Origin: Physcia stellaris
Taxonomy: Eukaryota; Ascomycota; Lecanoromycetes; Caliciales; Physciaceae
DNA length: 64,000 nt
Assembly (NCBI GenBank): GCA_018902385.1
Contig: JABSSW010000050.1
Coordinates: 305,120 to 369,119, forward strand
Direction: 5' to 3'
Part shown: piece after piece, positions 1-64,000 of the stretch
Layout: the number at the start of each line of letters is the position of its first letter
How positions within the stretch are numbered: the first letter of the stretch is position 1
The notes under the pieces: model-generated
The model's input: only the letters and a program-made list of their open reading frames with translations
Told to the model about the DNA's origin: nothing
Database searches by the model: none
Translations under genes and position numbers: made by a program

Positions 1-3000
1 CTGATTGGACCTTGGAGTGCCGAATGCGGTCCTAATTCGATCAAGTCATGGATATCCATAGCATCGTAATGCGCTCCATCTAGTTCTTTAGACGCTTTTC
101 TGCTGTTGATTCCACACATTCTTGCCACTGCCTCGGAGAATTGCACGGGAGATGTCAAATTCGATACCCAATAACATGGCTCACGAAGTCTAGTCTCCAA
201 AACCTCGTCTCCGGTCACTGTGGAGATCATCCTGGGTTGCTGCTTATGTGACCCTCCCGAGCAACCCGGTTCTAGACCCTCGATCAAATTGCTGTACTCC
301 ATGGCAATACATTGCATTGCTGGAGAATGGTAAGCAACACCAACTCGCAATTTTCGAGCGAATACTTCTTCTTCGCGAAGCAGAAGCTCTAACGCTTCGA
401 TCTGATTCGCGTCTCCACTTACGGTGATGTTTCCAGGGCTGTTGATGCATCCAATCGAGATACCCACGTGATCGAACTGGGCCGATAATTTTTCGAGGTA
501 CGGCTTAATCTGGCCTTCTCCCATACCAACAGACATCATAGCCCCACGTCGGCAGTCATCTTCAAGCATACGGTCGGCAAGATATCCTCTGAAATAAGCT
601 AGCTTAATAGCGGAGTAGTGCGAGATTGCACCCATGCAGTATCTAGACGACCTTTTATCAGCGTAAAAAGATGATAGAGAGACATATCGACCTACGCAGC
701 AGCAATTTCCCCGGACGAGTGCCCAATAACGACATCCGGAAGCATCGAAAAGCTTCGTAGAAGATCGACCAGAGCAATCTGTACCGCGGTACAAAGCGGC
801 TGACTATACTGTGGGCGATCTATGCTACTGTCCTGAGGCACCTTCTCTAATTCGTCTGTAACCTGTTAGAGTATTTTCGAGGGGACTGTGATGCTAGGTT
901 TACCCATCAATGACCACGAACAACCTAGTAGACCAAGTGATTCTTCGGCAACGAGTAGACTTCGTTTGAAGACATGGTATTCGAGGAGCTCGCGACCCAT
1001 CTGTGGCCATTGGGCACCTTGACCTGTGAAGACGAAACCGAGTCTTCGGCTAGTGTTCGGGATGGCAGCTTTCGAAAGCTGCCATCCCGAAGTTGATATA
1101 TCAGCTGTAGATTTCGCAACCGCAAAGCCTTTCCATTGCATGGCTGTTCGCCGATTATACAGAGTGTAGGCAAGTCTAGCCATGTATGAAGCATCTTCTT
1201 CAGACGAAAGCTTCAATTCTGGAATAGAGAGGCTATAAGCCAAGCGAAGCGTTTCAATGCCACGCTCTTCTGCTGCAGACAGGATTAGAAGTTTCGGCAA
1301 TGGCAACATTGGACTCGTGGGAATGCTATAAGGCAGAGCATATGGTTTCGCTGCTGTTAGTATCAGCTCCTCGCAAGTTGGGGGTTTCCGTACAGACACG
1401 TGATTCCCAGTCAGTCCATGCATCGAGAGGTAGTTGTAAGCATCATCGAGGATGGCATGCGAATTAGTGCCGCCGAAACCGAAGGAATTCACGGATACAC
1501 GACGCAATCCTTGGGCCGGCCAAGGACTGCAACTTGTAGGAAACTGATCTGTAATGAGCAAAGATCCGTCAAACATATTTGGGGTGTATACTTTTAAATG
1601 CCGACATTCGGTGTCGATTTTTGGATTCAACACTTCAAAATTGGTATTAGGTGGTATTATAGCTCTTTCAAGCACCAGGATAGCCTTGATTAAACTAGCA
1701 ACACCGCTTGCGCCTTCCAGGTGCCCTATGTTGCTTTTGACTGCACCTCTGTCACAATTCGAGTCAGCACGTCTCCGATTACAGAAGCCTCAGTCCGCCT
1801 TCAACTCACATGTAAAGCGGATCTGCCTCGCTGCGATCGCTTTGGAATGAGGCCCCAATTGCAGCGGCTTCAATAGGGTCACCAAGGGCGGTACCAGTAC
1901 CTGGGAAAAAGTTTCAATGATAGCCAAGTTATAATGGGCTTATTGACTTACCATGGGCCTCAAAAAACCTGGTCGGTGCCATGCTCAGACTTGCCTTGCG
2001 GTACGTGTCCTTGATCAGCGTCTCTTGAGCGTGTTTGCTGGGTTGTGTGATACCAGGAGTCCGGCCATCTTGGTTTGTACCTGTAGAACGGACAATGGCT
2101 CTGATGGTATCGCCATTGTGGATTGCATCCGATAGTGATTTTATGACAATAACTCCAAACCCTTCACCCCGTCCGTAACCATTTGCGCGATGATCAAAGC
2201 TATAGCTTCGACTGTCGTGTGACAAAAAGTTCATGTTGCTAAGTGCCGCAAGATTCTCGACGCTGAAGATCATATTGCAACCGCCGACGATGGCCTAGCG
2301 TCAACTTAGCTCATTACCAGACATAATCAGGAGGCTTTGGAATGGTAAACCCACCATGGTTGAGTCGCCTCGCCGAAGACCTTGGCATGCCAGATCGAAG
2401 GCTACCATGCTGCTCGAACATGCGCAATCGAGGTTCACGCTTGCTCCCGCTAGGTTGAAAAACCAGCTGATGCGGTTGGCAAGCATACTAGCTGCGACAC
2501 CTGTCGCAGCATATTTTGGGGCTGCTTGCGGATCTCTGTAATGTAATGTCTGGTAGTCATTGGTGAAGCAGCCAGTATGGACTGAAGTTCTAGAACCCGA
2601 AATTGACTTCAAGGGAATTCCGGCTATGGAAAACGTCAGACAAATATTCGGAAGAGAGACTAGTTCATGGAAGATACCGTTCTCAAGGGCTCTGTATGTT
2701 GTCTCTAGAAGACCTCGCTGCATTGGATCCATGTCGGCAGCCTCCGCTGGCGTGATCGAGAAGAATGGCGCATCAAAAGCACCCAGATCCTCACTCAAGA
2801 AATGGCCACCACGCAAAGGTATCTATAGAGTGATCAGCTTAGGTCGTGGTAACATCCGGGAATCAGAATCATACAGTGTCTCGTTTACTGGGACTTGGGT
2901 CATGAAAGGATTCTATATTCAGACGATCCCCAGGAAATTCCGTCATCGCACATCTCCCTTCCATCATCATCGACCAAAAAGCCTCTGCCGATATAGCCTC

Positions 3001-3126
3001 CTGGGGAAACTTCAAAGAGAAGCCAACTACCGCAAGTGGCATCTCCATAGAATGACCTTCATCCCGGCACTCCGCAGCGTCGAATCTCGTCTCTGCCCCA
3101 TGATCAAATCTAATCCCAGGCGACAT
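1..3126 (-). CDS. Highly reducing iterative type I polyketide synthase, N-terminal KS-AT part (runs off the left edge)
   Basis: The enzyme would build a polyketide chain by repeated condensation of malonyl units. The start is the ATG at 3126 and about 915 residues are visible. Seven introns fit, all GT..AG: 2823-2874, 2624-2677, 2295-2354, 1901-1951, 1749-1809, 856-903 and 643-695. With these removed the frame is open to base 1. The ketosynthase has the nucleophile motif DCACSSS (Cys near residue 201, codon 2418-2420), EAHGTGT across the fourth intron and KSNIGH after the fifth. The acyltransferase begins with [14 protein letters not shown] and has GHSSGE (about 705-721), with its late motifs [13 protein letters not shown] and ELGPHSAL near the edge. 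Dehydratase, methyltransferase, reductase and ACP domains, if present, lie outside the window. KS followed directly by AT suits a highly reducing PKS, but that class is inferred. Nothing seen is broken. Confidence 0.93.
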
Positions 3127-4812
3127 TGCTTTTAAAGGACAGAATTAAGATGTGCAACTATACTGGGTTTCGGTCTATGATTGAATTTATGTTGATGACA
3201 AAAGTTCTCTGATCATTTGCAGCGGCCAGAGTCTTCAACGAAACATGGGATCAAGATTGAATGCAGTTTTATCTAGGAGAATACAACTCGAAACAAAGGC
3301 GCTGCAGACCTTGATAACCTTAGTCCAGTTTTACGGTGGCGACAACAGGCAACAAGGCAATCGACTCAGAGTCATTAGCTGGAAGCACAGCCAACAATAC
3401 GCCTTCCGTCTCGGAAGAGCTCTTTATGCAGCTCGATCAATTTTCATGTCTCAGCTGAAGCGCAATATGCACATATTCTCTGCCGCTCGAATGGAACCAT
3501 CTCTCGGATGTCCACCGGCACTCATTTCTTTAAAGTGGTTGGCTACTTATGTAATAGCAATCCGTGCTTTAAGGGGTCATCTTAGCATCGGGACGTCACG
3601 TCAGACCGGATCTTCGGGGACCCCGGTTTTGCTATGGTGTAACTACAGATATTACTTTCTGTCTCGGTCGAATGCCCAGGACCAATCAAGTAAGACTTTC
3701 ACCTACTTTCGCTCCTTCTGAAAGGGCCTAACTGTCAATGATCAGTCTTGAACTACCATAGGCTCTTATCTTAGATAGTCGAAATACAAACTTTGCATGC
3801 AGGGCGAAGCGACTGGCACATATGAGCCATGTTCCAGTGGCGTTGCATCCTTTTTACCTGTACATAGACCTAAGATTAAATTTGCAGCGGGCTTCCGCTG
3901 CGGGGCTGTGGACAGTCACAAATTCAAGTTTATCGAAGGCACAGCACCCTAGCCCACAGCCCCTGTTGAGTCTCCCGACTATGCCTAACCACTTGAGCCA
4001 TAGCCAAACGTCGAGTTGTTTTGAAGGCATCGTCGACAGGCAAACAAGAGTGGTGCGCCTGATCTGACTCGGAGTCCCTGCCCGCACACGTGCGGCTCTA
4101 GGTCACTCAAAAATGCATCTCTCGATACAAATGGCCCTTTTGTTGCAGTCTTTTCTCACAGTGCCGCTCTTACAGCACTCTACATGGCGCGGCGTATGTA
4201 ACACAGCCAGAATGCAGGTAATCAAGATCTAGATTTTAAGTGGAGGCTATTACGTTCAGGGGGTGGCCCGATGGATACTACTGTACCAGCTCAGGATAAG
4301 TTACGTCACCTGAACTACCAGAAGATGGGTGGTTCTCAGTTTATTTGCTGGTCGCCAATAGCTGGGCGCCTAACGACGCGGCTTACGCCAATCAAAGTGA
4401 TGCTTGGAGAAATTTGCGGCCCTTTCACTTGTACTTTTGCTGCGAATGAAGGTGAGTACGAGGTACCTAGCGCAGAACCAGCCGTGGTCCAGGCTATACA
4501 TACTAACGCACCGACTATAGATCGTTCCCCTATGCTTTAGGGCTTTTTGCGTGACCTATGTCTTCGTCCAGCCAGGCTAGTCAAGTGGTATAGTATCAGT
4601 CAATCTTGAATCTTGTGACTGGAAAGTCGAACTCTTTTCTCTTCGAATAAAAGTCTACACGAGAACACCAAGAGTCAGCCACTCTATCGCTTGATGGTTC
4701 ATAGTAGATAGTCTGCTTTGAAAAGCGAGTGAACTTCTAAGGGGCACTTCCCACCAGATTGTAAACCGGACCTGGGAATCGGGCCTTAGAGACTCGGCAC
4801 CTGATGATCTCA
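3127..4812. other. Intergenic region upstream of the PKS
   Basis: I see no convincing gene in these 1.7 kb. The longest open frame (3245-3721, plus) shows no recognisable motif. The stretch holds the promoter side of the polyketide synthase and the 3' side of the MFS gene. A candidate regulatory cluster near 3592-3626 is listed separately. Confidence 0.6.
3592..3626. promoter_or_regulatory. Candidate cluster-regulator sites upstream of the PKS
   Basis: GACGTCACGTC (3592-3602) contains ACGT cores of the bZIP type. At 3615-3625 lies the perfect palindrome CGGGGACCCCG, a CGG/CCG inverted pair of the kind bound by fungal Zn2Cys6 regulators. It sits about 490 bp upstream of the PKS start. This is a motif match only, and no Zn2Cys6 gene is visible in the window. 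Confidence 0.3.
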
Positions 4813-6853
4813 TCAGGACTGAGAATGTCCATGGTCCGCTCTGCGAGCTTTGTCTTTCTCCCTCCTCCAGATAAGGAACGTAAAGAAGAACTGAGCGCCA
4901 GTAAATCCTATGACAATACGGGTCTGCATTTTGTATTCATGTGCAAATAGAGAGCGTATCTGATTTTCCAACGGCTTGGGAAGCAGATCGATAGCCGCAG
5001 CTGATTCCAGGATGCTGGTCACGGAGCTAGCAGGTAGACGACTCAAAAGCCTCGATTTTATGGAGCTTTTCATGACGCTCGTGACGATTGACAAACCTAC
5101 CGCGCCTCCGAGAGAGCGGAATTGAGTGACCGCACCAATAGCAGTGGCTTTAATCAGTGAGTATGCTTTCAAATGACATCCCAGCAGAGGTTTTGCTCAC
5201 ACTGATGCTCTCTTCTGACCGTCCGTTCAACTAGAAGTAATAGGACAGGTATACTCATTCCAAGGCCGAAACCAAGCAACACCTGATAGCCATACTGTGC
5301 GGGCGTTATATAGACACTCGAAGTCAGTGTGGATAGCAACGTTGTGCCTAATATCTGCAAAGCAGCTGCTATGAGCAGCAGAATAATGGAAGGAACCTTG
5401 TTTTTGGAGCTTAGCAGAGATGCTAGAAAAGAGCCGCAAGGAGCACTGAGAGTAAGTGGTAGAAGTCGAATTCCAGCTCCGAAAGGTGAGACTGCGTTCA
5501 CAGCTTGAAACCTCTGTGGTATTTGTACAACCATTATCGTGTAGGGAGCTCCAACAAGGAAAGTGTTGCTATTTTTTATTAGAACACTGTTAGCCTAGGA
5601 TTCTGTGATGAGGGGAAACACACATACAAGAGCATTCCAAGGAATGCGCGATCTGACACTAAAGCCCAAGGTAGTACCGATTCCTGTTTGATAGGTTTGG
5701 TATCAATATATCGCTCCCACGCAAAGAAAGCCATCCATAGTACTCCTGCAAAAACAAGAAGAGATACAATTAGCGATGATGACCACCGGTGCTCATAACC
5801 TGCTTCTTCAAGCGCGCAGACGAGCAGGACTGAAGATGTCAAAAGCAATATTACACCCAGGAAATCAACACGTTCCAATGTCGTCCGAGAAAGTATAGTT
5901 CCCTTGTCGGGTTCGCCAGGATGGTCGAACTGATATGGAAAATTGGAAGGAGTTGCCAATAGTAACATCGCCATCGCAATAACGCCAGCAGGCACGCTTA
6001 AAAATGCGTTAGCATTGATTCTGACCGCTTCACAAGATGTTAGATAGGTTACAGACTTGAGGAGGAAGACCCATCTCCATGTGGTATTGTTGTTTATTGT
6101 TCCTCCAACAACTGGACCTAAGGCATAGGATATGGCGAAAATTCCTGCAACTGAACTCACGTATCTTGGGATCCTATGCGCTGGCACAAGCTCGAAGCAC
6201 ATAACAGTCGTGATTGCGTATGTTCCCGAGCCACCAATTCCTTGAAAGGCTCGGAGAATAATCCTTCGGAGATGTAAGAGGTATGGAGATTGGGGTACCG
6301 TAGAGACCTACAGTTGTTTCATACTCTGAGAAGCTCCACAAGCTCCAGAGAATCCGGTAAATATGAACAAGGCTAGAAGTAGCATTGAGCGTCGTCCAAA
6401 TATGTCGCTCAATTTTGCCCAGATTATAACAAGACCTGGCGACCGATCAATAATGATCGAGTAAACAGCGATAGCTCCGATTTACCGGTGTACGTGACAA
6501 GGTATGCGCATACTATCCAGTTGCTGTTGCTGAATTCTTGCAAGTTATTCGTGATTGCTACAAGTGAGGTGCTCACAACTGTAATCTCGAAGTTTGCGAG
6601 GAATAAACCAAGGAAAAGCCTGTCCGTTTCTCCGTCAGCGGTGCTGAACAATGCTACTGTTTACTTACGCTGCGGTAGTAGTATGAAGCCTCCAGCCCTG
6701 AAGATAGTAGAACGCTGGTGGCGTGCTAGATCTTTCGAGTGCATCATTGTCTCCGCATGGATTCTCAATAGACTGTTCATTAGAACAGTCGTCAGAATGG
6801 TGATCAACTCGCTTTTCCACTTGGTATGAGTGCTCGTGCTCTGGGCTCATCAT
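4813..6853 (-). CDS. MFS efflux transporter, DHA2 (14-TM) type
   Basis: Likely a plasma-membrane proton-coupled exporter of a toxic or secondary metabolite. Six introns fit (6620-6668, 6436-6485, 6264-6311, 5997-6056, 5569-5627, 5148-5200) and give a 573-residue protein, typical of 14-helix DHA2 pumps. After a hydrophilic N-terminus of about 60 residues come NFEITVVSTSLVAITN in TM1, WAKLSDIFGRR in the TM2-3 loop, RAFQGIGGSGTY and LGPVVGGTINNNTTWRWVF, all signatures of the family. The protein resembles gliotoxin-type efflux pumps, but the substrate cannot be read. Its 3' end faces the PKS promoter and its 5' end diverges from the rhodopsin-domain gene. Its position beside a PKS suggests product export or self-protection. 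Confidence 0.9.
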
Positions 6854-8322
6854 AATGCGACAAACTATGGATGTTTATGAAGCTTGGGAGAAAAGCGACC
6901 GGAAGAAAGATACTTCGGGATCGAACCAGAGATTCAATGAGGATCAAAAGAGCATGAGAGACTGCTGATCTTCATCGCCTGCAAAAGGTCAATTCCTGGT
7001 GCCTGGCAAGAGCATAACCCCACGCTTATTCCGTTCTGAGTTTGTACTGCGATGGTGCTGTGCCGCGGCTAGAGAAAGATGAATGCTACGAGTGTGTCGT
7101 ATGCCTCATCTTTACATGTCGCAGAAGGTCGTGGAATCCTTGACGTGGAATCTTATTGGTCCCGTTCCCTTGCCCAGTCCTACTTGCTAGAGGTGCCCTT
7201 TCCTCCACCGAAGATGGTACATCTCAGCTGAGGCTGAGGCCTGCAGCAGAGGCAGGCTGCACGCCAAGGGAGTATATGTGGAGCTCCTCACAGGGTCAAG
7301 CGGACACGGCTGGATTTGATTGCTTCCCACCGCCGCGCTCACACGCAAATAGAGTGGGGCGCTTATGTAGGCGCTCGCCAACCGGGGCCCCTCACACCTC
7401 TAATTTAATCCTAGCCAAACTTCCTGTCAATGCAAACAATGGGTGAGGCATACTCCTCGGGGAGCACGACAGTAGAGGGTGAAGTAGTCAGGGATTTCAG
7501 GTTGCTTCGATTCACCCAGATCTAGACTCCGCTTTCGTGCGTCCTACCAGCTTGAGGGCCGCCCCACCCAAGTCTCGGTGCCATTTTCGAGGCGGGAAGC
7601 GAACAACCTCAAACATCCATACAGAATACAGAGAAATAATTCAACCCTCGCATTGAAAATTTGGAAATCGCATGGAAAGATTGAAAACCAACAGCTCTTT
7701 CGTTGCGTGGCTGTCACGCTCGACTCAACTGTGATGGGTCGGCTGGAGTTACCGAGGTTTCGGAGAGCCGACGAGCCTACGCCTTTTTTTCCTTGGCGCA
7801 CCAACCAGTATCTCTGGTTGACATGCCTGCGCTGTTCCCTATCTATTGTCAATTTAATTGTTCCAATGGTTGAGATTGTTGAAATTAAGGATACCGCGCC
7901 TTCATGCAGCATGTTATCCCTCCCAGCTTGGATGCGGTCCTGACTCCTGTGTCACAGCCCCGGTGCCTTCTCTTGGATCGGCGACAGTGCATACGAGCAT
8001 ACGAGCACATGCGGATCATCCATGACATCTTGCAGACAACGGGATGCCGGGTTTTACAGAACTGCGCAGTCGCTGCTCAGCACGCTTCTCTTTCCAGTTT
8101 TACTACGTCAGCAAATAGCGTTACATGCCTGCCTGAAACCTGTTCGCCTTGATGAAGTAGCGGTCATGCTTGGACTACTGTTGGTCGCCCAAGGGTCGAG
8201 ACGCTTTGTATCTCTGGCTCCAAACTCATCAACAAAGAGTCTGGGAAGATACCTTATCCTTAGAGACTCTCTCGCTACGCTCTCTATTATTCGATCCATC
8301 TTTCTTATCCGCATAAGCAAAA
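6854..8322. other. Divergent intergenic region between the MFS and rhodopsin-domain genes
   Basis: These 1.47 kb separate two divergently oriented genes and must carry both promoters. Open frames here (for example 7578-7943) are short, overlap on both strands and show no family motif. I see no gene, repeat or RNA I can support. Confidence 0.5.
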
Positions 8323-9586
8323 ATGAAGTACTCACTTCATAATGTTAATCAAGAAGGCAAGAACGCCTTCGCAGTTACTATCTCATTCATCACACTCGCG
8401 ACAATTGTCACAGCTTCGCGGTTACTCGCGAGACGTCTGATCAAGAGCCCATACCGACTTGATGACTTGTGGGTGATGGCAGCATGGGTGGCTTTGCTTT
8501 TGACTGCGGGATTTGAGATATGGGGTCTAAGATTCCGCCGCTCACCCCGATCCTGCTAAGATATTATCTAGGCATCATCGTAGGTGGTGGAGGCCAGAAT
8601 CTTCCATCGCCCATCGAACACTACGAGCAATTGCAAAGCTTCTTGAAAGTGAGCCTTCTGAGGCTGGTGACGAGGTCGGCGGATTACTAACGATGGGGGT
8701 ACAGTCTCTTTTCCTCTTGGCTCCCTTTCATCTTACCGTCCTTACGTGCGCACGCCTTTCGCTCACCTGCCTATACCGTCGCATCTTTGCGGTTCCAAGG
8801 TTTCGAACTGCTGCATTTGCAGCCGATGCTGTGACTATTTCATGGTATATAAGTGGCCTTGGAGTCAACATCTTCAGCTGTACTCCAGTGGATTTTTTCT
8901 GGAAACCCCTTGGCCACGGTACATGCATCCCCTACAGTACTTATATCCTAGCCCATGAAACAATGGGAATTTTGCTGGACGTCGCAATCCTAGTGTTGCC
9001 TGTTCGAATGATCATGGGTCTGCAGATGGCCATAAGGACCAGGTTTCTCTTGAGTGGCATATTACTTCTTGGCGGTTTGTGAGTTAGCCGTTGATGCCAC
9101 TAGCTTAGTGACAGGTCTAATGCGTACAGTGTGGTCGTTGCGAACATTATTCAGCTTATACTAATATATCATTCTGACAATACATACAGTAAGTTACCTC
9201 TCATACCCTCCTTTCATTAGCTAATTATAGCAGTCAGTTTTACCCAATCCAATATCTGGACTATGATCGACGATTGTACTGCCGTCATTTGTGCCTCGCT
9301 ACCTACACTAAAGCCTCTATTTCCAGCAATGGCCGTATTTTACCACGACGTACGAACCAGATACTCTGGCCTTTTCCGATCACGCCCCTCTTTAACTTCA
9401 AGAGATACAGTTAGCATGTCTCCACTCAACGCTGCCAAAGTACATTACGCCGAAATTGAAGATGGTATGATTCAAGGCTCCAATACTACAATAGCAGAAG
9501 GGGTGAAAGGGCCGAGGCAATCGTTTGAGGAGAGAAATTATCCATTGAACTCGATTAGGGTCAACAAAACAGTAGCAGTCGTGTAG
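8323..9586 (+). CDS. Fungal rhodopsin-domain integral membrane protein (PTH11-like / SAT4-like)
   Basis: A seven-helix membrane protein of the fungal family often annotated as rhodopsin-domain, PTH11-like or satratoxin-cluster SAT4-like; the biochemical role is not established for most members. Four introns fit: 8525-8571, 8649-8704, 9079-9129, and 9189-9233 (or to 9230, see findings). They give 354 residues. Family features in order are an early helix, the RLLARR..SPYRLDDLWV loop, a helix around TCARLSLTCLYRRIF, a CTPVDFFW segment, and the helix-loop ending IDDCTAVICASLPTLKPLF before a hydrophilic C-terminal tail. It is convergent with the FAD monooxygenase, with 255 bp between the stop codons. 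Members of this family recur in polyketide clusters, which fits the neighbours. Confidence 0.85.
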
Positions 9587-9841
9587 TTCGAAAGTGGGAG
9601 GGTCAGAGAATTATTGAACGAATATAGCACTGATGAATGCGGAAATGATGGCTTTAAGAGTCCAGCTTTGCACGACGAGAAACAATTCCAGCGCCGAACT
9701 TGAGAAATCTTCGAAGGTCCATAGCTTTAACAATTTTATCTAACAGTGAGATGCGGAAGCCGGCATGATTACTTTATTTGATTTGGTTGTCATCAGCACG
9801 CAGCAAATCCACTCGGTCCTAGCTGTCTCCATCCTCCCATT

Positions 9842-11249
9842 CTACAGCAGATACCCCCATTTCGCTGCTGCCAGCGCCAGACGATGGCGGAGATCATGAT
9901 ACCGCCAGACCAGATACCCACAAAGCAATCTGGTTCCATAAGCATTGCTCCATAAGCGAGTAAGATGAGCAAATTTCATCACTTCCTGCTGCCAATCCAG
10001 TAGCTTTACATCCCCCTTCATTACCTTCTCAAGCAACATGCAGCCAATCGCAGACTGATTTGTGCTTTGCGCTACATGCGGACGAAAGAGGGCCAACGCT
10101 TCTCCTACGAGAAGCACTTTCCCATCAAGAAAGGATGCTTGCGAAGCCTGAAAATCGGCCACGGCGGTTACGAATGGGGTTTTTACCTTACTGATTAAAT
10201 CTTTTACCGGTGCAGCTCGTAATTGATTGTACTGTTCTTGCTGCTTCGTCCAAGCTGCAGCACGTACCTTGCCGGGAGGCAACGTGCTTCGGTGGCGCTG
10301 ACCGTCAATATCGGTCATGATATCCGCAAACTCTGAAGTGTGATCGGGGCAGTTGTAATACCAGACGAAGTTTATATGACGTTCTCCGGGCTTGATGCTC
10401 CCCTGGTCTCCGGGAACAAAGTATCTGCCAAGGTAAGCATAAGCCTACATAAATATCATGAAGTTCCCAATCGCATTTACATTATCATATAGCTTCTGTC
10501 CATAGTATATAATGTGGTCTTATTTTCGAAAGCTTGTCGAGTTTCCTCGCTAACATCAGTTTCGGGAACAGTAGCCCGCCAGGTTAGGTACCCGGCATAC
10601 ACAGGCTGGGAGTCCTGCAGCATGAGCTTTCGTACACTTGAGTACGAGCCGTCTGCCCCGATGACTAGATGTCCTTTTGCCGTTCCTTGTTGGCCACTGG
10701 TCAGGTCTTCGTAGTCCACGGAGCAAAGACCGTCAATGTCCGACACAGAAACGACTCTCTTCCCAGGCTCGAACAACGCTTTGCCATCTCCTTCAAGACC
10801 ATTAGGTGGCGCAGTAACGTACTCACTCGAAAGACCATCAAAATTTGCCCGTAATCTGTAGTAAAGGCATTTCCACGTAGTTAATCGAAACGGTATCTTG
10901 CGACTGTCTTTAAGGTGGAATTCAGAATCCACGATCTGAAGACCATCTGCAGAGACTGCACATGGCTCCTTGATCAAGTCGTACTTGGCGAGGAATTGCT
11001 GCATCTGGGCCCCAGTACTAATGCCAGCGGCTTGCCCCTCGCGATGAGTTGACGTGTGCTGCTCGAGGATTCGCACATTGTGGCCTAATCGTTTCATCAT
11101 AATGCCGTACATCAGTCCGGTAAGGGAACCTCCGACCTAGAAAGCGCATATTTAAGTGACACGGCAACCATGGCCAATTTGGTCGTGATACTGACGATAA
11201 TAACATCCAAGGCCCCATGGCTCACGCCTTCTAAGACTGCGGAGTCCAT
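9842..11249 (-). CDS. FAD-dependent aromatic-ring monooxygenase
   Basis: A flavoprotein of the salicylate hydroxylase / zeaxanthin epoxidase type, expected to use NAD(P)H and O2 to hydroxylate or epoxidise a small molecule. The start is the ATG at 11249. Introns at 11137-11195 and 10425-10480 give 430 residues. The first intron interrupts the dinucleotide-binding motif, which after splicing reads VIIVGGSLTGLMYG (a GxSxxG variant), followed by the acidic strand end ILEQH. A mid-protein motif LVIGADGSYSSVRK is the conserved DG motif. The FAD-ribityl motif near the C-terminus reads VGEALALFRPHVAQSTNQSA, with Glu where Asp is usual. A tailoring role on the neighbouring polyketide is plausible but inferred. 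Confidence 0.88.
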
Positions 11250-12366
11250 AATCGCCGGCAATGTTCGAAGTTGTGACTGGTAGGATTGCGGCTCTTAGAA
11301 TATCCTGAGCGGTCAAAGTGACGTGGATCGGCGCTGCAGACATCATTACTTTGCAGGCAATTTCAGGCGGCTAGTCACATGTGTAACATGCAGGTGCATT
11401 TCATCGCCCTTCTTGGATCGCCAATCGTTCCCATTGCCGCCGCCATACCTTCCTGGGGTGCTGACTCACGCGGTGGTAACGGCCAATTGACGCTCGTTTT
11501 GGCCCCCAAATGCCATAATTCCGCCAGATCATTCTTGATCCTGGCGCCCGAGAACATTACTCTGTAGCCGGAGACCAGTGGCCTCTAAGGGTAGTGGCCC
11601 GTTGACATGGGTGTTATGTACAGTAGGTTGCTCCCTGGCTTGGCTCACCTGAAAGCACATCCGTGTTGGAGGGTAGGGACACGTGTGACGTGTCTCAGTG
11701 TCTGGCGGACGGGCCAATCAGAGCGTGCTTATGTAAACAGCCTACAGGCTTGGCATTAGGCCTTCTGTTTTTCGGCGGATTGAGCACCGATAACGTACAA
11801 CAATTTAGACCCTCATACACCGATTTGATTCTACCCTTTCGATAGGCACTTCGGGCCTCGATTTGGGCCTCATGTCACTGCACTAAAGTATCCTGTTTCC
11901 TATTCATTACCAACCACCCAATCCGGGGCGTTCCCTCCTGCGTTGAGACCAGGGGGAAAGGGCCCTCGGTTAGGTGTCAAGAATTCCGGCATCAAAGTTC
12001 TCCAAGTGAGTAGCTTTCTTCCCACACACCCTTCGATCTTCCTGATGAGGTTCCTTTTTTTGGTCTCTTTCTTGTCTCTTTTTATTTTCCTAAACTCTTT
12101 TCAGGATAGGGAAATCTTCTCCCGTTAGGGAGCATGATATCAAAGCATAACGCTAGAGATGATGATGAAATAAGCAAAGCATAACAATCCAATACTCGAG
12201 CAATCCAGTACTTTTAGGACCCGGGGTATCCCGTATTTGAGATCCCTGTCTATCCAGATCTCTCAGACTGAATCTTATATAAACTGACCATCACCTTGAA
12301 TCTAACCGCTACTGTAAACTAGACTTCTGTTTCCGTAAATCTTCATGAATCGGTGCCATGGGGAAT
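11250..12366. other. Intergenic region
   Basis: About 1.1 kb between the start of the FAD monooxygenase and the 3' end of the secreted peptidase. The small open frames at 11375-11567 and 11529-11717 overlap on opposite strands and show no motif. A pyrimidine-rich stretch lies around 12045-12100. Nothing supportable is encoded. Confidence 0.5.
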
Positions 12367-13240
12367 TTAGTACACCTTGCGATAACGGCTGGCGCATAGG
12401 TAAGCTAGAGTACTTGATGAGGGTTCAACAGTCCAGACGCCGTCGCACTTGAAGCCAACAAGAGAGATTGAACTTACAAGCAGCATATAGCGCCCAATTT
12501 GAGGCATTTTCCATGCTCCTATCCGCATCTAAAGCCATGCACTCCTGTGCGGAATATACCTCACCCTTCAGAACCGCTGCGTCCAACGGATTGTACAGAT
12601 GCACCAGCTCATGAACTAGACTTGAGAACCTGGTGTGGATCAATCCAAGCCCACGTTCTGAGAAGTGCGCACGACCTCTGCGGCCATTCACATCAATACA
12701 ATCGTCGCTAATGGGAAATCGAGGGTGATCCCAGAATCTCGGACAAAGTACCACCAAACTGGTCTTCGGGAAACCCATGGCTTCGACAACTCCACGACGG
12801 GCAGAACGACAGAATTTATTGTAAACCTCTACCTGGTCCTCCTCAGTCATGTCTCTAGGGTCCATGCATTCAAGTATGGGTCGATGTCCGCTGTTGGTGT
12901 TGTTCCCTGCGATGATTGCCTGAAAAACGGATTTGATGATGGAAACATTACTATTGGACTTGAAGAACGTGCGAAAACCATGGACTGAGGTGGTCCCACT
13001 GTCAAGATCGATGATGACACGGCGAAGAGCTTGCTGTATCTCCGGGAGTAGCTGACGTAAGTCATCCGAATATCCGGACCTGTTACAATTGCTGATCAAG
13101 TAGTTGCCACTATACCAGAGGTCTCGACCACTGTCACTGAGGTCTCGAGGTTTGACGCTCCATTCAATGGAAGAAAAATGACTCCCACTTACGGATACAA
13201 ATGGAAAGATAAGAAGAGACCAAACCAGCCATAAATCCAT
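12367..13240 (-). CDS. Small secreted zinc metallopeptidase-like protein (HELVH)
   Basis: Predicted to be exported. It starts with a short N-terminus and hydrophobic core ending in SVSGS, a credible signal peptide. The mature part has several Cys and N-glycosylation sequons (for example NNT). The zinc motif HELVH lies at about residue 210, followed about 35 residues on by ENASNWALYA. This arrangement resembles fungal deuterolysin-like or lysine-specific metallo-endopeptidase-like proteins, in which a downstream Asp completes the site. The C-terminal intron 12405-12477 leads to a 38-nt last exon ending at 12367, for 266 residues. If that intron is not used, translation continues to a stop at 12425. 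The substrate is unknown. It is embedded between a monooxygenase and a transporter but need not belong to the cluster. Confidence 0.75.
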
Positions 13241-14355
13241 GACTCACAATTTCAGACTTGTCAATAGACTTGTGACCAGCTGATCTCTAAAAGCCGCTAT
13301 TCCACAAGCCAGATAGAATCTTAACAATACTTCTTGCAAGTGGACAGGAGATCTTCCCGATCGCATAGTCTGAGACGGTTGAGCGCCTCCACACGCGGCT
13401 ATAGTCGCGAGATTTCCATAATCAGCCAAGATCTCATGCTATTCAACCGACCAGATTGAAGACCGACCCGCAGAGCATGTAACGACTGAAGCACCAAAAA
13501 TGATAACAGCCCCAACCGAGATAAGTTTGCTCTTCCAAGGCCCATGCGCGAACTAGATCCAGCCACTGTGGTTTCCCAGTGGTGCTAAAGGACTGCACAC
13601 GATGCATCTTGGTTCTTGTCGAAGTCCGGTATGTTTCGTCGATTAGCACTAATGAGTAGAGGAGGCATATCATCCAACAACTGGCACACGCATGTCTTCC
13701 GCGACACTCAAGTGCCCCCTATGGACAAATCACATGAAAAAGACCGTGATCTCCGGATGCCTCATCAACAAGCCAAGATCAAGTTCGTTCGGGTCGAATG
13801 ACAATTCCCATCGTCCATGCGTCGCCTCTGCTCTGCAATCACGCCATAGGGTAGTCGGAGCGATCATTGGCAATACGAGCGACATCAGAAAATCCTGACT
13901 CTACGCTGTCGCTTTCTACAAGCCGTATCAAAGCATCGAATCGGTAGGTAGAATAATATGCACGTGTACGGTCGCGATAAGGAAAGAATCTTATTCAAAA
14001 ATTGCACGATAGGAAAGATAAGAACAATAGCAAAGAGAAGTATCGGTTTGTTACACAACGAACTGATGATCGAGAGTAATTCAAGGTGCAAGCAAGAGCT
14101 TGCAAATTACGCGACAGAAAAGCATAGAATGTTAAGATTTAATAAGATGCGAAGAGGTCAAAACTGGCATTAGCTCTTGTAGAGACCGGAAAACCTAGAA
14201 CACCGAGAGCACTACGGGCTGCATAATGATCAGATCTCAACAAGCCGCAAATCTAGATTACAAGGTCTGCTTGGAAAGACATGGTTATGAGGATTATGAA
14301 AGCCAAGCGCAGACATGCCATGTCTGCATATTGGATGAGGAGGGTAATTTCTGAA
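13241..14355. other. Intergenic region, possibly holding gene remnants
   Basis: No complete gene is supportable. On the minus strand the frame around 13443-13673 and the stretch 13700-13900 read as protein-like (for example FDPNELDLGLL and DDMPPLL), but in different frames and without a recognisable family. This could be a decayed gene or chance. From about 13930 to 14170 the sequence is AT-richer and appears empty. Confidence 0.4.
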
Positions 14356-16181
14356 TCACCCGTCACTACAAGACTCATTAATCGTTGAATCTCTGCCTTC
14401 ATGCCCTGTCTTTACACCAGTCCCGAATATCCGCGCCGGATTATGCGTGCTCAAAAAGCTCCTCAGGACCTTTCCGTACACATACAGCGGTATCGTCGTC
14501 AACACTAAGGCAGCTTGGACTCCAGCGATGGTATAAAACGTCTTTGCGGTGCCTTCTTTGGCCAACCAGACAGGCAGAAACTTGCCTGCGGCAAAGGAGA
14601 AGAAATTCCTCGCCATCACCACGAAGACGGCAGTCTCGATACTCATGTCACGATGGGCGTCAAGCAGATAAGCAAAGCTTGTCGACTGTTGCGTCACAGT
14701 TGTGAAGATGATCATGCCGTACAAGAAACTGACGACTACCCAATTGACTTGGTGCTCTGTGGTCGCAGTGCCAGCGTACCAACCGAACAGCGCGAGTCCA
14801 GGAATACCGACAAATAATCCAAAAGAGATGGGGTAAAGCCGGAATTCGGGCTCGAAGACAAACTCGTTGTGGCGAGCGGCATATTTCGCAGTGCTGTCAG
14901 CGAGGAGGCTTAAAAGCAGGAACGCAGTGAAAGCACCAGCCCCGGGGAACGTGTTCAAATGTCCAATCTCTCTCGGTGTATAAGAGATTGGCGGAGGAGA
15001 GAAAATCTGGGCTACCGTGATGCTAAGACCGCTAAACTTGAACACCTGTTAGCAGCGGTCCAGAAAGCCGAGTTGGTCACCTACCCAGCCACTGTACGTA
15101 CTGCCGACCAGAAAGCACCAAATTACAGCAGGGTAAAGTGCGGAGCTGAACAAGCGGACGAGATGTTCCAGAGGATTGCTATTCCTGTCTATGAAGCTGT
15201 AAGGCCTCAAATCCTGCCAGTAGGTTCTGCTCTTATGTGTTTCAGGCTCCAGCGCCTCGCTAGGCTCCTCAGAAGCCGGAGCGATTGTCTCAGCATTCGC
15301 TACAAGATCCGTCTCGAACAATGCAGGTCGGCTGTATCGTGTTTCGGGGCAAGCAAAAAGGATTAGAAGCCAGCCGAGGCCAGTGAAGGCTGTCAAGATC
15401 CAGAAGTTCGTTCTCCAAGTGTATCTCTCGGCTACGTAACCACTTAGCACTGGAGCGAGGTTTATGGGTCCTAGTGACATTAGATTGAGGAAGGCAACAC
15501 GCTTGCCCCTTTGGTGAACCTTGACGAGTCAGTTTTTCCGGAGGTGTGTGTTTCCTAAGTGATCAGGACAACTAACAAAGTACATGTCGCCAATGCTTGA
15601 TAGCACAAGCGCCTCGTATGAACCTAGGCCAAGTCCTGATATGAAGCGTGCCGCGAAGAAGCTATTGTAGTTATGTCCAATAGCAGCCGACCATATCACA
15701 GTAATCAGGAGTATGGTCGTAGAGGCAATGTAGATCGGACGCTTGCCAATCATTCGCGCCAGAACGGAAGCGAAGACGCAAGACACTCCTGCTGCCAAAA
15801 GAGGATAAGAAGATAGATTTTCGATTTTCATGATTGGGAGATCGAATTCTTCTTGAACAACGCCGTTGACGGTTGAAAGCAATGAGTCCTGAATCCCTCC
15901 GACCGTGATCGAAAGGCACATTGCGAAAAGCGCAAGGTCCTTTTTCGATGTCGGCCATCTCTATACGATATGTCAATTATTATACTATTCATTGATGGAG
16001 AGCGAAGCTGACGGACCAGCGGATCAAGTGGGTCGTCTGAAGGACGAGGTACCAACACGATCTTATTCGCAGCTTTTTTGGTACGATGGAAGAGGTCATG
16101 CTCAAGCAATCGCGATGTTCCAGGAACACTCAGCGTCGCTTGACCCTGAGACCGTCGGGGCTCAATTATACCCAGTCCCAT
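14356..16181 (-). CDS. MFS transporter, Hol1-like DHA1 type
   Basis: A 12-TM proton-coupled transporter, probably at the plasma membrane. Introns at 15961-16016, 15520-15576 and 15046-15084 (the last only 39 bp, with a GCTAACAG end) give 557 residues. The N-terminal tail carries LVPRPSDDPLDPL.WP just before TM1, the hallmark of fungal Hol1/DHA1 drug-antiporter-like proteins. Further motifs are SGLGLGSYEAL, the HQRGKRVAF loop, the TM6-loop ETRYSRP and the long central loop with YWQDLRPYSFIDRN. The family includes polyamine and drug transporters, and the substrate cannot be assigned. It is transcribed in the same direction as the HET gene upstream, with 846 bp between them. Confidence 0.88.
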
Positions 16182-17027
16182 CGTTCGCTTATTGCTAAGA
16201 TATTAGAGGTAGAAATATGCGAAAGGGGATCATGACTTTTGCGGCGTGGGAAGCCATTTCGATGGAAGAGCTCTCGCAATGCACAAGACGTCAGCATGCA
16301 TGCACGACCTTCCTTATCCAGCAAGTCATGATCATGACACGGCTGAAGCACACGCTTCAATCTCTGGTAACCCTTCAAAAAGTACTCATTGTATCCGTTC
16401 GTCACCCATTGATCTGCCTCATGCAATCTAGGAGATGACACAAATCATACTTGGGAGTAGTGACAGATATTCGGCTGACAACCCTACATTTTTGCATGAT
16501 TGGTTGAATACTTCATTACCTAAGCTCTCGAACCCGACCGTAAGGCTCCTTTACGCGGCTAAAGAAGAACCGAGCCAATCACCTTCAAGAGGTTGAAGTG
16601 AAAAAGAAAATATCCATCCCTTAGCGGGAAAAAGTGCTTGACTCTTGGTGAGCTTCACACCAAAACAGCAAGTACGTTTTCTGCTGTATTCTGCAAAATT
16701 ACCATCCAGACCATGTACCCATGCGAAAGGTGCAAATATCAACGAATTGATTCTTACCCAAACCAAAATCCGTCATACCCTATCGAGGTCTTGTACGCGG
16801 GGGACATGCCTCCCGTAATCCAACGGTCAAAGTGTCTCCAGAGCATGCCAAAACTTGCAAGCCTTGAAGCTGTGGTCCATCGGAAAGATGACCCACACCA
16901 GTAGCTACGGCGATCAGGGACCTCTGCCCCTGCCATCACTTCGCTCCAGCTCTCACCAATGCGCTGGAAATTCCTGATATGACAGGAAATCATCGCCCTC
17001 TAAAGGCAATACAGCAAAGGTCCAGGC
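16182..17027. other. Intergenic region between the MFS start and the HET gene stop
   Basis: The minus-strand frame 16166-16441 and the plus-strand frame 16638-16904 are short and motif-free. I see no gene. The promoter of the Hol1-like MFS must lie at the left end of this stretch. Confidence 0.5.
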
Positions 17028-20000
17028 TCACATCAATATCATCTGCTCTCCAAAACTCTTGACTGGCAAATCATCAATCATTCTCCCTATACCGCCGGTC
17101 CTATATCGATCCATCATACCCTCACTCAACTTCAAAGTCAACCTCCCGATCCTCTCCCAGCGGGCCTGTCCTGCACAGTCCACCTTCCTCAAGACCAGAA
17201 ACCGTGCAATCCCATCCCAAACGAATGGCACCGTGCTCGCGAAGATCAGCACTGTGGCCAAATCCCCACTTTTATGGCCTGCCGTGAGAGCTTGCTCGGT
17301 CATCGGTACAGAGAGGTGTATCTCGACAAGCTTGCCCATAAGTCGGCGCCACTCCCACTCATCTCTCGAACGCATCAGATACATATGCCTCAAGACCAAC
17401 GGTTCTCGAATGGTGAGCAGCCATTTCTTGCGGGGGTCTTGGGTGTTCGGCAGCGATACATTGCTTACCAACATCGTGAGATTGGTGTCGCCCTCGTCGT
17501 GAAGTATCATTTCCGCCGACCACTGTTTGTCCACGCTAGTGACCCAGGTCTCGCTGGTCCAGACGTCGAAATAATCGCTGTAGCTGGTGTCTGCCGAGTC
17601 GTCGTCCTCGTCGTTGGATGCATCTGTATCGCCCTCTATTTCAGCAAGCTCGTTACCGGAGTAGGTAGCCCTCCCCTGCCAACCCGCCCACGTCCAAGAT
17701 GGTAGGCATTTACGGCGCCGGCAGTCCGCGATATACATCGCGGCGCCAGGCTCTAGAGGCTGTGCAGCGTGCGTCCAGGCTGAGAGTGATAACGCGAAGG
17801 AAGATTGTAGCCTATGTGCATCTGCAAGTCAGCATCACGTCGTCAACACTGTTGGATATAAACATGTGTCTCCAAAACATAGCATAGCCGGTGAAAAAGA
17901 TTCCAGAGAATGCAAAAAGGGTGGGGAGACGTAGATCACTACCCACCCTGGTTTTCTATCTGCAAATGATCCAGTCCAGACTGGCAGACCTAAAAGCAGT
18001 GAGAGGCCTTTGTCCATGGAATAGTGTGCCGCGATACCCAAAAACGCATTCAGCGAGTCCGAATCCTCACTTAAATTCCGTGATGTATACGCGCGGATGT
18101 GATTAGCTAGTTGTTGGATCTGCTGCCCCAGTGAGGGGAGGGTGTGCGAGCTTGCATGGAAGCCGTATTGAAGGTGTCGAAGGCTATGCATGTCGCCTTC
18201 GAAGATTCCAGACAGCATATAGTTGGCCATGGGTGCACTGGGTTGAGGTTGAGTCATGTGAGGGTGGAGATCGGTACTTTCGTTCAAAGCCATGCCGCGG
18301 CACTCCCAATAGACCTGTTCTTCGGTGAAGACGAGGCGGCGGTGCGAGAGGATCGCTTCTTGGTAGGTCCAGCCGCGCGTCGACCATTGCGAGTCACGGA
18401 TGGCTAGTCGAGGCTCCCGCATCAGAGATACTAAGGTCATTTTACCTAGATTGCGATCAGGAGGGAGCGCTTTGGGTCGCGCGGAAGCACTTATGGTAGG
18501 GCGTTTGAGGATATCTAGATTAGACGCTGTTCGTATAGTCTCCTCAGCGTCGATCACTTGGCTATTTCTTCCTTTGGCTTGGCCTTGTAGATAAGGTATC
18601 ATATCCTTTAGAGGTATGTCCATTCTACGTGCTAGCTCTTTTGTCTTTTCCATGAACATTTTGAACGAGTTCGAATGGCCAAAGGAGTCGGCAAGTACTT
18701 GGAACACTTCCAAATGCTCCTGGGAAATATCGTACTCCTCCATCAGTTGTTGGTCCTCCAATAGCTCACCCATACCAGAATTCATATTTCCTCTGAGCCC
18801 GTGCCGGTAAGTGTCCAGCCACCCATGTGCATCTTCTGTTTCCAAAATGTATTCCTCGAGCGGAACACCGAAAAGCTCTGATCCTATGTCTGCATCCTTC
18901 CTGGTCGAGATGCTCGCGCTCGCGGCATTATCACCCTTGATGCGCTGGCTCAGCTCGACTTGCATTTGGGGTTTCCTCAGTTTTGTTGTTACGCCGGGCA
19001 AACCCGTCCGTGCGTCACCCGCCGCCCCAACAATCGTGAATTCGGCTCCCGCGTATATCATATCCATCTTGGAAACAAGATAGAGCTTCTCCTCCTCATT
19101 TTCCTGGTCAATACAGAGCCGATCTACCCAAAGGTACTGCTCCCCAAGCGTCCGGGTGACCTCTACCGCATCTACTATTGTCTGGGACAAAGCTTCCTCA
19201 CAGGTACCCCACACATAGCTCAAGGCAACATACTTTTCCGACCACGGTCGATCTACGACTCGTGGAGTGGCCGTCTTGCAGTCAACTACTCGGAAACCCT
19301 GCAGCGGTGCACCTACGAGCTTTCGAGGTCTACAGAAGCTGTGGCAATCACGGCATTGATCAAGCCAAGTCCGAATGACACCGAAGTCCGCATTGAGCTG
19401 CAGCTGTCGAGGCAAGACGATACGGTTCGGATCAATTCCGCGGGGCTGAGTCAAACGATAAATAGATCCATTCTTGGGGAGCTCCGTCTCAAGCCAGCGG
19501 AGAGGAATTCCGGTCTTCGGGATCCTCGGTAATTCAGGTACGACAGCCATGAAAACATTATGATCGAAAGTTTCCCAAGGTCCCCGTTTTATCCGCGCTT
19601 TGGAATCTCGTTGTGGCGCCTCGATCAGGTAGCTCTCGCTACTGCACATTGCAAGTAACTTATATGTGCCACTCGTCGCGTCTGAGATCATGGAGGCAAG
19701 GAACTTGCAAAGCTTGCAGTCACCCTTCCGGGACAAGCGATTGCCTAGCGATGAGACGTAGTAGAAGTCCTTTAAGTAAACAGGGCCATTGGCTTGACGG
19801 CATGATCTTAAAGTCCGCGGATTTGTCCCTCTCCGAGCGCCTTCGTACAGCGCGAAAGCGCTGGCAAAGCTCTGCTCTAGATCAAGCTTTGCGCACTCAT
19901 CGCAGAGTACATCGTGTCCTCCACGAGACTGACCTGTTGCTGGAAGCGCACAACGGAAAGTGAATGCATGTGCCGACGCAGCCGCTGTGGAAGGCTCAGA

Positions 20001-20066
20001 TGTAGAACTAGGTGACCAATCAGGGGCCGCCAAGAGCTTAGTAACTAGTGCGCACTCCAATGACAT
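17028..20066 (-). CDS. HET-domain (heterokaryon-incompatibility type) protein with a retrotransposon-derived first 22 codons
   Basis: HET-domain proteins take part in allorecognition cell death or related immune-like responses; the function of this one is unknown. The current start at 20066 lies inside the 5' LTR of the Copia element. Codons 1-22 (20066-20001) are antisense LTR sequence and host sequence begins at SEPSTAAAS. Features in order: CDEC (about 55-58) and CKLC (about 117-120), a zinc-like pair common in this family; HET core YVALSYVWG (about 279), LWVDRLCIDQ (about 312) and RGWTYQEAIL (about 564). Roughly 190 unusual residues separate the last two blocks. One intron with a GCTGAC branch and GCAG acceptor ends at 17822. 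The donor is best at 17878 (GT at 17877-17878), with 17863 as alternative. Exon 2 contains CLPSWTWAGW. Total about 993 residues. The frame is open throughout. Confidence 0.88.
19996..20000. repeat. Target-site duplication TCAGA, left copy
   Basis: TCAGA directly precedes the 5' LTR and recurs exactly at 46600-46604 directly after the 3' LTR. Five bases is the usual Copia duplication length. It falls inside the HET coding sequence (TCT GA on the minus strand). Confidence 0.93.
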
Positions 20067-20144
20067 TAAATGCTAGAAACCATGTAAATTAGCATTTCAT
20101 AGAACAACATGCAATCAATGACTTATTTATTCAGAAATTTTACA
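20001..20144 (+). repeat. Copia element 5' LTR (144 bp), unmutated
   Basis: It begins TGTA and ends TACA. The 3' LTR (46456-46599) aligns over the full 144 bp without gaps, with 22 differences by hand count, all with G or C here and A or T there. This copy retains normal CpT and CpC content although the internal sequence starting at 20145 is fully AT-converted. On the minus strand it supplies the first 22 codons of the HET gene. Confidence 0.92.
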
Positions 20145-20162
20145 ATTATGAGTTCGAATCAC
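20145..20162 (+). promoter_or_regulatory. Putative primer-binding site of the Copia element
   Basis: ATTATGAGTTCGAATCACG begins immediately after the 5' LTR end TACA. The GTTCGAATC core resembles a tRNA T-arm, so the primer may be a tRNA or a cleaved internal tRNA fragment as in several Copia elements. The near-identical ATTATGAATTCGA follows a candidate LTR in the second AT-rich block. The exact tRNA cannot be named. Confidence 0.45.
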
Positions 20163-21325
20163 GTTTAATTGTTGCATTCAATACGTGATTTATTTGATTA
20201 TCAATATTTTCAACATTCGATTGTTTCGACAAATTAACACGAAAAATCAAAACATCGCGAAAACATTTTTTTGTTTACATTTTTTTACAATCAACAACAA
20301 TCAAGAATTTTTTCGTTCGTTCAACACGATGACGAATACGAAACGAAAATTCAAATTGAATTTTTTCAAAAATTGAAACGCGTGATTTTCGATCGTACGA
20401 ATCAAAATCACAAAATATTCGATTTGAAATTTCATCGATTTATTCAACGATATTAAATCAATAAAAAAAATTGAATTTTTAAAGTTCAATTTTGACACAC
20501 AACAAAATGCGAATTTTAGCGAAAAACATGTTCGATACAAAATAACAACATCGAAATACAAAAAAAAATTTCAAAATTGAAAGAAGCAAAAAAATTTCAT
20601 GACAAAAATAATCGATTACATTTACGATACAACAACGATTACAAATTTCAATTTTATTCAAATCGTTGAAATTTATTCATAAATCGTTTTTCGCGTTTTC
20701 AAAACACGTTTTGCATTCATCGATTCGACTAAAAATTTGAAATTGAAACAAAAATACAATCGTTTGATCAAAAGTTTATTCAATCGTCAAAACATCGATG
20801 TTTGAATAAACGATTATTTGAAAATGTTGACATTCGTTAAACAAACGAAAATTGTTGAAATCATCGATAACAAACGAACGTATCGTGATTTTTTACACGT
20901 AATCGACAAAATCGCATTTATTTTCGTTGAAATACGATTATTTCAACTAAACATTGTAACGAATTACGAAATTCAATTTTTCATTTTTATCGAAATTTTT
21001 CGACATCACATGCGCATGAAAAAAATTCGAAAAAAAAAACGATATTCAATTTGACATTCGTTATTAACGAATGCAATTACACAAATTATCGAAATCATTT
21101 TGACATTTCGTCATTTCGAAATCAAAATCAGTTTTGAAATTTTTGCATTTGCGAAAAAAAACATTTTTACGACGATTGTTTTTATTTCAACGAAAAAATA
21201 CGTTCAAATGATTTCAAACTGAAATCAGAAATCGTGACTAAAATAGACGAAACGAAAAAAAATTCAAAAAAAAACAAATAAAACAAAATATCAAACGAAT
21301 TGACGAAAAACGTCAAAAAAAAACG
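20163..21325 (+). pseudogene. Copia gag region, degraded beyond recognition
   Basis: By position this should hold the leader and Gag of the Copia element. Open frames (20185-20376, 20818-21054) are rich in Phe, Lys, Ile and Asn and no CCHC knuckle can be made out. It is joined to 28782 in the pre-insertion state. Confidence 0.5.
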
Positions 21326-21330
21326 ATAAC
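21326..21330. repeat. Target-site duplication ATAAC of Gypsy A1
   Basis: ATAAC precedes the left LTR of Gypsy A1 and recurs at 28777-28781 just after the right LTR, an exact 5-bp duplication inside the Copia gag region. Confidence 0.9.
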
Positions 21331-21527
21331 TGTAAAAGTGTAAACATTACGTGATTAAAATGTGCGAATAATAATATGAATTGCTATAATAAATGTTAAA
21401 CACATAATAAAACTAATTGCTAAAAAAACAAAAAGAAATTCGTGAAATTTCGAATATATAAACACGAAATGCGACAATTAAATTCACAACGTTTTAACGT
21501 TCGTTTGATCGATTTCGTTTCATTACA
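21331..21527 (-). repeat. Gypsy A1 3' LTR (197 bp)
   Basis: Runs from TGTAAAAG to CATTACA and matches 28580-28776 over the same length. Differences between the two copies are C/T and G/A in both directions, so both were mutated independently. The A-rich run on the minus strand at 21528-21542 is the likely polypurine tract, placing the 3' end here. Confidence 0.9.
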
Positions 21528-24218
21528 ATTGTTTTTTTTTTTGAATGATCGATTTTTCGCGTCAATTATCAATGTTTTTATAGTATATCAGAAATGTATC
21601 GCAACAACGTTGTTTTGTAAATAATTTTGTGTTTTCGACGTATAATCTTGAAACACTGTAATTTAATAAATAAAAATAACAATAACAATGTAATGCAATT
21701 TCAAATATCGCGTTCGTGTTGTGAAATCGAATCGAAATGAATCGCGTCGTGTGTTGATGAATGTTTATTTCAATTTTTCAATTTTTTTTTTGAATTTTTT
21801 TTAACATTTTTATTTCATAACATAATAAATATTTCATTTGATTTGTTTTGTTTTTGCGATAACAACAATTATTGTAACAATGATGTCAACATGATATATC
21901 GTTGTTTGTACAGTTATCACATCGTTTTTGCAAATGATGATGTTGTCGCAATAATGTTTCAATGACGACGAAATTGATTTTCGAACGTCGACAATGCAAT
22001 ACGTGTGTTAACGATGCAATAAATCATAATTTCATTTTTTTTTCGTCGTTGTTTGTTACGTTTTGCAAAAACACGCAATTTGTTGTTTTTGTTGTAAATG
22101 TATTGTAAATAGCGATGACGTTGTTGACACGTGTTAAATTGATAAATTTTTTACGTTCGAATTGTTGAATACAATCAATACGACAAACATATATTCGAAT
22201 CGCGATATTCGCGATCGCATTGTAATCAAATTCAATAAACAAACACACACAATTGTTTCATATCAATTTGACGCGTAACAAAATTAATTTATATGTAATG
22301 TCAACGTTGCGTTCGAAAATTTCGTTATGATTCAAAACACGTTTGCGTTTTTTTTGACGAAAACAAACGAAACAAATGCGAATTTTGCAACAAAAATTTT
22401 CATTATTGTGAAAAAAACAATGTTTTTTACAAATTGCAAAACAACGTTTGCATTCTCGTTGTCAAAAATAACGACAATTTGAAATTGATTTTTCAACATT
22501 GAAAAAATAATAACATACGATTTTTGATGCATAACGTGATTAACATGAAACAAAATAATATAAAAAAAATTCGTTGTTTTTTATCAAGATTTTTTTTCGC
22601 AAAATTGCGTTGATTGTCACGTCAAAATTCGTTGAAAAAAAAAATCATTTTGTTTATCAATTTTTTTTTTCGTTTGTTTTTGTTTTTGTTCGAAAAAAAA
22701 TTCGAATTTTTTTTGTTTCGCTTTTCGATTTTCGCGTCGTTTTTTTTTTAATTTTTTTCGTTTTCGTTTCGTTTGCGTTTGTTTCGTTTGTTGATTTCGT
22801 TGCGTTTGCATCGTAAACAAATTCGTTTGTTGTCGCGTTTGTTTTTGCGTCGATTTCGATTCAACAAAATCGCGTAATTAATAATAAACAAAATTTTATT
22901 AAACGCGACAACAATTAACATGACGCAATCGAAATCGATTTGATTGTTATGATATGAATTTTGATTGATGAATTTATTGACGCGTTAATTTACATTTTCG
23001 TGTTTTTTTCGATTTAATGATCGCATGATTTTGTTTGTTGTTGTATTTTTTTTCGTTGAATGTTGAATTTTGTTTTTTGTTGTGACGTGTTGTTTTGTTG
23101 TTTGTTTGTTGTATGCAAATTATGCATGTAATCAAAAATAATTCACAATATCATTTTATTGTTTGTGTTTTTGCGTCGCAATTATTGTTATTTTTGTTTT
23201 TTGAATCGTTTTCGTTTTTTCAACTTTAAAAATTGACGTGTTTGTTTTTTTGTTGAAAATTTTTCGTTCGATTTCGTTTTGAATTTGTTTGTTTTTCGAC
23301 GTTTCGCAATTTTTTCAAATTTGCGTAATTCGCGCGCATTTTCGAATTTAACAATTGCGTTTTTCGCATTTTCGAAATGTTTCATTGATTTTCACGAATT
23401 TTCATATGACGATGAATTTATTTATACAATAAAATATTCAAATTGATTTTTTTTAATGCGTTTGTTTAACATTTGCGATATTTTTCATTTTTTTTCGATT
23501 TTCATTAATATTGATTGCGATTTTGAATTTGCGTCGTCACGATTATATCAAAATTCGAATAAAAAAACATGAAACACAAAATGTATGAATTCATATTGTT
23601 TAAATAAATCAAATTCGTAAATTTGCGTATTTATTTTTTTGACAATTTCGAAAAAATTCAATTGTTTATGATCAATTTTTTTTTGAAACGCAATGTGCGT
23701 ATATTTACATCACGTAACAACATTTTTTTTTTAAATTCAAAGTTTTTCATTATATGATTTTCATTATAATATTTGATTTGTTGTTCGAAAATCGTTTTTC
23801 ACAATTTCATTAAATGCGTTCGATTGTTTCGCAACGTTTTTGTTTTGTTTGTTGCAAATGTTGTTTTTTTTTTAAAATTGTTCACAAAATCGTTGTTTAA
23901 AATCGCAACGTATTCAAACAAAAATTTTTAAAAAATTTGATCAATGTTTGAATGTTTGTTATTATTGTAAACAAATTGTGTCATGAATAACAATTTTGAT
24001 CAATTATTTTGTTTGAAATTGCAATATACACGCAAATAATGTTCGAACACAACATTTTGTTTTTTTGTTTGTTCATTTGTTTGTGAATGAAAAACAATGT
24101 TAAATTTACGTTTCGTTTTCAAATTTCAACACAAAATAAATCAGAAATTGTTTGTGAAAAAAAATTTTCGATTCGAAATAATGTTACGCATCATTTCATG
24201 ACGACATACGAATTTTCG

Positions 24219-24455
24219 TCATAGCAAATTCGCAAAATTTATTGCGTTTAACGTTTTTGTGATTATTATGTACGTTGCGTATTTCGTCAATTTGTTTATC
24301 AATATTAATATCGAATTGCTAATTTTTTCAATGTAAAAATTTCTAACAAAAAACATATTTGTAACGAAATTCATGATAATTGTATCGAATGATTGTTTTT
24401 TTTTCGACGAAATTGTTATCATATCGTTATAAAATTTATGTCGATGAATTCGCAT
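24219..24455 (-). pseudogene. Gypsy A1 integrase core fragment
   Basis: Reads NSILILINKLTKYATYI, matching the conserved integrase core segment around the first catalytic Asp (family DSILVIVDRLTK). The catalytic Asp positions read Asn, so it would be inactive. This places integrase downstream of RT on the minus strand. Confidence 0.7.
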
Positions 24456-26029
24456 TCGTTAACAATTTGAACAAATGCGTACATAATTTGTTATTTTTTT
24501 AATTATGTCAAATCAAAAATATTTGCGTCGCACAACATTTTTGATTTTTGTTCGCGCAAAATGTTTAACATTTGAATCGTTATAATTCATACGAAAAATT
24601 TTTTGTTTTGTAACGAATTTTTCAAACACATAAATTGCGAAATCACGACGAAACAATTCATTTTTTTCAACATTTTATTTCGAAAATTCGTTTTGTTTGT
24701 TTGCGTATTTTTGACGTCATTGTTTCTCAACAACAAAAGCGTTTTTTTGTTGTAATTTGAATAATCACGCAATTATTGATTTTCGCAATTTCAAATAAAA
24801 TTTTTTCGATTTCATAATTTGATGAATTAAAAATCGAAATGTGACAATATTTAAAATTTTGCAAACACATTTATCGAGAACTTTTTCATTCGAAACAATA
24901 TTTCGAATATTTGTCGTAACAATGTTACGCAATCGCGTTGTCGATGTTGCAAATTTAATTAAAACAAACACATATTAATCGTTTTGCAAATCAAATTGAT
25001 AATTTTGATTGCGAAATTTGTTTCGCAAAATAAACAAAAATTTATCGTTGTTTTTGTCATTATCGTTCGATTTCATAAAATCAAATTTTTTCGACGACGT
25101 GTTCGCAAAATTCAATTTGTTTTTGCGATATTTTATATTGAAATCAAACGCAATTAATTTTTCAATTCAGCGAATCTGTTTCGCATTGAATTTTTTGATT
25201 GTTATAAAATATCGAAAATTGTTGTGATCAAAGATAACGCGAATAAAATACTTGTTATTTTGCAAATAATGTTTTCAATTTTTGAAATCAAACATTATCG
25301 CATATAGTTTTTTGTCATGCGTATTTCAATTAATTTTTGTTTTTTTGAATTTGTAATTGAAAAACGCAATGAAATGTCATTGATCGTTTTTGTTTTTTTG
25401 ATTGAACATATTATTTGTTTCGCGATTAAAAACATCAATTTTCATGCGTAATTTCGTTTTTCAATCATAATGCGTAAAAATAAAAACAATCGTGAATTTA
25501 ATTTTGAATTCGTTAAACGCAATTTTAATTTTTTTGTCATAACAAATGAAAAACGATTTTTTTTTCGCATCACGCGTCAAATTCGTAAATGATATTACGA
25601 TTTACGAAATTTTTTTAACGAAACGTTTTTAAAATTCAACAAAATTTAAAAAGATTATGATATTTTTCGCATTTTCGAATTCAAATCAATTAACGATTGC
25701 GTTTATACGCGAACGTTTCATTTGAATATCATTGCGTTCAACAACGAAATTTAAAAAATTGATTTTTTTTTGTTGAATTCGCATTTTTTCAATTTGACAT
25801 ACAAACGATAACGTAACAACGTTTTAAACATCAAACGAACATGTTTTCAATGTTATTGTTCATTTTCGAAATAAATCAACACATCATACAAATACATCAC
25901 GCAAAAAACGTCAATGTATGACTCTAATATTTCATTAACATAAAATTGAAAAATAACAAAAACGTTAACAAAATCGAAAAACATAATTTGATATTCGTAT
26001 TGTTTATAACGAATACGAAAAGCAATTTT

Positions 26030-26620
26030 TTATTCATTTTTTTGACGAATACGAATTTTATGATACGCATTTCGAATGTTTATTTTGATGAAATATTTAA
26101 CATTCGCGAAACGTTTTAACGTTTCAAACAACAACAACAATGAATAATTGTTTTTGATCGTGATTTCATTGAATTTTCGATAATTCACACATAAACGCAA
26201 ATTGTCATTTGATTTTTTGACAAACAACACAAATATTTTCGCAAATGCGTTGAAAAAACGAATTCATTTTTTCGTCAACGCGTTTTCGAAATAATTGCGT
26301 ATAACAATAAACTCGTTATGTGACATATTGTATATAAATTCAAAACGCGATTTTTTGTTTGATTGCAAATCAATAACATGTTCGATTTGATTATGCGTAT
26401 TCAAATTGTTCGACAACGTTTTGAAAAATATTTCGATTATTTTTTTGATAATATCAAAAATGTAATTATTGCGATTCATTTGTAACGCATCACAACGAAC
26501 AACATTTCGTTTTTGATATTGATAACTTTGTGTTAAAAAAAACATTTGATATGATATTGCGACATAAACACGATCGCGATTCGCAATGACAATCATAATT
26601 AAATCAACGAATTTTTTCAC
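26030..26620 (-). pseudogene. Gypsy A1 reverse transcriptase fragment
   Basis: The minus-strand frame 26230-26030 reads FVKKSNDNLRLCVNYRKFN and then KINIRNAYHKIRI, the conserved fingers and palm entry of Gypsy reverse transcriptases (family RxCVDYRxLN and DLxxAYHxIRI). Asp residues of the motif are replaced by Asn. The frame 26620-26264 is the linker upstream. The catalytic YxDD region further on cannot be recognised. Confidence 0.75.
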
Positions 26621-27941
26621 AAAACAAAAATTGATTGAAATTTGTTTGAATTTTTTATAATTATCATCACGATATAATCAGCAACGATCATATCAACGAA
26701 TGTCAAAATCGACAACATTCAATCATGAATATTCAAAAATCATGTCGTATTTATGCATGTCAATCGTTCAAAAATCAACATTTTGTTTTTTTACATGTTT
26801 TTCATTATTTCGTGTCATGATATGCACGTTTTCATGATGTTTATACATTTGAATCACACGATCGTCAACAGTTTTTACATGTTGTTTAACAATTTTTTTG
26901 AATTCAAACAATTGCATTTGTTTGACAAAAATTTGTGATATAAAATTCGTTTCGATATCAAAATCAATCAAACAAATAATTGTTGTATTGTTTGTTTGCG
27001 TAACAAATGTTTTGATTAATAACGTGATTATCAAAACACGAAATTTATTTCGTTTTAAATTTATTTTCAATGTTTTAACGACAAACATCAAATTCGTTCT
27101 TTTTTCGACGATTGATTTTGATTTTGATTGCGTTTTTTTTGAATTTGCGCATAATTTTTACACACAAAATCATTTGTTATGTGATTCGACTTGTGATATG
27201 AAAAACATATACGTTTTTCGAATTTTGAAAATGCGAAATTGTGATTTTGATTTCGATTTTTTTTTTTTTTTGTTAATTTTGTTGCGATTTCGAAAATTGA
27301 TTTTGATTGTTTTTTTGAACGTTGTCAAATTCAACAGATTTATTACGCGAACTTTTTTTGTTTTTATTTTTGTCGTTGTCATTGTCATTTTCGTGATTTT
27401 TCTGATCATTTTCATTATTTTGTTTTATTTTCGTAACATTGTTCGACGATTTATTTAACGTATTATCGTCGACAAACAATTGTTTCGCAATCAACAAATT
27501 GACGATTAATTTGAAATAAAAATCGATTTCATGATTTCGCATTTTTACACATTTGATGCGAATGAAAACATGAATTTTGAACAACAATTTTTTTTGTCGT
27601 TTCTCGTTCGAAACGTAACGTTTCAATTTGTTTCACAATTTGATTAAATATTGATTGAACGCAACAATGTTTTGTCGAAACAATTGTTTGACATTTTCAA
27701 TGACAATAATTGTATTCATAACACGAATCATCGAATTGTTAAATAACGTCAACAAATAATTTTTATATTGTTTTTATGTTTGTTTTTCAAATTGAACATC
27801 AACATAATTACGTCATTGATTTTTTTTTGTCGTTATCAAAAACGACGTCGATCAATTTGTTTTCATTTTTTTTGTTTGAAAATTAACAAAATCGAAAACG
27901 ATATATTTTTCGCAATCACGCAATCAATTTTTCAAATTGTT

Positions 27942-28652
27942 TCAATTTTCACATTTTTGCGTGTTTGAAATTTTTGATCGTGTGATTCGTTTTTTGATAT
28001 GCGAAAATGAATTTTCATATTGATTATCGTTGTTGCGACGACAACGACGATTTCGATCACGTTTCGTTTTCGTTTTGATCAAAAATATTTTAAAATCAAT
28101 GAATTTTGATTCAATTTTTAACATTTTGATACGCATTTTCATTTGTTTGAAAATCACGTTTAAATCGACAACAACAAACACAACGACATCGTTATTTGAC
28201 GACAACGAAACAAAATTATTTTTTCGTTGTGTTTCATTTTGATTAAAATGCGTAACAAATGTTGAATTGAAAAATTGATCAACATTTGAAATCAAAAATT
28301 CGAAAATTGAAATATGTTTAATTGAAACGTCGACATTATCAAAATCGACAAAATCATTGTTTTTATCAGAATTTTCAAATTGAACATCATCAAACAATTC
28401 AATAATTCGATTGATAAAAAAAAACATAAAAAAATTGCTTGATAAAATGATGTTTAATTGTGATACAATCGATACGATCGCACGATCACGAATTTGCGAA
28501 CGAATTTCGCGACGACGAAACGCATTTGTTGAATTGAACATTTTTAATCGAACAATTCTTGATGTAAAGCAATTAAAATTGTAAAAATGTAAACATTGCG
28601 TGATTAAAATGTGCGAATAATAATATAAATTGTTATGATAAATGCTAAACAC
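27942..28652 (-). pseudogene. Gypsy A1 Gag-region frame
   Basis: The longest frame in A1 (236 codons), located directly after its 5' LTR at 28580-28776, so positionally Gag. It contains a Phe-rich N-terminal half and a basic C-terminal end. No CCHC knuckle is visible here. Assignment is by position only. Confidence 0.5.
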
Positions 28653-28776
28653 ATAATAAAACTAATTGTTAAAAAAACAGAAAGAAATTCGTGAAATTTC
28701 GAATATATAAACACGAAATGCGACAATTAAATTTACAACGTCTTAGCGTTCGCTTGATCGATTTCGTTTCATTACA
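28580..28776 (-). repeat. Gypsy A1 5' LTR (197 bp)
   Basis: Partner of 21331-21527, same length, TG...CA ends, followed on the plus strand by the second ATAAC duplication at 28777-28781. Confidence 0.9.
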
Positions 28777-28892
28777 ATAACAAAAACACAAAAATCGAAA
28801 TAAAATTTTTCGTCGTCATTCACGTCAATGTCATAAAATCGTTTACAAGCGATTCGTTTTCGTTAAATTATTTTTTTCGTTCGTCGTGAATT

Positions 28893-29152
28893 ATGAATCA
28901 CGATTTCGACATTTACGTGATCAACAACACAATAAAACAACGTTTTCAAAAAAAACGAAATTGCACAAACGAATCGAAAATTATGTTCGACATAAAATCA
29001 TTTTTTATTTTGACATATAATCGAATGCGTATCAACGTCGATACGTTCACAGAAAAAAAATCAATGAAATTTTTAAACGTTAATTATGTATCAAATTTCA
29101 TAATCAATATCGTCGCGAAAAGCATTTTCGCAAACAAAAAATTGCATTTTGA
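28893..29152 (+). pseudogene. Copia protease / GAG-pre-integrase fragment
   Basis: The plus-strand frame reads MDHDFDIYVINNT, then KSMKFLNVNYVSNFIINIV and KLHFD. This fits the aspartic protease to GAG-pre-integrase segment of fungal Copia elements (a D-x-G-type start, then LxxVxYVPxFxxNLVS). It is cut at the target duplication TTTGA by the Gypsy pair at 29153. The protein continues in frame at 43271 once the insertion is removed. Confidence 0.75.
29148..29152. repeat. Target-site duplication TTTGA of the Gypsy A2+B insertion
   Basis: TTTGA immediately precedes the A2 LTR and recurs at 43266-43270 just past the B LTR. Removing one copy plus the insert restores the Copia reading frame (CAT TTT GA|A AAA ATG), which supports it as a genuine duplication of the whole 14-kb pair. 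Confidence 0.75.
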
Positions 29153-29369
29153 TGTGAAATGCTATGCAGAAATATAATATTACTACATAATTACACGAAA
29201 ATATCGAAATGAAAAGCAAATACATGAAATTTGCAAAAACATATGTAAAAAATTTAATTTCTTGAATGCGTCAAATCGAATTTCGATTTTAACATTCGAT
29301 GTGATAAAATAACGATGTTAATTCGATGTTAATTTTATCAAATGTTGAATTCGATGTACGCTCGTTACA
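29153..29369 (-). repeat. Gypsy A2 3' LTR (about 217 bp)
   Basis: Plus-strand ends TGTGAAATG...TTACA. It matches 36521-36737 over the same length with C/T and G/A differences both ways and one transversion-like mismatch at the very end. On the minus strand a purine run precedes it (29370-29400), so this is the 3' LTR. Confidence 0.87.
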
Positions 29370-30747
29370 TTATTTTTCGTTTTTTTTCAGTTTCGTTTCG
29401 AAACGATCAATTGAATTCGTTTTTTTTAATGATAAACGTTTTGCGCGATTTAAATGCGCTGTTGAATAACGTTGAATTGAATGATTGATAAAATGAAAAA
29501 ATAAATTCGAAATGTTGTGAAATCGATTTCGTTCGCGAAATCGATTCGTCAAAAATCGTGAAAACATCAAATCGATTTACGATGAAATGAACAATTTGAT
29601 CATGTTAATAAAATCATCGTAACAATGTTTAACGTTTTGATATTTTCGCGTATGCGAAAATTCGTGTGTACATTGCATGCGATAAAACGTGAATGTAATG
29701 AATGTTTTGAAAAATAATCAATTCATACGTTTCGTAAAAAGTAATTTCGACGAACATTAATAAATAATAAATTGTGAATTTGATTTAACGCGTTAACAAT
29801 TTTGAAAATTTTTGCAACATCAAATTGATATCACGAAACGAACAATTTGAACAAATCGATAAGATTTTTATCATCACGATTAACGCGTTGATGTTATCGT
29901 TTATACGACGTTTGATTCGTACATTGCATTCAACAAAATATGTATGTATTAGATTTTTTGAAAAACAAATATTTTGAACGAATTTTACAAATAGTTTCGC
30001 GTGTCATTGATAAGCAATTGAAAATTTTGTTGACGAACTCGTAAATGTTCGAACTTTTTTGACAATTTGTTGTTTATTCATATCATTGCATGACATTTTA
30101 CATTATTATTTATTGTTCAGTAAAATTTGACGACAATTTCTGAAAATGTTTTTGACACGATTCAGTTTTTCATGCGACGTAAATTTTGACAATAAATAAC
30201 GCGAAATAACATGAAAGCGAAAAATCGAAACAAAAATTATTTGAATCAATTTGATAATGAATTGTAACGAATTCATGTTGACGTTTTTTGATCGATCATA
30301 AACGATGTTTACAATTTAGTCATTTCGTAAAACAGATTTCGTTGTTTTCGAATTCGTTTCGTGAAAAACATTCACAATGTTTTAAACATTTTGAAATTCG
30401 TCATCGTCGACATAATATCAAATTCGATCATGAAAATTTCAATTCGATTATTTGCAACGATATTGAAAACGATAATAATGATATCGAAATTGCAATATAT
30501 TATCGAATTTTCATTCAAACATTTCATTTGCAATAATTGATTTTGAAAAATCGTTATGTTGTTTTTTCAACGAATTTCTAAAAATTTTTTTCAACAATCA
30601 AAAATGAAAAATTGAATGAATGTGCATGTCGTCGAACAATTTCAATTCATAAACGAAATTTCTTTTTTTGATTATTTTGTATGAATTCAATTTTTTGTCA
30701 TCGAATTTGTTTGACGAACGCGTCGTTTTTATATGACGACGATTTAA

Positions 30748-31413
30748 TCAAAAATAATTTTTTATTTCAAAACTTATAGACAAGCGAAATTTGTTGATTC
30801 GAACAATCATTTTTTGTCTCGCGTCGACAACATTGACTTTGACGTATTCGATGATACGATTCATTTTTTCGACAATAAATTCGTTTTGTTTGATTAACAA
30901 ACGTTTTTTAATGATTTCGTAATCATTTAGATTTGATTCAAAAATCATTCGAAAATGATAATTTTTATTAGTGAAAAATGAAATAAACTCGATGATTGTT
31001 GAAACATCGTTGTTGTCAACGAATTTCATGATATTTATTCAATCAATTCAATCGTTTTGACGATAATTGCAATACAAACGCAATCGAATTTCGATATTTT
31101 GATTCGTTCGTTCGATTTGATTATCGATTTCAAATTGAAAAACAATGAACAATTTACATTTGATTTTTAATCGTTTACAAAAAACTTTTCAAACGCGATT
31201 TACAAATTGATCATTTCGATTTGAAATGATGAAAAAAAATAATTCATGAATACGAAATACGTAATGTAACAATATTTTGACATAAATTTGAATTGTTAAG
31301 TCATCGTCATCGATCACACAAAAAACGTAATGACGTTTCTTGATCAAACGATCGATAATTGTACAAATGATATTGTTGTTTTTGAAATCAAATAATTCAA
31401 TTATGAAATTCAT
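30748..31413 (-). pseudogene. Gypsy A2 integrase fragments
   Basis: The frame 31413-31189 reads MNFIIELFDFKNNNIICTIIDRLIKKRHYV, matching the integrase core also seen in Gypsy B at 41525. The frame 31029-30748 (EFISFFTNKNYHFRM) matches the integrase C-terminal end in B at 41906. Both are broken by stops. Confidence 0.75.
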
Positions 31414-32578
31414 CGATATATCAATTTATCGTTGACTAGAAATCGACAATAAAATTAACAATTCGTGACGATCATCATATGAAAATTTCGATCGTTGACA
31501 TTTGTGACAATTACGAATATAACGTTTGATGAATAATTTTATATTAAATCAATAATAATAGCGTTTAATGAGTTTTTCAATACGATTCATGTTCGAATGT
31601 GCACAAAAGAATTGATCGTGAACGTCACGAATTATTTCAATCATTAAATTTAATTGATTTGATATTCATAAATTTTCGTTTTCAAAAAAAATTTCGTTTC
31701 GATCGAAACAATCTTGAAAATTTATTTTTTCGTTAATGATTTGCTCATCGATCAAAATCTGACGATAATTAATACAATTTTCGTTTTTTCGATTGATTTG
31801 CATGACGCGTTCGTACAAATCGTTTTGTGCGTCAATCGAACATAATTGCAATCGAAAAAATGATAACAAAATTTGTTTTTTATAGAATTCACGTTCGTCG
31901 TTTTCGACGAAACGAAATTCAAACATTTTAATCAAAACATTCGTTTTGACGTTTTTGATTTCGAATTGATATTGAATTTTGATGTTGTAATTCGTTAAAA
32001 TTTCGATTCAACGCATTTGACGAAAAATGAATTTTTTGTTTGTCATAAAAATTTTCAAATTTTTGTGATCGATATAAATTTCGATCGATTCGTCGATATT
32101 TTCGAATTCGAATTTTCAATGTTTCAAACATCGAATAATGATCAAAAATTTTTTGTCATATATTTCGTAATTGCATTCGACAAAAATCATTTTTTTGTTG
32201 AAAAAAATCATCGAATGAAAAATTTCGTCGTCGTCGTATTGAAATAAAATTTCATTTAAACATCAATTTGAAAAATCGATTTTCAAAATAATTTTACGAT
32301 TGCGATCGTAATGTCGAAAAATTGAAATTTCGATTATTTGTTTTTTCAAAATTTCGAATGTTTCGTTAACGAAATCGATTCATTCGAAATCAATTTTTTT
32401 TTTGATCATTCGAATTAAAAATTTGACGAATTTCGAAAACGTTTTAATAAAACGTCGATAAAAATTGCAAAAATTTACAAACGTTTGCATTTTTTGATGC
32501 ACGTTGAACGAATTCAATTGACGATGTTTTGCATTTTTTTGAAATTCATGCGTAAATTTTTTGTCGATAATATGATTT

Positions 32579-33430
32579 TTAAAAATGAAATTTTTGTTTG
32601 AAAAAATTCGCATTTTTGATATCGATTTGAAAATCAATTTTTTTCAATTTTTGAAAAATTTGAATGAAATGTCGTTCATGTTGTTTTCGAATTTTGTTGT
32701 AAATGAAAATATCATTCAAATACATTTGACAAAAATGATTAATATATTCAAACAACAAATCGTTCATGTAATGTTGTCAATTGATCGAATCATTGATAAA
32801 ATCGAAAAACAATACATGATATTTGTAAATGTTTAACGAACATATAAAAATAATAAAATTTTCGTTTTGTGAATTCATTCGAAATTTATTGAAAATCGAT
32901 ATAATATTCAATTTGAACAAAAATTTACAATCGATAATTTTAACGAAAATTTTTTCGATCAACGAAATAAAATAATTATTACGTTTGATTATGACGTTCA
33001 ATTTTCGATAATTCACGCACAAACGAAATTGTTCATTCGATTTGACAACGAATAAAATAAACGAAACATAAAACGTTTTGTTTGAATTGATAAATTTTTT
33101 TTGAAAATTATCGTGTAAATATTTTTGAAAAATTTCGAATTTTTTGAACGATAAAAAATAAATTCGATTTCGAAACAATTGATTCGAATTTTCGATCAAT
33201 TCGATTTTGTGATCGTAAAATTTATGAAAAAATAATTTGTTTGTTTTTTTCGAATTGAATACATTTTCGAAACGTTTAAAAAATTCAAAAATTTTACGTT
33301 TCAATTTTTCGACGATTGTTTTCATGATTTTAAAAAAAAATTTGAAATTCAAATCAAAATCAATTTTTATTTTGATCAGTTTTTTTTTGACGTTGTCAAT
33401 AATTTCGTTTAATTTTTTCATAATTAACAA
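32579..33430 (-). pseudogene. Gypsy A2 reverse transcriptase fragments
   Basis: The frame 33430-32777 carries FVVKSNEQFRLCVNYRKLN, KLNIISIFNKFRM and FFDFINDSIN. The adjacent frame 32767-32579 carries MYLNDIFIYN, the altered catalytic box (family YLDDILIYS, first Asp to Asn). The break between the two sits where the family has a Trp codon. Confidence 0.85.
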
Positions 33431-34636
33431 AAAAATCTTGATTTTTTTTTTTAAATTTTGTTAAAAATTGAAAAATCATCGCGTCGATAAAAATCACGTT
33501 CAATAATATATTAAAATCGAAATTTTGTTCGTCATTTTCAATTTTTGAAATTGTAATTTTAAATCTTTTATTAAATCGACGTGCAAATTTTTTGAAAATG
33601 TCAAATTTTTTTATTGAAACGTTAATTAAATTCGATTTTTGAATTTCGCGTATGATTTTCGTTTTTCGTTTTTTTTTGAACGATTTATTCGATAAATAAT
33701 TTTTGTTTATTTTTTCAATGACATATTTGAAATTTGAATTCAAAAATTTTTTATTGATGTTTTGTTTTTTTTTTGAATTTTTTATCGTAAAACGAAAAAA
33801 AATTATTCGAAAAAATGTCGAAATTGATCGTTTTTGAAATATTTGATATTTTTGAACATTTGTAAACGAAAACGACGTCAAAAATCGTTTCGACGATGAC
33901 AAATAAAACGTTTTATTCGATTGTTTGTTCGAATTAAACAATTTTTGAAATATGAACGAACGCGATAACAAAAAAAAAATTTCAACGTGATCACAATGAT
34001 TTGAAATGAAATAACATTCGTCGTTGATCATATTGAAAATCATTTCATGTTTGTTCATTCAAGATTTTTTTAAAATCAACGAATGTTGTTTTATTTTGAT
34101 AATAAACAATGAAACGAAAAATTTTTGAATGATTTTGTATCGTCATTTTGAACAATATTTGATGAATAATAAATTTGATTTTCGTTTTTTCGAAATTAAA
34201 AATTTTTTTAAATCGAAATAAAAAATTGAAATTAATTTTAATTTATGACATATTTTTTGCGCAATTTTTTCATTAATGAAAACGTATTCAAAAACATCGA
34301 TATTAATTAAATCATGAATCATGATTTTTTTATTGTCAGATAACAAATTTATTTTTTTAATTAAAAATTTACAATGAAATTCGTTAAAAATATTATGTTG
34401 AAAATTTTGTTAACAAATTTTGATAAATTTTTCGCGTTTTCGAAAAAATTGTTAATTTTTCGATTCAACGTCGAATGTGATTGAAACATCGAAATTTATA
34501 TTATCGTCGTCGAAAAAAATTATCGTTGATCAAAAAAATGATTTGCAAATTAAACATTTTTTGTTTGATCAAATTGTCGATTCAATTATCAAATGATTTG
34601 TCAAAAATGCATTTTTTTCATCAATGATTTTTTTCA

Positions 34637-35618
34637 TCACATTTTCGACATTTTTTTTTTCAATTTAAACAAATTAAAACGAACAATGACAATTTTATAC
34701 GTTTTTTTTTTTAAAAAAATCGTATATTTAATTTTCAAATTTTTTATGTATTGTTCATTGCGACGAATTCGAAAATTTAATTGATTGATCGATGATTTGT
34801 TTTTAATGAAAAAAATGTTGATTTTAACATCGTTGTTTTTGATGCGACGATATTTGTTATTCATGATTTGAAATTTGCGAAAATAATCGTCAAAAATTTC
34901 ATAATCGTTCAAAACAACGTCGACGTGTTGAAATTTCGTTGTGATTTTTTTTTCGAAATCGTGAATTTTTTTCGTTTTTCTTTTTTTTCTTGAACAATTG
35001 ATTGATTAAAAAAAAATTCGAAATAAAATTCGTTGAAAAATTCAATGAATTTCATTTTCAAATTATCGTATTGACGACGAACGTTTCGAAAATGATCAAC
35101 ATCGATATAAATGTCGTTCAAAAATTTGAAAATTTGATCAATTGATTCGAAAAAATTGCGTTTAATTTCGCGTCGAATATCGATATGTTTCGCAAATTTT
35201 TTTTTTGTTCAATCAATAATTGCAAAAATTTTTTTGAATTTATCGACGTATCAATCGAAATTGATTTTCAATTTATCAATGCATTTATTTTTTCAAATAT
35301 CGTAACGAATGTATTCGAATGTATTGAAATTTTTATGTTCAAAAAAATAAAAAAATCAAAATGTCGAAACGAACGCGTTTTAAAATCAAAACGAAATTTT
35401 TCAACAAAAAAATCAAATTGTTTGAACGAACGTTTCTTAAATTCAAAACGAATATTTTTTTCGAAATTAAAAAATTTTTCAGACTTTGATAATTTAACAG
35501 TTTTTTTTCGTTGTTTATTTTTATTTTCACGAACACGTTGAATTTTGAAAAATTTTATATTGAATTTGAACAACAAAAATTTCGATTTTGACGACACGCA
35601 AAATTTCGTTGATTTCAT
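34637..35618 (-). pseudogene. Gypsy A2 Gag-region frames
   Basis: Several overlapping minus-strand frames (35618-35268, 35121-34909, 34912-34637) lie where Gag is expected. The frame 35121-34909 (HFRNVRRQYDNLKMKF) resembles the B Gag frame near 37960 (HQRNVRRKYRNLIMF), which supports the assignment. Confidence 0.6.
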
Positions 35619-36520
35619 ATTTTTTTTATTATGATTCGAAATTTTGATTTTTCATGTTTTTATTTGAAAATTTCAAATTCGAATGACGATCATTTTTCGA
35701 TTTCGATTTCGTCGAAAAATTTCGAAAATAATTCAAATTCGTCGAAATGATTGACGATCATTGATTGAAATTGTTGTTTCGAAAAATGTTTATCGAATTA
35801 ACGATTTTGAACAAAATTTATTTTCATCAAATTCATCGTCATTTTGATTAAATTTAAAACAAAAAAATGTCGATGATATGTTGTTCGAAATTTTGATTAT
35901 TCGATCAAAAACATACACGTTCAATTGTGTAATTTCGTTAAACAATAATCGATTTTTCAAATTGATTTCGAAAAAAAAATGATTTGAAAAAAAACTTGAA
36001 AAAATCATGATTGTGAATTGAAATCGAATAATTGTTGAAACAGAAAAAAAAATGAACAAAACAATGATTTAAATAAATTTTGATGATTGAATTTCATTTA
36101 AAATGACAAATTCGATGTGATGTTGAATGAAATTTTTAAATGTTTGTTTATGATGAAACAAATGAATGTTGAATAAAAATGTTTGTTTGTTGATGTTTTT
36201 TTTTATTTAATAATTTTTTGATTTTCAAACACGAATGTTTCGTCAAAAAATAAAAAGAAAAAATTTGTTGTATTGTGAATCGAGATTATCGCGTGAATTC
36301 GTTTGTTTTGAATATTTTTTAAAACAAAACAAACGAATTTATTATGTTTCGTTTTTTTCAATTCACAACGAGTTTATTATGTTTCGTTGTTTTCGTTGAA
36401 TGATCAAAATCAAATTGAATCTATTATGTTTTATTCGTTATCAATTTAATTGTAAAAATTTTGTTTATTTGAATGTTCGCGTATCATAAACGAACATAAA
36501 AAAAAATGATTTCGATATAA

Positions 36521-36737
36521 TGTGAAATGTTATGCAAAAATATAATATTATTACATAATTACACGAAAATATCGAAATGAAAAACAAATACATGAAATTT
36601 GTAAAAACATATGTAAAAAATTTGATTTTTTGAATGCGTCAAGTCGAATTTCGATTTTAACATTCGATGTGATAAAATAACGATGTTAATTCGATGTTAA
36701 TTTTGTTAAATGTTGAATTCGATGTACGCTCGTCACC
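36521..36737 (-). repeat. Gypsy A2 5' LTR (about 217 bp)
   Basis: Same length as 29153-29369. The minus-strand start reads GTGACGAGC, lacking the initial T of its partner (TGTAACGAGC). It directly abuts the truncated B LTR at 36738. Confidence 0.85.
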
Positions 36738-36830
36738 AATTTCAACATTTTGTATTTATTTTGTTTTTGCAGACTTATTGTTTTCGTTTAACTAGTCAAT
36801 CAATACAGTCATACAAACACGACTCATGAT
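36738..36830 (+). repeat. Truncated 5' LTR of Gypsy B (last 93 bp only)
   Basis: CAATTTCAACATTTTG...CATGAT matches the second part of the B 3' LTR from 43171 onward. The first 134 bases present in the 3' LTR (43037-43170) are missing here and A2 begins instead. Confidence 0.85.
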
Positions 36831-37114
36831 ATTACAATAAGTTTTCAATTTTTATCGCTCGTCGTGATACGCGAACGTTCAAAAATAAAATTTCAAATCG
36901 ATCAAGTTTTTCGTGAAAAACAAACGACGAAAAATTTTCTTGACGAGACAAACGACGAAAATCGTGTAGTTACAAATCGAATTTACACGCAAACGACGAA
37001 GTTTTCGACGATAAAAAACGACGAAACGACGACGATTTTTTTTTTTTTTTACTTTTTCGAATTCAAAATGAAAATCATCATGAAACAACTTCATTCAATT
37101 CATTTCGTCAAAAT

Positions 37115-38413
37115 TTGAATATCGACGAGATACAAAAGAACGTTGAGCAGATGTTGAACGAAATTCACGAAATCGATGAAAAATTCACGATTCGTTACAA
37201 ATTTCGTCAATTTTTTTTTATTTCAAATGTTGTGTCGAATCAAGACGACGATGTCACGCATTTTTTGAACATAAAAATCGTTCGTCAATTGAAATATTGA
37301 GTTCAACATCATTTCAACGATTTTTTGAACGTGTTCAATGATTTACGCATCGATCGAAACAAATATCTGATCGCTTTAAAGAATTTTCACGAGTTCGTCA
37401 AATTGTTCAAAATTCAAAAAAAAAATTTATTCGATATCGATAATATTTTTGAGCAAATACGCGACAAACTTAAAACGTTCGAAAAAGAAAAAAAGCGAGT
37501 GATGAATCAACTCATTGACAAACGTATTGAATATGACGATTTGATCAAATTGAATGAAATTCGTCGCTTTGAACGTGTTTTTAATTTCGATTCAAGTGAA
37601 AATTCAAGCAATATCGACGATGACGAAAAAGAGTTCGTTGACGACGACTCGATCGTTACAAATTTTGTCAAATTTTCGAAAAAAAAACGCACGAACAAAC
37701 ATTCGAATCTCGATAAATTCACGAACGATGTGAATTTTGATTGATTCACGTGAAAAATCAACGTTCACGATAAATTCACGATCAACAACGATTGATACGA
37801 AATTGTTCGATTCATGATCACGACAATAATTGACTGAACTGAAAAAGAAACAATCAAGCATATTCAATCTCGTCGATATAACAATTTGAATTATTTCGAA
37901 AATGAAATAATGATGATCAATTTTTTCGAAAACATTTATGAAGATTCAAATCATCAACGCAACGTACGTCGAAAATATCGAAATTTGATCATGTTCGACA
38001 TTCAGAATTTTCAATTTTTTTATTCGAATTTTCATCGTTTGAGTATTCAAATCAATTTCGATCAATTCGTTTTGATGAAAAATTTGATTGACAAACTTAT
38101 CATGTCGTTGAAACAAGTTTTGAACAATTCGTTTCGTCATCATTTCTTTTTTTTCGCGTGAAAAAATGACATTCAGCAAGTGTATAACGATTTGATCAGC
38201 ATTCGCAAAAAAAAAATTCGAATTCGAATTCAAAAGTCAATTTTCGTGATTTTCAAATCGACGTTTGTTGTCTCGATTGCAACATCGTTCGTCAAATCAA
38301 TCACATCGACGTTTTTTATCAAGTTCAAAAACGATCATAAACATGATTCGATCATCGATCAATTGATTGTCACGAACAAATGTTTCACGTGTGAAAAATT
38401 CGATCACATTTGA
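37115..38413 (+). pseudogene. Gypsy B Gag
   Basis: Frames 37115-37300, 37325-37744, 37886-38161 and 38180-38413 run in order with short breaks. The part around 37500-37744 is acidic, then basic. The last frame ends with TNKCFTCEKFDH, the start of a CCHC zinc knuckle (CxxCxxxxH) that marks the nucleocapsid end of Gag. Confidence 0.75.
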
Positions 38414-38517
38414 AAGTTTTGTTTTAACGTCAATAAATTTCAGAAACGTCAATGACATAAATTACAAATGTATCAATTGAATTTCGATATTGATTCGAGC
38501 GAGTTTGACTCGAAAAA

Positions 38518-38916
38518 TTGACGATTCACGTCAAAGACGCGATTGATGAATGTTTAAAAATTTTCTTTATTCACGATGATAGTATGTTTGATTTTTTCAT
38601 TAAGCGATTTTTAGTTATCATTTGTACGTTATCATTCAACGATAATAAACATAAATTAGAAATTTTAATAAACATTGATGCAATTGATTATGCGTTCATT
38701 GATAGAAAAATCGCGCAATTTGTATGCAACATGTTGAACATGAAACTCGTATTTTTATTGAAATCGAAATCATTGATTGAATTCGACGATCGTCATGCTT
38801 TTTTTATAATTCACGCGATATATTTCAAGTTGACGATAGAATTACATTTCGAATTGATCGTCTCTTTGTTAATCATTGATTTTGATAATCACTCGATAAT
38901 TTTAAAAAAGTCGTGA
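38518..38916 (+). pseudogene. Gypsy B protease
   Basis: Contains LINIDAIDYAFIDRKIAQ, corresponding to the retroviral-type aspartic protease site (family LIDSGATDNFI), with the catalytic Asp replaced by Asn in the LINID context. Followed by SLIEFDDRHA, as in related Gypsy proteases. Inactive by sequence. Confidence 0.75.
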
Positions 38917-39405
38917 ATGAACAAACATGAAATTATATTGAACATGATTTATGATAAATTGATTTTTAAATCGTTCAAATGCAATCATCACGACAACATA
39001 TTCAGTCAAGCGATGCAAACTCGTCGTTTAGAAATTTTCAAATCAAATCGTCGATGAAATGTATTTAATTGACGTCGCGATGCAAAATTATCGCAAAAAG
39101 ATAATACAGAACACATAACGACGATAAAATTTCGATATATCATTTTATCACGTTTCAAAATCAAATCATTATTTTTTGTTGTTGAAAACGAATTCGATGT
39201 ATTCGATTCGAAATGTTTCGAATGTTCAATTCATTCAAAAGTCGAAAACGACGACGAATCGTCAACAATCGAATCAAATAATTCAGAAATTGATATCACG
39301 ACGATTACGAAAACGACGTTCGTCAAAAAAAAGAAATTGAAAAATCAACGCAATAAACGATGAAAAACGAAAAAACAACAATCAGAATTTTCGTTATTTT
39401 CAAAA

Positions 39406-40413
39406 TTGAATTTTGACGATTCGATGAATATCGCAATGATTGATGCAATTTTTTTTTGCTTGTTGATCGATGTCAAAAATCGAAAGCAAAAAATTCAATG
39501 TTTTTTCATTACGATCAATCAAATCGATTTCGCATTCAAAACATTACAAACGAATTTTGAATCGTTGAAAATTGTCGTCATGATCAAAAAGATTTTGAAA
39601 CATGAACAAATCAAGTCGATATTTGAACGCATAATGAAAAAAATGTTAAAATATTTTCATCATTTATCAAAAGTATTCGATTTTCAAAAAATTATCAAGT
39701 TACTTTTTCATAAATCATACGATCATAAAATCGAGTTTTTGAACGATAGCAGTTTTTTATTTCGCAATCGAATGTATTCTTTATTCGAATTCAAATTTAG
39801 AAAATTCAAGAAATATTTGAAAAAAAATTTGCAAAAGAAATTTATCGTATCGAATCAAACGACATATGTTTCATTTGTTTTATTTGCGATCAAATTTAAT
39901 GATCAATTACGTTTGTGTGTGAATTATCGTCGATTCAATCATATCACGAAACGTAATCGATATTTTATTTTTTTGATTGAGAAAACTTTGATCAAAGTTC
40001 AAGATTGCAAATATTTGATCAAACTGAATATCATATCAGTTTTCAATAAATTTCGAATGAGCGAAAAAAGTGAGAAATTTATCACGTTCGTCATTTTTAT
40101 GAAATCGTACAAATATCGAATATTATTTTTTGAATTAATCAACGATTTTGCAAGTTGACAACATTACATGAATGATTTTTTGTTCAATTTTTTGAACGAA
40201 TTCTGTCAAATTTATTTGAATGACATATTCATTTACAGCAAATTCAAAAAGAAACACATCGTGCACGTTCGAACGATATTGAAGAAACTCAAAAAAATCG
40301 ATTTACAAATAGATATTGAGAAATGCGAATTTTTCAAGAAAAAAATGATTTTTTTAAACGTTATATTTTCGATAAATGATTTTCGCATGAATTCAAAAAA
40401 ATACAAATCATAA
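39406..40413 (+). pseudogene. Gypsy B reverse transcriptase
   Basis: Two frames separated by a TGA at 40156-40158. The first has FAIKFNDQLRLCVNYRRFN, KLNIISVFNKFRM and LFFELINDFAS. The second has MNDFLFNFLNEFCQIYLNDIFIYSKFKKKH, where the catalytic box reads LND in place of LDD. Length and order agree with Gypsy RT. The catalytic change and the stop mean it is inactive. Confidence 0.88.
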
Positions 40414-40597
40414 TTGATTGAGCACGTTTTATCAATCTCAAAAAGTACAAATTTTCGTGAATTTCGTTAATTTTTATCGACGTTTCATTCGTGATTTCTC
40501 GAAAAAGATTAAAATTTTCATTCGAATGATCAAAAAACTCGTAAAATTCGAATGAATTACGAAAGCAAAAAAAATTTTCAATTTATTCAAAAAAACG

Positions 40598-41909
40598 ATG
40601 ATCGAAATTTTCATATTTCGTCATTACGATAAAATCAAACAAATCATTTTAAAAATCGATTTTTCAAATTACGTCAATGCAGAAATGTTATCGCAATACG
40701 ATGACGAAAAAGTTTTGCATTTCGTTGTTTTTTACAATCGAAACATGATTTCAATCGAATGCAATTACGAAATCTATGACAAAAAGCTATTGATCATCAT
40801 TCGCTGTTTGAAGTATTGACGTTCAAAATTCGAAAACATTGACGAATCGATTAAGATTTTTATCGATCACAAGAATTTGAAAATTTTCATGATTTCGAAA
40901 AAACTGATTTTTCGTCAAATTCGTTGAACAGAAATTTTATCGAAATTCAATATCGTCATTCAGTTTCAGTCAAAAACTCAAAACGTTAAAACAGATGTTT
41001 TGACTCGTATGTCAAATTCTCGATTCAAAAACGATAGCGACGAACGACATCAATATAGAAAACAAATGTTGTTCATTTCGAAACGACTCGAAATTCATGT
41101 TGTCGAATTTGACGAATCAATTTACGAACGAATTTTCGTCGTCAACAAAGCAAACGACGATTGCAAAACATATCGTGAAACGTTCAATCAAAATTTCATT
41201 TTCGTGAATGAAATCAATTTACGCGATTTTCAAGAAAAAAACGATATTTTATATTACAAAAATCGATTATGAATGTTCGTCGATGCTTTTTTGTTTGTTG
41301 ATTTTCTCAGAGAAATTCATGAATTTTCAACGTCGAGTCATTTTGAATTTAATCGCATGAAGAATTTTTTACGTCGTGATTATTATTGATTCAACATGCG
41401 CAAAATCGTTCGTCGATACGTACGTAATTGTCACGATTGTCAACGAATTAAAATTTTCAAAGATCGCAAAAATGATTTATTCATTTTTTTGACTATATCT
41501 TTGCAACGATGAATCGATATATCGATGAATTTCATTACGAAACTGTTTGACGTTCACGATCATAACGTCATTTGCACGATAATCGACAAATTTAGCAAAA
41601 AACGTCATTATGCATTTTGCACAACAAAAAACGAGAACACGAATGTCGAAATCACAACGAAAATATTCATTCAATACGTTTTTCGCATTCACGATCTATT
41701 TTTTTTTATAACGTTTGATCGAAATTTTCAGTTCGTGTCATTCGTATGACAAGTTTTTTGCAAAATTTTCGACATCAAATGTAAATTTTTCACGATTTTT
41801 CATTCAGAAATTGATGATCAAATCGAGAAAATCAATCAGAACATCGAGAAACAATTGCGACAATATTGCAATTACATGCAAAACGATTGAAACGTTTGAT
41901 TATTCATGA
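40598..41909 (+). pseudogene. Gypsy B RNase H and integrase
   Basis: RNase H is seen at 40598-40980 (KIDFSNYVNAEMLSQ, then VVFYNRNM). Integrase shows the zinc-binding end NCHDCQRIK (the two Cys codons at 41429-41431 and 41438-41440) and the core from 41525 (FDVHDHNVICTIIDKFSKKRHY). TGA codons at 41387-41389 and 41510-41512 interrupt it at conserved Trp positions. Confidence 0.8.
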
Positions 41910-42340
41910 TTGAATTTGCAAACAACAACGCGATTTTTGCATCAATTGAATTATCATCGTTTTTCGTCAACAAAAGCTTTCATTTTCGTATGAGTTTTTC
42001 ATCAAATTTTATCTCGTACGTTATTACAAAAAAGCGATTGTTGATCGTCAAAACGAAAAATATCACAAACATCATGCAAAACATTTTCAATTACGTGCGA
42101 AATCACGTCGACGTAATTCAAAAACGCATGACAATTCAAATCAACAAACATCGTAAAATTGTGAAATACGTCGAAAAAAATTACGTTTTTTTGAATCGAC
42201 GAAACATCAAAATCGCTAAATCATTTGACAAATTCGATGACAAAAAACTGAATTCGTTCAAAATGCTAAAACGTCGAGACAACTTTTATCAGTTCGAATT
42301 ATTTGAAACAATGCGAATTTACGATGTGTTTCATTGCTGA
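41906..42340 (+). pseudogene. Gypsy B integrase C-terminal domain
   Basis: Frame of 144 codons continuing from the integrase core: IEFANNNAIFASIELSSFFV (family AEFAYNN...STGxSPF), then a coiled basic region (VDVIQKRMTIQINKHRK) and VEKNYVFLNRRNI (family GDxVxLxxRNI). This is the standard end of Gypsy Pol. A chromodomain may follow but is not recognisable. Confidence 0.75.
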
Positions 42341-43036
42341 CTTTTTCGCAAAACTTTTTGTGATTTTTTCGAAAATCAAATCAACGAATCATTCGATTTT
42401 GTTATAGTCAACGAGAATCTCGAATGAAAAATGAACGATATTTTGAAATTTCGATATCATTACAATCGTTTTCAATATCGTGTCAATTGATCAGACTGAT
42501 CACATGATCGAACGTGATATTACGTCGATAACGATGAATTCGATAACGTTCGCGACGTGATAGAAAATTTTCATCGAAATCATTTCATCGTCGCAAATTC
42601 AAAATCGTTTAAATCAAATATTTTCGTCGTCGATATTCAAGATTTTTTTGCAAATCGTCGTCGTTTTCGAAAAAAAATCGTCGTTTTGATTTTTATTGAA
42701 ATTACATTCGATTAAAGTTTGAAAATCTCAAATTCGATGCATTCATTTGAGTTTTCATTTTTTCGATTTTTTTTCGATTTTCAGTTTCTATTATCGTTTC
42801 GATGTTGTTTACAATCAAAATTTACATCGCATAAAGAATTGAATCGTGTCAAAAACATTTTCAAAAATTGTTGTCAGATTTTATCGAGCGTTGAAACGAT
42901 AACAAAGCATCAAAAAATAAAATGATGATCGTGAAATTTTTGAATTTTGCAAACATTCAAATCAGTCAACAAGATTTTCAAAATTTCGAAACAATAACGA
43001 ATCGTCGAAACGACGTTCGCGAAAAAAGAAAAATAA

Positions 43037-43262
43037 TGTTACGAGCATGCTTGACAGATAAATTTGACAAATAGATAGTTAATATGATATGTGATCGAGC
43101 AGCGAATTATGTTTTAATTCTACGTCGAAATTAACGTGATTTGAGATTTGACGTCGCATATTGCTTGCAATTTCAACATTTTGTATCTATTTGTTTCTGC
43201 AGATTTATTGTTTTCGTCTAACTAGACAATCAATACAGTCATACAAGCACGATTCATGATAT
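43037..43262 (+). repeat. Gypsy B 3' LTR (about 226 bp)
   Basis: Starts TGTTACGAGCATG after the purine run 43020-43036. It matches 36738-36830 in its second part and the reverse complement of 60915-61139 along its whole length. The three copies agree up to CATGATAT, after which they diverge. Confidence 0.85.
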
Positions 43263-43270
43263 AAATTTGA

Positions 43271-46200
43271 AAAAATGAACGTTTTCGCAATCATCGTGCG
43301 ACAAAAATTTATTTTGAAATGATATCAATTTCTCGTTTATGCAAATAATGACGTTATACAACATTTACAAAAAACAATTGAAAAAATGAAATTCATCAAC
43401 AAGAATAAAATGTCATTAATTAACAAATGCGAAAAATGTGTTTTTTTCAAAGCACATCGAATTGTATTCAAATTTTTTGTAAAATCAAAAATTTCGAACA
43501 AATCGTTTTATCGTATTACATACGATTTCATCGATATGACAACGATTTTGAACAAACACGAATAAATATCACACGTGACATGTTTCGAAACAAATTTTCA
43601 CATGATATACACGCATGAAAACAAAAAACAAATCACGAAAATATTTATTCGAATTATTCATATTATCGAAATCAAATACAACGACAAAATAATATTTGTA
43701 CGTTTTGACGACGAACGCGCGTTAAACATTGTTTGAAATAATTATTGTGTATTCAAAAACATTACACATGAATTTTCGATCGTTGATATTTTAACACAAA
43801 ACGATCACAACGAACGATTAAATGACATATTGTTGATCAAATCACGAACAATGAAATTCGAAACAAGTTTATTTGTTTATTTATGATCGTGAATCAATGA
43901 AATCGCTGATTACATCATGAATCGTATATTTTTCAAAAAACATGAATGAAAAACATCGTTCGAAATAATTATCGACAAAAAATCGAATTTTGTTCACATC
44001 GTTCAATATGAAACAAAAATATATTTTTTGAATAAAAATATTTCGAAAAAAAAAATGAAAATCAAAACACACATCGATTTTTTTGTAAATTATGATAACA
44101 TCAACATTTTTCTGATTTGAATTTTTAATCAACGAAAAATTATACGTACACGTGATGTCACATTCAACGAAAATTCACGTTATCGTTTTAACGAAATAAA
44201 TTTAATTCAATTCGTTAACGAATTTTTTTTGATTAACGATACGTTTGACATATCGCAAAACGATTTCACGAAAATAATGATTATCGAATCAAACAACGAC
44301 GAAAATGTATGAAAATTAACATTTACAGAATTTATTATCGATCGCGATGCAAAAAAATTTCACAAATAAACGATTGAAAACGATTTTGAATCAAAATATT
44401 TATTTTCATTTGTTTCATTTTCGTCAAAAAATGAAAACACGTCAAATACGTTTGATTTTTCGTATTTTTCGTTATTTGTCGTTACAGAAATTTTTTTTTC
44501 ATTTGTCGTTGCAAAAACAATAAAGAAATTATTTTCATTTGCATCGTCGTTGAAAAAGAAAAAATCGAAACATTGAACGAAAACAACGATTGACGAAATC
44601 AATATTCAATTTGAAAAATTCATTCGCATTCGCAAATCAAATTCGTTTCGAAATTTCAATCATTTCATCGTTTTAAAGAATGCGTTCGTAAAAAAAATGC
44701 GTTCATTCTATAAAGCATTTATGATTTCAATGATAAAAAAAAATCGCATCGTGACGATTTTTTCGCCGAATCACGTTTTTATTATTAGATGTTCAAACAT
44801 TTTGAAATCGTCGATTTTTTGCGAATCATTGACGTGAAAATCAAAACATTACAATCAAAACAAATTTGAAAAAAAATTTCATGAAATCATGTTAAACAAA
44901 CAAAAAAAAATTCTATATTTATCATATGAATATTCAAATACAAATTCGACAACGAGAAATATTTGATAAAACACAAAATTCGATTGTGTGTTCGAAAAAA
45001 TTTTCAACAAATCGAGCAAAATGTTTACGCAATTACATTAATTATTAAAATTTTTCGAATATTAATAATTATAATTACAATTTTCGATTTGAACATTCGT
45101 CAATATGATTCAATCAATGCATTCGCAAATAACGATATCGACGAATTCATTTATTGCAAATCGTTTGACGATTGAAAAAAAAAAACAATGTATTATTTTT
45201 TTTATTGAAAACATTATACGAATTGAAACAATTTTCAACATTATGATATCGACATTTGTCGATTATTTTTAACAATTTAAATTTAAAACAAATGTTCGAT
45301 ATTGAATGTTTATTCATGAACGATTACATAATTGTTTTTTTTTTCGTGAATGATATAATCGTCATGTATTATTCACAATATTTCAAACAAATCGACGTTT
45401 TCGAAAAAAAACTTTTTAAAACATATGAAATGAAAAACATCGACGAAATCGAATGATTTTTTAATATTCGCATTACACGCAATAAAAAACAACAAACAAC
45501 GTCGTTTTGTCAAAATAATTATATCGACAAATTCATCAACAAATTCAACATTGATATGATCAAAAAAAAATCAAAATCATTTATATTCATTCATATTTCG
45601 ATGATAAAAAATGAAAATAATGTTATTTTTCAAAAAATTCATATGTATCAACAAAAAATCGATTCAATCAATTTCGTTGCAACAACAATTCGATCAAACG
45701 TGATCGTTGCAATTTCGTTATTATCAAAATATTTTACGAATTCATTTAAACATCATGCGAAACAAACGACTCGAACATTAAAATATTTGACAAATATCAA
45801 GTATTACGTCATTGTTTACAAAAATCAAACAAATCAAATAATTATTATTTTTTTAAATTCGTCAAATGCGTCATTCGCAAACGATTTAAACATTCGTCAA
45901 AATTTTAATGAATATTGTTTCATGTTTTTCGACGATTTTATCGATTGAAAAATCACAAAACAAAAAACAATCATCATCAATTTTATCGAAATCAAATTGT
46001 TGATTATGTCAATGACGATCAACATCAAAATGTAATGAAATTGTTTTTTTGAATCAATACAAATGAATATGAATAAATTTACGTACATTCAATACGATAA
46101 TCGTCAAATTATACGAACGTTTATTATGTCAAAAATCATATTCATCATTAAATTACGTCATGTCGATATACATCGTCATTAATTACGTCAAAAAATGCAA

Positions 46201-46455
46201 AAAAACACGATCAACATTCAATGAATTTTTACAACGAATATTTTGATCGATAATTTCATTAAAACTTTATCATTTCAAAAACAAAAAACATTCGTGAAAT
46301 TGATTGATTTAAAATTTATTTCGATATCAAAATCGAAAAAAAACAACAAATTCGATCAATCAAAAATCGAATAAATCGCATCATGAATCACATCAAAAAA
46401 TGAATAAAACATCAAAAATAAAACGAAATATCAAATATTTTCTTTTAAAAAAAGA
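43271..46455 (+). pseudogene. Copia integrase, reverse transcriptase and RNase H
   Basis: Continuation of the Copia polyprotein after the Gypsy pair. GAG-pre-integrase and integrase start with MKFINKNKMSLINKCEKCVFFKAHRIV (a CxxC zinc end) and FYRITYDFIDM. RT at 44963-45175 reads KIRLCVRKN...IITIFDLNIRQYDSINAFANNDIDEFIY (family KARLCVRGx, DVKTAFLNGxLDExIY). The catalytic box at about 45340 reads FVNDIIV (family YVDD). RNase H at 45556-45948 reads SLLSKYFTNS and LNSSNASFANDLNIR. Stops are mainly TGA, for example at 43320-43322. Confidence 0.87.
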
Positions 46456-46599
46456 TGTAAAATTAAATAATCAATCAAAAATCGTCAAGAATTTAGTAAT
46501 TAATGCGCATTTCAATGACATTAAATGTTAAAAATCATGTAAATTAGCATTTCATAGAACAACATGCAATCAATGATTTATTTATTCAGAAATTTTACA
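46456..46599 (+). repeat. Copia element 3' LTR (144 bp), AT-converted
   Basis: Aligns without gaps to 20001-20144. All 22 differences are transitions to A or T in this copy. It is preceded by a short purine run (46447-46455) serving as polypurine tract and followed by TSD TCAGA. Confidence 0.92.
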
Positions 46600-46604
46600 T
46601 CAGA
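46600..46604. repeat. Target-site duplication TCAGA, right copy
   Basis: Exact copy of 19996-20000. The AT-converted composition stops abruptly at this point. Confidence 0.93.
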
Positions 46605-46622
46605 GCTAGTCTCAATCGACAT
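46600..46622 (-). pseudogene. Stranded native start of the HET gene (first six codons)
   Basis: On the minus strand an ATG at 46622-46620 is followed by codons for M-S-I-E-T-S and then TCTGA, the duplicated target. Joining this to the left flank of the Copia at 20000 continues in frame as S-E-P-S-T-A, the host part of the HET protein. The native 5' end of the HET gene is therefore here, cut off by the retrotransposon. Which ATG was really used is inferred. Confidence 0.8.
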
Positions 46623-47952
46623 TGATGTCGAGCAAGAAAACGTAAAAGATTGATTTTCGAACATGATTGTTCGTTTTCACAGTAAATCCAAGTGATATAT
46701 GTGAAGGATTACGTGGAGACAATCCCTCAAAATAGAATAACGATATTTGACAGCTTTCGCGGTCAACTGGATCTCGGCTATTCCTGCAGACCATAATTCT
46801 ACCTGTTCAGGCAGGAGGTTCTGGATAAGCGAGATCCAATGGATCTCGCCGAGCTCGCTTACCTGCTACCTCATCTGGTCTGGTTCCATACAGTTCTGGT
46901 TCTTGATGGCCAATCCGCTCAATAGTCTCAACGCGCCCTAGCCGCCCGAGACGTATCGCTTTGCACTCGTATGATCTTTCACCGTGATCATATGTTGACG
47001 TGCAGCATCGTATGTTGGTAATTCGACACGATAAGCTTAAGTCAATTTTGTGACTTCCTCTGCGAGGTACACAGCCAGGCAAGGCGCCCAATGGTGCGCT
47101 GAACTATTTGCACTATCGATGCACCACGGTTCCGAGGTCAAGTGGTGCTTATGGTGCGGCATATCTCTTGAAATGTACTGAGTGGTACGGTGAGTGCAAA
47201 GGGTCGTGGGTTCGGATTGTACGATGATGCGAGTGGTGTGAAAACTCTTTTTATTTTTCTGCTACGACCCATTACGATTAACCCTTAAAAAATCCGAGAT
47301 GTGAATGCATAAAACACATCTTCGATTGTGCATAGAAATTGTGGAGAACTACCGCGAAAATGATGCAACGAAACACGCGTCAAACACGAGATTTCATAGA
47401 ATCCTATGCAAATTATCGACGTTTCTGTTCAAACGTGTCGGTTGAAAAGAATATTAACGCCTGATAGTCTGTTAAGCTACTCCGTTAACGTCTTAACAGG
47501 CCTAACGAAACTTGGTGTTACAAGTTGCTACACGTTTGAAAATGTAGTCATTGCAGCATACCTTGAGGTCGAGCATCCACCAAATCGTACAATCGTCTCC
47601 AAAATGCTAGGACATCAGGATACTGAAATCCTTCCCAAGTCCTAATGCAGAATCAGTCATCCGTATAACAGCTTCCTGGCAGCAATCACGACTTGGCGAT
47701 GGGTACTTCACTGAAGGCTTGTGTCACCAGCACTATAAGTTTGCTTACACTTGGCGGCAAGTGAATATTCCAAGGCTCTTTAAGATCCCTTCCAGTACCT
47801 TGCGCTTATATCTCACGCAATACCGACACTCATCCTCCGCAACCTTATACATCTCGCTTGCCCTCCTACGAGACTGTTGGTGTCCCCCCCAATCACCTGA
47901 CCTTCTAAAGCCACCGGTACACCACCCCCACCAAAAGAGCATCACTGCCTCC
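46623..47952. other. Former HET promoter region and intergenic DNA
   Basis: Minus-strand DNA directly right of 46622 should be the original HET 5' untranslated region and promoter, now aimed at the 3' LTR of the Copia element. The open frames here (46612-46794 minus, 46807-47091 minus, 47406-47645 plus) show no family motif. A tRNA-like segment lies at about 47131-47220. Confidence 0.5.
47131..47220 (+). other. tRNA-like segment with box A / box B character
   Basis: GAGGTCAAGTGGT at about 47134-47146 resembles a tRNA box A (TRGYNNARNNGG), and GGGTTCGGATT at 47208-47218 resembles box B (GGTTCRANYC). The spacing, about 65 bp, would suit a long-variable-arm tRNA, a tRNA pseudogene or a tRNA-derived SINE head. 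The acceptor stem does not pair convincingly, so a functional tRNA is unlikely. Confidence 0.3.
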
Positions 47953-48505
47953 ATGGGTTCGATCAAGGATCGAACAGAGCTTTGTTTACAACGGTACCAA
48001 GATATTGAAAAAATAATCCCCGAGAACGATGGAGTATCCCCAGATTTCGAGCTATTCCACAACGAAGTCATCGATGAAGCCGATGATCTCCGGACAATTG
48101 CGAAGGACATAGGAGCCCTTCCAGACCCCAAGGACGGACCACTCCCACCGCTAGAAGAGAGATTGGCAGAACACAAAAGCCTGGCGGATGAGCTCCTCGA
48201 CGTCCTTGAGGAAATTCACGCAAATTTGGATTGGGGTAAGGAAATCCTCCACTTGGGGATATCATGATGGCTGACTGTGCTCAGTCTATCAGATCTGTTC
48301 GGGGCAGGAAGAAAGGATTTTCGATTTTGTGAAAGCTGTTGAAGTATTGAGGGAGAGAGAAAGGAATGGTAATATTGAGGGTGAAGACCTGGCAGAGAAA
48401 ATGAAAACGGAAGGAGTCGGAGAGGCTCTGAAGCTTTGGGAGACTTGTCGGGAGAAAATTGATGTGCTATATTTCGAGTTGCGCAGACAGATAATCATCA
48501 TTTAG
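47953..48505 (+). CDS. Small acidic, helix-rich protein of unknown function
   Basis: Start ATG at 47953. Upstream in-frame codons to 47719 look like untranslated sequence. One intron, 48236-48284, with a GTAAGG donor, GGCTGAC branch and CAG acceptor, joins DW to VYQICSGQEERIF and gives 167 residues. The composition (many Glu, Lys, Leu; heptad-like LAEHKSLADELLDVLEEI) suggests an alpha-helical, possibly coiled-coil protein. There is no signal peptide or membrane segment, and I do not recognise the family. The exon 2 frame stays open over 73 codons, which supports it as a real gene. It stands alone, with no operon-like context. Confidence 0.6.
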
Positions 48506-50042
48506 TGGATGGAAATAGCGACAATATGAAACCACCTCCCGCCTACACGATCTCGACGCCGAGCCTCAACCCCCAAAGCGCAACTTCCCCCTTCCATATC
48601 ACCACAACAACCTCACCTACCCAACCCTCCTCCCCAAAATCGCACCCCCAAACCTCTCAAGCACCTCAATTCCATCCCCACAACCCCCAAAAACGGCCTC
48701 AACCTCCTCAACCTCCGCCCTCTCCCTGACCTCAGCACAGACCTCCCAAGCAAACTCGCCCGCCCACCACGCTGCCACTCCCCGTCCGAATCTTCGCAGA
48801 ACCTGAGGCGGCTGGTACGGTCCTCTCTGCGGCCTGTGCAAATCTGCAACACTTGTGGGGAAGAACGTGAAGGGGTAGGTTACTTTACTGGATATCCCGG
48901 AGCTGGGTGTAACGTGGGGAAGAGGGGGGAAGGGAAGCGAACGCACCCAGCTCCTCCAAGATATCTAGGATGGTAGCTGGTAAATATCGAGTGGAGTGGA
49001 ATTCGCTAATCTCTGCTCCAAGGACGGTCCTGCGTCGCCAGCGGTGGCGATGGCTCTGGTTTCATGCGTCCAGGTTCGGATCGGAGGTCACACGGGTGAT
49101 GGATAGCTTGTGGTCGGTGGCTCGGAGCGTGAGCTCGATCTGCTGATTTGGGTTAGGCAGGATGTGGAGAGCTCATTGATTGATGAGGCTTGTTGGTTGC
49201 TTGTTGGTGGGATAACTGTGGAGGGTGGAAGTTTCGGAGAAGTTGGTTGGTAGAGGTAGTTGTATGTGTCTTGTTTTGGTATCTATAATGTGGATTGTGG
49301 CATGGGTGTGTATGAAAGGTAGTAGTATCTTTGGTGATGTTTGGGGCAGTGAGGGAAGGAGATTAGACAATGAGTTCTTGAGATAGTGCTATGTGCTTAC
49401 GGCTTCATGGCTGTGGTTACACAAGAAAGAAATCTGATTTGAATCTGGCTTGATGTGTGTAACCTGGATGTCGGTAACGTTGCCGTCAGATAGTCAGGCA
49501 CCGGGAGTGCGAGTTGTTGAGTGACTAGCTAGATGAGCCGCGTCGAGCTTGTTTGTACGGTGATAACCCTACAGGAGAAGTCAATGACAACCAACTGCTC
49601 CGTAACATGCTTGCATCCTTTTGTATGGTTTTTAGTTCGATGTGCTCTCTCATAAACTAAGCCTTTCAGCCTGAGAATCTCGGCTTCGAATTAAGCTGCC
49701 TAGGGGCATTTGAGAAGCCAATCGAGCGCCTCGCTGCCTCCCAAAAACAGACGTCGCGAGTCTGGGTTCTTCCCATATTAGGTATTGTGAAAAGTGGCTG
49801 CCCGGCTCTGCAGAAAATAATCAGCACTCTGTACCCGAAGATTGAAGGATGAGCTGGACGATCGGGACCAGAATCTCATATTTGTGGCTTCAGCAGCTCC
49901 ATATTGACAGAAGGTCTCGTATACTGACCCAATGTCCTATCCTCATCTACTTTTCTATCTTCTTCTCTATCCATATATAAATGAGACCTTCAGATACTAA
50001 GCATCACCCCCAGCGACGAGACGCCGTCAACCCTTTCCAAGC
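48506..50042. other. Intergenic region with a proline-rich open frame
   Basis: The frame 48505-48729 encodes a Pro/Ser/Thr/Gln-rich stretch with no domain, and minus-strand frames overlap it (48613-48946). This may be low-complexity coding sequence or C-rich non-coding DNA; I do not call a gene. From about 49150 to 49400 the plus strand is G- and T-rich. Nothing else is supportable up to the methyltransferase stop. Confidence 0.45.
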
Positions 50043-51591
50043 CTACGTCGACACCACCTTCCTCAGCTCAATAACAGACTCCTGCCCCCTATCCGCCGCC
50101 CAAACCTTAACAATCTCGAGCCCGACAGACCCACAAAGTTCTCTCCAATGCCCCTCGGTGCGCTCAATGCCAGAGGTGTGCGTCCACATTAGAATATCCA
50201 TTTCAGCCTCCCGAAGGCTGACGTTGGTATCGCTCAACACGTAGTCATCAATAAGCAGCGTCGAGTACTCCGGATCCATGGCCTCGACCACGCGGGTCAA
50301 GATCTTCTTGCTTTGGATATCCGACCAATTGTGCAGGACGTCGCGAAGGAAGTATGCGCGCGCACCTGGTATGGTATCTGATTAGCTACTACTGCAGCGG
50401 ATCTCGTCAAGGGGAGCTTCTTCGACAGAGAGGGGTCGGGGTGGGGGGGGGGACATTTTGATGGTACCTTTCAGCGGCTGAGGCGTGAAGAAGTCATACT
50501 CCATCTTCTCCACCCCATCGTGCAGCTTCTCAATCCGTTGCAACGTAATCGCTAAATCCTGCAAAACACAACGACCCGGGATATCCGGGTAACTTTTCTT
50601 GAAGCGCTCAAGCTCTTGCCCGGGACCCCCGGCAATGTCGACCAAAAGCGTAGCATCAGCGTCCGCGCGGGCATCCGCGAAGCGCGTTGCTGCTGGGTAG
50701 ATATCGAACCATTGCGGCGCGTCGACTAGGCGTCGGGACCGCATGTAGTCATCGAAGGACTGTTTCTGCTCGGAGTTTTTCTCGAGGAGGCCGAAGATGG
50801 ATTTGGTGCCGTGGGCGTATTCGAATAATGTTATTTCGCCGGGATTGTCTGCGAATTGCTGGATGCCGGGACCACGCATGTAGTCTACCAGTCGTCCGCC
50901 CTAGAGAAGTCTCAGTATAGGATTGAACTGGGGCTTAGAGACTTCGTGGACACTACCATGCCAAAGTCGAGGTCGAAACTGCGGAGCTGTTAACCCGTCT
51001 ATTTGATAGAATTGCCGTTCATGTGGACGTAGAGAAAGAGTTTGGGTAGCCTCACTGATGTTTCTCTGCGCCAATCGACCCCTGCTCGGTTTTGAACTGG
51101 GTCCTTGCATTGGCCGCATAAGTCCGAACTCCAATTTCATCACAGAGTCCGATGCAGCTGAGGACTCGCATGATGCGGACTGGGTAGCAACGACTTAGCC
51201 AACACTAACGTTGACTCCTTTGTACCGCTCACCGACGAAGATTTCATCCGTGCTTGATGTCGCAGATAATCGCTTTGCAGTGACAGGTTCCCCAGAACTT
51301 GCAGCAATGGCATGTAGCCAGCCCTTCTCGATCGCGATTCGAGTGCATATGTTTTGTAGGGCCTGCGTATCCAAGTACTCGGTTAAATTGTAGTTCACAG
51401 AATGCATATGGATAACGCTTCGTCTCACGCACCTGGAAGTTCAAGCGGGACGTTGTTTCGCTAGGCGTTTCGACCGCCAACAATAAATCACTAATGCCTT
51501 TTAACAGCTTGCCATGAGCCTTTGAATCGCCTGCCTCATCGGCTTTGGCCAATTCTTCTAGGTTTCGAATCTTGTCGAGAATCGCCCTCAT
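50043..51591 (-). CDS. SAM-dependent O-methyltransferase (plant/fungal OMT type)
   Basis: Transfers a methyl group from S-adenosylmethionine to a hydroxyl of a small molecule, typically a phenolic polyketide. The start is ATG 51591. Five introns (51363-51432, 51180-51232, 50979-51055, 50901-50956, 50366-50467) give 396 residues, the usual family length. The N-terminal winged-helix dimerisation domain includes LQNICTRIAIEKGWLHAI and VRIMRVLSCIGLCDE. The SAM site LVDIAGGPGQELERF corresponds to the family DVGGGxG motif. YFLRDVLHNWSD carries the catalytic His (family LHDWxD), and LLIDDYVL follows. Exon 4 is only 22 nt. It could decorate the product of a nearby cluster, but the PKS is now about 47 kb away across the retrotransposon block. 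Confidence 0.9.
50957..50978 (-). other. 22-nt microexon of the O-methyltransferase gene
   Basis: Between introns 50979-51055 (acceptor GCAG) and 50901-50956 (donor ATG|GTAGTG) only 22 bases remain, completing FDLDFGM between GAEKHH and GGRLVDYM. Using it keeps the whole gene in frame. The other frames through this stretch hit stops or break the alignment. Confidence 0.65.
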
Positions 51592-52236
51592 GATAGGTCT
51601 GCCCTGGCAGTACACAAGACTTATCACAACGGCGACGTAACGATTCTTCTCCCAGGTACTCTTCTCTTACCAAACGCTGGCAGATACTCTTCAAATACCC
51701 CAAGTTCAAGAAGGCGTAGGGTAGAAAGGTGCGACTGCATCCCGATCCTTATTGATGAGGGGTCTATGGAATCCTGCTACAGAGCGGCACTGTTCCTTAG
51801 GTCCGTCAGTAGCCCCTGATACGAGTAGTTAAGGTATGGCTCTAATGAAGACGCTAGTTTAGAGCCTTTTGAAGCGTAATAAATCCACCTACTATCCACT
51901 ATGGTAGGCTACTTGGTGCGAACCATCAAAGCCTGACTACTATGGCTCGTCGTTTATAGCCACGTTTCTGGGCGTATTTTGGTAATTATCCTCCTTGCGG
52001 AAGGCTCATTTCATATCTCTAGTTACGAAAGTCTATCAGTACATCGTGAGAACGTGAGCAGCCCAAAAATGAACCAGCAAGTGTTGATACCAATGATCAA
52101 GTCGGTCGGTGGACTGGCCCATACAGCACAGCCTATATATGCAAGAGACGGGATCCTCTTACTGGGAGAAGATGAGGTTGTTGGAGGATGGATTAACCGC
52201 ATGTCGAGCCGGGACGATGATAGGGTCTTAAGTGGA
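51592..52236. other. Intergenic region
   Basis: About 650 bp between the methyltransferase start and the stop of the rhodopsin-domain gene. The plus-strand frame 51979-52311 mostly overlaps the neighbouring gene antisense. No gene or RNA seen. Confidence 0.5.
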
Positions 52237-53498
52237 TCAAGCCATATCCTTCCTCGTAACTTGGACATCTCGAGTCACCATGATCTGGCCAACACCCGAG
52301 CTCCTCGGTAGTATCTCCTCTTCGCTCTCCGCATCACGCGAGCTGTACGCCAACTTGGAAGTATCACAGGTAGCCCAGGCGTTGCCTCGGTCCTCAAGGG
52401 GTACCCAGATATCGTTCTTACTTCGATTTGTGTTTTGGCGGCTGGATCGGTGGCCGCTGGGGGTGGTTCTGATGGTCTGGCCGAAACGGATGAAGAAGGG
52501 ACGCAGAACCGGAATGGAGCCAAATATGATGATGAACCACATTTCCGTCAGCACCCAGGTGTTCAGAGAGTAAATTGAGTAAGTAATGTCCGAGGTCTGC
52601 GTGATCAAGCTGATGGCAATGGTTTTGTTGATGCCCGCAATACCGGCGCTGCGGAAGTAGATTGAGTTAGCCCTACCGAGAAGTAAGGGTAAATAAGCAT
52701 CTTACATCAAACCACCGCCCATGATAAGGCATAAGCCAATCTTCACCTTCAGTGTCTGCTGCAAGGGCGCAATTATGGAAATCGGATAGAAAGCCAGGAA
52801 TAGGTCTGCAAAGGCACCAATACTACCCTGGAGATAGCCCACCTGGGAGCAAATCTTGATCATATTGCAGGTTCCGGGCACGGATGGGTCCCACAGCTTC
52901 TGAATGGGTTCGCATTGCTTCAAGATCAAGACGACCTCGACCACATTAATGAGGCCCTGGAGTGTACCCACGACGTAAAGCAACCTTCTACCATTCCGAT
53001 GGGTGCGCTCTTGAAGGGCTAGGAGGAAGGAGATGACAGCAATTCTGCCCACGACGAGGCAGAGGATGGCGACGATCTGGGCGATCCAGCTCCAGAGGTT
53101 TGTCTTGACGATATCGGAGTTAGAAAGGGCACTCTGGTGGTTTCCTGCAACAGATTCTAGAGTCAGCATTGCCTGTTACAAAAAGCCGTGGGACCGAGTT
53201 TAACGCACCCAGCCCATACGCGGCGCTCACGGTCATTAGAGACTGCGCAGTCAATGCAACGATCTGATCGAGTACAGGCAATAAGTTTATGGCACCACCC
53301 ATTTCATTGGATCAAAAGATTTACCATTGCGAAAACGATCCAGAGAAAATCCCAACGAAGCCCAAAAATTCCAGGCATCTTGCCTTCGGAAAAAGACGCG
53401 GTCTTCGCTCGCAGTGCTACCAAAACGACAGCTAAGGCGGCTTCAGTCCATGTTACTCCCAATACCAACGGGCCCTTGGCTCCTAAAGCGGTAGCCAT
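52237..53498 (-). CDS. Second fungal rhodopsin-domain integral membrane protein
   Basis: Start ATG at 53498. Introns 53264-53324, 53145-53208 and 52649-52705 yield 359 residues. Hydrophobic helices follow in order, beginning LRWDFLWIVFAM, then IVALTAQSLMTVSAAYGLG, SWIAQIVAILCLVVGRIAVISFLLALQ and VGTLQGLINVVEVVLILKQCEPIQKLWDPSVPGTC (family CxP...W...GxC). Later come FADLFLAFYPISII and the last helix ending in FGSIPVLRPFF. The tail after this is hydrophilic and charged. It belongs to the same broad family as the protein at 8323-9586 but is only distantly similar to it. Function unknown; a receptor-like or membrane-associated cluster role is often proposed. Confidence 0.85.
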
Positions 53499-54872
53499 GT
53501 TGAGGACGATTGAATCGTTACAACGTGCGTACCGACCCGTTGCCCAAGGATGGGCGTTTCGTGAAGTTCACAAATTCGGCGTAAGAAGTAGAACATGGTA
53601 GCTTCTCATATTGTCCTGGTTCGTGCCATCCCACACAATCTAAAATGTGCACAGACTCATTCAATCGTGAGGGGTGACAGTAGCACACCTTTCCCTGCCG
53701 CCCCGGAGGTAGCCCAAAACCGGTCCTGTCAGGTACGGGCACGTTTTGGCAGGCTAGCAGATAGTTTGAGTACAGAGCAGCAAGATCACTGCAGGGTCAA
53801 CTGTCAAGCCACCTCAAGACGCTTATTGACTCGGCGCTGAAGGGACGTGATCCACGCGTTGGGCGCGTGTAGCCGCGTCCGGACTGCATTGAACCAATCG
53901 CTTCTGGTTAGACAGATGACACCAGCAAGCGATCATCGCATCACCCTGCGTGCTTGAGATGGTTTTCATTCGCTGTCCCCTCGGTTCCTAGCGAGGCGGG
54001 ATACCACGTATCGTTGGAACTTTCAACTGGTTATCGTAGGATCCAAAGGATTCGGTGGCTGGTCTTGGGAACCCCTGTTCTTATGTCCCGCAAAAAGAAA
54101 AATTGCACCTGCGTGGGATGATTTGGATCGGAGCGGCCGTTGACTTTGATTGCTCAATACGCTTGAAGCTCATCTGGAAGCTCATTTGTACGAGAGTATA
54201 GCATTGAACCCCAGATTGACAGTGCATTGGAGCACATGCATAGCTGAAACCGCGACCTTAATCTCTAATCCTGGCAAGGCTTCTGCTGTACCTTCAATGA
54301 TGTAACTTCAGACACGGTTGGAGCGCTTCTGCTAAAAGCAATTGAACCGATCCCCGCAAGGAGTAGAAGATAAGAAATCGACTTCTCCAAGGAGCTAAAT
54401 TAGGATATTTGGATCTGCATTTCTCAGGCCGTGAATCAATTACCACCAACACGGGATATCGATCCTGCTGTCGAATAGGATGATTTGACTCTAGCGCACT
54501 GGCGTACGAGGGTGTAGCAACCGATCACGGATGCTTCTCAACTCAAGACGCTATTGGTAGTCAGTTGGGCCGGGTGTTACCATGCATTATGCATAACGGA
54601 CGCAGTCGATCTGACAGGCGATATTGCGTTACCCCCAGCTCCCTCTAACGTACAAGGGGTGTTCGCAGCCGGTTGCTAGAGCTGCATTGTGTGCTATACT
54701 CTTATACGGTAAGGCTCATACTAGCATACCCCCACACTCACACGCGAGAGACCAGCTGCTGCCACCACGATCCCCAGGCCACTGCTGGCGCCAGCAGCCC
54801 GCCGGTTGATACTGCCGCTGAGACTTCAGATTTCTCCTTCCACCAACCTTTCTGCATATTCTTCTTTGAATC
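53499..54872. other. Divergent intergenic region
   Basis: About 1.4 kb between the divergently transcribed rhodopsin-domain gene and the MFS gene, so it carries both promoters. Small frames (53595-53840, 54624-54909) lack motifs. A CACACTCACACG-like stretch and pyrimidine-rich DNA near 54730-54860 probably belong to the 5' untranslated region of the MFS gene. Confidence 0.5.
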
Positions 54873-56538
54873 ATGTCCGAGTCTTCATCAGAGAAGAAAG
54901 CTCCTGTAAGCGTCGAGAACATCCGAATTAACGAGGGGCATGAGGCGCTTGAGGGCTATGTCCTTGATCCCAGTCACTACGCAGGTGATGTGTCGACTTT
55001 GAAGACCAGCGCAGACGGAAGATTTATACTCATTCCACAACCTCTCGACTCCAACGATGATCCCCTTAATTGGAGTCCCCGGAGAAAATGGGTCATCGTA
55101 GCGATTATCGCTTACATTGCCGCGCTTGCGGATTACACGGGTGGATCGGCTATCATCACAGTCATTCCCCAATCAATGTATGTGGCCTTCAATCAGTCTA
55201 CTACTCCTTGTTGTCGAGTCGCGATCGACTAATTGTCGTGTTACCACAGTCAATGGCATCTTACACAGGCGGCGGCTCAACGCGCGGTGGTCGGCAATCT
55301 CTTCACCATTGGAGCGTGCGGCCTCTTCGTCGTCGCCCTTGCGAGCTTCTTTGGACGCTTGCCTGTCATTTTCTTCTTCCAGACCGTCATGGTAGGCACA
55401 TGCATCTGGTCCGCGGCGGCGACCAGCTTCGATTCTTACCTCGCTGCCCGCATCATCAATGGCTTCTTCTGTAGCGTGGGACAAGGGGGAGCCCTGATGT
55501 GGGTCAAAGACCTGTTCTTTTTTCACGAGCATCCACGAGTCATCAATTACATTGAGTTCTCGATCATCTTGAGTCCATATCTGGGGCCACTCATCACCTC
55601 TTTCATTGTATCAGGGACTACCTGGCGATGGGCCTTCTGGGTCTGCACTATCCTGGCGGGCATCGGCTGGTTTTTGGTCTTCTTGCTGGATGAAACCCTC
55701 TTCGACCGAAGCACACCTTCAGTTCCACGGGGAACCTATGTCAGTCGTCTTCTGGGCATCCAACAAGCAAAGAGTTGGAAGCACAGAAGCCTACTTGAAA
55801 GCTTCAGCCGTCCTATAATCACCATCACAAAGCTTCCTGTGTTAATCATCCTCGTCTACTACTTTTTGAATTTCGCATGGGTCATCGGTGTCAATACGAC
55901 CGTCGCCATTTGGCTCACCAACATCTACGGATTCTCGCCACGAGACTTAGGTAGGTTGACCCAGATTTTTCTTTCTCCTTCTGGCCTGCAATGAAAACTT
56001 AGACCAATCAGGTTACTTCTACTTCTTTGGTGTCGTTGGCGTCCTGTTCGGATGGTTCGCCGGGCACTTTCTCCACGACGCGGTAGGTCGCTTCTACCTT
56101 CGACGCCACGCGGGTCGCCTTGACCCAGAAGCCCGCTTGATCATAACGTACCCGGCCACCCTCATCCTCTGTGTGAGCTTGATTATCCTCGGCTTCGGGT
56201 TGCAGCACGAATGGCATTACATGGTACTTGCCGTCTTTGCGGCAACGCAGTGTTTCGGCGTCATGATAGTCACGACGGCCATCAACGCCTATCTATTGGA
56301 CTGCTATCCCGAAGGGTCCGGCGAGGTCAGCGCTTGGATCACGGCCAGCCGTAACTGGGCTGGCTTTATGGCGACATACATCCAGATCGAATGGGTTGCA
56401 CGACTCGGGCCTGCCAGAGTCTTGGGCACTCAGGCTGGAATTACATTCGCCTCCGTGTTTTTCATGTTGTTTTTACAAATGTTCGGGAAACGGTTGAGGC
56501 AGTGGCAAGGTCGGATGTCGTTTGGGTCGAAGAAATAG
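54873..56538 (+). CDS. MFS transporter, Hol1-like DHA1 type
   Basis: A 12-TM transporter of 510 residues, start ATG 54873, introns 55178-55249 and 55951-56011. The N-terminal tail has LIPQPLDSNDDPLNWSPRRKW right before TM1, the family hallmark. SFFGRLPV is the loop 2-3 motif, followed by INGFFCSVGQGGALMWVKDLFFFHE, LSPYLGPLITSFI and TTWRWAFW. The C-terminal half contains the variant AVGRFYLRRHAGRLDPEARL and the segment VSAWITASRNWAGF. It is related to the protein at 14356-16181, but the two are clearly different genes. Substrate unknown. Confidence 0.88.
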
Positions 56539-56952
56539 TCCTAGGAGCATGACTTTGTTGCAATCAATACTGTCGCCTTAGCGTGGCCTACGCGGGCGAT
56601 ACAATAAAGGGTTGATTATACCAGTATTTGTCTGACTACTTACAGTCCATCGTGAGCAAATGATTCGTGCTACTATGCCCAACCTCGTAACGGGACTATT
56701 TCCAGTGCGACGTGGCTGTTGCGATAGACTTGAAGCGAGATTCCGCAGAAATCTGTTGTTGCTGATATAAAGGAATGTCCGATCGAGAGTCGCTCAATGG
56801 GCTCTCAATACCGCACAGCAGCCTTCGTTCTGTGCCATCCGGGTCCGCAGTCCCCACCTTGTTGTCTTGCTCTTTCTCTTGCAGTATCCGCTATTTGTCC
56901 ATGCGCCGACTCTTTTTGTCCTTTCGCTCCTGTTGCGCTGAAAGGCTTCCTT
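56539..56952. other. Intergenic region
   Basis: Convergent gap between the MFS stop and the end of the F-box-like pseudogene. The plus-strand frames here are antisense or motif-free. Nothing supportable. Confidence 0.5.
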
Positions 56953-58017
56953 TCAGGCGCTCCATTCGTATTTTTCCTCCATTTTCTGCCGCAACCCGTG
57001 CTCTTTTCTCGCCTCTTTTACAATCTCGTCTGTGACTTCCATCCACGCCTCGCGTCCCATAGTCGGTATCTCATCGTCGGCGAGAACAATATCAAATGCA
57101 TGCCCTGCCCAAGCACCGCGCGAGAAGTCTTGCTCTTGCCAATCGTAACATGAAGTCGTCCAGCAGATCCGCAGCATCAGCGCTTCTTCAATCGGAATGG
57201 GAAGGGCCTCTGTCTCAACGAATGCTTGCTGTTTCCCAGTGTCGAAGCGGCAGCGGACGTATTCTTTGTGGTCAAGTTCCTCAGCACCCACGCCTTGCTG
57301 AGCGCACCACAAGGGGCCGGGAATAAAGCTGCAAGGAACTCCTCTTCGCAAGGGTATGCGCCTGGAACCCACTGAGAATAAAAGCCCTTCTCCATTGGGT
57401 TTGCGGTGATTCGCCCACAATCTTGAAATCGCTCAAGGCTGCGTAGTTGAGACGGCGGGCTGTGTACATATCGCCGAACGTATCCACTGGTCCGACCGAC
57501 GTTGCGAGCAGGAATCCTTCTCGAACTGAGGAGGAAGCTCGGTCAGGTAGGTCCCTATGTTGGCAATTTCGGCACCGGCCCACGAAGCGGCGGAGTCTCT
57601 GCAGTCGTGGGCGATCTGCCGGAGCGCATGCGGCCATAGGGTGGGAGACGCCAAGCCAAAGGCTACGATGTCAGTTCTGGAGAGACTTGGCGCACCGAGT
57701 ACCAGGCTCAACATCTCAGCCGGGATACTTTCAATGGTGGAGAATCTGGCGCGGGAATGGGGCGTCATGTAGCACTGAAGCGAGTCATCATGGGCAGCTC
57801 TGGGTGGACGGGCAAGCTTGGACCAGGCATCCCAGACATGATCTCCAGTCTCGAACAAGGTGCCGCCTGGACTTGGTGGCATGAAGAAACGTTCCTGACT
57901 GGTCACAAAGGAAGGTATTCGCGGACTTGAAAAGCTGCATTGTTGTTGAAGGCGAGGCACGAGGATTGCCCAGCATTGCGGACCACGCTCCGTTTGATCA
58001 ACCCCTGGAGGACACAT
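56953..58017 (-). pseudogene. F-box-like gene broken by three frameshifts
   Basis: The first part (58017-57528) contains IPAEMLSLVLGAPSLSRTDIVAFGLASPTLW, an F-box-like helix pair, and WAGAEIANIGTYLTELPPQFEKD. The protein then continues in other frames: LLATSVGPVDTFGDMYTARRLNYAAL...IVGESP from about 57527, YSQWVPGAYPCEEEFLAALFPA...WVLRNLTTK from about 57380, and EYVRCRFDTGKQQAF...GRGAWAGHAFDIV-like sequence to the stop at 56953 from about 57270. Each switch is a one- or two-base shift with no room for an intron. F-box proteins usually act as ubiquitin-ligase adaptors; the target is unknown. Sequencing error is the alternative, but three separate shifts in 300 bp favour a decayed gene. Confidence 0.7.
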
Positions 58018-58682
58018 GTTCTTTGATGTCCGTTGGACAAGATCAGTTTCAGCTTAGAGGCAGGCTGATGACGATTGTGGTGATTCTTTATTCGAATTGA
58101 TGCGGGGCAAGTTGTGGCCTGCGAATACAAATCTAGTCTAACCTGTTTGGTGCATTGAAGGATTCCCGCCGTAGAAAAGAGCACGAATAGTGCAGGGGCA
58201 GAAGATCTATCCATCAAGGTCTGACCAGGCTATTAGATGAGCATGTTATTCCTGGTGTAGGGGCTCTGGATACGGAGTACAGTTACTGAAGCATGCTCGC
58301 ATTGGTTCGTTTGACATTTCCCTCCCTTTCTCCAAGCAAAGGCGCACAGAAACGCCAGTACTGTAAAAAGTCCTAGAAAACATCTTGAAGACAGATGTTG
58401 ATGCGTATGTTATAACATCAATTCCATAAATCTAATCAAATTCCCTGAGGATCTGTGTTATCCGCGTTGTTTTGCAGAGCAATTTTTCCTTTACGCCGAC
58501 AAGGCAACAGAACGGTATTCGTGTTCTATGAGCCGATCACAAATTTAGTAATAGAAGAGCCCGTATAAAACTCCAGATGAAACACTGAGACGAGCGCGAT
58601 GTTGTCGATTTTCTGTTGAAGTAAACTCATCATCAAAAACAATGTCAAGACGTTATTCTGTTATAAACTAACGTGCAAACTC
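58018..58682. other. Intergenic region grading to AT-rich block 2
   Basis: No gene seen. Composition is normal up to about 58680 (CpT still present at 58681-58682) and switches abruptly at TGTACAATAATTC. Confidence 0.5.
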
Positions 58683-58766
58683 TGTACAATAATTCACATT
58701 CATCACATGTACGATAAATAATATTATTATAAATATAAACACGTTGCATTTTACATATTTGTAACA
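58683..58766 (+). repeat. Candidate 5' LTR of a second Copia-like element
   Basis: TGTACAATAA at 58683 marks the sharp start of the AT-rich composition. GTAACA ends at 58766 and is followed by AATTATGAATTCGA, almost the same primer-binding-like sequence that follows the Copia 5' LTR at 20145. The partner LTR would lie outside the window, so this remains a candidate. The preceding AACTC could be its target duplication. Confidence 0.4.
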
Positions 58767-60914
58767 AATTATGAATTCGACAATGTTTGTCAAACATCAT
58801 TCGAATCGATTCATATTATTTTAAAACGTTCAAACGTTGATTTCATGTATCGATCGAAAAATTTTTGATTGATTAAACGACGATTAAATTCGAAAACATC
58901 AAATTGAATTCACAACGAATTTATCGTCGTTTAATGTCGTTAATAAAATGCGTATTGTTTATTTTAACGTTGTCATTTAATTTTCAAAAATTCAAAAATC
59001 AATATCGACGTCGATCGATGAAAACGTCATTTATCGTTTAAACGAACGTCAAATTCGAACGCACGATCGATTATTCGATTTCAATAAAAACGTTTTTCAA
59101 AAAACACGAAATTTTACATACACGATTCGATAATTCAATAAATTTGTCGTTGTTTCGAATCGATGTTTCGAATTCATTTGTTACGAAATGAAAAAAAAAA
59201 ACAAATACGACATGAAATTTACGTTTTACACGATTTCACGAATCATATAAGTTTTTTTTTTTTTCATTTATACGATTCAAATTTTCAAATTCAAATATCA
59301 TAATAATTACGTCAAACATTATTCACAATTTTGTTGTTTTCATTTTCAAAATCAAAACAATATTTCAATTGAAAAATCGACGTCAAAAACGATTTTCGAA
59401 TCAATCACGTTGAATGAACAATCAATTTATCAATAAAATCAATATTTATTGTCAAATTTTTACACGACAAAAATATCGATTGAAATTTCATCAATGCAAA
59501 AACGAAAATCAAATTCACGAATTTCATCGTCGTTGTCGAAAAACACGAACGAAATTTGAATAAAATTTTTATTTGTTCAATACAATTAACGTCAATTATC
59601 GTTTTTATCGTTGTCATAACGAATTCAATATCATTGATTTATTGAACAAAAATAACAAAATGTTTCAAAAAAATATTTTCGTTTTTTTCGTCGATATCAT
59701 TTTCGATTTCATTGATCGATTTATTATTTTAACGAACGTCGAATTTTCATCAAAATCGTTAAATCATTACACAATTGATTGATCGTCGAAAAATTGATTC
59801 GAAATTCATTGTCGACGTATTTTGTTATTCAAAATGCACAAATTAATTTATTTCATGTATTTCGTGATTCGTCAACGTGACGAATAAATTTTCGAAAACA
59901 AATTTCATCGAAATCGAAATTTGTTTTTTGAATTTCGTTAAAATCATCATCGATATAATAACAAAATTATATTCAATTGCATTGATCGTTAATCATTTCG
60001 AAAATTTAAACGTATTGATTTCAATATATCAAAATTTGAATATATCGATTTTTTGCATCAATCAAAATGCATAAACAACGATTTTATTAAACATGATTTT
60101 GAAAAATGTTATTATAATCGTTCAAAAAATGTTTTCAAAAAATGAATTAACAAAACATATTTGATCATTCATACGACAAAATTTTGAAAAATTCAAAATT
60201 CACAATAACAATCAACGTCGTTGATTGAATTTTGAAAACAAATTTTGTTCATTAATTATTCAATTAACGATATGTTGTAATATACAAATTGAACGTCAAT
60301 ATTCAAATGTGCAAAAATCGAAATTTTTACATTTTTTCATGTTTTATATCAAACATGTTGAATTGCAAACAAAATTCGTTTCATTATTAAAAAAAAATTA
60401 GTCAAATTATTGTTCGTTTTTTTACAACAATGCAAATGATTAATTCATTGATTTGTCAATTTTTTACATGTCAAATTCGTCAACAAATCTGTTGTCAATA
60501 TTAACATTCGAAAAACAAAACGTTTATTGAAATATTGAAAATCACATTTTCAAACATCAAAACAAATCAATCGAATATGTTTTTTTTGCAAAACAACGAA
60601 TTATACGTTTTGAAATTGCAATTATATTAAATAATTGCATTGTCAATAACATTATTATTATCGTTTATCGTATGACATCGAAATTTAAATCACATGAATT
60701 TTTCTTTATTATGTCAATATTTAAAATTGAATTATTTTTATCAAAACGATTGCAAAAATAATCGTTACGATGTTTGCAAACTAATCAAAACAAAAAAAAA
60801 TCGAATAAAAAAATATTTATCATGTCGAAAAAACGTTTCATATTATTCACATTGATTTAATATTAATAACGATCGAAAGTTTTGAAAATGAACGTTATTA
60901 TATCAATATCATCA
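58683..60914 (+). mobile_element. Unclassified AT-rich retroelement remnant, possibly Copia-like
   Basis: Plus-strand frames at 59573-59782 and 59877-60074 have the Phe/Ile/Asn/Lys-rich character of the other mutated elements, but no motif is recognisable. The region shares the CpT/CpC-depleted signature and is interrupted at 60915 by a copy of Gypsy B. Confidence 0.35.
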
Positions 60915-61139
60915 ATATCATGAATCGTGTTTGAATAAACGTATTATTGATTAACTAAACGAATTCAATAAATTTGCAAAAACAAATAAATACAAAATGT
61001 TGAAATTGCAAACAATGTGCAACGTCAAATTTCAAATCATGTTAATTTCAACGTAAAATTAAAACATAATTCGTTGTTCGATTACATATTATATTAATTA
61101 TCTATTTGTCAAATTTATTTGTCAAACATGTTCGTAACA
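60915..61139 (-). repeat. 3' LTR of the second Gypsy B copy (225 bp)
   Basis: The reverse complement begins TGTTACGAACATG and follows the B LTR at 43037-43262 along its entire length, with C/T and G/A differences. A purine run (minus strand, 61140-61165) precedes it. Confidence 0.87.
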
Positions 61140-62298
61140 AATTTTTTTTTTTCGCGAACGTCGTTTCGACGATTCGTTGTTGTTTCGAAATTGAAAAATT
61201 TTGTTGAAAATTTTGTTGATTGATTTGAATATTTGCAAAATTCAAAAATTTTACGATTATCATTTTTCATTTTCAAATTTTTCGTTATTGTTTCAAAATT
61301 TGATAAAATTTGACAACAATTTCTAAAAATGTTTTTGACACGATTCAATTTTTCATGTCACGTAAATTCTGATTGTAAATAACATTGAAACGATAACGAA
61401 AACTAAAAATTGCGAAAACGTTACGAAAATGAAATCGAAATGAATGCATTGAATTCGAAATTTTCAAATTTTAATCGAATATAATTTCGATTAATGTCAA
61501 CATGACGATTTTTTTTCGAAAACGACAACGACTCGTTGAAAAATCTGATTGATTAACGACGTTTTGAAATATTGAAATCAATTTTTTGAACGATTTTGAA
61601 TTTACAATCGTGAAATAAATACGATAAAAATCGTTCATCGCGTCGCGAACATTATCAAATTTTCGTTGTCGACATAATATTATATTCGATCATGCAATCA
61701 ATTCGATCAATTGACACAATATTGAAAACGATTGTAATGATATCGAAATTTCAAAATATCGTTCATTTTTTATTCGAAATTTTCGTTAATTATGACAAAA
61801 TCAAAATTCATTGATTTGATTTTCGAATAAATTACGAAAATTTTTGCGTAAAAAATCAACAATGAAATACATCGTAAATATGCATGATTTCAAATAATTC
61901 GAATCGATATAAATTACTCGTACGTTGTAATATTTTGTAAAAATTTAATTTTGTTATCGAATTTGTTAAACGATTTGATCGTTTTGACGTTTTGTCGATC
62001 GAAAAAAACAAAAATTTTTTCGACGTATTTTACGATTTTTTCGATGTTTGTTGATTTGAATTGTCATACGTTTTTGAATCATTTTTGCATGATTTCGTAC
62101 GTAATTGAAAATATTTTTGTATTGTGTCGATAATATTTTTTGTTTTGACGATCAGAAATCGTTTTTTTTTCGTCATAACATACGAAATAAAATTTGATGA
62201 AAAATTCATACGAAAATGAAAATTTTATTGATAAAAAATGAAAATAATTTTGTTGTTGCAAATATTGCGTTGTTGTTTACAAATTCGATCATGAACAA

Positions 62299-62675
62299 TC
62301 AAACGTTTGATCGTTTGCATGTAATTGCAATATTGTCGCAATTGTTTTTCGATATTTTGATTGATTTTTTCGATTTGTTCATCGATTTTTGAATGAAAAA
62401 AATGAAAAATTTACATTTTGATGTCGAGAATTCGACAAAATGTTTGTCAAACGAACGATATGAATTGAAAATTTCGATCAAACGTTATCCCGAGAAAATA
62501 ATTCATATGTACGAAATACGTAATTGATTAATATTTCTATCGTGATTTTAACATCGATATTTTCGTCGTCGACGATACCAAAAATAATGCAATGACGTTT
62601 TTTGTTAAAGTTGTCAATTATCGTGCGTATGATATTATGATCGTGAACGTCGAACAATTCGATAATGAAATTCAT
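62299..62675 (-). pseudogene. Integrase core of the inverted Gypsy B copy
   Basis: The frame 62675-62478 matches the B integrase core at 41525-41749 residue for residue over most of its length. The frame 62481-62299 (IEIFNSYRSFDKHFVEFSTSKCKFF) matches B at 41715-41909. The shift between the two frames occurs at the same place in both copies. Confidence 0.8.
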
Positions 62676-64000
62676 TGATATGTCGATTCAACGTTGCAAA
62701 AATATGATCAAAAAAATAAATCGTCGTTTTGCGATTTTTGAAAATTTTCGTGCGTTGACATTCATAACAATTACGTACGTATCGACGAATCGTTTTACGC
62801 ATGTTGAATCAATAATAATCGCGACGTATAAAATTTTTACGCGATTAAAATTTGAATATTTCGAAACAAAAAAATTCATGAATTTTTTGAAAAAATCAAC
62901 GAATAAAAACATCGACGAACATTCAAAATCGATTTTCTCGATATAAAACGTTATTTTTCAACGCAATTTCGTAAATCAATTTTATTCATCGAATTAATTT
63001 TTGTTCGATACCCCACGATAAATCGTTTTTTCTTAATTATCGTCAATTTTGTCGACAATAAAAATTGTTCATAAATAAATTCGTCAATTTTCATCGCTTA
63101 ATTTCGAATCGTTTCGAAATAAAAAATATTTGTTTGATATTGACGCTGCTCGTTAATATCGTTTTTTGATCGTGAATCAAACATACGAATCAAAATATTT
63201 GTTTTAACGTTTTGAATTTCGAATTGAAATTGAATGACAATATTGAATTTCGAAAAATTTTTGTTCAACGAATTTGACGAAAAATTAATTTTTTGACGTC
63301 ATGAAAATTTTCAAATTTTTGTGATCGATGAAAATTTTGATCGATTTTTCAATGTTTTCAAATTCAGAACGTCAATATTTTAAACAACGAATAATGATCA
63401 ACAATTTTTTGTTATAAATTTCGTAATTGCATTCGATCGAAATCATGTTGTGATTATAAAAAACAACGAAATGCAGAATTTTTCGTCGTCGTATTGAAAT
63501 AATATTTTCGAGATTGGACAAATCAAAAAACCACTTTTCAAAACGATTTGTTCGACCCGGATCGTAATGTCGTAATATGAAAAATTTCGATCATCGTTTT
63601 TTGAGAAAATTGAAAAATCTTTTTTCGATTTCAGCAATCATTCGAAATTCACGAATTTCTTGATCATTCGAATGAGAATTCGAATTTTTCGAAAAATCAC
63701 GAATAAATCGTCTGTAAAATTGACGAAATTCACGAAAATTTGCATTTTTTTTCAAATTTGTAAAACGTTTTCAATTGACAATGATTTATTTTTTCGAATT
63801 CATGCGAAAATCATTCATCGATAACAAGGACGTCTAAAACGTTATTTTTTTGAAAATCTGCATTTTTCAATATTCATTTGTAATTCGATTTTTCGAGTTT
63901 TTTCAGCATTTTGACGAACGTGAACGATTGTGTTTTTTTGATTTGTTGTAAATACGAAAATATTATTTAAATAAATTCGACAAAATCGTTCAAAAATCAA

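Follow-up and report, generated by a model that had tools for sequence, protein, structure and literature searches.

The window analysed here is a 64,000-nucleotide stretch of Physcia stellaris DNA. Its minus strand carries a gene of the HET-domain family whose body has been cut off from its start codon. The remaining part of exon 1 (17947..20000) encodes the HET domain (PF06985; Pfam E-value 5.2e-27, 95.4 bits against a cut-off of 22.5). It is followed by a 135-nt intron (17812..17946; GTGGGT donor, CTGAC branch motif, ACATAG acceptor), whose position is set by the K-P-G/L-Q junction in homologues, and by exon 2 (17028..17811), whose translation ends at a natural stop with a C-terminus like that of the homologues (LPVKSFG...). 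The preliminary description of this DNA gave the gene an open frame of 993 residues; this was an error, as the intron contains two in-frame stops (17835-17837 and 17829-17831). After splicing, the host part comprises 945 codons plus the stop, and the protein before the insertion would have had 951 amino acids (6+945). Like other HET-domain genes of Pezizomycotina, this gene encodes PF06985, and long homologues of it occur in Monosporascus, Cucurbitaria, Usnea and other genera; it differs in that a transposon removed its start. A comparison of the HET DNA with a plasmid collection gave no match. The HET-domain family includes genes of self/non-self recognition, and the beheaded gene is a candidate for such a role, which PF06985 by itself is insufficient to show. 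Allorecognition by such a locus shows itself as incompatibility or cell death when unlike alleles meet.

A Copia element beheading the gene

The 144-bp LTR pair and target site duplication previously placed inside the HET coding sequence are both borne out. The 5' LTR (20001..20144) and the 3' LTR (46456..46599), both on the plus strand and ending in TG...CA, are flanked by the repeat TCAGA on the HET side (19996..20000) and on the far side (46600..46604). Beyond the latter lies, on the minus strand, a stub of six codons (M-S-I-E-T-S; 46605..46622) with the original ATG at 46622-46620, now 26.6 kb from the gene body, followed by the former 5' flank of the gene (46623..46760), which is depleted of CpC/CpT close to the LTR. 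As had been claimed, the stub is in frame with S-E-P-S-T at 20000; joined, the two read MSIETS|SEPSTAA, with the junction behind codon 6. The preliminary description had proposed a comparison with an uninterrupted allele. A relative without the insertion (P0001; 94% identity to the HET protein over 99% of the query) begins with MSIEASSEHSTAA, i.e., M-S-I-E-A-S-S-E-H-S-T-A-A, and its residues 1-6 agree with the stub at five of six positions. The first six residues are not conserved within the family. The duplication, the LTR pair and the match of stub to homologue exceed chance. The proposed comparison could have refuted the beheading and did not. With the uninterrupted start of the relative matching both stub and gene body, and RVT_2 in the outer element, the conclusion that a Copia element beheaded the HET gene is strongly supported.

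While beheading by Copia thus stands, the 26.6-kb block is not the single element first described. The outer Copia element measures 5.05 kb (20001-21330, 28774-29153 and 43261-46599), and nested elements make up the remainder. Its first internal segment (20145..21330) aligns to copy L029 and further copies, and its second (28774..29153) to element copies; about 80 bases of L029 between the second and third segments are unmatched in the window. The third (43261..46455) has a purine-rich tract ahead of the 3' LTR and an RVT_2 match at 45181-45555 (E-value 1.4e-8) with two TGA stops within. All three segments lie on the plus strand, and the RVT_2 match shows that the element is oriented opposite to HET. 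In a copy of normal GC content (L031) the RVT_2 match reaches an E-value of 7.6e-31 (1088-1300), preceded by SH3_retrovirus (771-841); gag_pre-integrs is below cut-off and the integrase core has no match. The LTR pair, the 5-bp duplication, RVT_2 and an SH3-like domain, putatively of the integrase side, ahead of the reverse transcriptase are those of the Ty1/copia elements (Pseudoviridae) of ascomycetes, with no essential difference; the LTRs of this family are short (125-144 bp). The copia clades of ascomycetes include GalEa and FunCo1 (PMC5445492).

Three nested elements are recognised by their terminal repeats: A (21328..28778; repeats 21328-21529 and 28577-28778), B (29132..36766; about 29132-29398 and 36500-36766) and C (36737..43262; about 36737-36832 and 43168-43262). 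Element C is in part an inverted relative of B, and its right end is found in another contig, C21, too. None of five long frames of the nested block gave a Pfam match.

A repeat-confined mutation signature at CpC and CpT

The repeats have undergone C>T changes with a strong dependence on context: 96-97% at CpC and 90-91% at CpT, against 13-14% at CpA and 8-9% at CpG. Copies L029 and L030 have the same bias and GC-normal copies lack it. The dinucleotides CC and GG together amount to 0-0.3 per kb in six element stretches and to 121-123 per kb in two adjoining gene stretches. The process is confined to repeats and halted at the edge between 5' LTR and gene. It resembles repeat-induced point mutation (RIP) in that C>T changes occur only in repeated DNA, on both strands and with a sharp gene border, and in the presence of DNA methylases, one of them putatively DIM-2-like. 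There are DNA_methylase matches at three loci in the genome; the product of L041 matches 9bap (E-value 2e-181), which we take to be DIM-2, and L042 is presumably RID-like. RIP takes place in the interval from fertilisation to meiosis.

The favoured target is different: CpA does not lead, and the order is CpC at least equal to CpT, both far above CpA, then CpG, whereas in Neurospora crassa it is CpA>CpT>CpG>CpC (PMC5496416). In the parts of the literature consulted, CpA and CpG lead and CpC is last in Trichoderma reesei (PMC5496416); a CpT-led signature, together with CpA, is given for Magnaporthe oryzae and Botrytis cinerea T4 (PMC4352252), and RIPCAL work gives a CpT-led one for Tad1 in N. 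crassa. A 2025 survey, as far as consulted, describes CpA preference as common to RIP-like defences (PMC12543289). We found no report of CpC as the leading RIP target in the text consulted of PMC9907504, PMC2621366, PMC4352252, PMC12542154, PMC5445492, PMC7513301, PMC5496416, PMC5555474, PMC4522978 and PMC12543289, a search that covered running text rather than figures and few subscription papers.

Dinucleotide and pairwise tests reveal the RIP-like mutation of the block; the classical indices do not. In eight 500-bp tiles wholly between the LTR starts (20501-22000 and 44001-46500), neither TA/AT (0.33-0.57) nor (CA+TG)/(AC+GT) (1.08-1.68) gives a RIP signal. It is probable that this lichen fungus operates a RIP-like defence of inverted specificity, which is directed at CpY almost to saturation, largely spares CpA and CpG and is missed by CpA-based indices, and that the adjacent beheaded HET gene may survive by way of a start encoded in the LTR. 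Since the common indices are built on CpA and such blocks read as unmutated, CpY-directed defences may be overlooked elsewhere. The signature would also offer a handle on how RID and DIM-2 choose the base 3' of the cytosine, and we regard it as weightier than the loss of the start codon, a new instance of a kind already known.

The two LTRs of the outer element differ at 22 positions, all C>T or G>A. The 5' LTR has kept many CpC/CpT sites (26 on the two strands together), while the 3' LTR has five, all in its last 117 bases. Selection keeping the 5' LTR free of mutation is unnecessary as an explanation; in L029 and L030, too, mutated interiors go with LTRs that retain 19-29 sites. The 3' LTR is the outlier among LTR matches, the others having 14-33 sites in a sample that was picked by likeness to the 5' LTR, favours little-mutated LTRs and leaves out loci matched by the 3' LTR.

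A possible start codon in the LTR

The HET frame runs uninterrupted from 20000 through the 5' LTR for 22 codons to an ATG at 20066-20064 (20001..20066, minus strand), as described earlier; the predicted spliced protein from this start has 967 amino acids (22+945). It had been proposed that the LTR thus supplies a new in-frame start. The ATG is present and in frame, but the arrangement does not go beyond chance. Among 27 distinct LTR copies, namely those fetched for their resemblance to the 5' LTR and including the window's own, 21 have the antisense ATG frame open, and 144-mers randomised at a similar GC content give an in-frame start in 664 of 2511 phases (26%). The antisense ATG with its 22 open codons is therefore a default property of the LTR family, and its match to the phase of the host frame is about as frequent as chance would have it. 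Four out-of-frame ATGs lie upstream of it within the LTR, and it has T at -3. It is the sole in-frame ATG ahead of host residue M104. Possible acceptor AG dinucleotides are present in the antisense LTR, as read by eye.

LTRs that supply an alternative start or promoter to a host gene are a known kind. The present case is like these in that an LTR borders an open gene body on its 5' side and offers an in-frame ATG; it differs in that the ATG is antisense and at chance level. LTR promoters normally drive transcription into the element, and transcripts of the outer element itself would be expected to lead away from HET. Expression of HET from the side of the LTR is no more than a possibility. In our literature search, which covered few subscription papers, we found no paper that links HET to a transposable element insertion, and one listed for vegetative incompatibility together with transposon insertion and a het gene.

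Second haplotype and fate of the gene body

What appears to be the same insertion is present in contig C21, where the start stub is out of phase. C21:1-22845 overlaps the end of the window's contig (64000) as a dovetail at 96% identity; the stretch 46615-46760 is 89% identical. Because the contig ends here and overlaps C21, the assembly mixes two haplotypes at the locus. A second haplotype is preferred to a segmental duplication of the right half, which is rejected on three grounds: the dovetail, the single-copy state of the left flank stretch 12001-16000 and of C21:40001-42000, and the absence of mutation from the duplicated genic DNA. If the HET body had been neutral since the haplotypes split, a simulation gives a probability of 0.113 for no stop and of 0.008 for neither stop nor frameshift, with a rate equal to the flank mean over 1-kb values spanning 0.7% to 8.0%. 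Should the insertion be older than the split, continued use of HET would thus be weakly favoured. The two haplotypes differ at one site in the element's last 790 or so bases and at 26 in the first 400 bases outside, so the C21 element may have been homogenised by assembly polishing or conversion. Dating of the insertion relative to the split is shaky, and the intact body lends weak, conditional support to expression from the LTR side.

With slightly less than even confidence in the whole, we propose the following history. The data show that the 5.05-kb Copia element inserted behind codon 6 in opposite orientation, leaving its 5' LTR next to the HET body and moving the ATG and presumed promoter to the far side. 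They also show that later elements entered it and that the repeat-confined C>T process mutated the block up to the gene edge. For a while after the insertion the HET body may have continued to serve, its transcripts beginning within or close to the 5' LTR and its protein having 22 LTR-coded residues in place of the first six.

Continued use is weakened by the fact that a recent insertion leaves the frame open without selection. It is a serious possibility, though short of probable, that the gene is silent: a young pseudogene, its frame not yet decayed, that lost promoter and start and lies beside a mutated, probably heterochromatic 26-kb block. The distance to the original ATG, the chance-level LTR start behind out-of-frame ATGs, and LTR differences solely of the C>T/G>A type, compatible with a young insertion, would all fit. 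However, nested insertions and near-saturated mutation need time, the insertion is common to C21, and the simulated probability of an open frame under neutrality is low. Divergence from relatives bears on the same question. Residues 1-104 differ from P0001 at five positions and residues 105-685 at 35, so the former diverged no faster, and near-invariant N-terminal residues are retained. Of the 40 differences, 17 are derived in the window's lineage, 12 in that of P0001, and 11 unresolved; in conserved columns the changes number three and four, respectively. These counts suggest no clear excess in the window's lineage. When the ancestral state is instead decided by which residue occurs in other homologues, the counts are 13 for the window's lineage against 8 for that of P0001, a mild lean towards faster change in the former, as expected of a silent gene.

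It seems improbable that HET is used from elsewhere than the LTR ATG, whether through a short 5' exon newly acquired, through initiation at a non-ATG codon or from Met104 within the protein. The first four antisense-LTR ATGs are out of frame and candidate acceptors are present, but a start at M104 would lose the conserved CDEC...CKLC part, which diverged no faster than the remainder. That the assembly wrongly joined the element to HET is very unlikely: two haplotypes are mixed where the contig ends, but the target site duplication is perfect, the LTR ends are correct, the stub matches P0001 exactly in frame, and C21 has the same kind of right junction. The locus offers a natural test of whether a gene body can outlast the removal of its start by a transposon, and for Physcia stellaris an axenic culture is described in the literature (PMC7513301).

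The Copia insertion in the HET gene

The LTR pair of the outer Copia element (20001-20144 and 46456-46599), read directly at both ends, is identical at 122 of 144 positions, and the target site duplication (TSD) TCAGA borders both ends of the element. On the minus strand, 22 LTR codons that begin with an ATG at 20066 lead into the remaining HET body, which reads S-E-P-S-T from 20000; on the right flank, M-S-I-E-T-S starts at 46622 and extends to the TSD. Joining the two sides once reconstructs the empty site as MSIETSSEPSTAAASAHAFTF. The preliminary description had reported a 144-bp LTR pair and TSD inside the HET coding sequence, six stub codons joining in frame with the body, and a frame open through the LTR for 22 codons. 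Each of these was read where it had been placed, and a real beheading of the HET gene by the Copia insertion is well supported. Its claim that the 993-residue frame is otherwise intact did not hold: the frame 17028-20066, which matches the HET domain (PF06985, E 5.2e-27), has two in-frame stops, both within a 135-nt intron whose position is fixed by the homologues' KPG/LQ junction. The host HET coding sequence comprises 945 codons plus stop.

A close homologue encoded on an ENA contig, P0001 (736 amino acids, without the insertion), is 94% identical to the window HET over 99% in a protein search that scored the best 8000 candidates by shared words. Its N-terminus, MSIEASSEHSTAASSAHAFTF, equals the stub at 5 of the first six residues and continues across the insertion point, so the stub very probably holds the gene's original start. 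Of 15 matches in the assembly none is a second close HET copy; the one ranking next reaches 47% identity across about 80 residues. A 21-sequence alignment of the family shows no conservation of the N-terminal tail, so the protein should suffer little from the loss of six residues. Loss of the promoter should matter to the gene.

A search of the genome for the LTR (40 places scored of 74 candidates) found several LTR pairs about 5.0 kb apart and others 2, 11 or 19 kb apart. Five other copies of the family (L029-L033) align to window pieces at about 20001-21330, 28774-29153 and 43261-46599, and therefore the outer element is 5.05 kb long. Between the second and third pieces, L029 carries about 80 bases without a counterpart in the window. 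Three nested elements, delimited by repeat pairs, lie within it. An RVT_2 match on the + strand (45181-45555) identifies the outer element as Copia and gives its direction; a GC-normal copy has an SH3-like domain ahead of RVT_2. A purine-rich tract precedes 46456, consistent with a 3' LTR on the right side, so the element would be directed away from HET.

Is the LTR-supplied start special? Among 27 distinct sampled LTR copies keeping LTR position 1, the window's 5' LTR included, 21 share this ATG and its 22 open codons up to the LTR edge. Over the three phases of these copies 22 of 81 frames are ATG-open, and in random window 144-mers at GC 0.33-0.41 the same holds for 664 of 2511 phases. Thus the new start is a trait of the LTR family plus a one-in-three or one-in-four accident: the proposed in-frame start is real, but ordinary. 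Four ATGs upstream inside the LTR open short out-of-frame ORFs (14, 3, 9 and 5 amino acids).

The HET body and a second haplotype

Across exon 1 as far as residue 685, the window and P0001 differ at 40 positions. Polarised by the nearest outgroup, 17 are window-derived and 12 P0001-derived, with 11 assigned to neither; when polarised by whether a residue recurs in at least one of the remaining 19 homologues, the counts are 13 and 8. Changes at conserved columns number 3 in the window versus 4 in P0001. This low-power comparison gives no clear sign of faster decay of the window HET body.

A second contig of the assembly, C21, matches window 41211-63996 over its positions 1-22845 (identity 95.7-96.0%). 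The window's contig ends at 64000, and both window 12001-16000 and C21:40001-42000 are single-copy; this dovetail and the single-copy stretches indicate that C21 represents a second haplotype. The TSD and the LTR recur there: the first 141 bases of the C21 LTR are identical to the window's, and one base is absent just before the end. Its stub is 20 nt rather than 18 and differs in sequence, so the old start stub is out of phase in C21. The haplotypes differ at 443 of 11164 positions (3.97%) in the genic flank, with 24 indels, 20 of them not multiples of three, and at 92 of 5326 (1.73%) in the AT-rich element part; per 1 kb, divergence over 41211-63996 ranges from 0.3% to 8.0%. Assuming an insertion older than the haplotype split and taking half the flank divergence, a neutral body would have stayed free of stops since the split with P = 0.113, and free of both stops and frameshifts with P = 0.008. 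Within 45800-46999, the last 790 or so element bases contain 1 difference and the next 400 outside contain 26; a polishing artefact or conversion behind this step at the LTR edge would weaken the dating of the insertion.

The analysed assembly (G000) has 43.97 Mb in 147 contigs. The published Physcia stellaris assembly has 46.57 Mb in 184 scaffolds, built from Nanopore plus Illumina data on an axenic culture grown from ascospores (PMC7513301). A culture founded by several spores would account for the presence of two haplotypes.

A CpC- and CpT-directed mutation footprint

The 22 differences between the window's LTRs are, left to right, 11 G>A and 11 C>T, with no other kind. Within this pair, 9 of 9 CpC sites are changed, as are 12 of 17 CpT, 1 of 23 CpA and 0 of 4 CpG sites. 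The interior (20145-46455) retains 2 CC and 0 GG dinucleotides, versus 1192 and 1026 in 1-19995. Against the GC-normal copies L031, L032 and L033, the window element has C>T at 96-97% of CpC, 90-91% of CpT, 13-14% of CpA and 8-9% of CpG, with little influence of the base 5' of the mutated C. L029 and L030 repeat the pattern against L031 (CpC 93-96%, CpT 81-90%, CpA 11-12%, CpG 6-8%); L032 and L033 are without it (2-7% in all contexts, CpC highest in L033). New stops occur in 30 of 1532 compared codons of the element, 23 through TGG>TGA; of the 137 RVT_2 matches in a genome-wide listing, 3 contain a TAG. In 70 low-GC tiles of 500 bp, drawn from 21 of 46 loci (some of these loci overlap), the observed/expected ratio of CpC is 0.07, and CpC plus CpT reaches or exceeds CpA in none. 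Dinucleotide loss, C>T contexts, LTR changes and the stop spectrum together establish the footprint in repeats as C>T at CpC and CpT. The presence of GC-normal copies of the same family (L031, L032, L033) means that the process has spared some copies.

CpA is the preferred target of repeat-induced point mutation (RIP) in most fungi. CpT is reported as a leading target alongside CpA in Magnaporthe oryzae and in Botrytis cinerea T4, and ranks second both in B. cinerea B05.10 and in Sclerotinia (PMC4352252); the strong CpT share seen here is therefore not new. The order in N. crassa is CpA>CpT>CpG>CpC, and in T. reesei CpA and CpG lead and CpC is last (PMC5496416). A 2025 survey gives CpA preference as common to RIP-like defences (PMC12543289). 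In the literature searched, no report was found of CpC as top target with CpA nearly spared, and such a CpC/CpT-directed RIP-like process is a more surprising result than the beheaded HET gene.

Several smaller observations concern the extent of the pattern. C>T at CpC/CpT, sparing CpA and CpG, is limited to repeats (window 20145-46455 and 59000-64000; L029 and L030). In the first AT block the observed/expected ratio of CpG is 3.5. Immediately beyond the 3' LTR (46600-46749) there are 8, 3 and 8 CpC/CpT sites per 50 bp versus a normal mean of 12; the depletion is absent outside the 5' LTR, so the mutation process leaks on one side. Counts are low again at two more distant stretches to the right (46950-47049, 47300-47399).

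DNA methylases and other genes

DNA_methylase matches occur at three loci (L040, L041, L042). One is close to PDB 9bap, which we take to be DIM-2, and we call that locus DIM-2-like; L042 is presumably RID-like. The L042 frame is identical to Physcia stellaris G7Y79_00005g016670 at 665 of 673 residues, with mismatches confined to its far end, where the frame apparently runs beyond the exon. The DNA_methylase at L042/L043 is split in two pieces. Elsewhere the window carries the C-terminal part of a ketoacyl synthase (869-1789) and frames for an MFS transporter (5582-6307), an FAD-binding protein (10480-11136), an M35-type metallopeptidase (12428-13243) and a second MFS protein (55233-55991).
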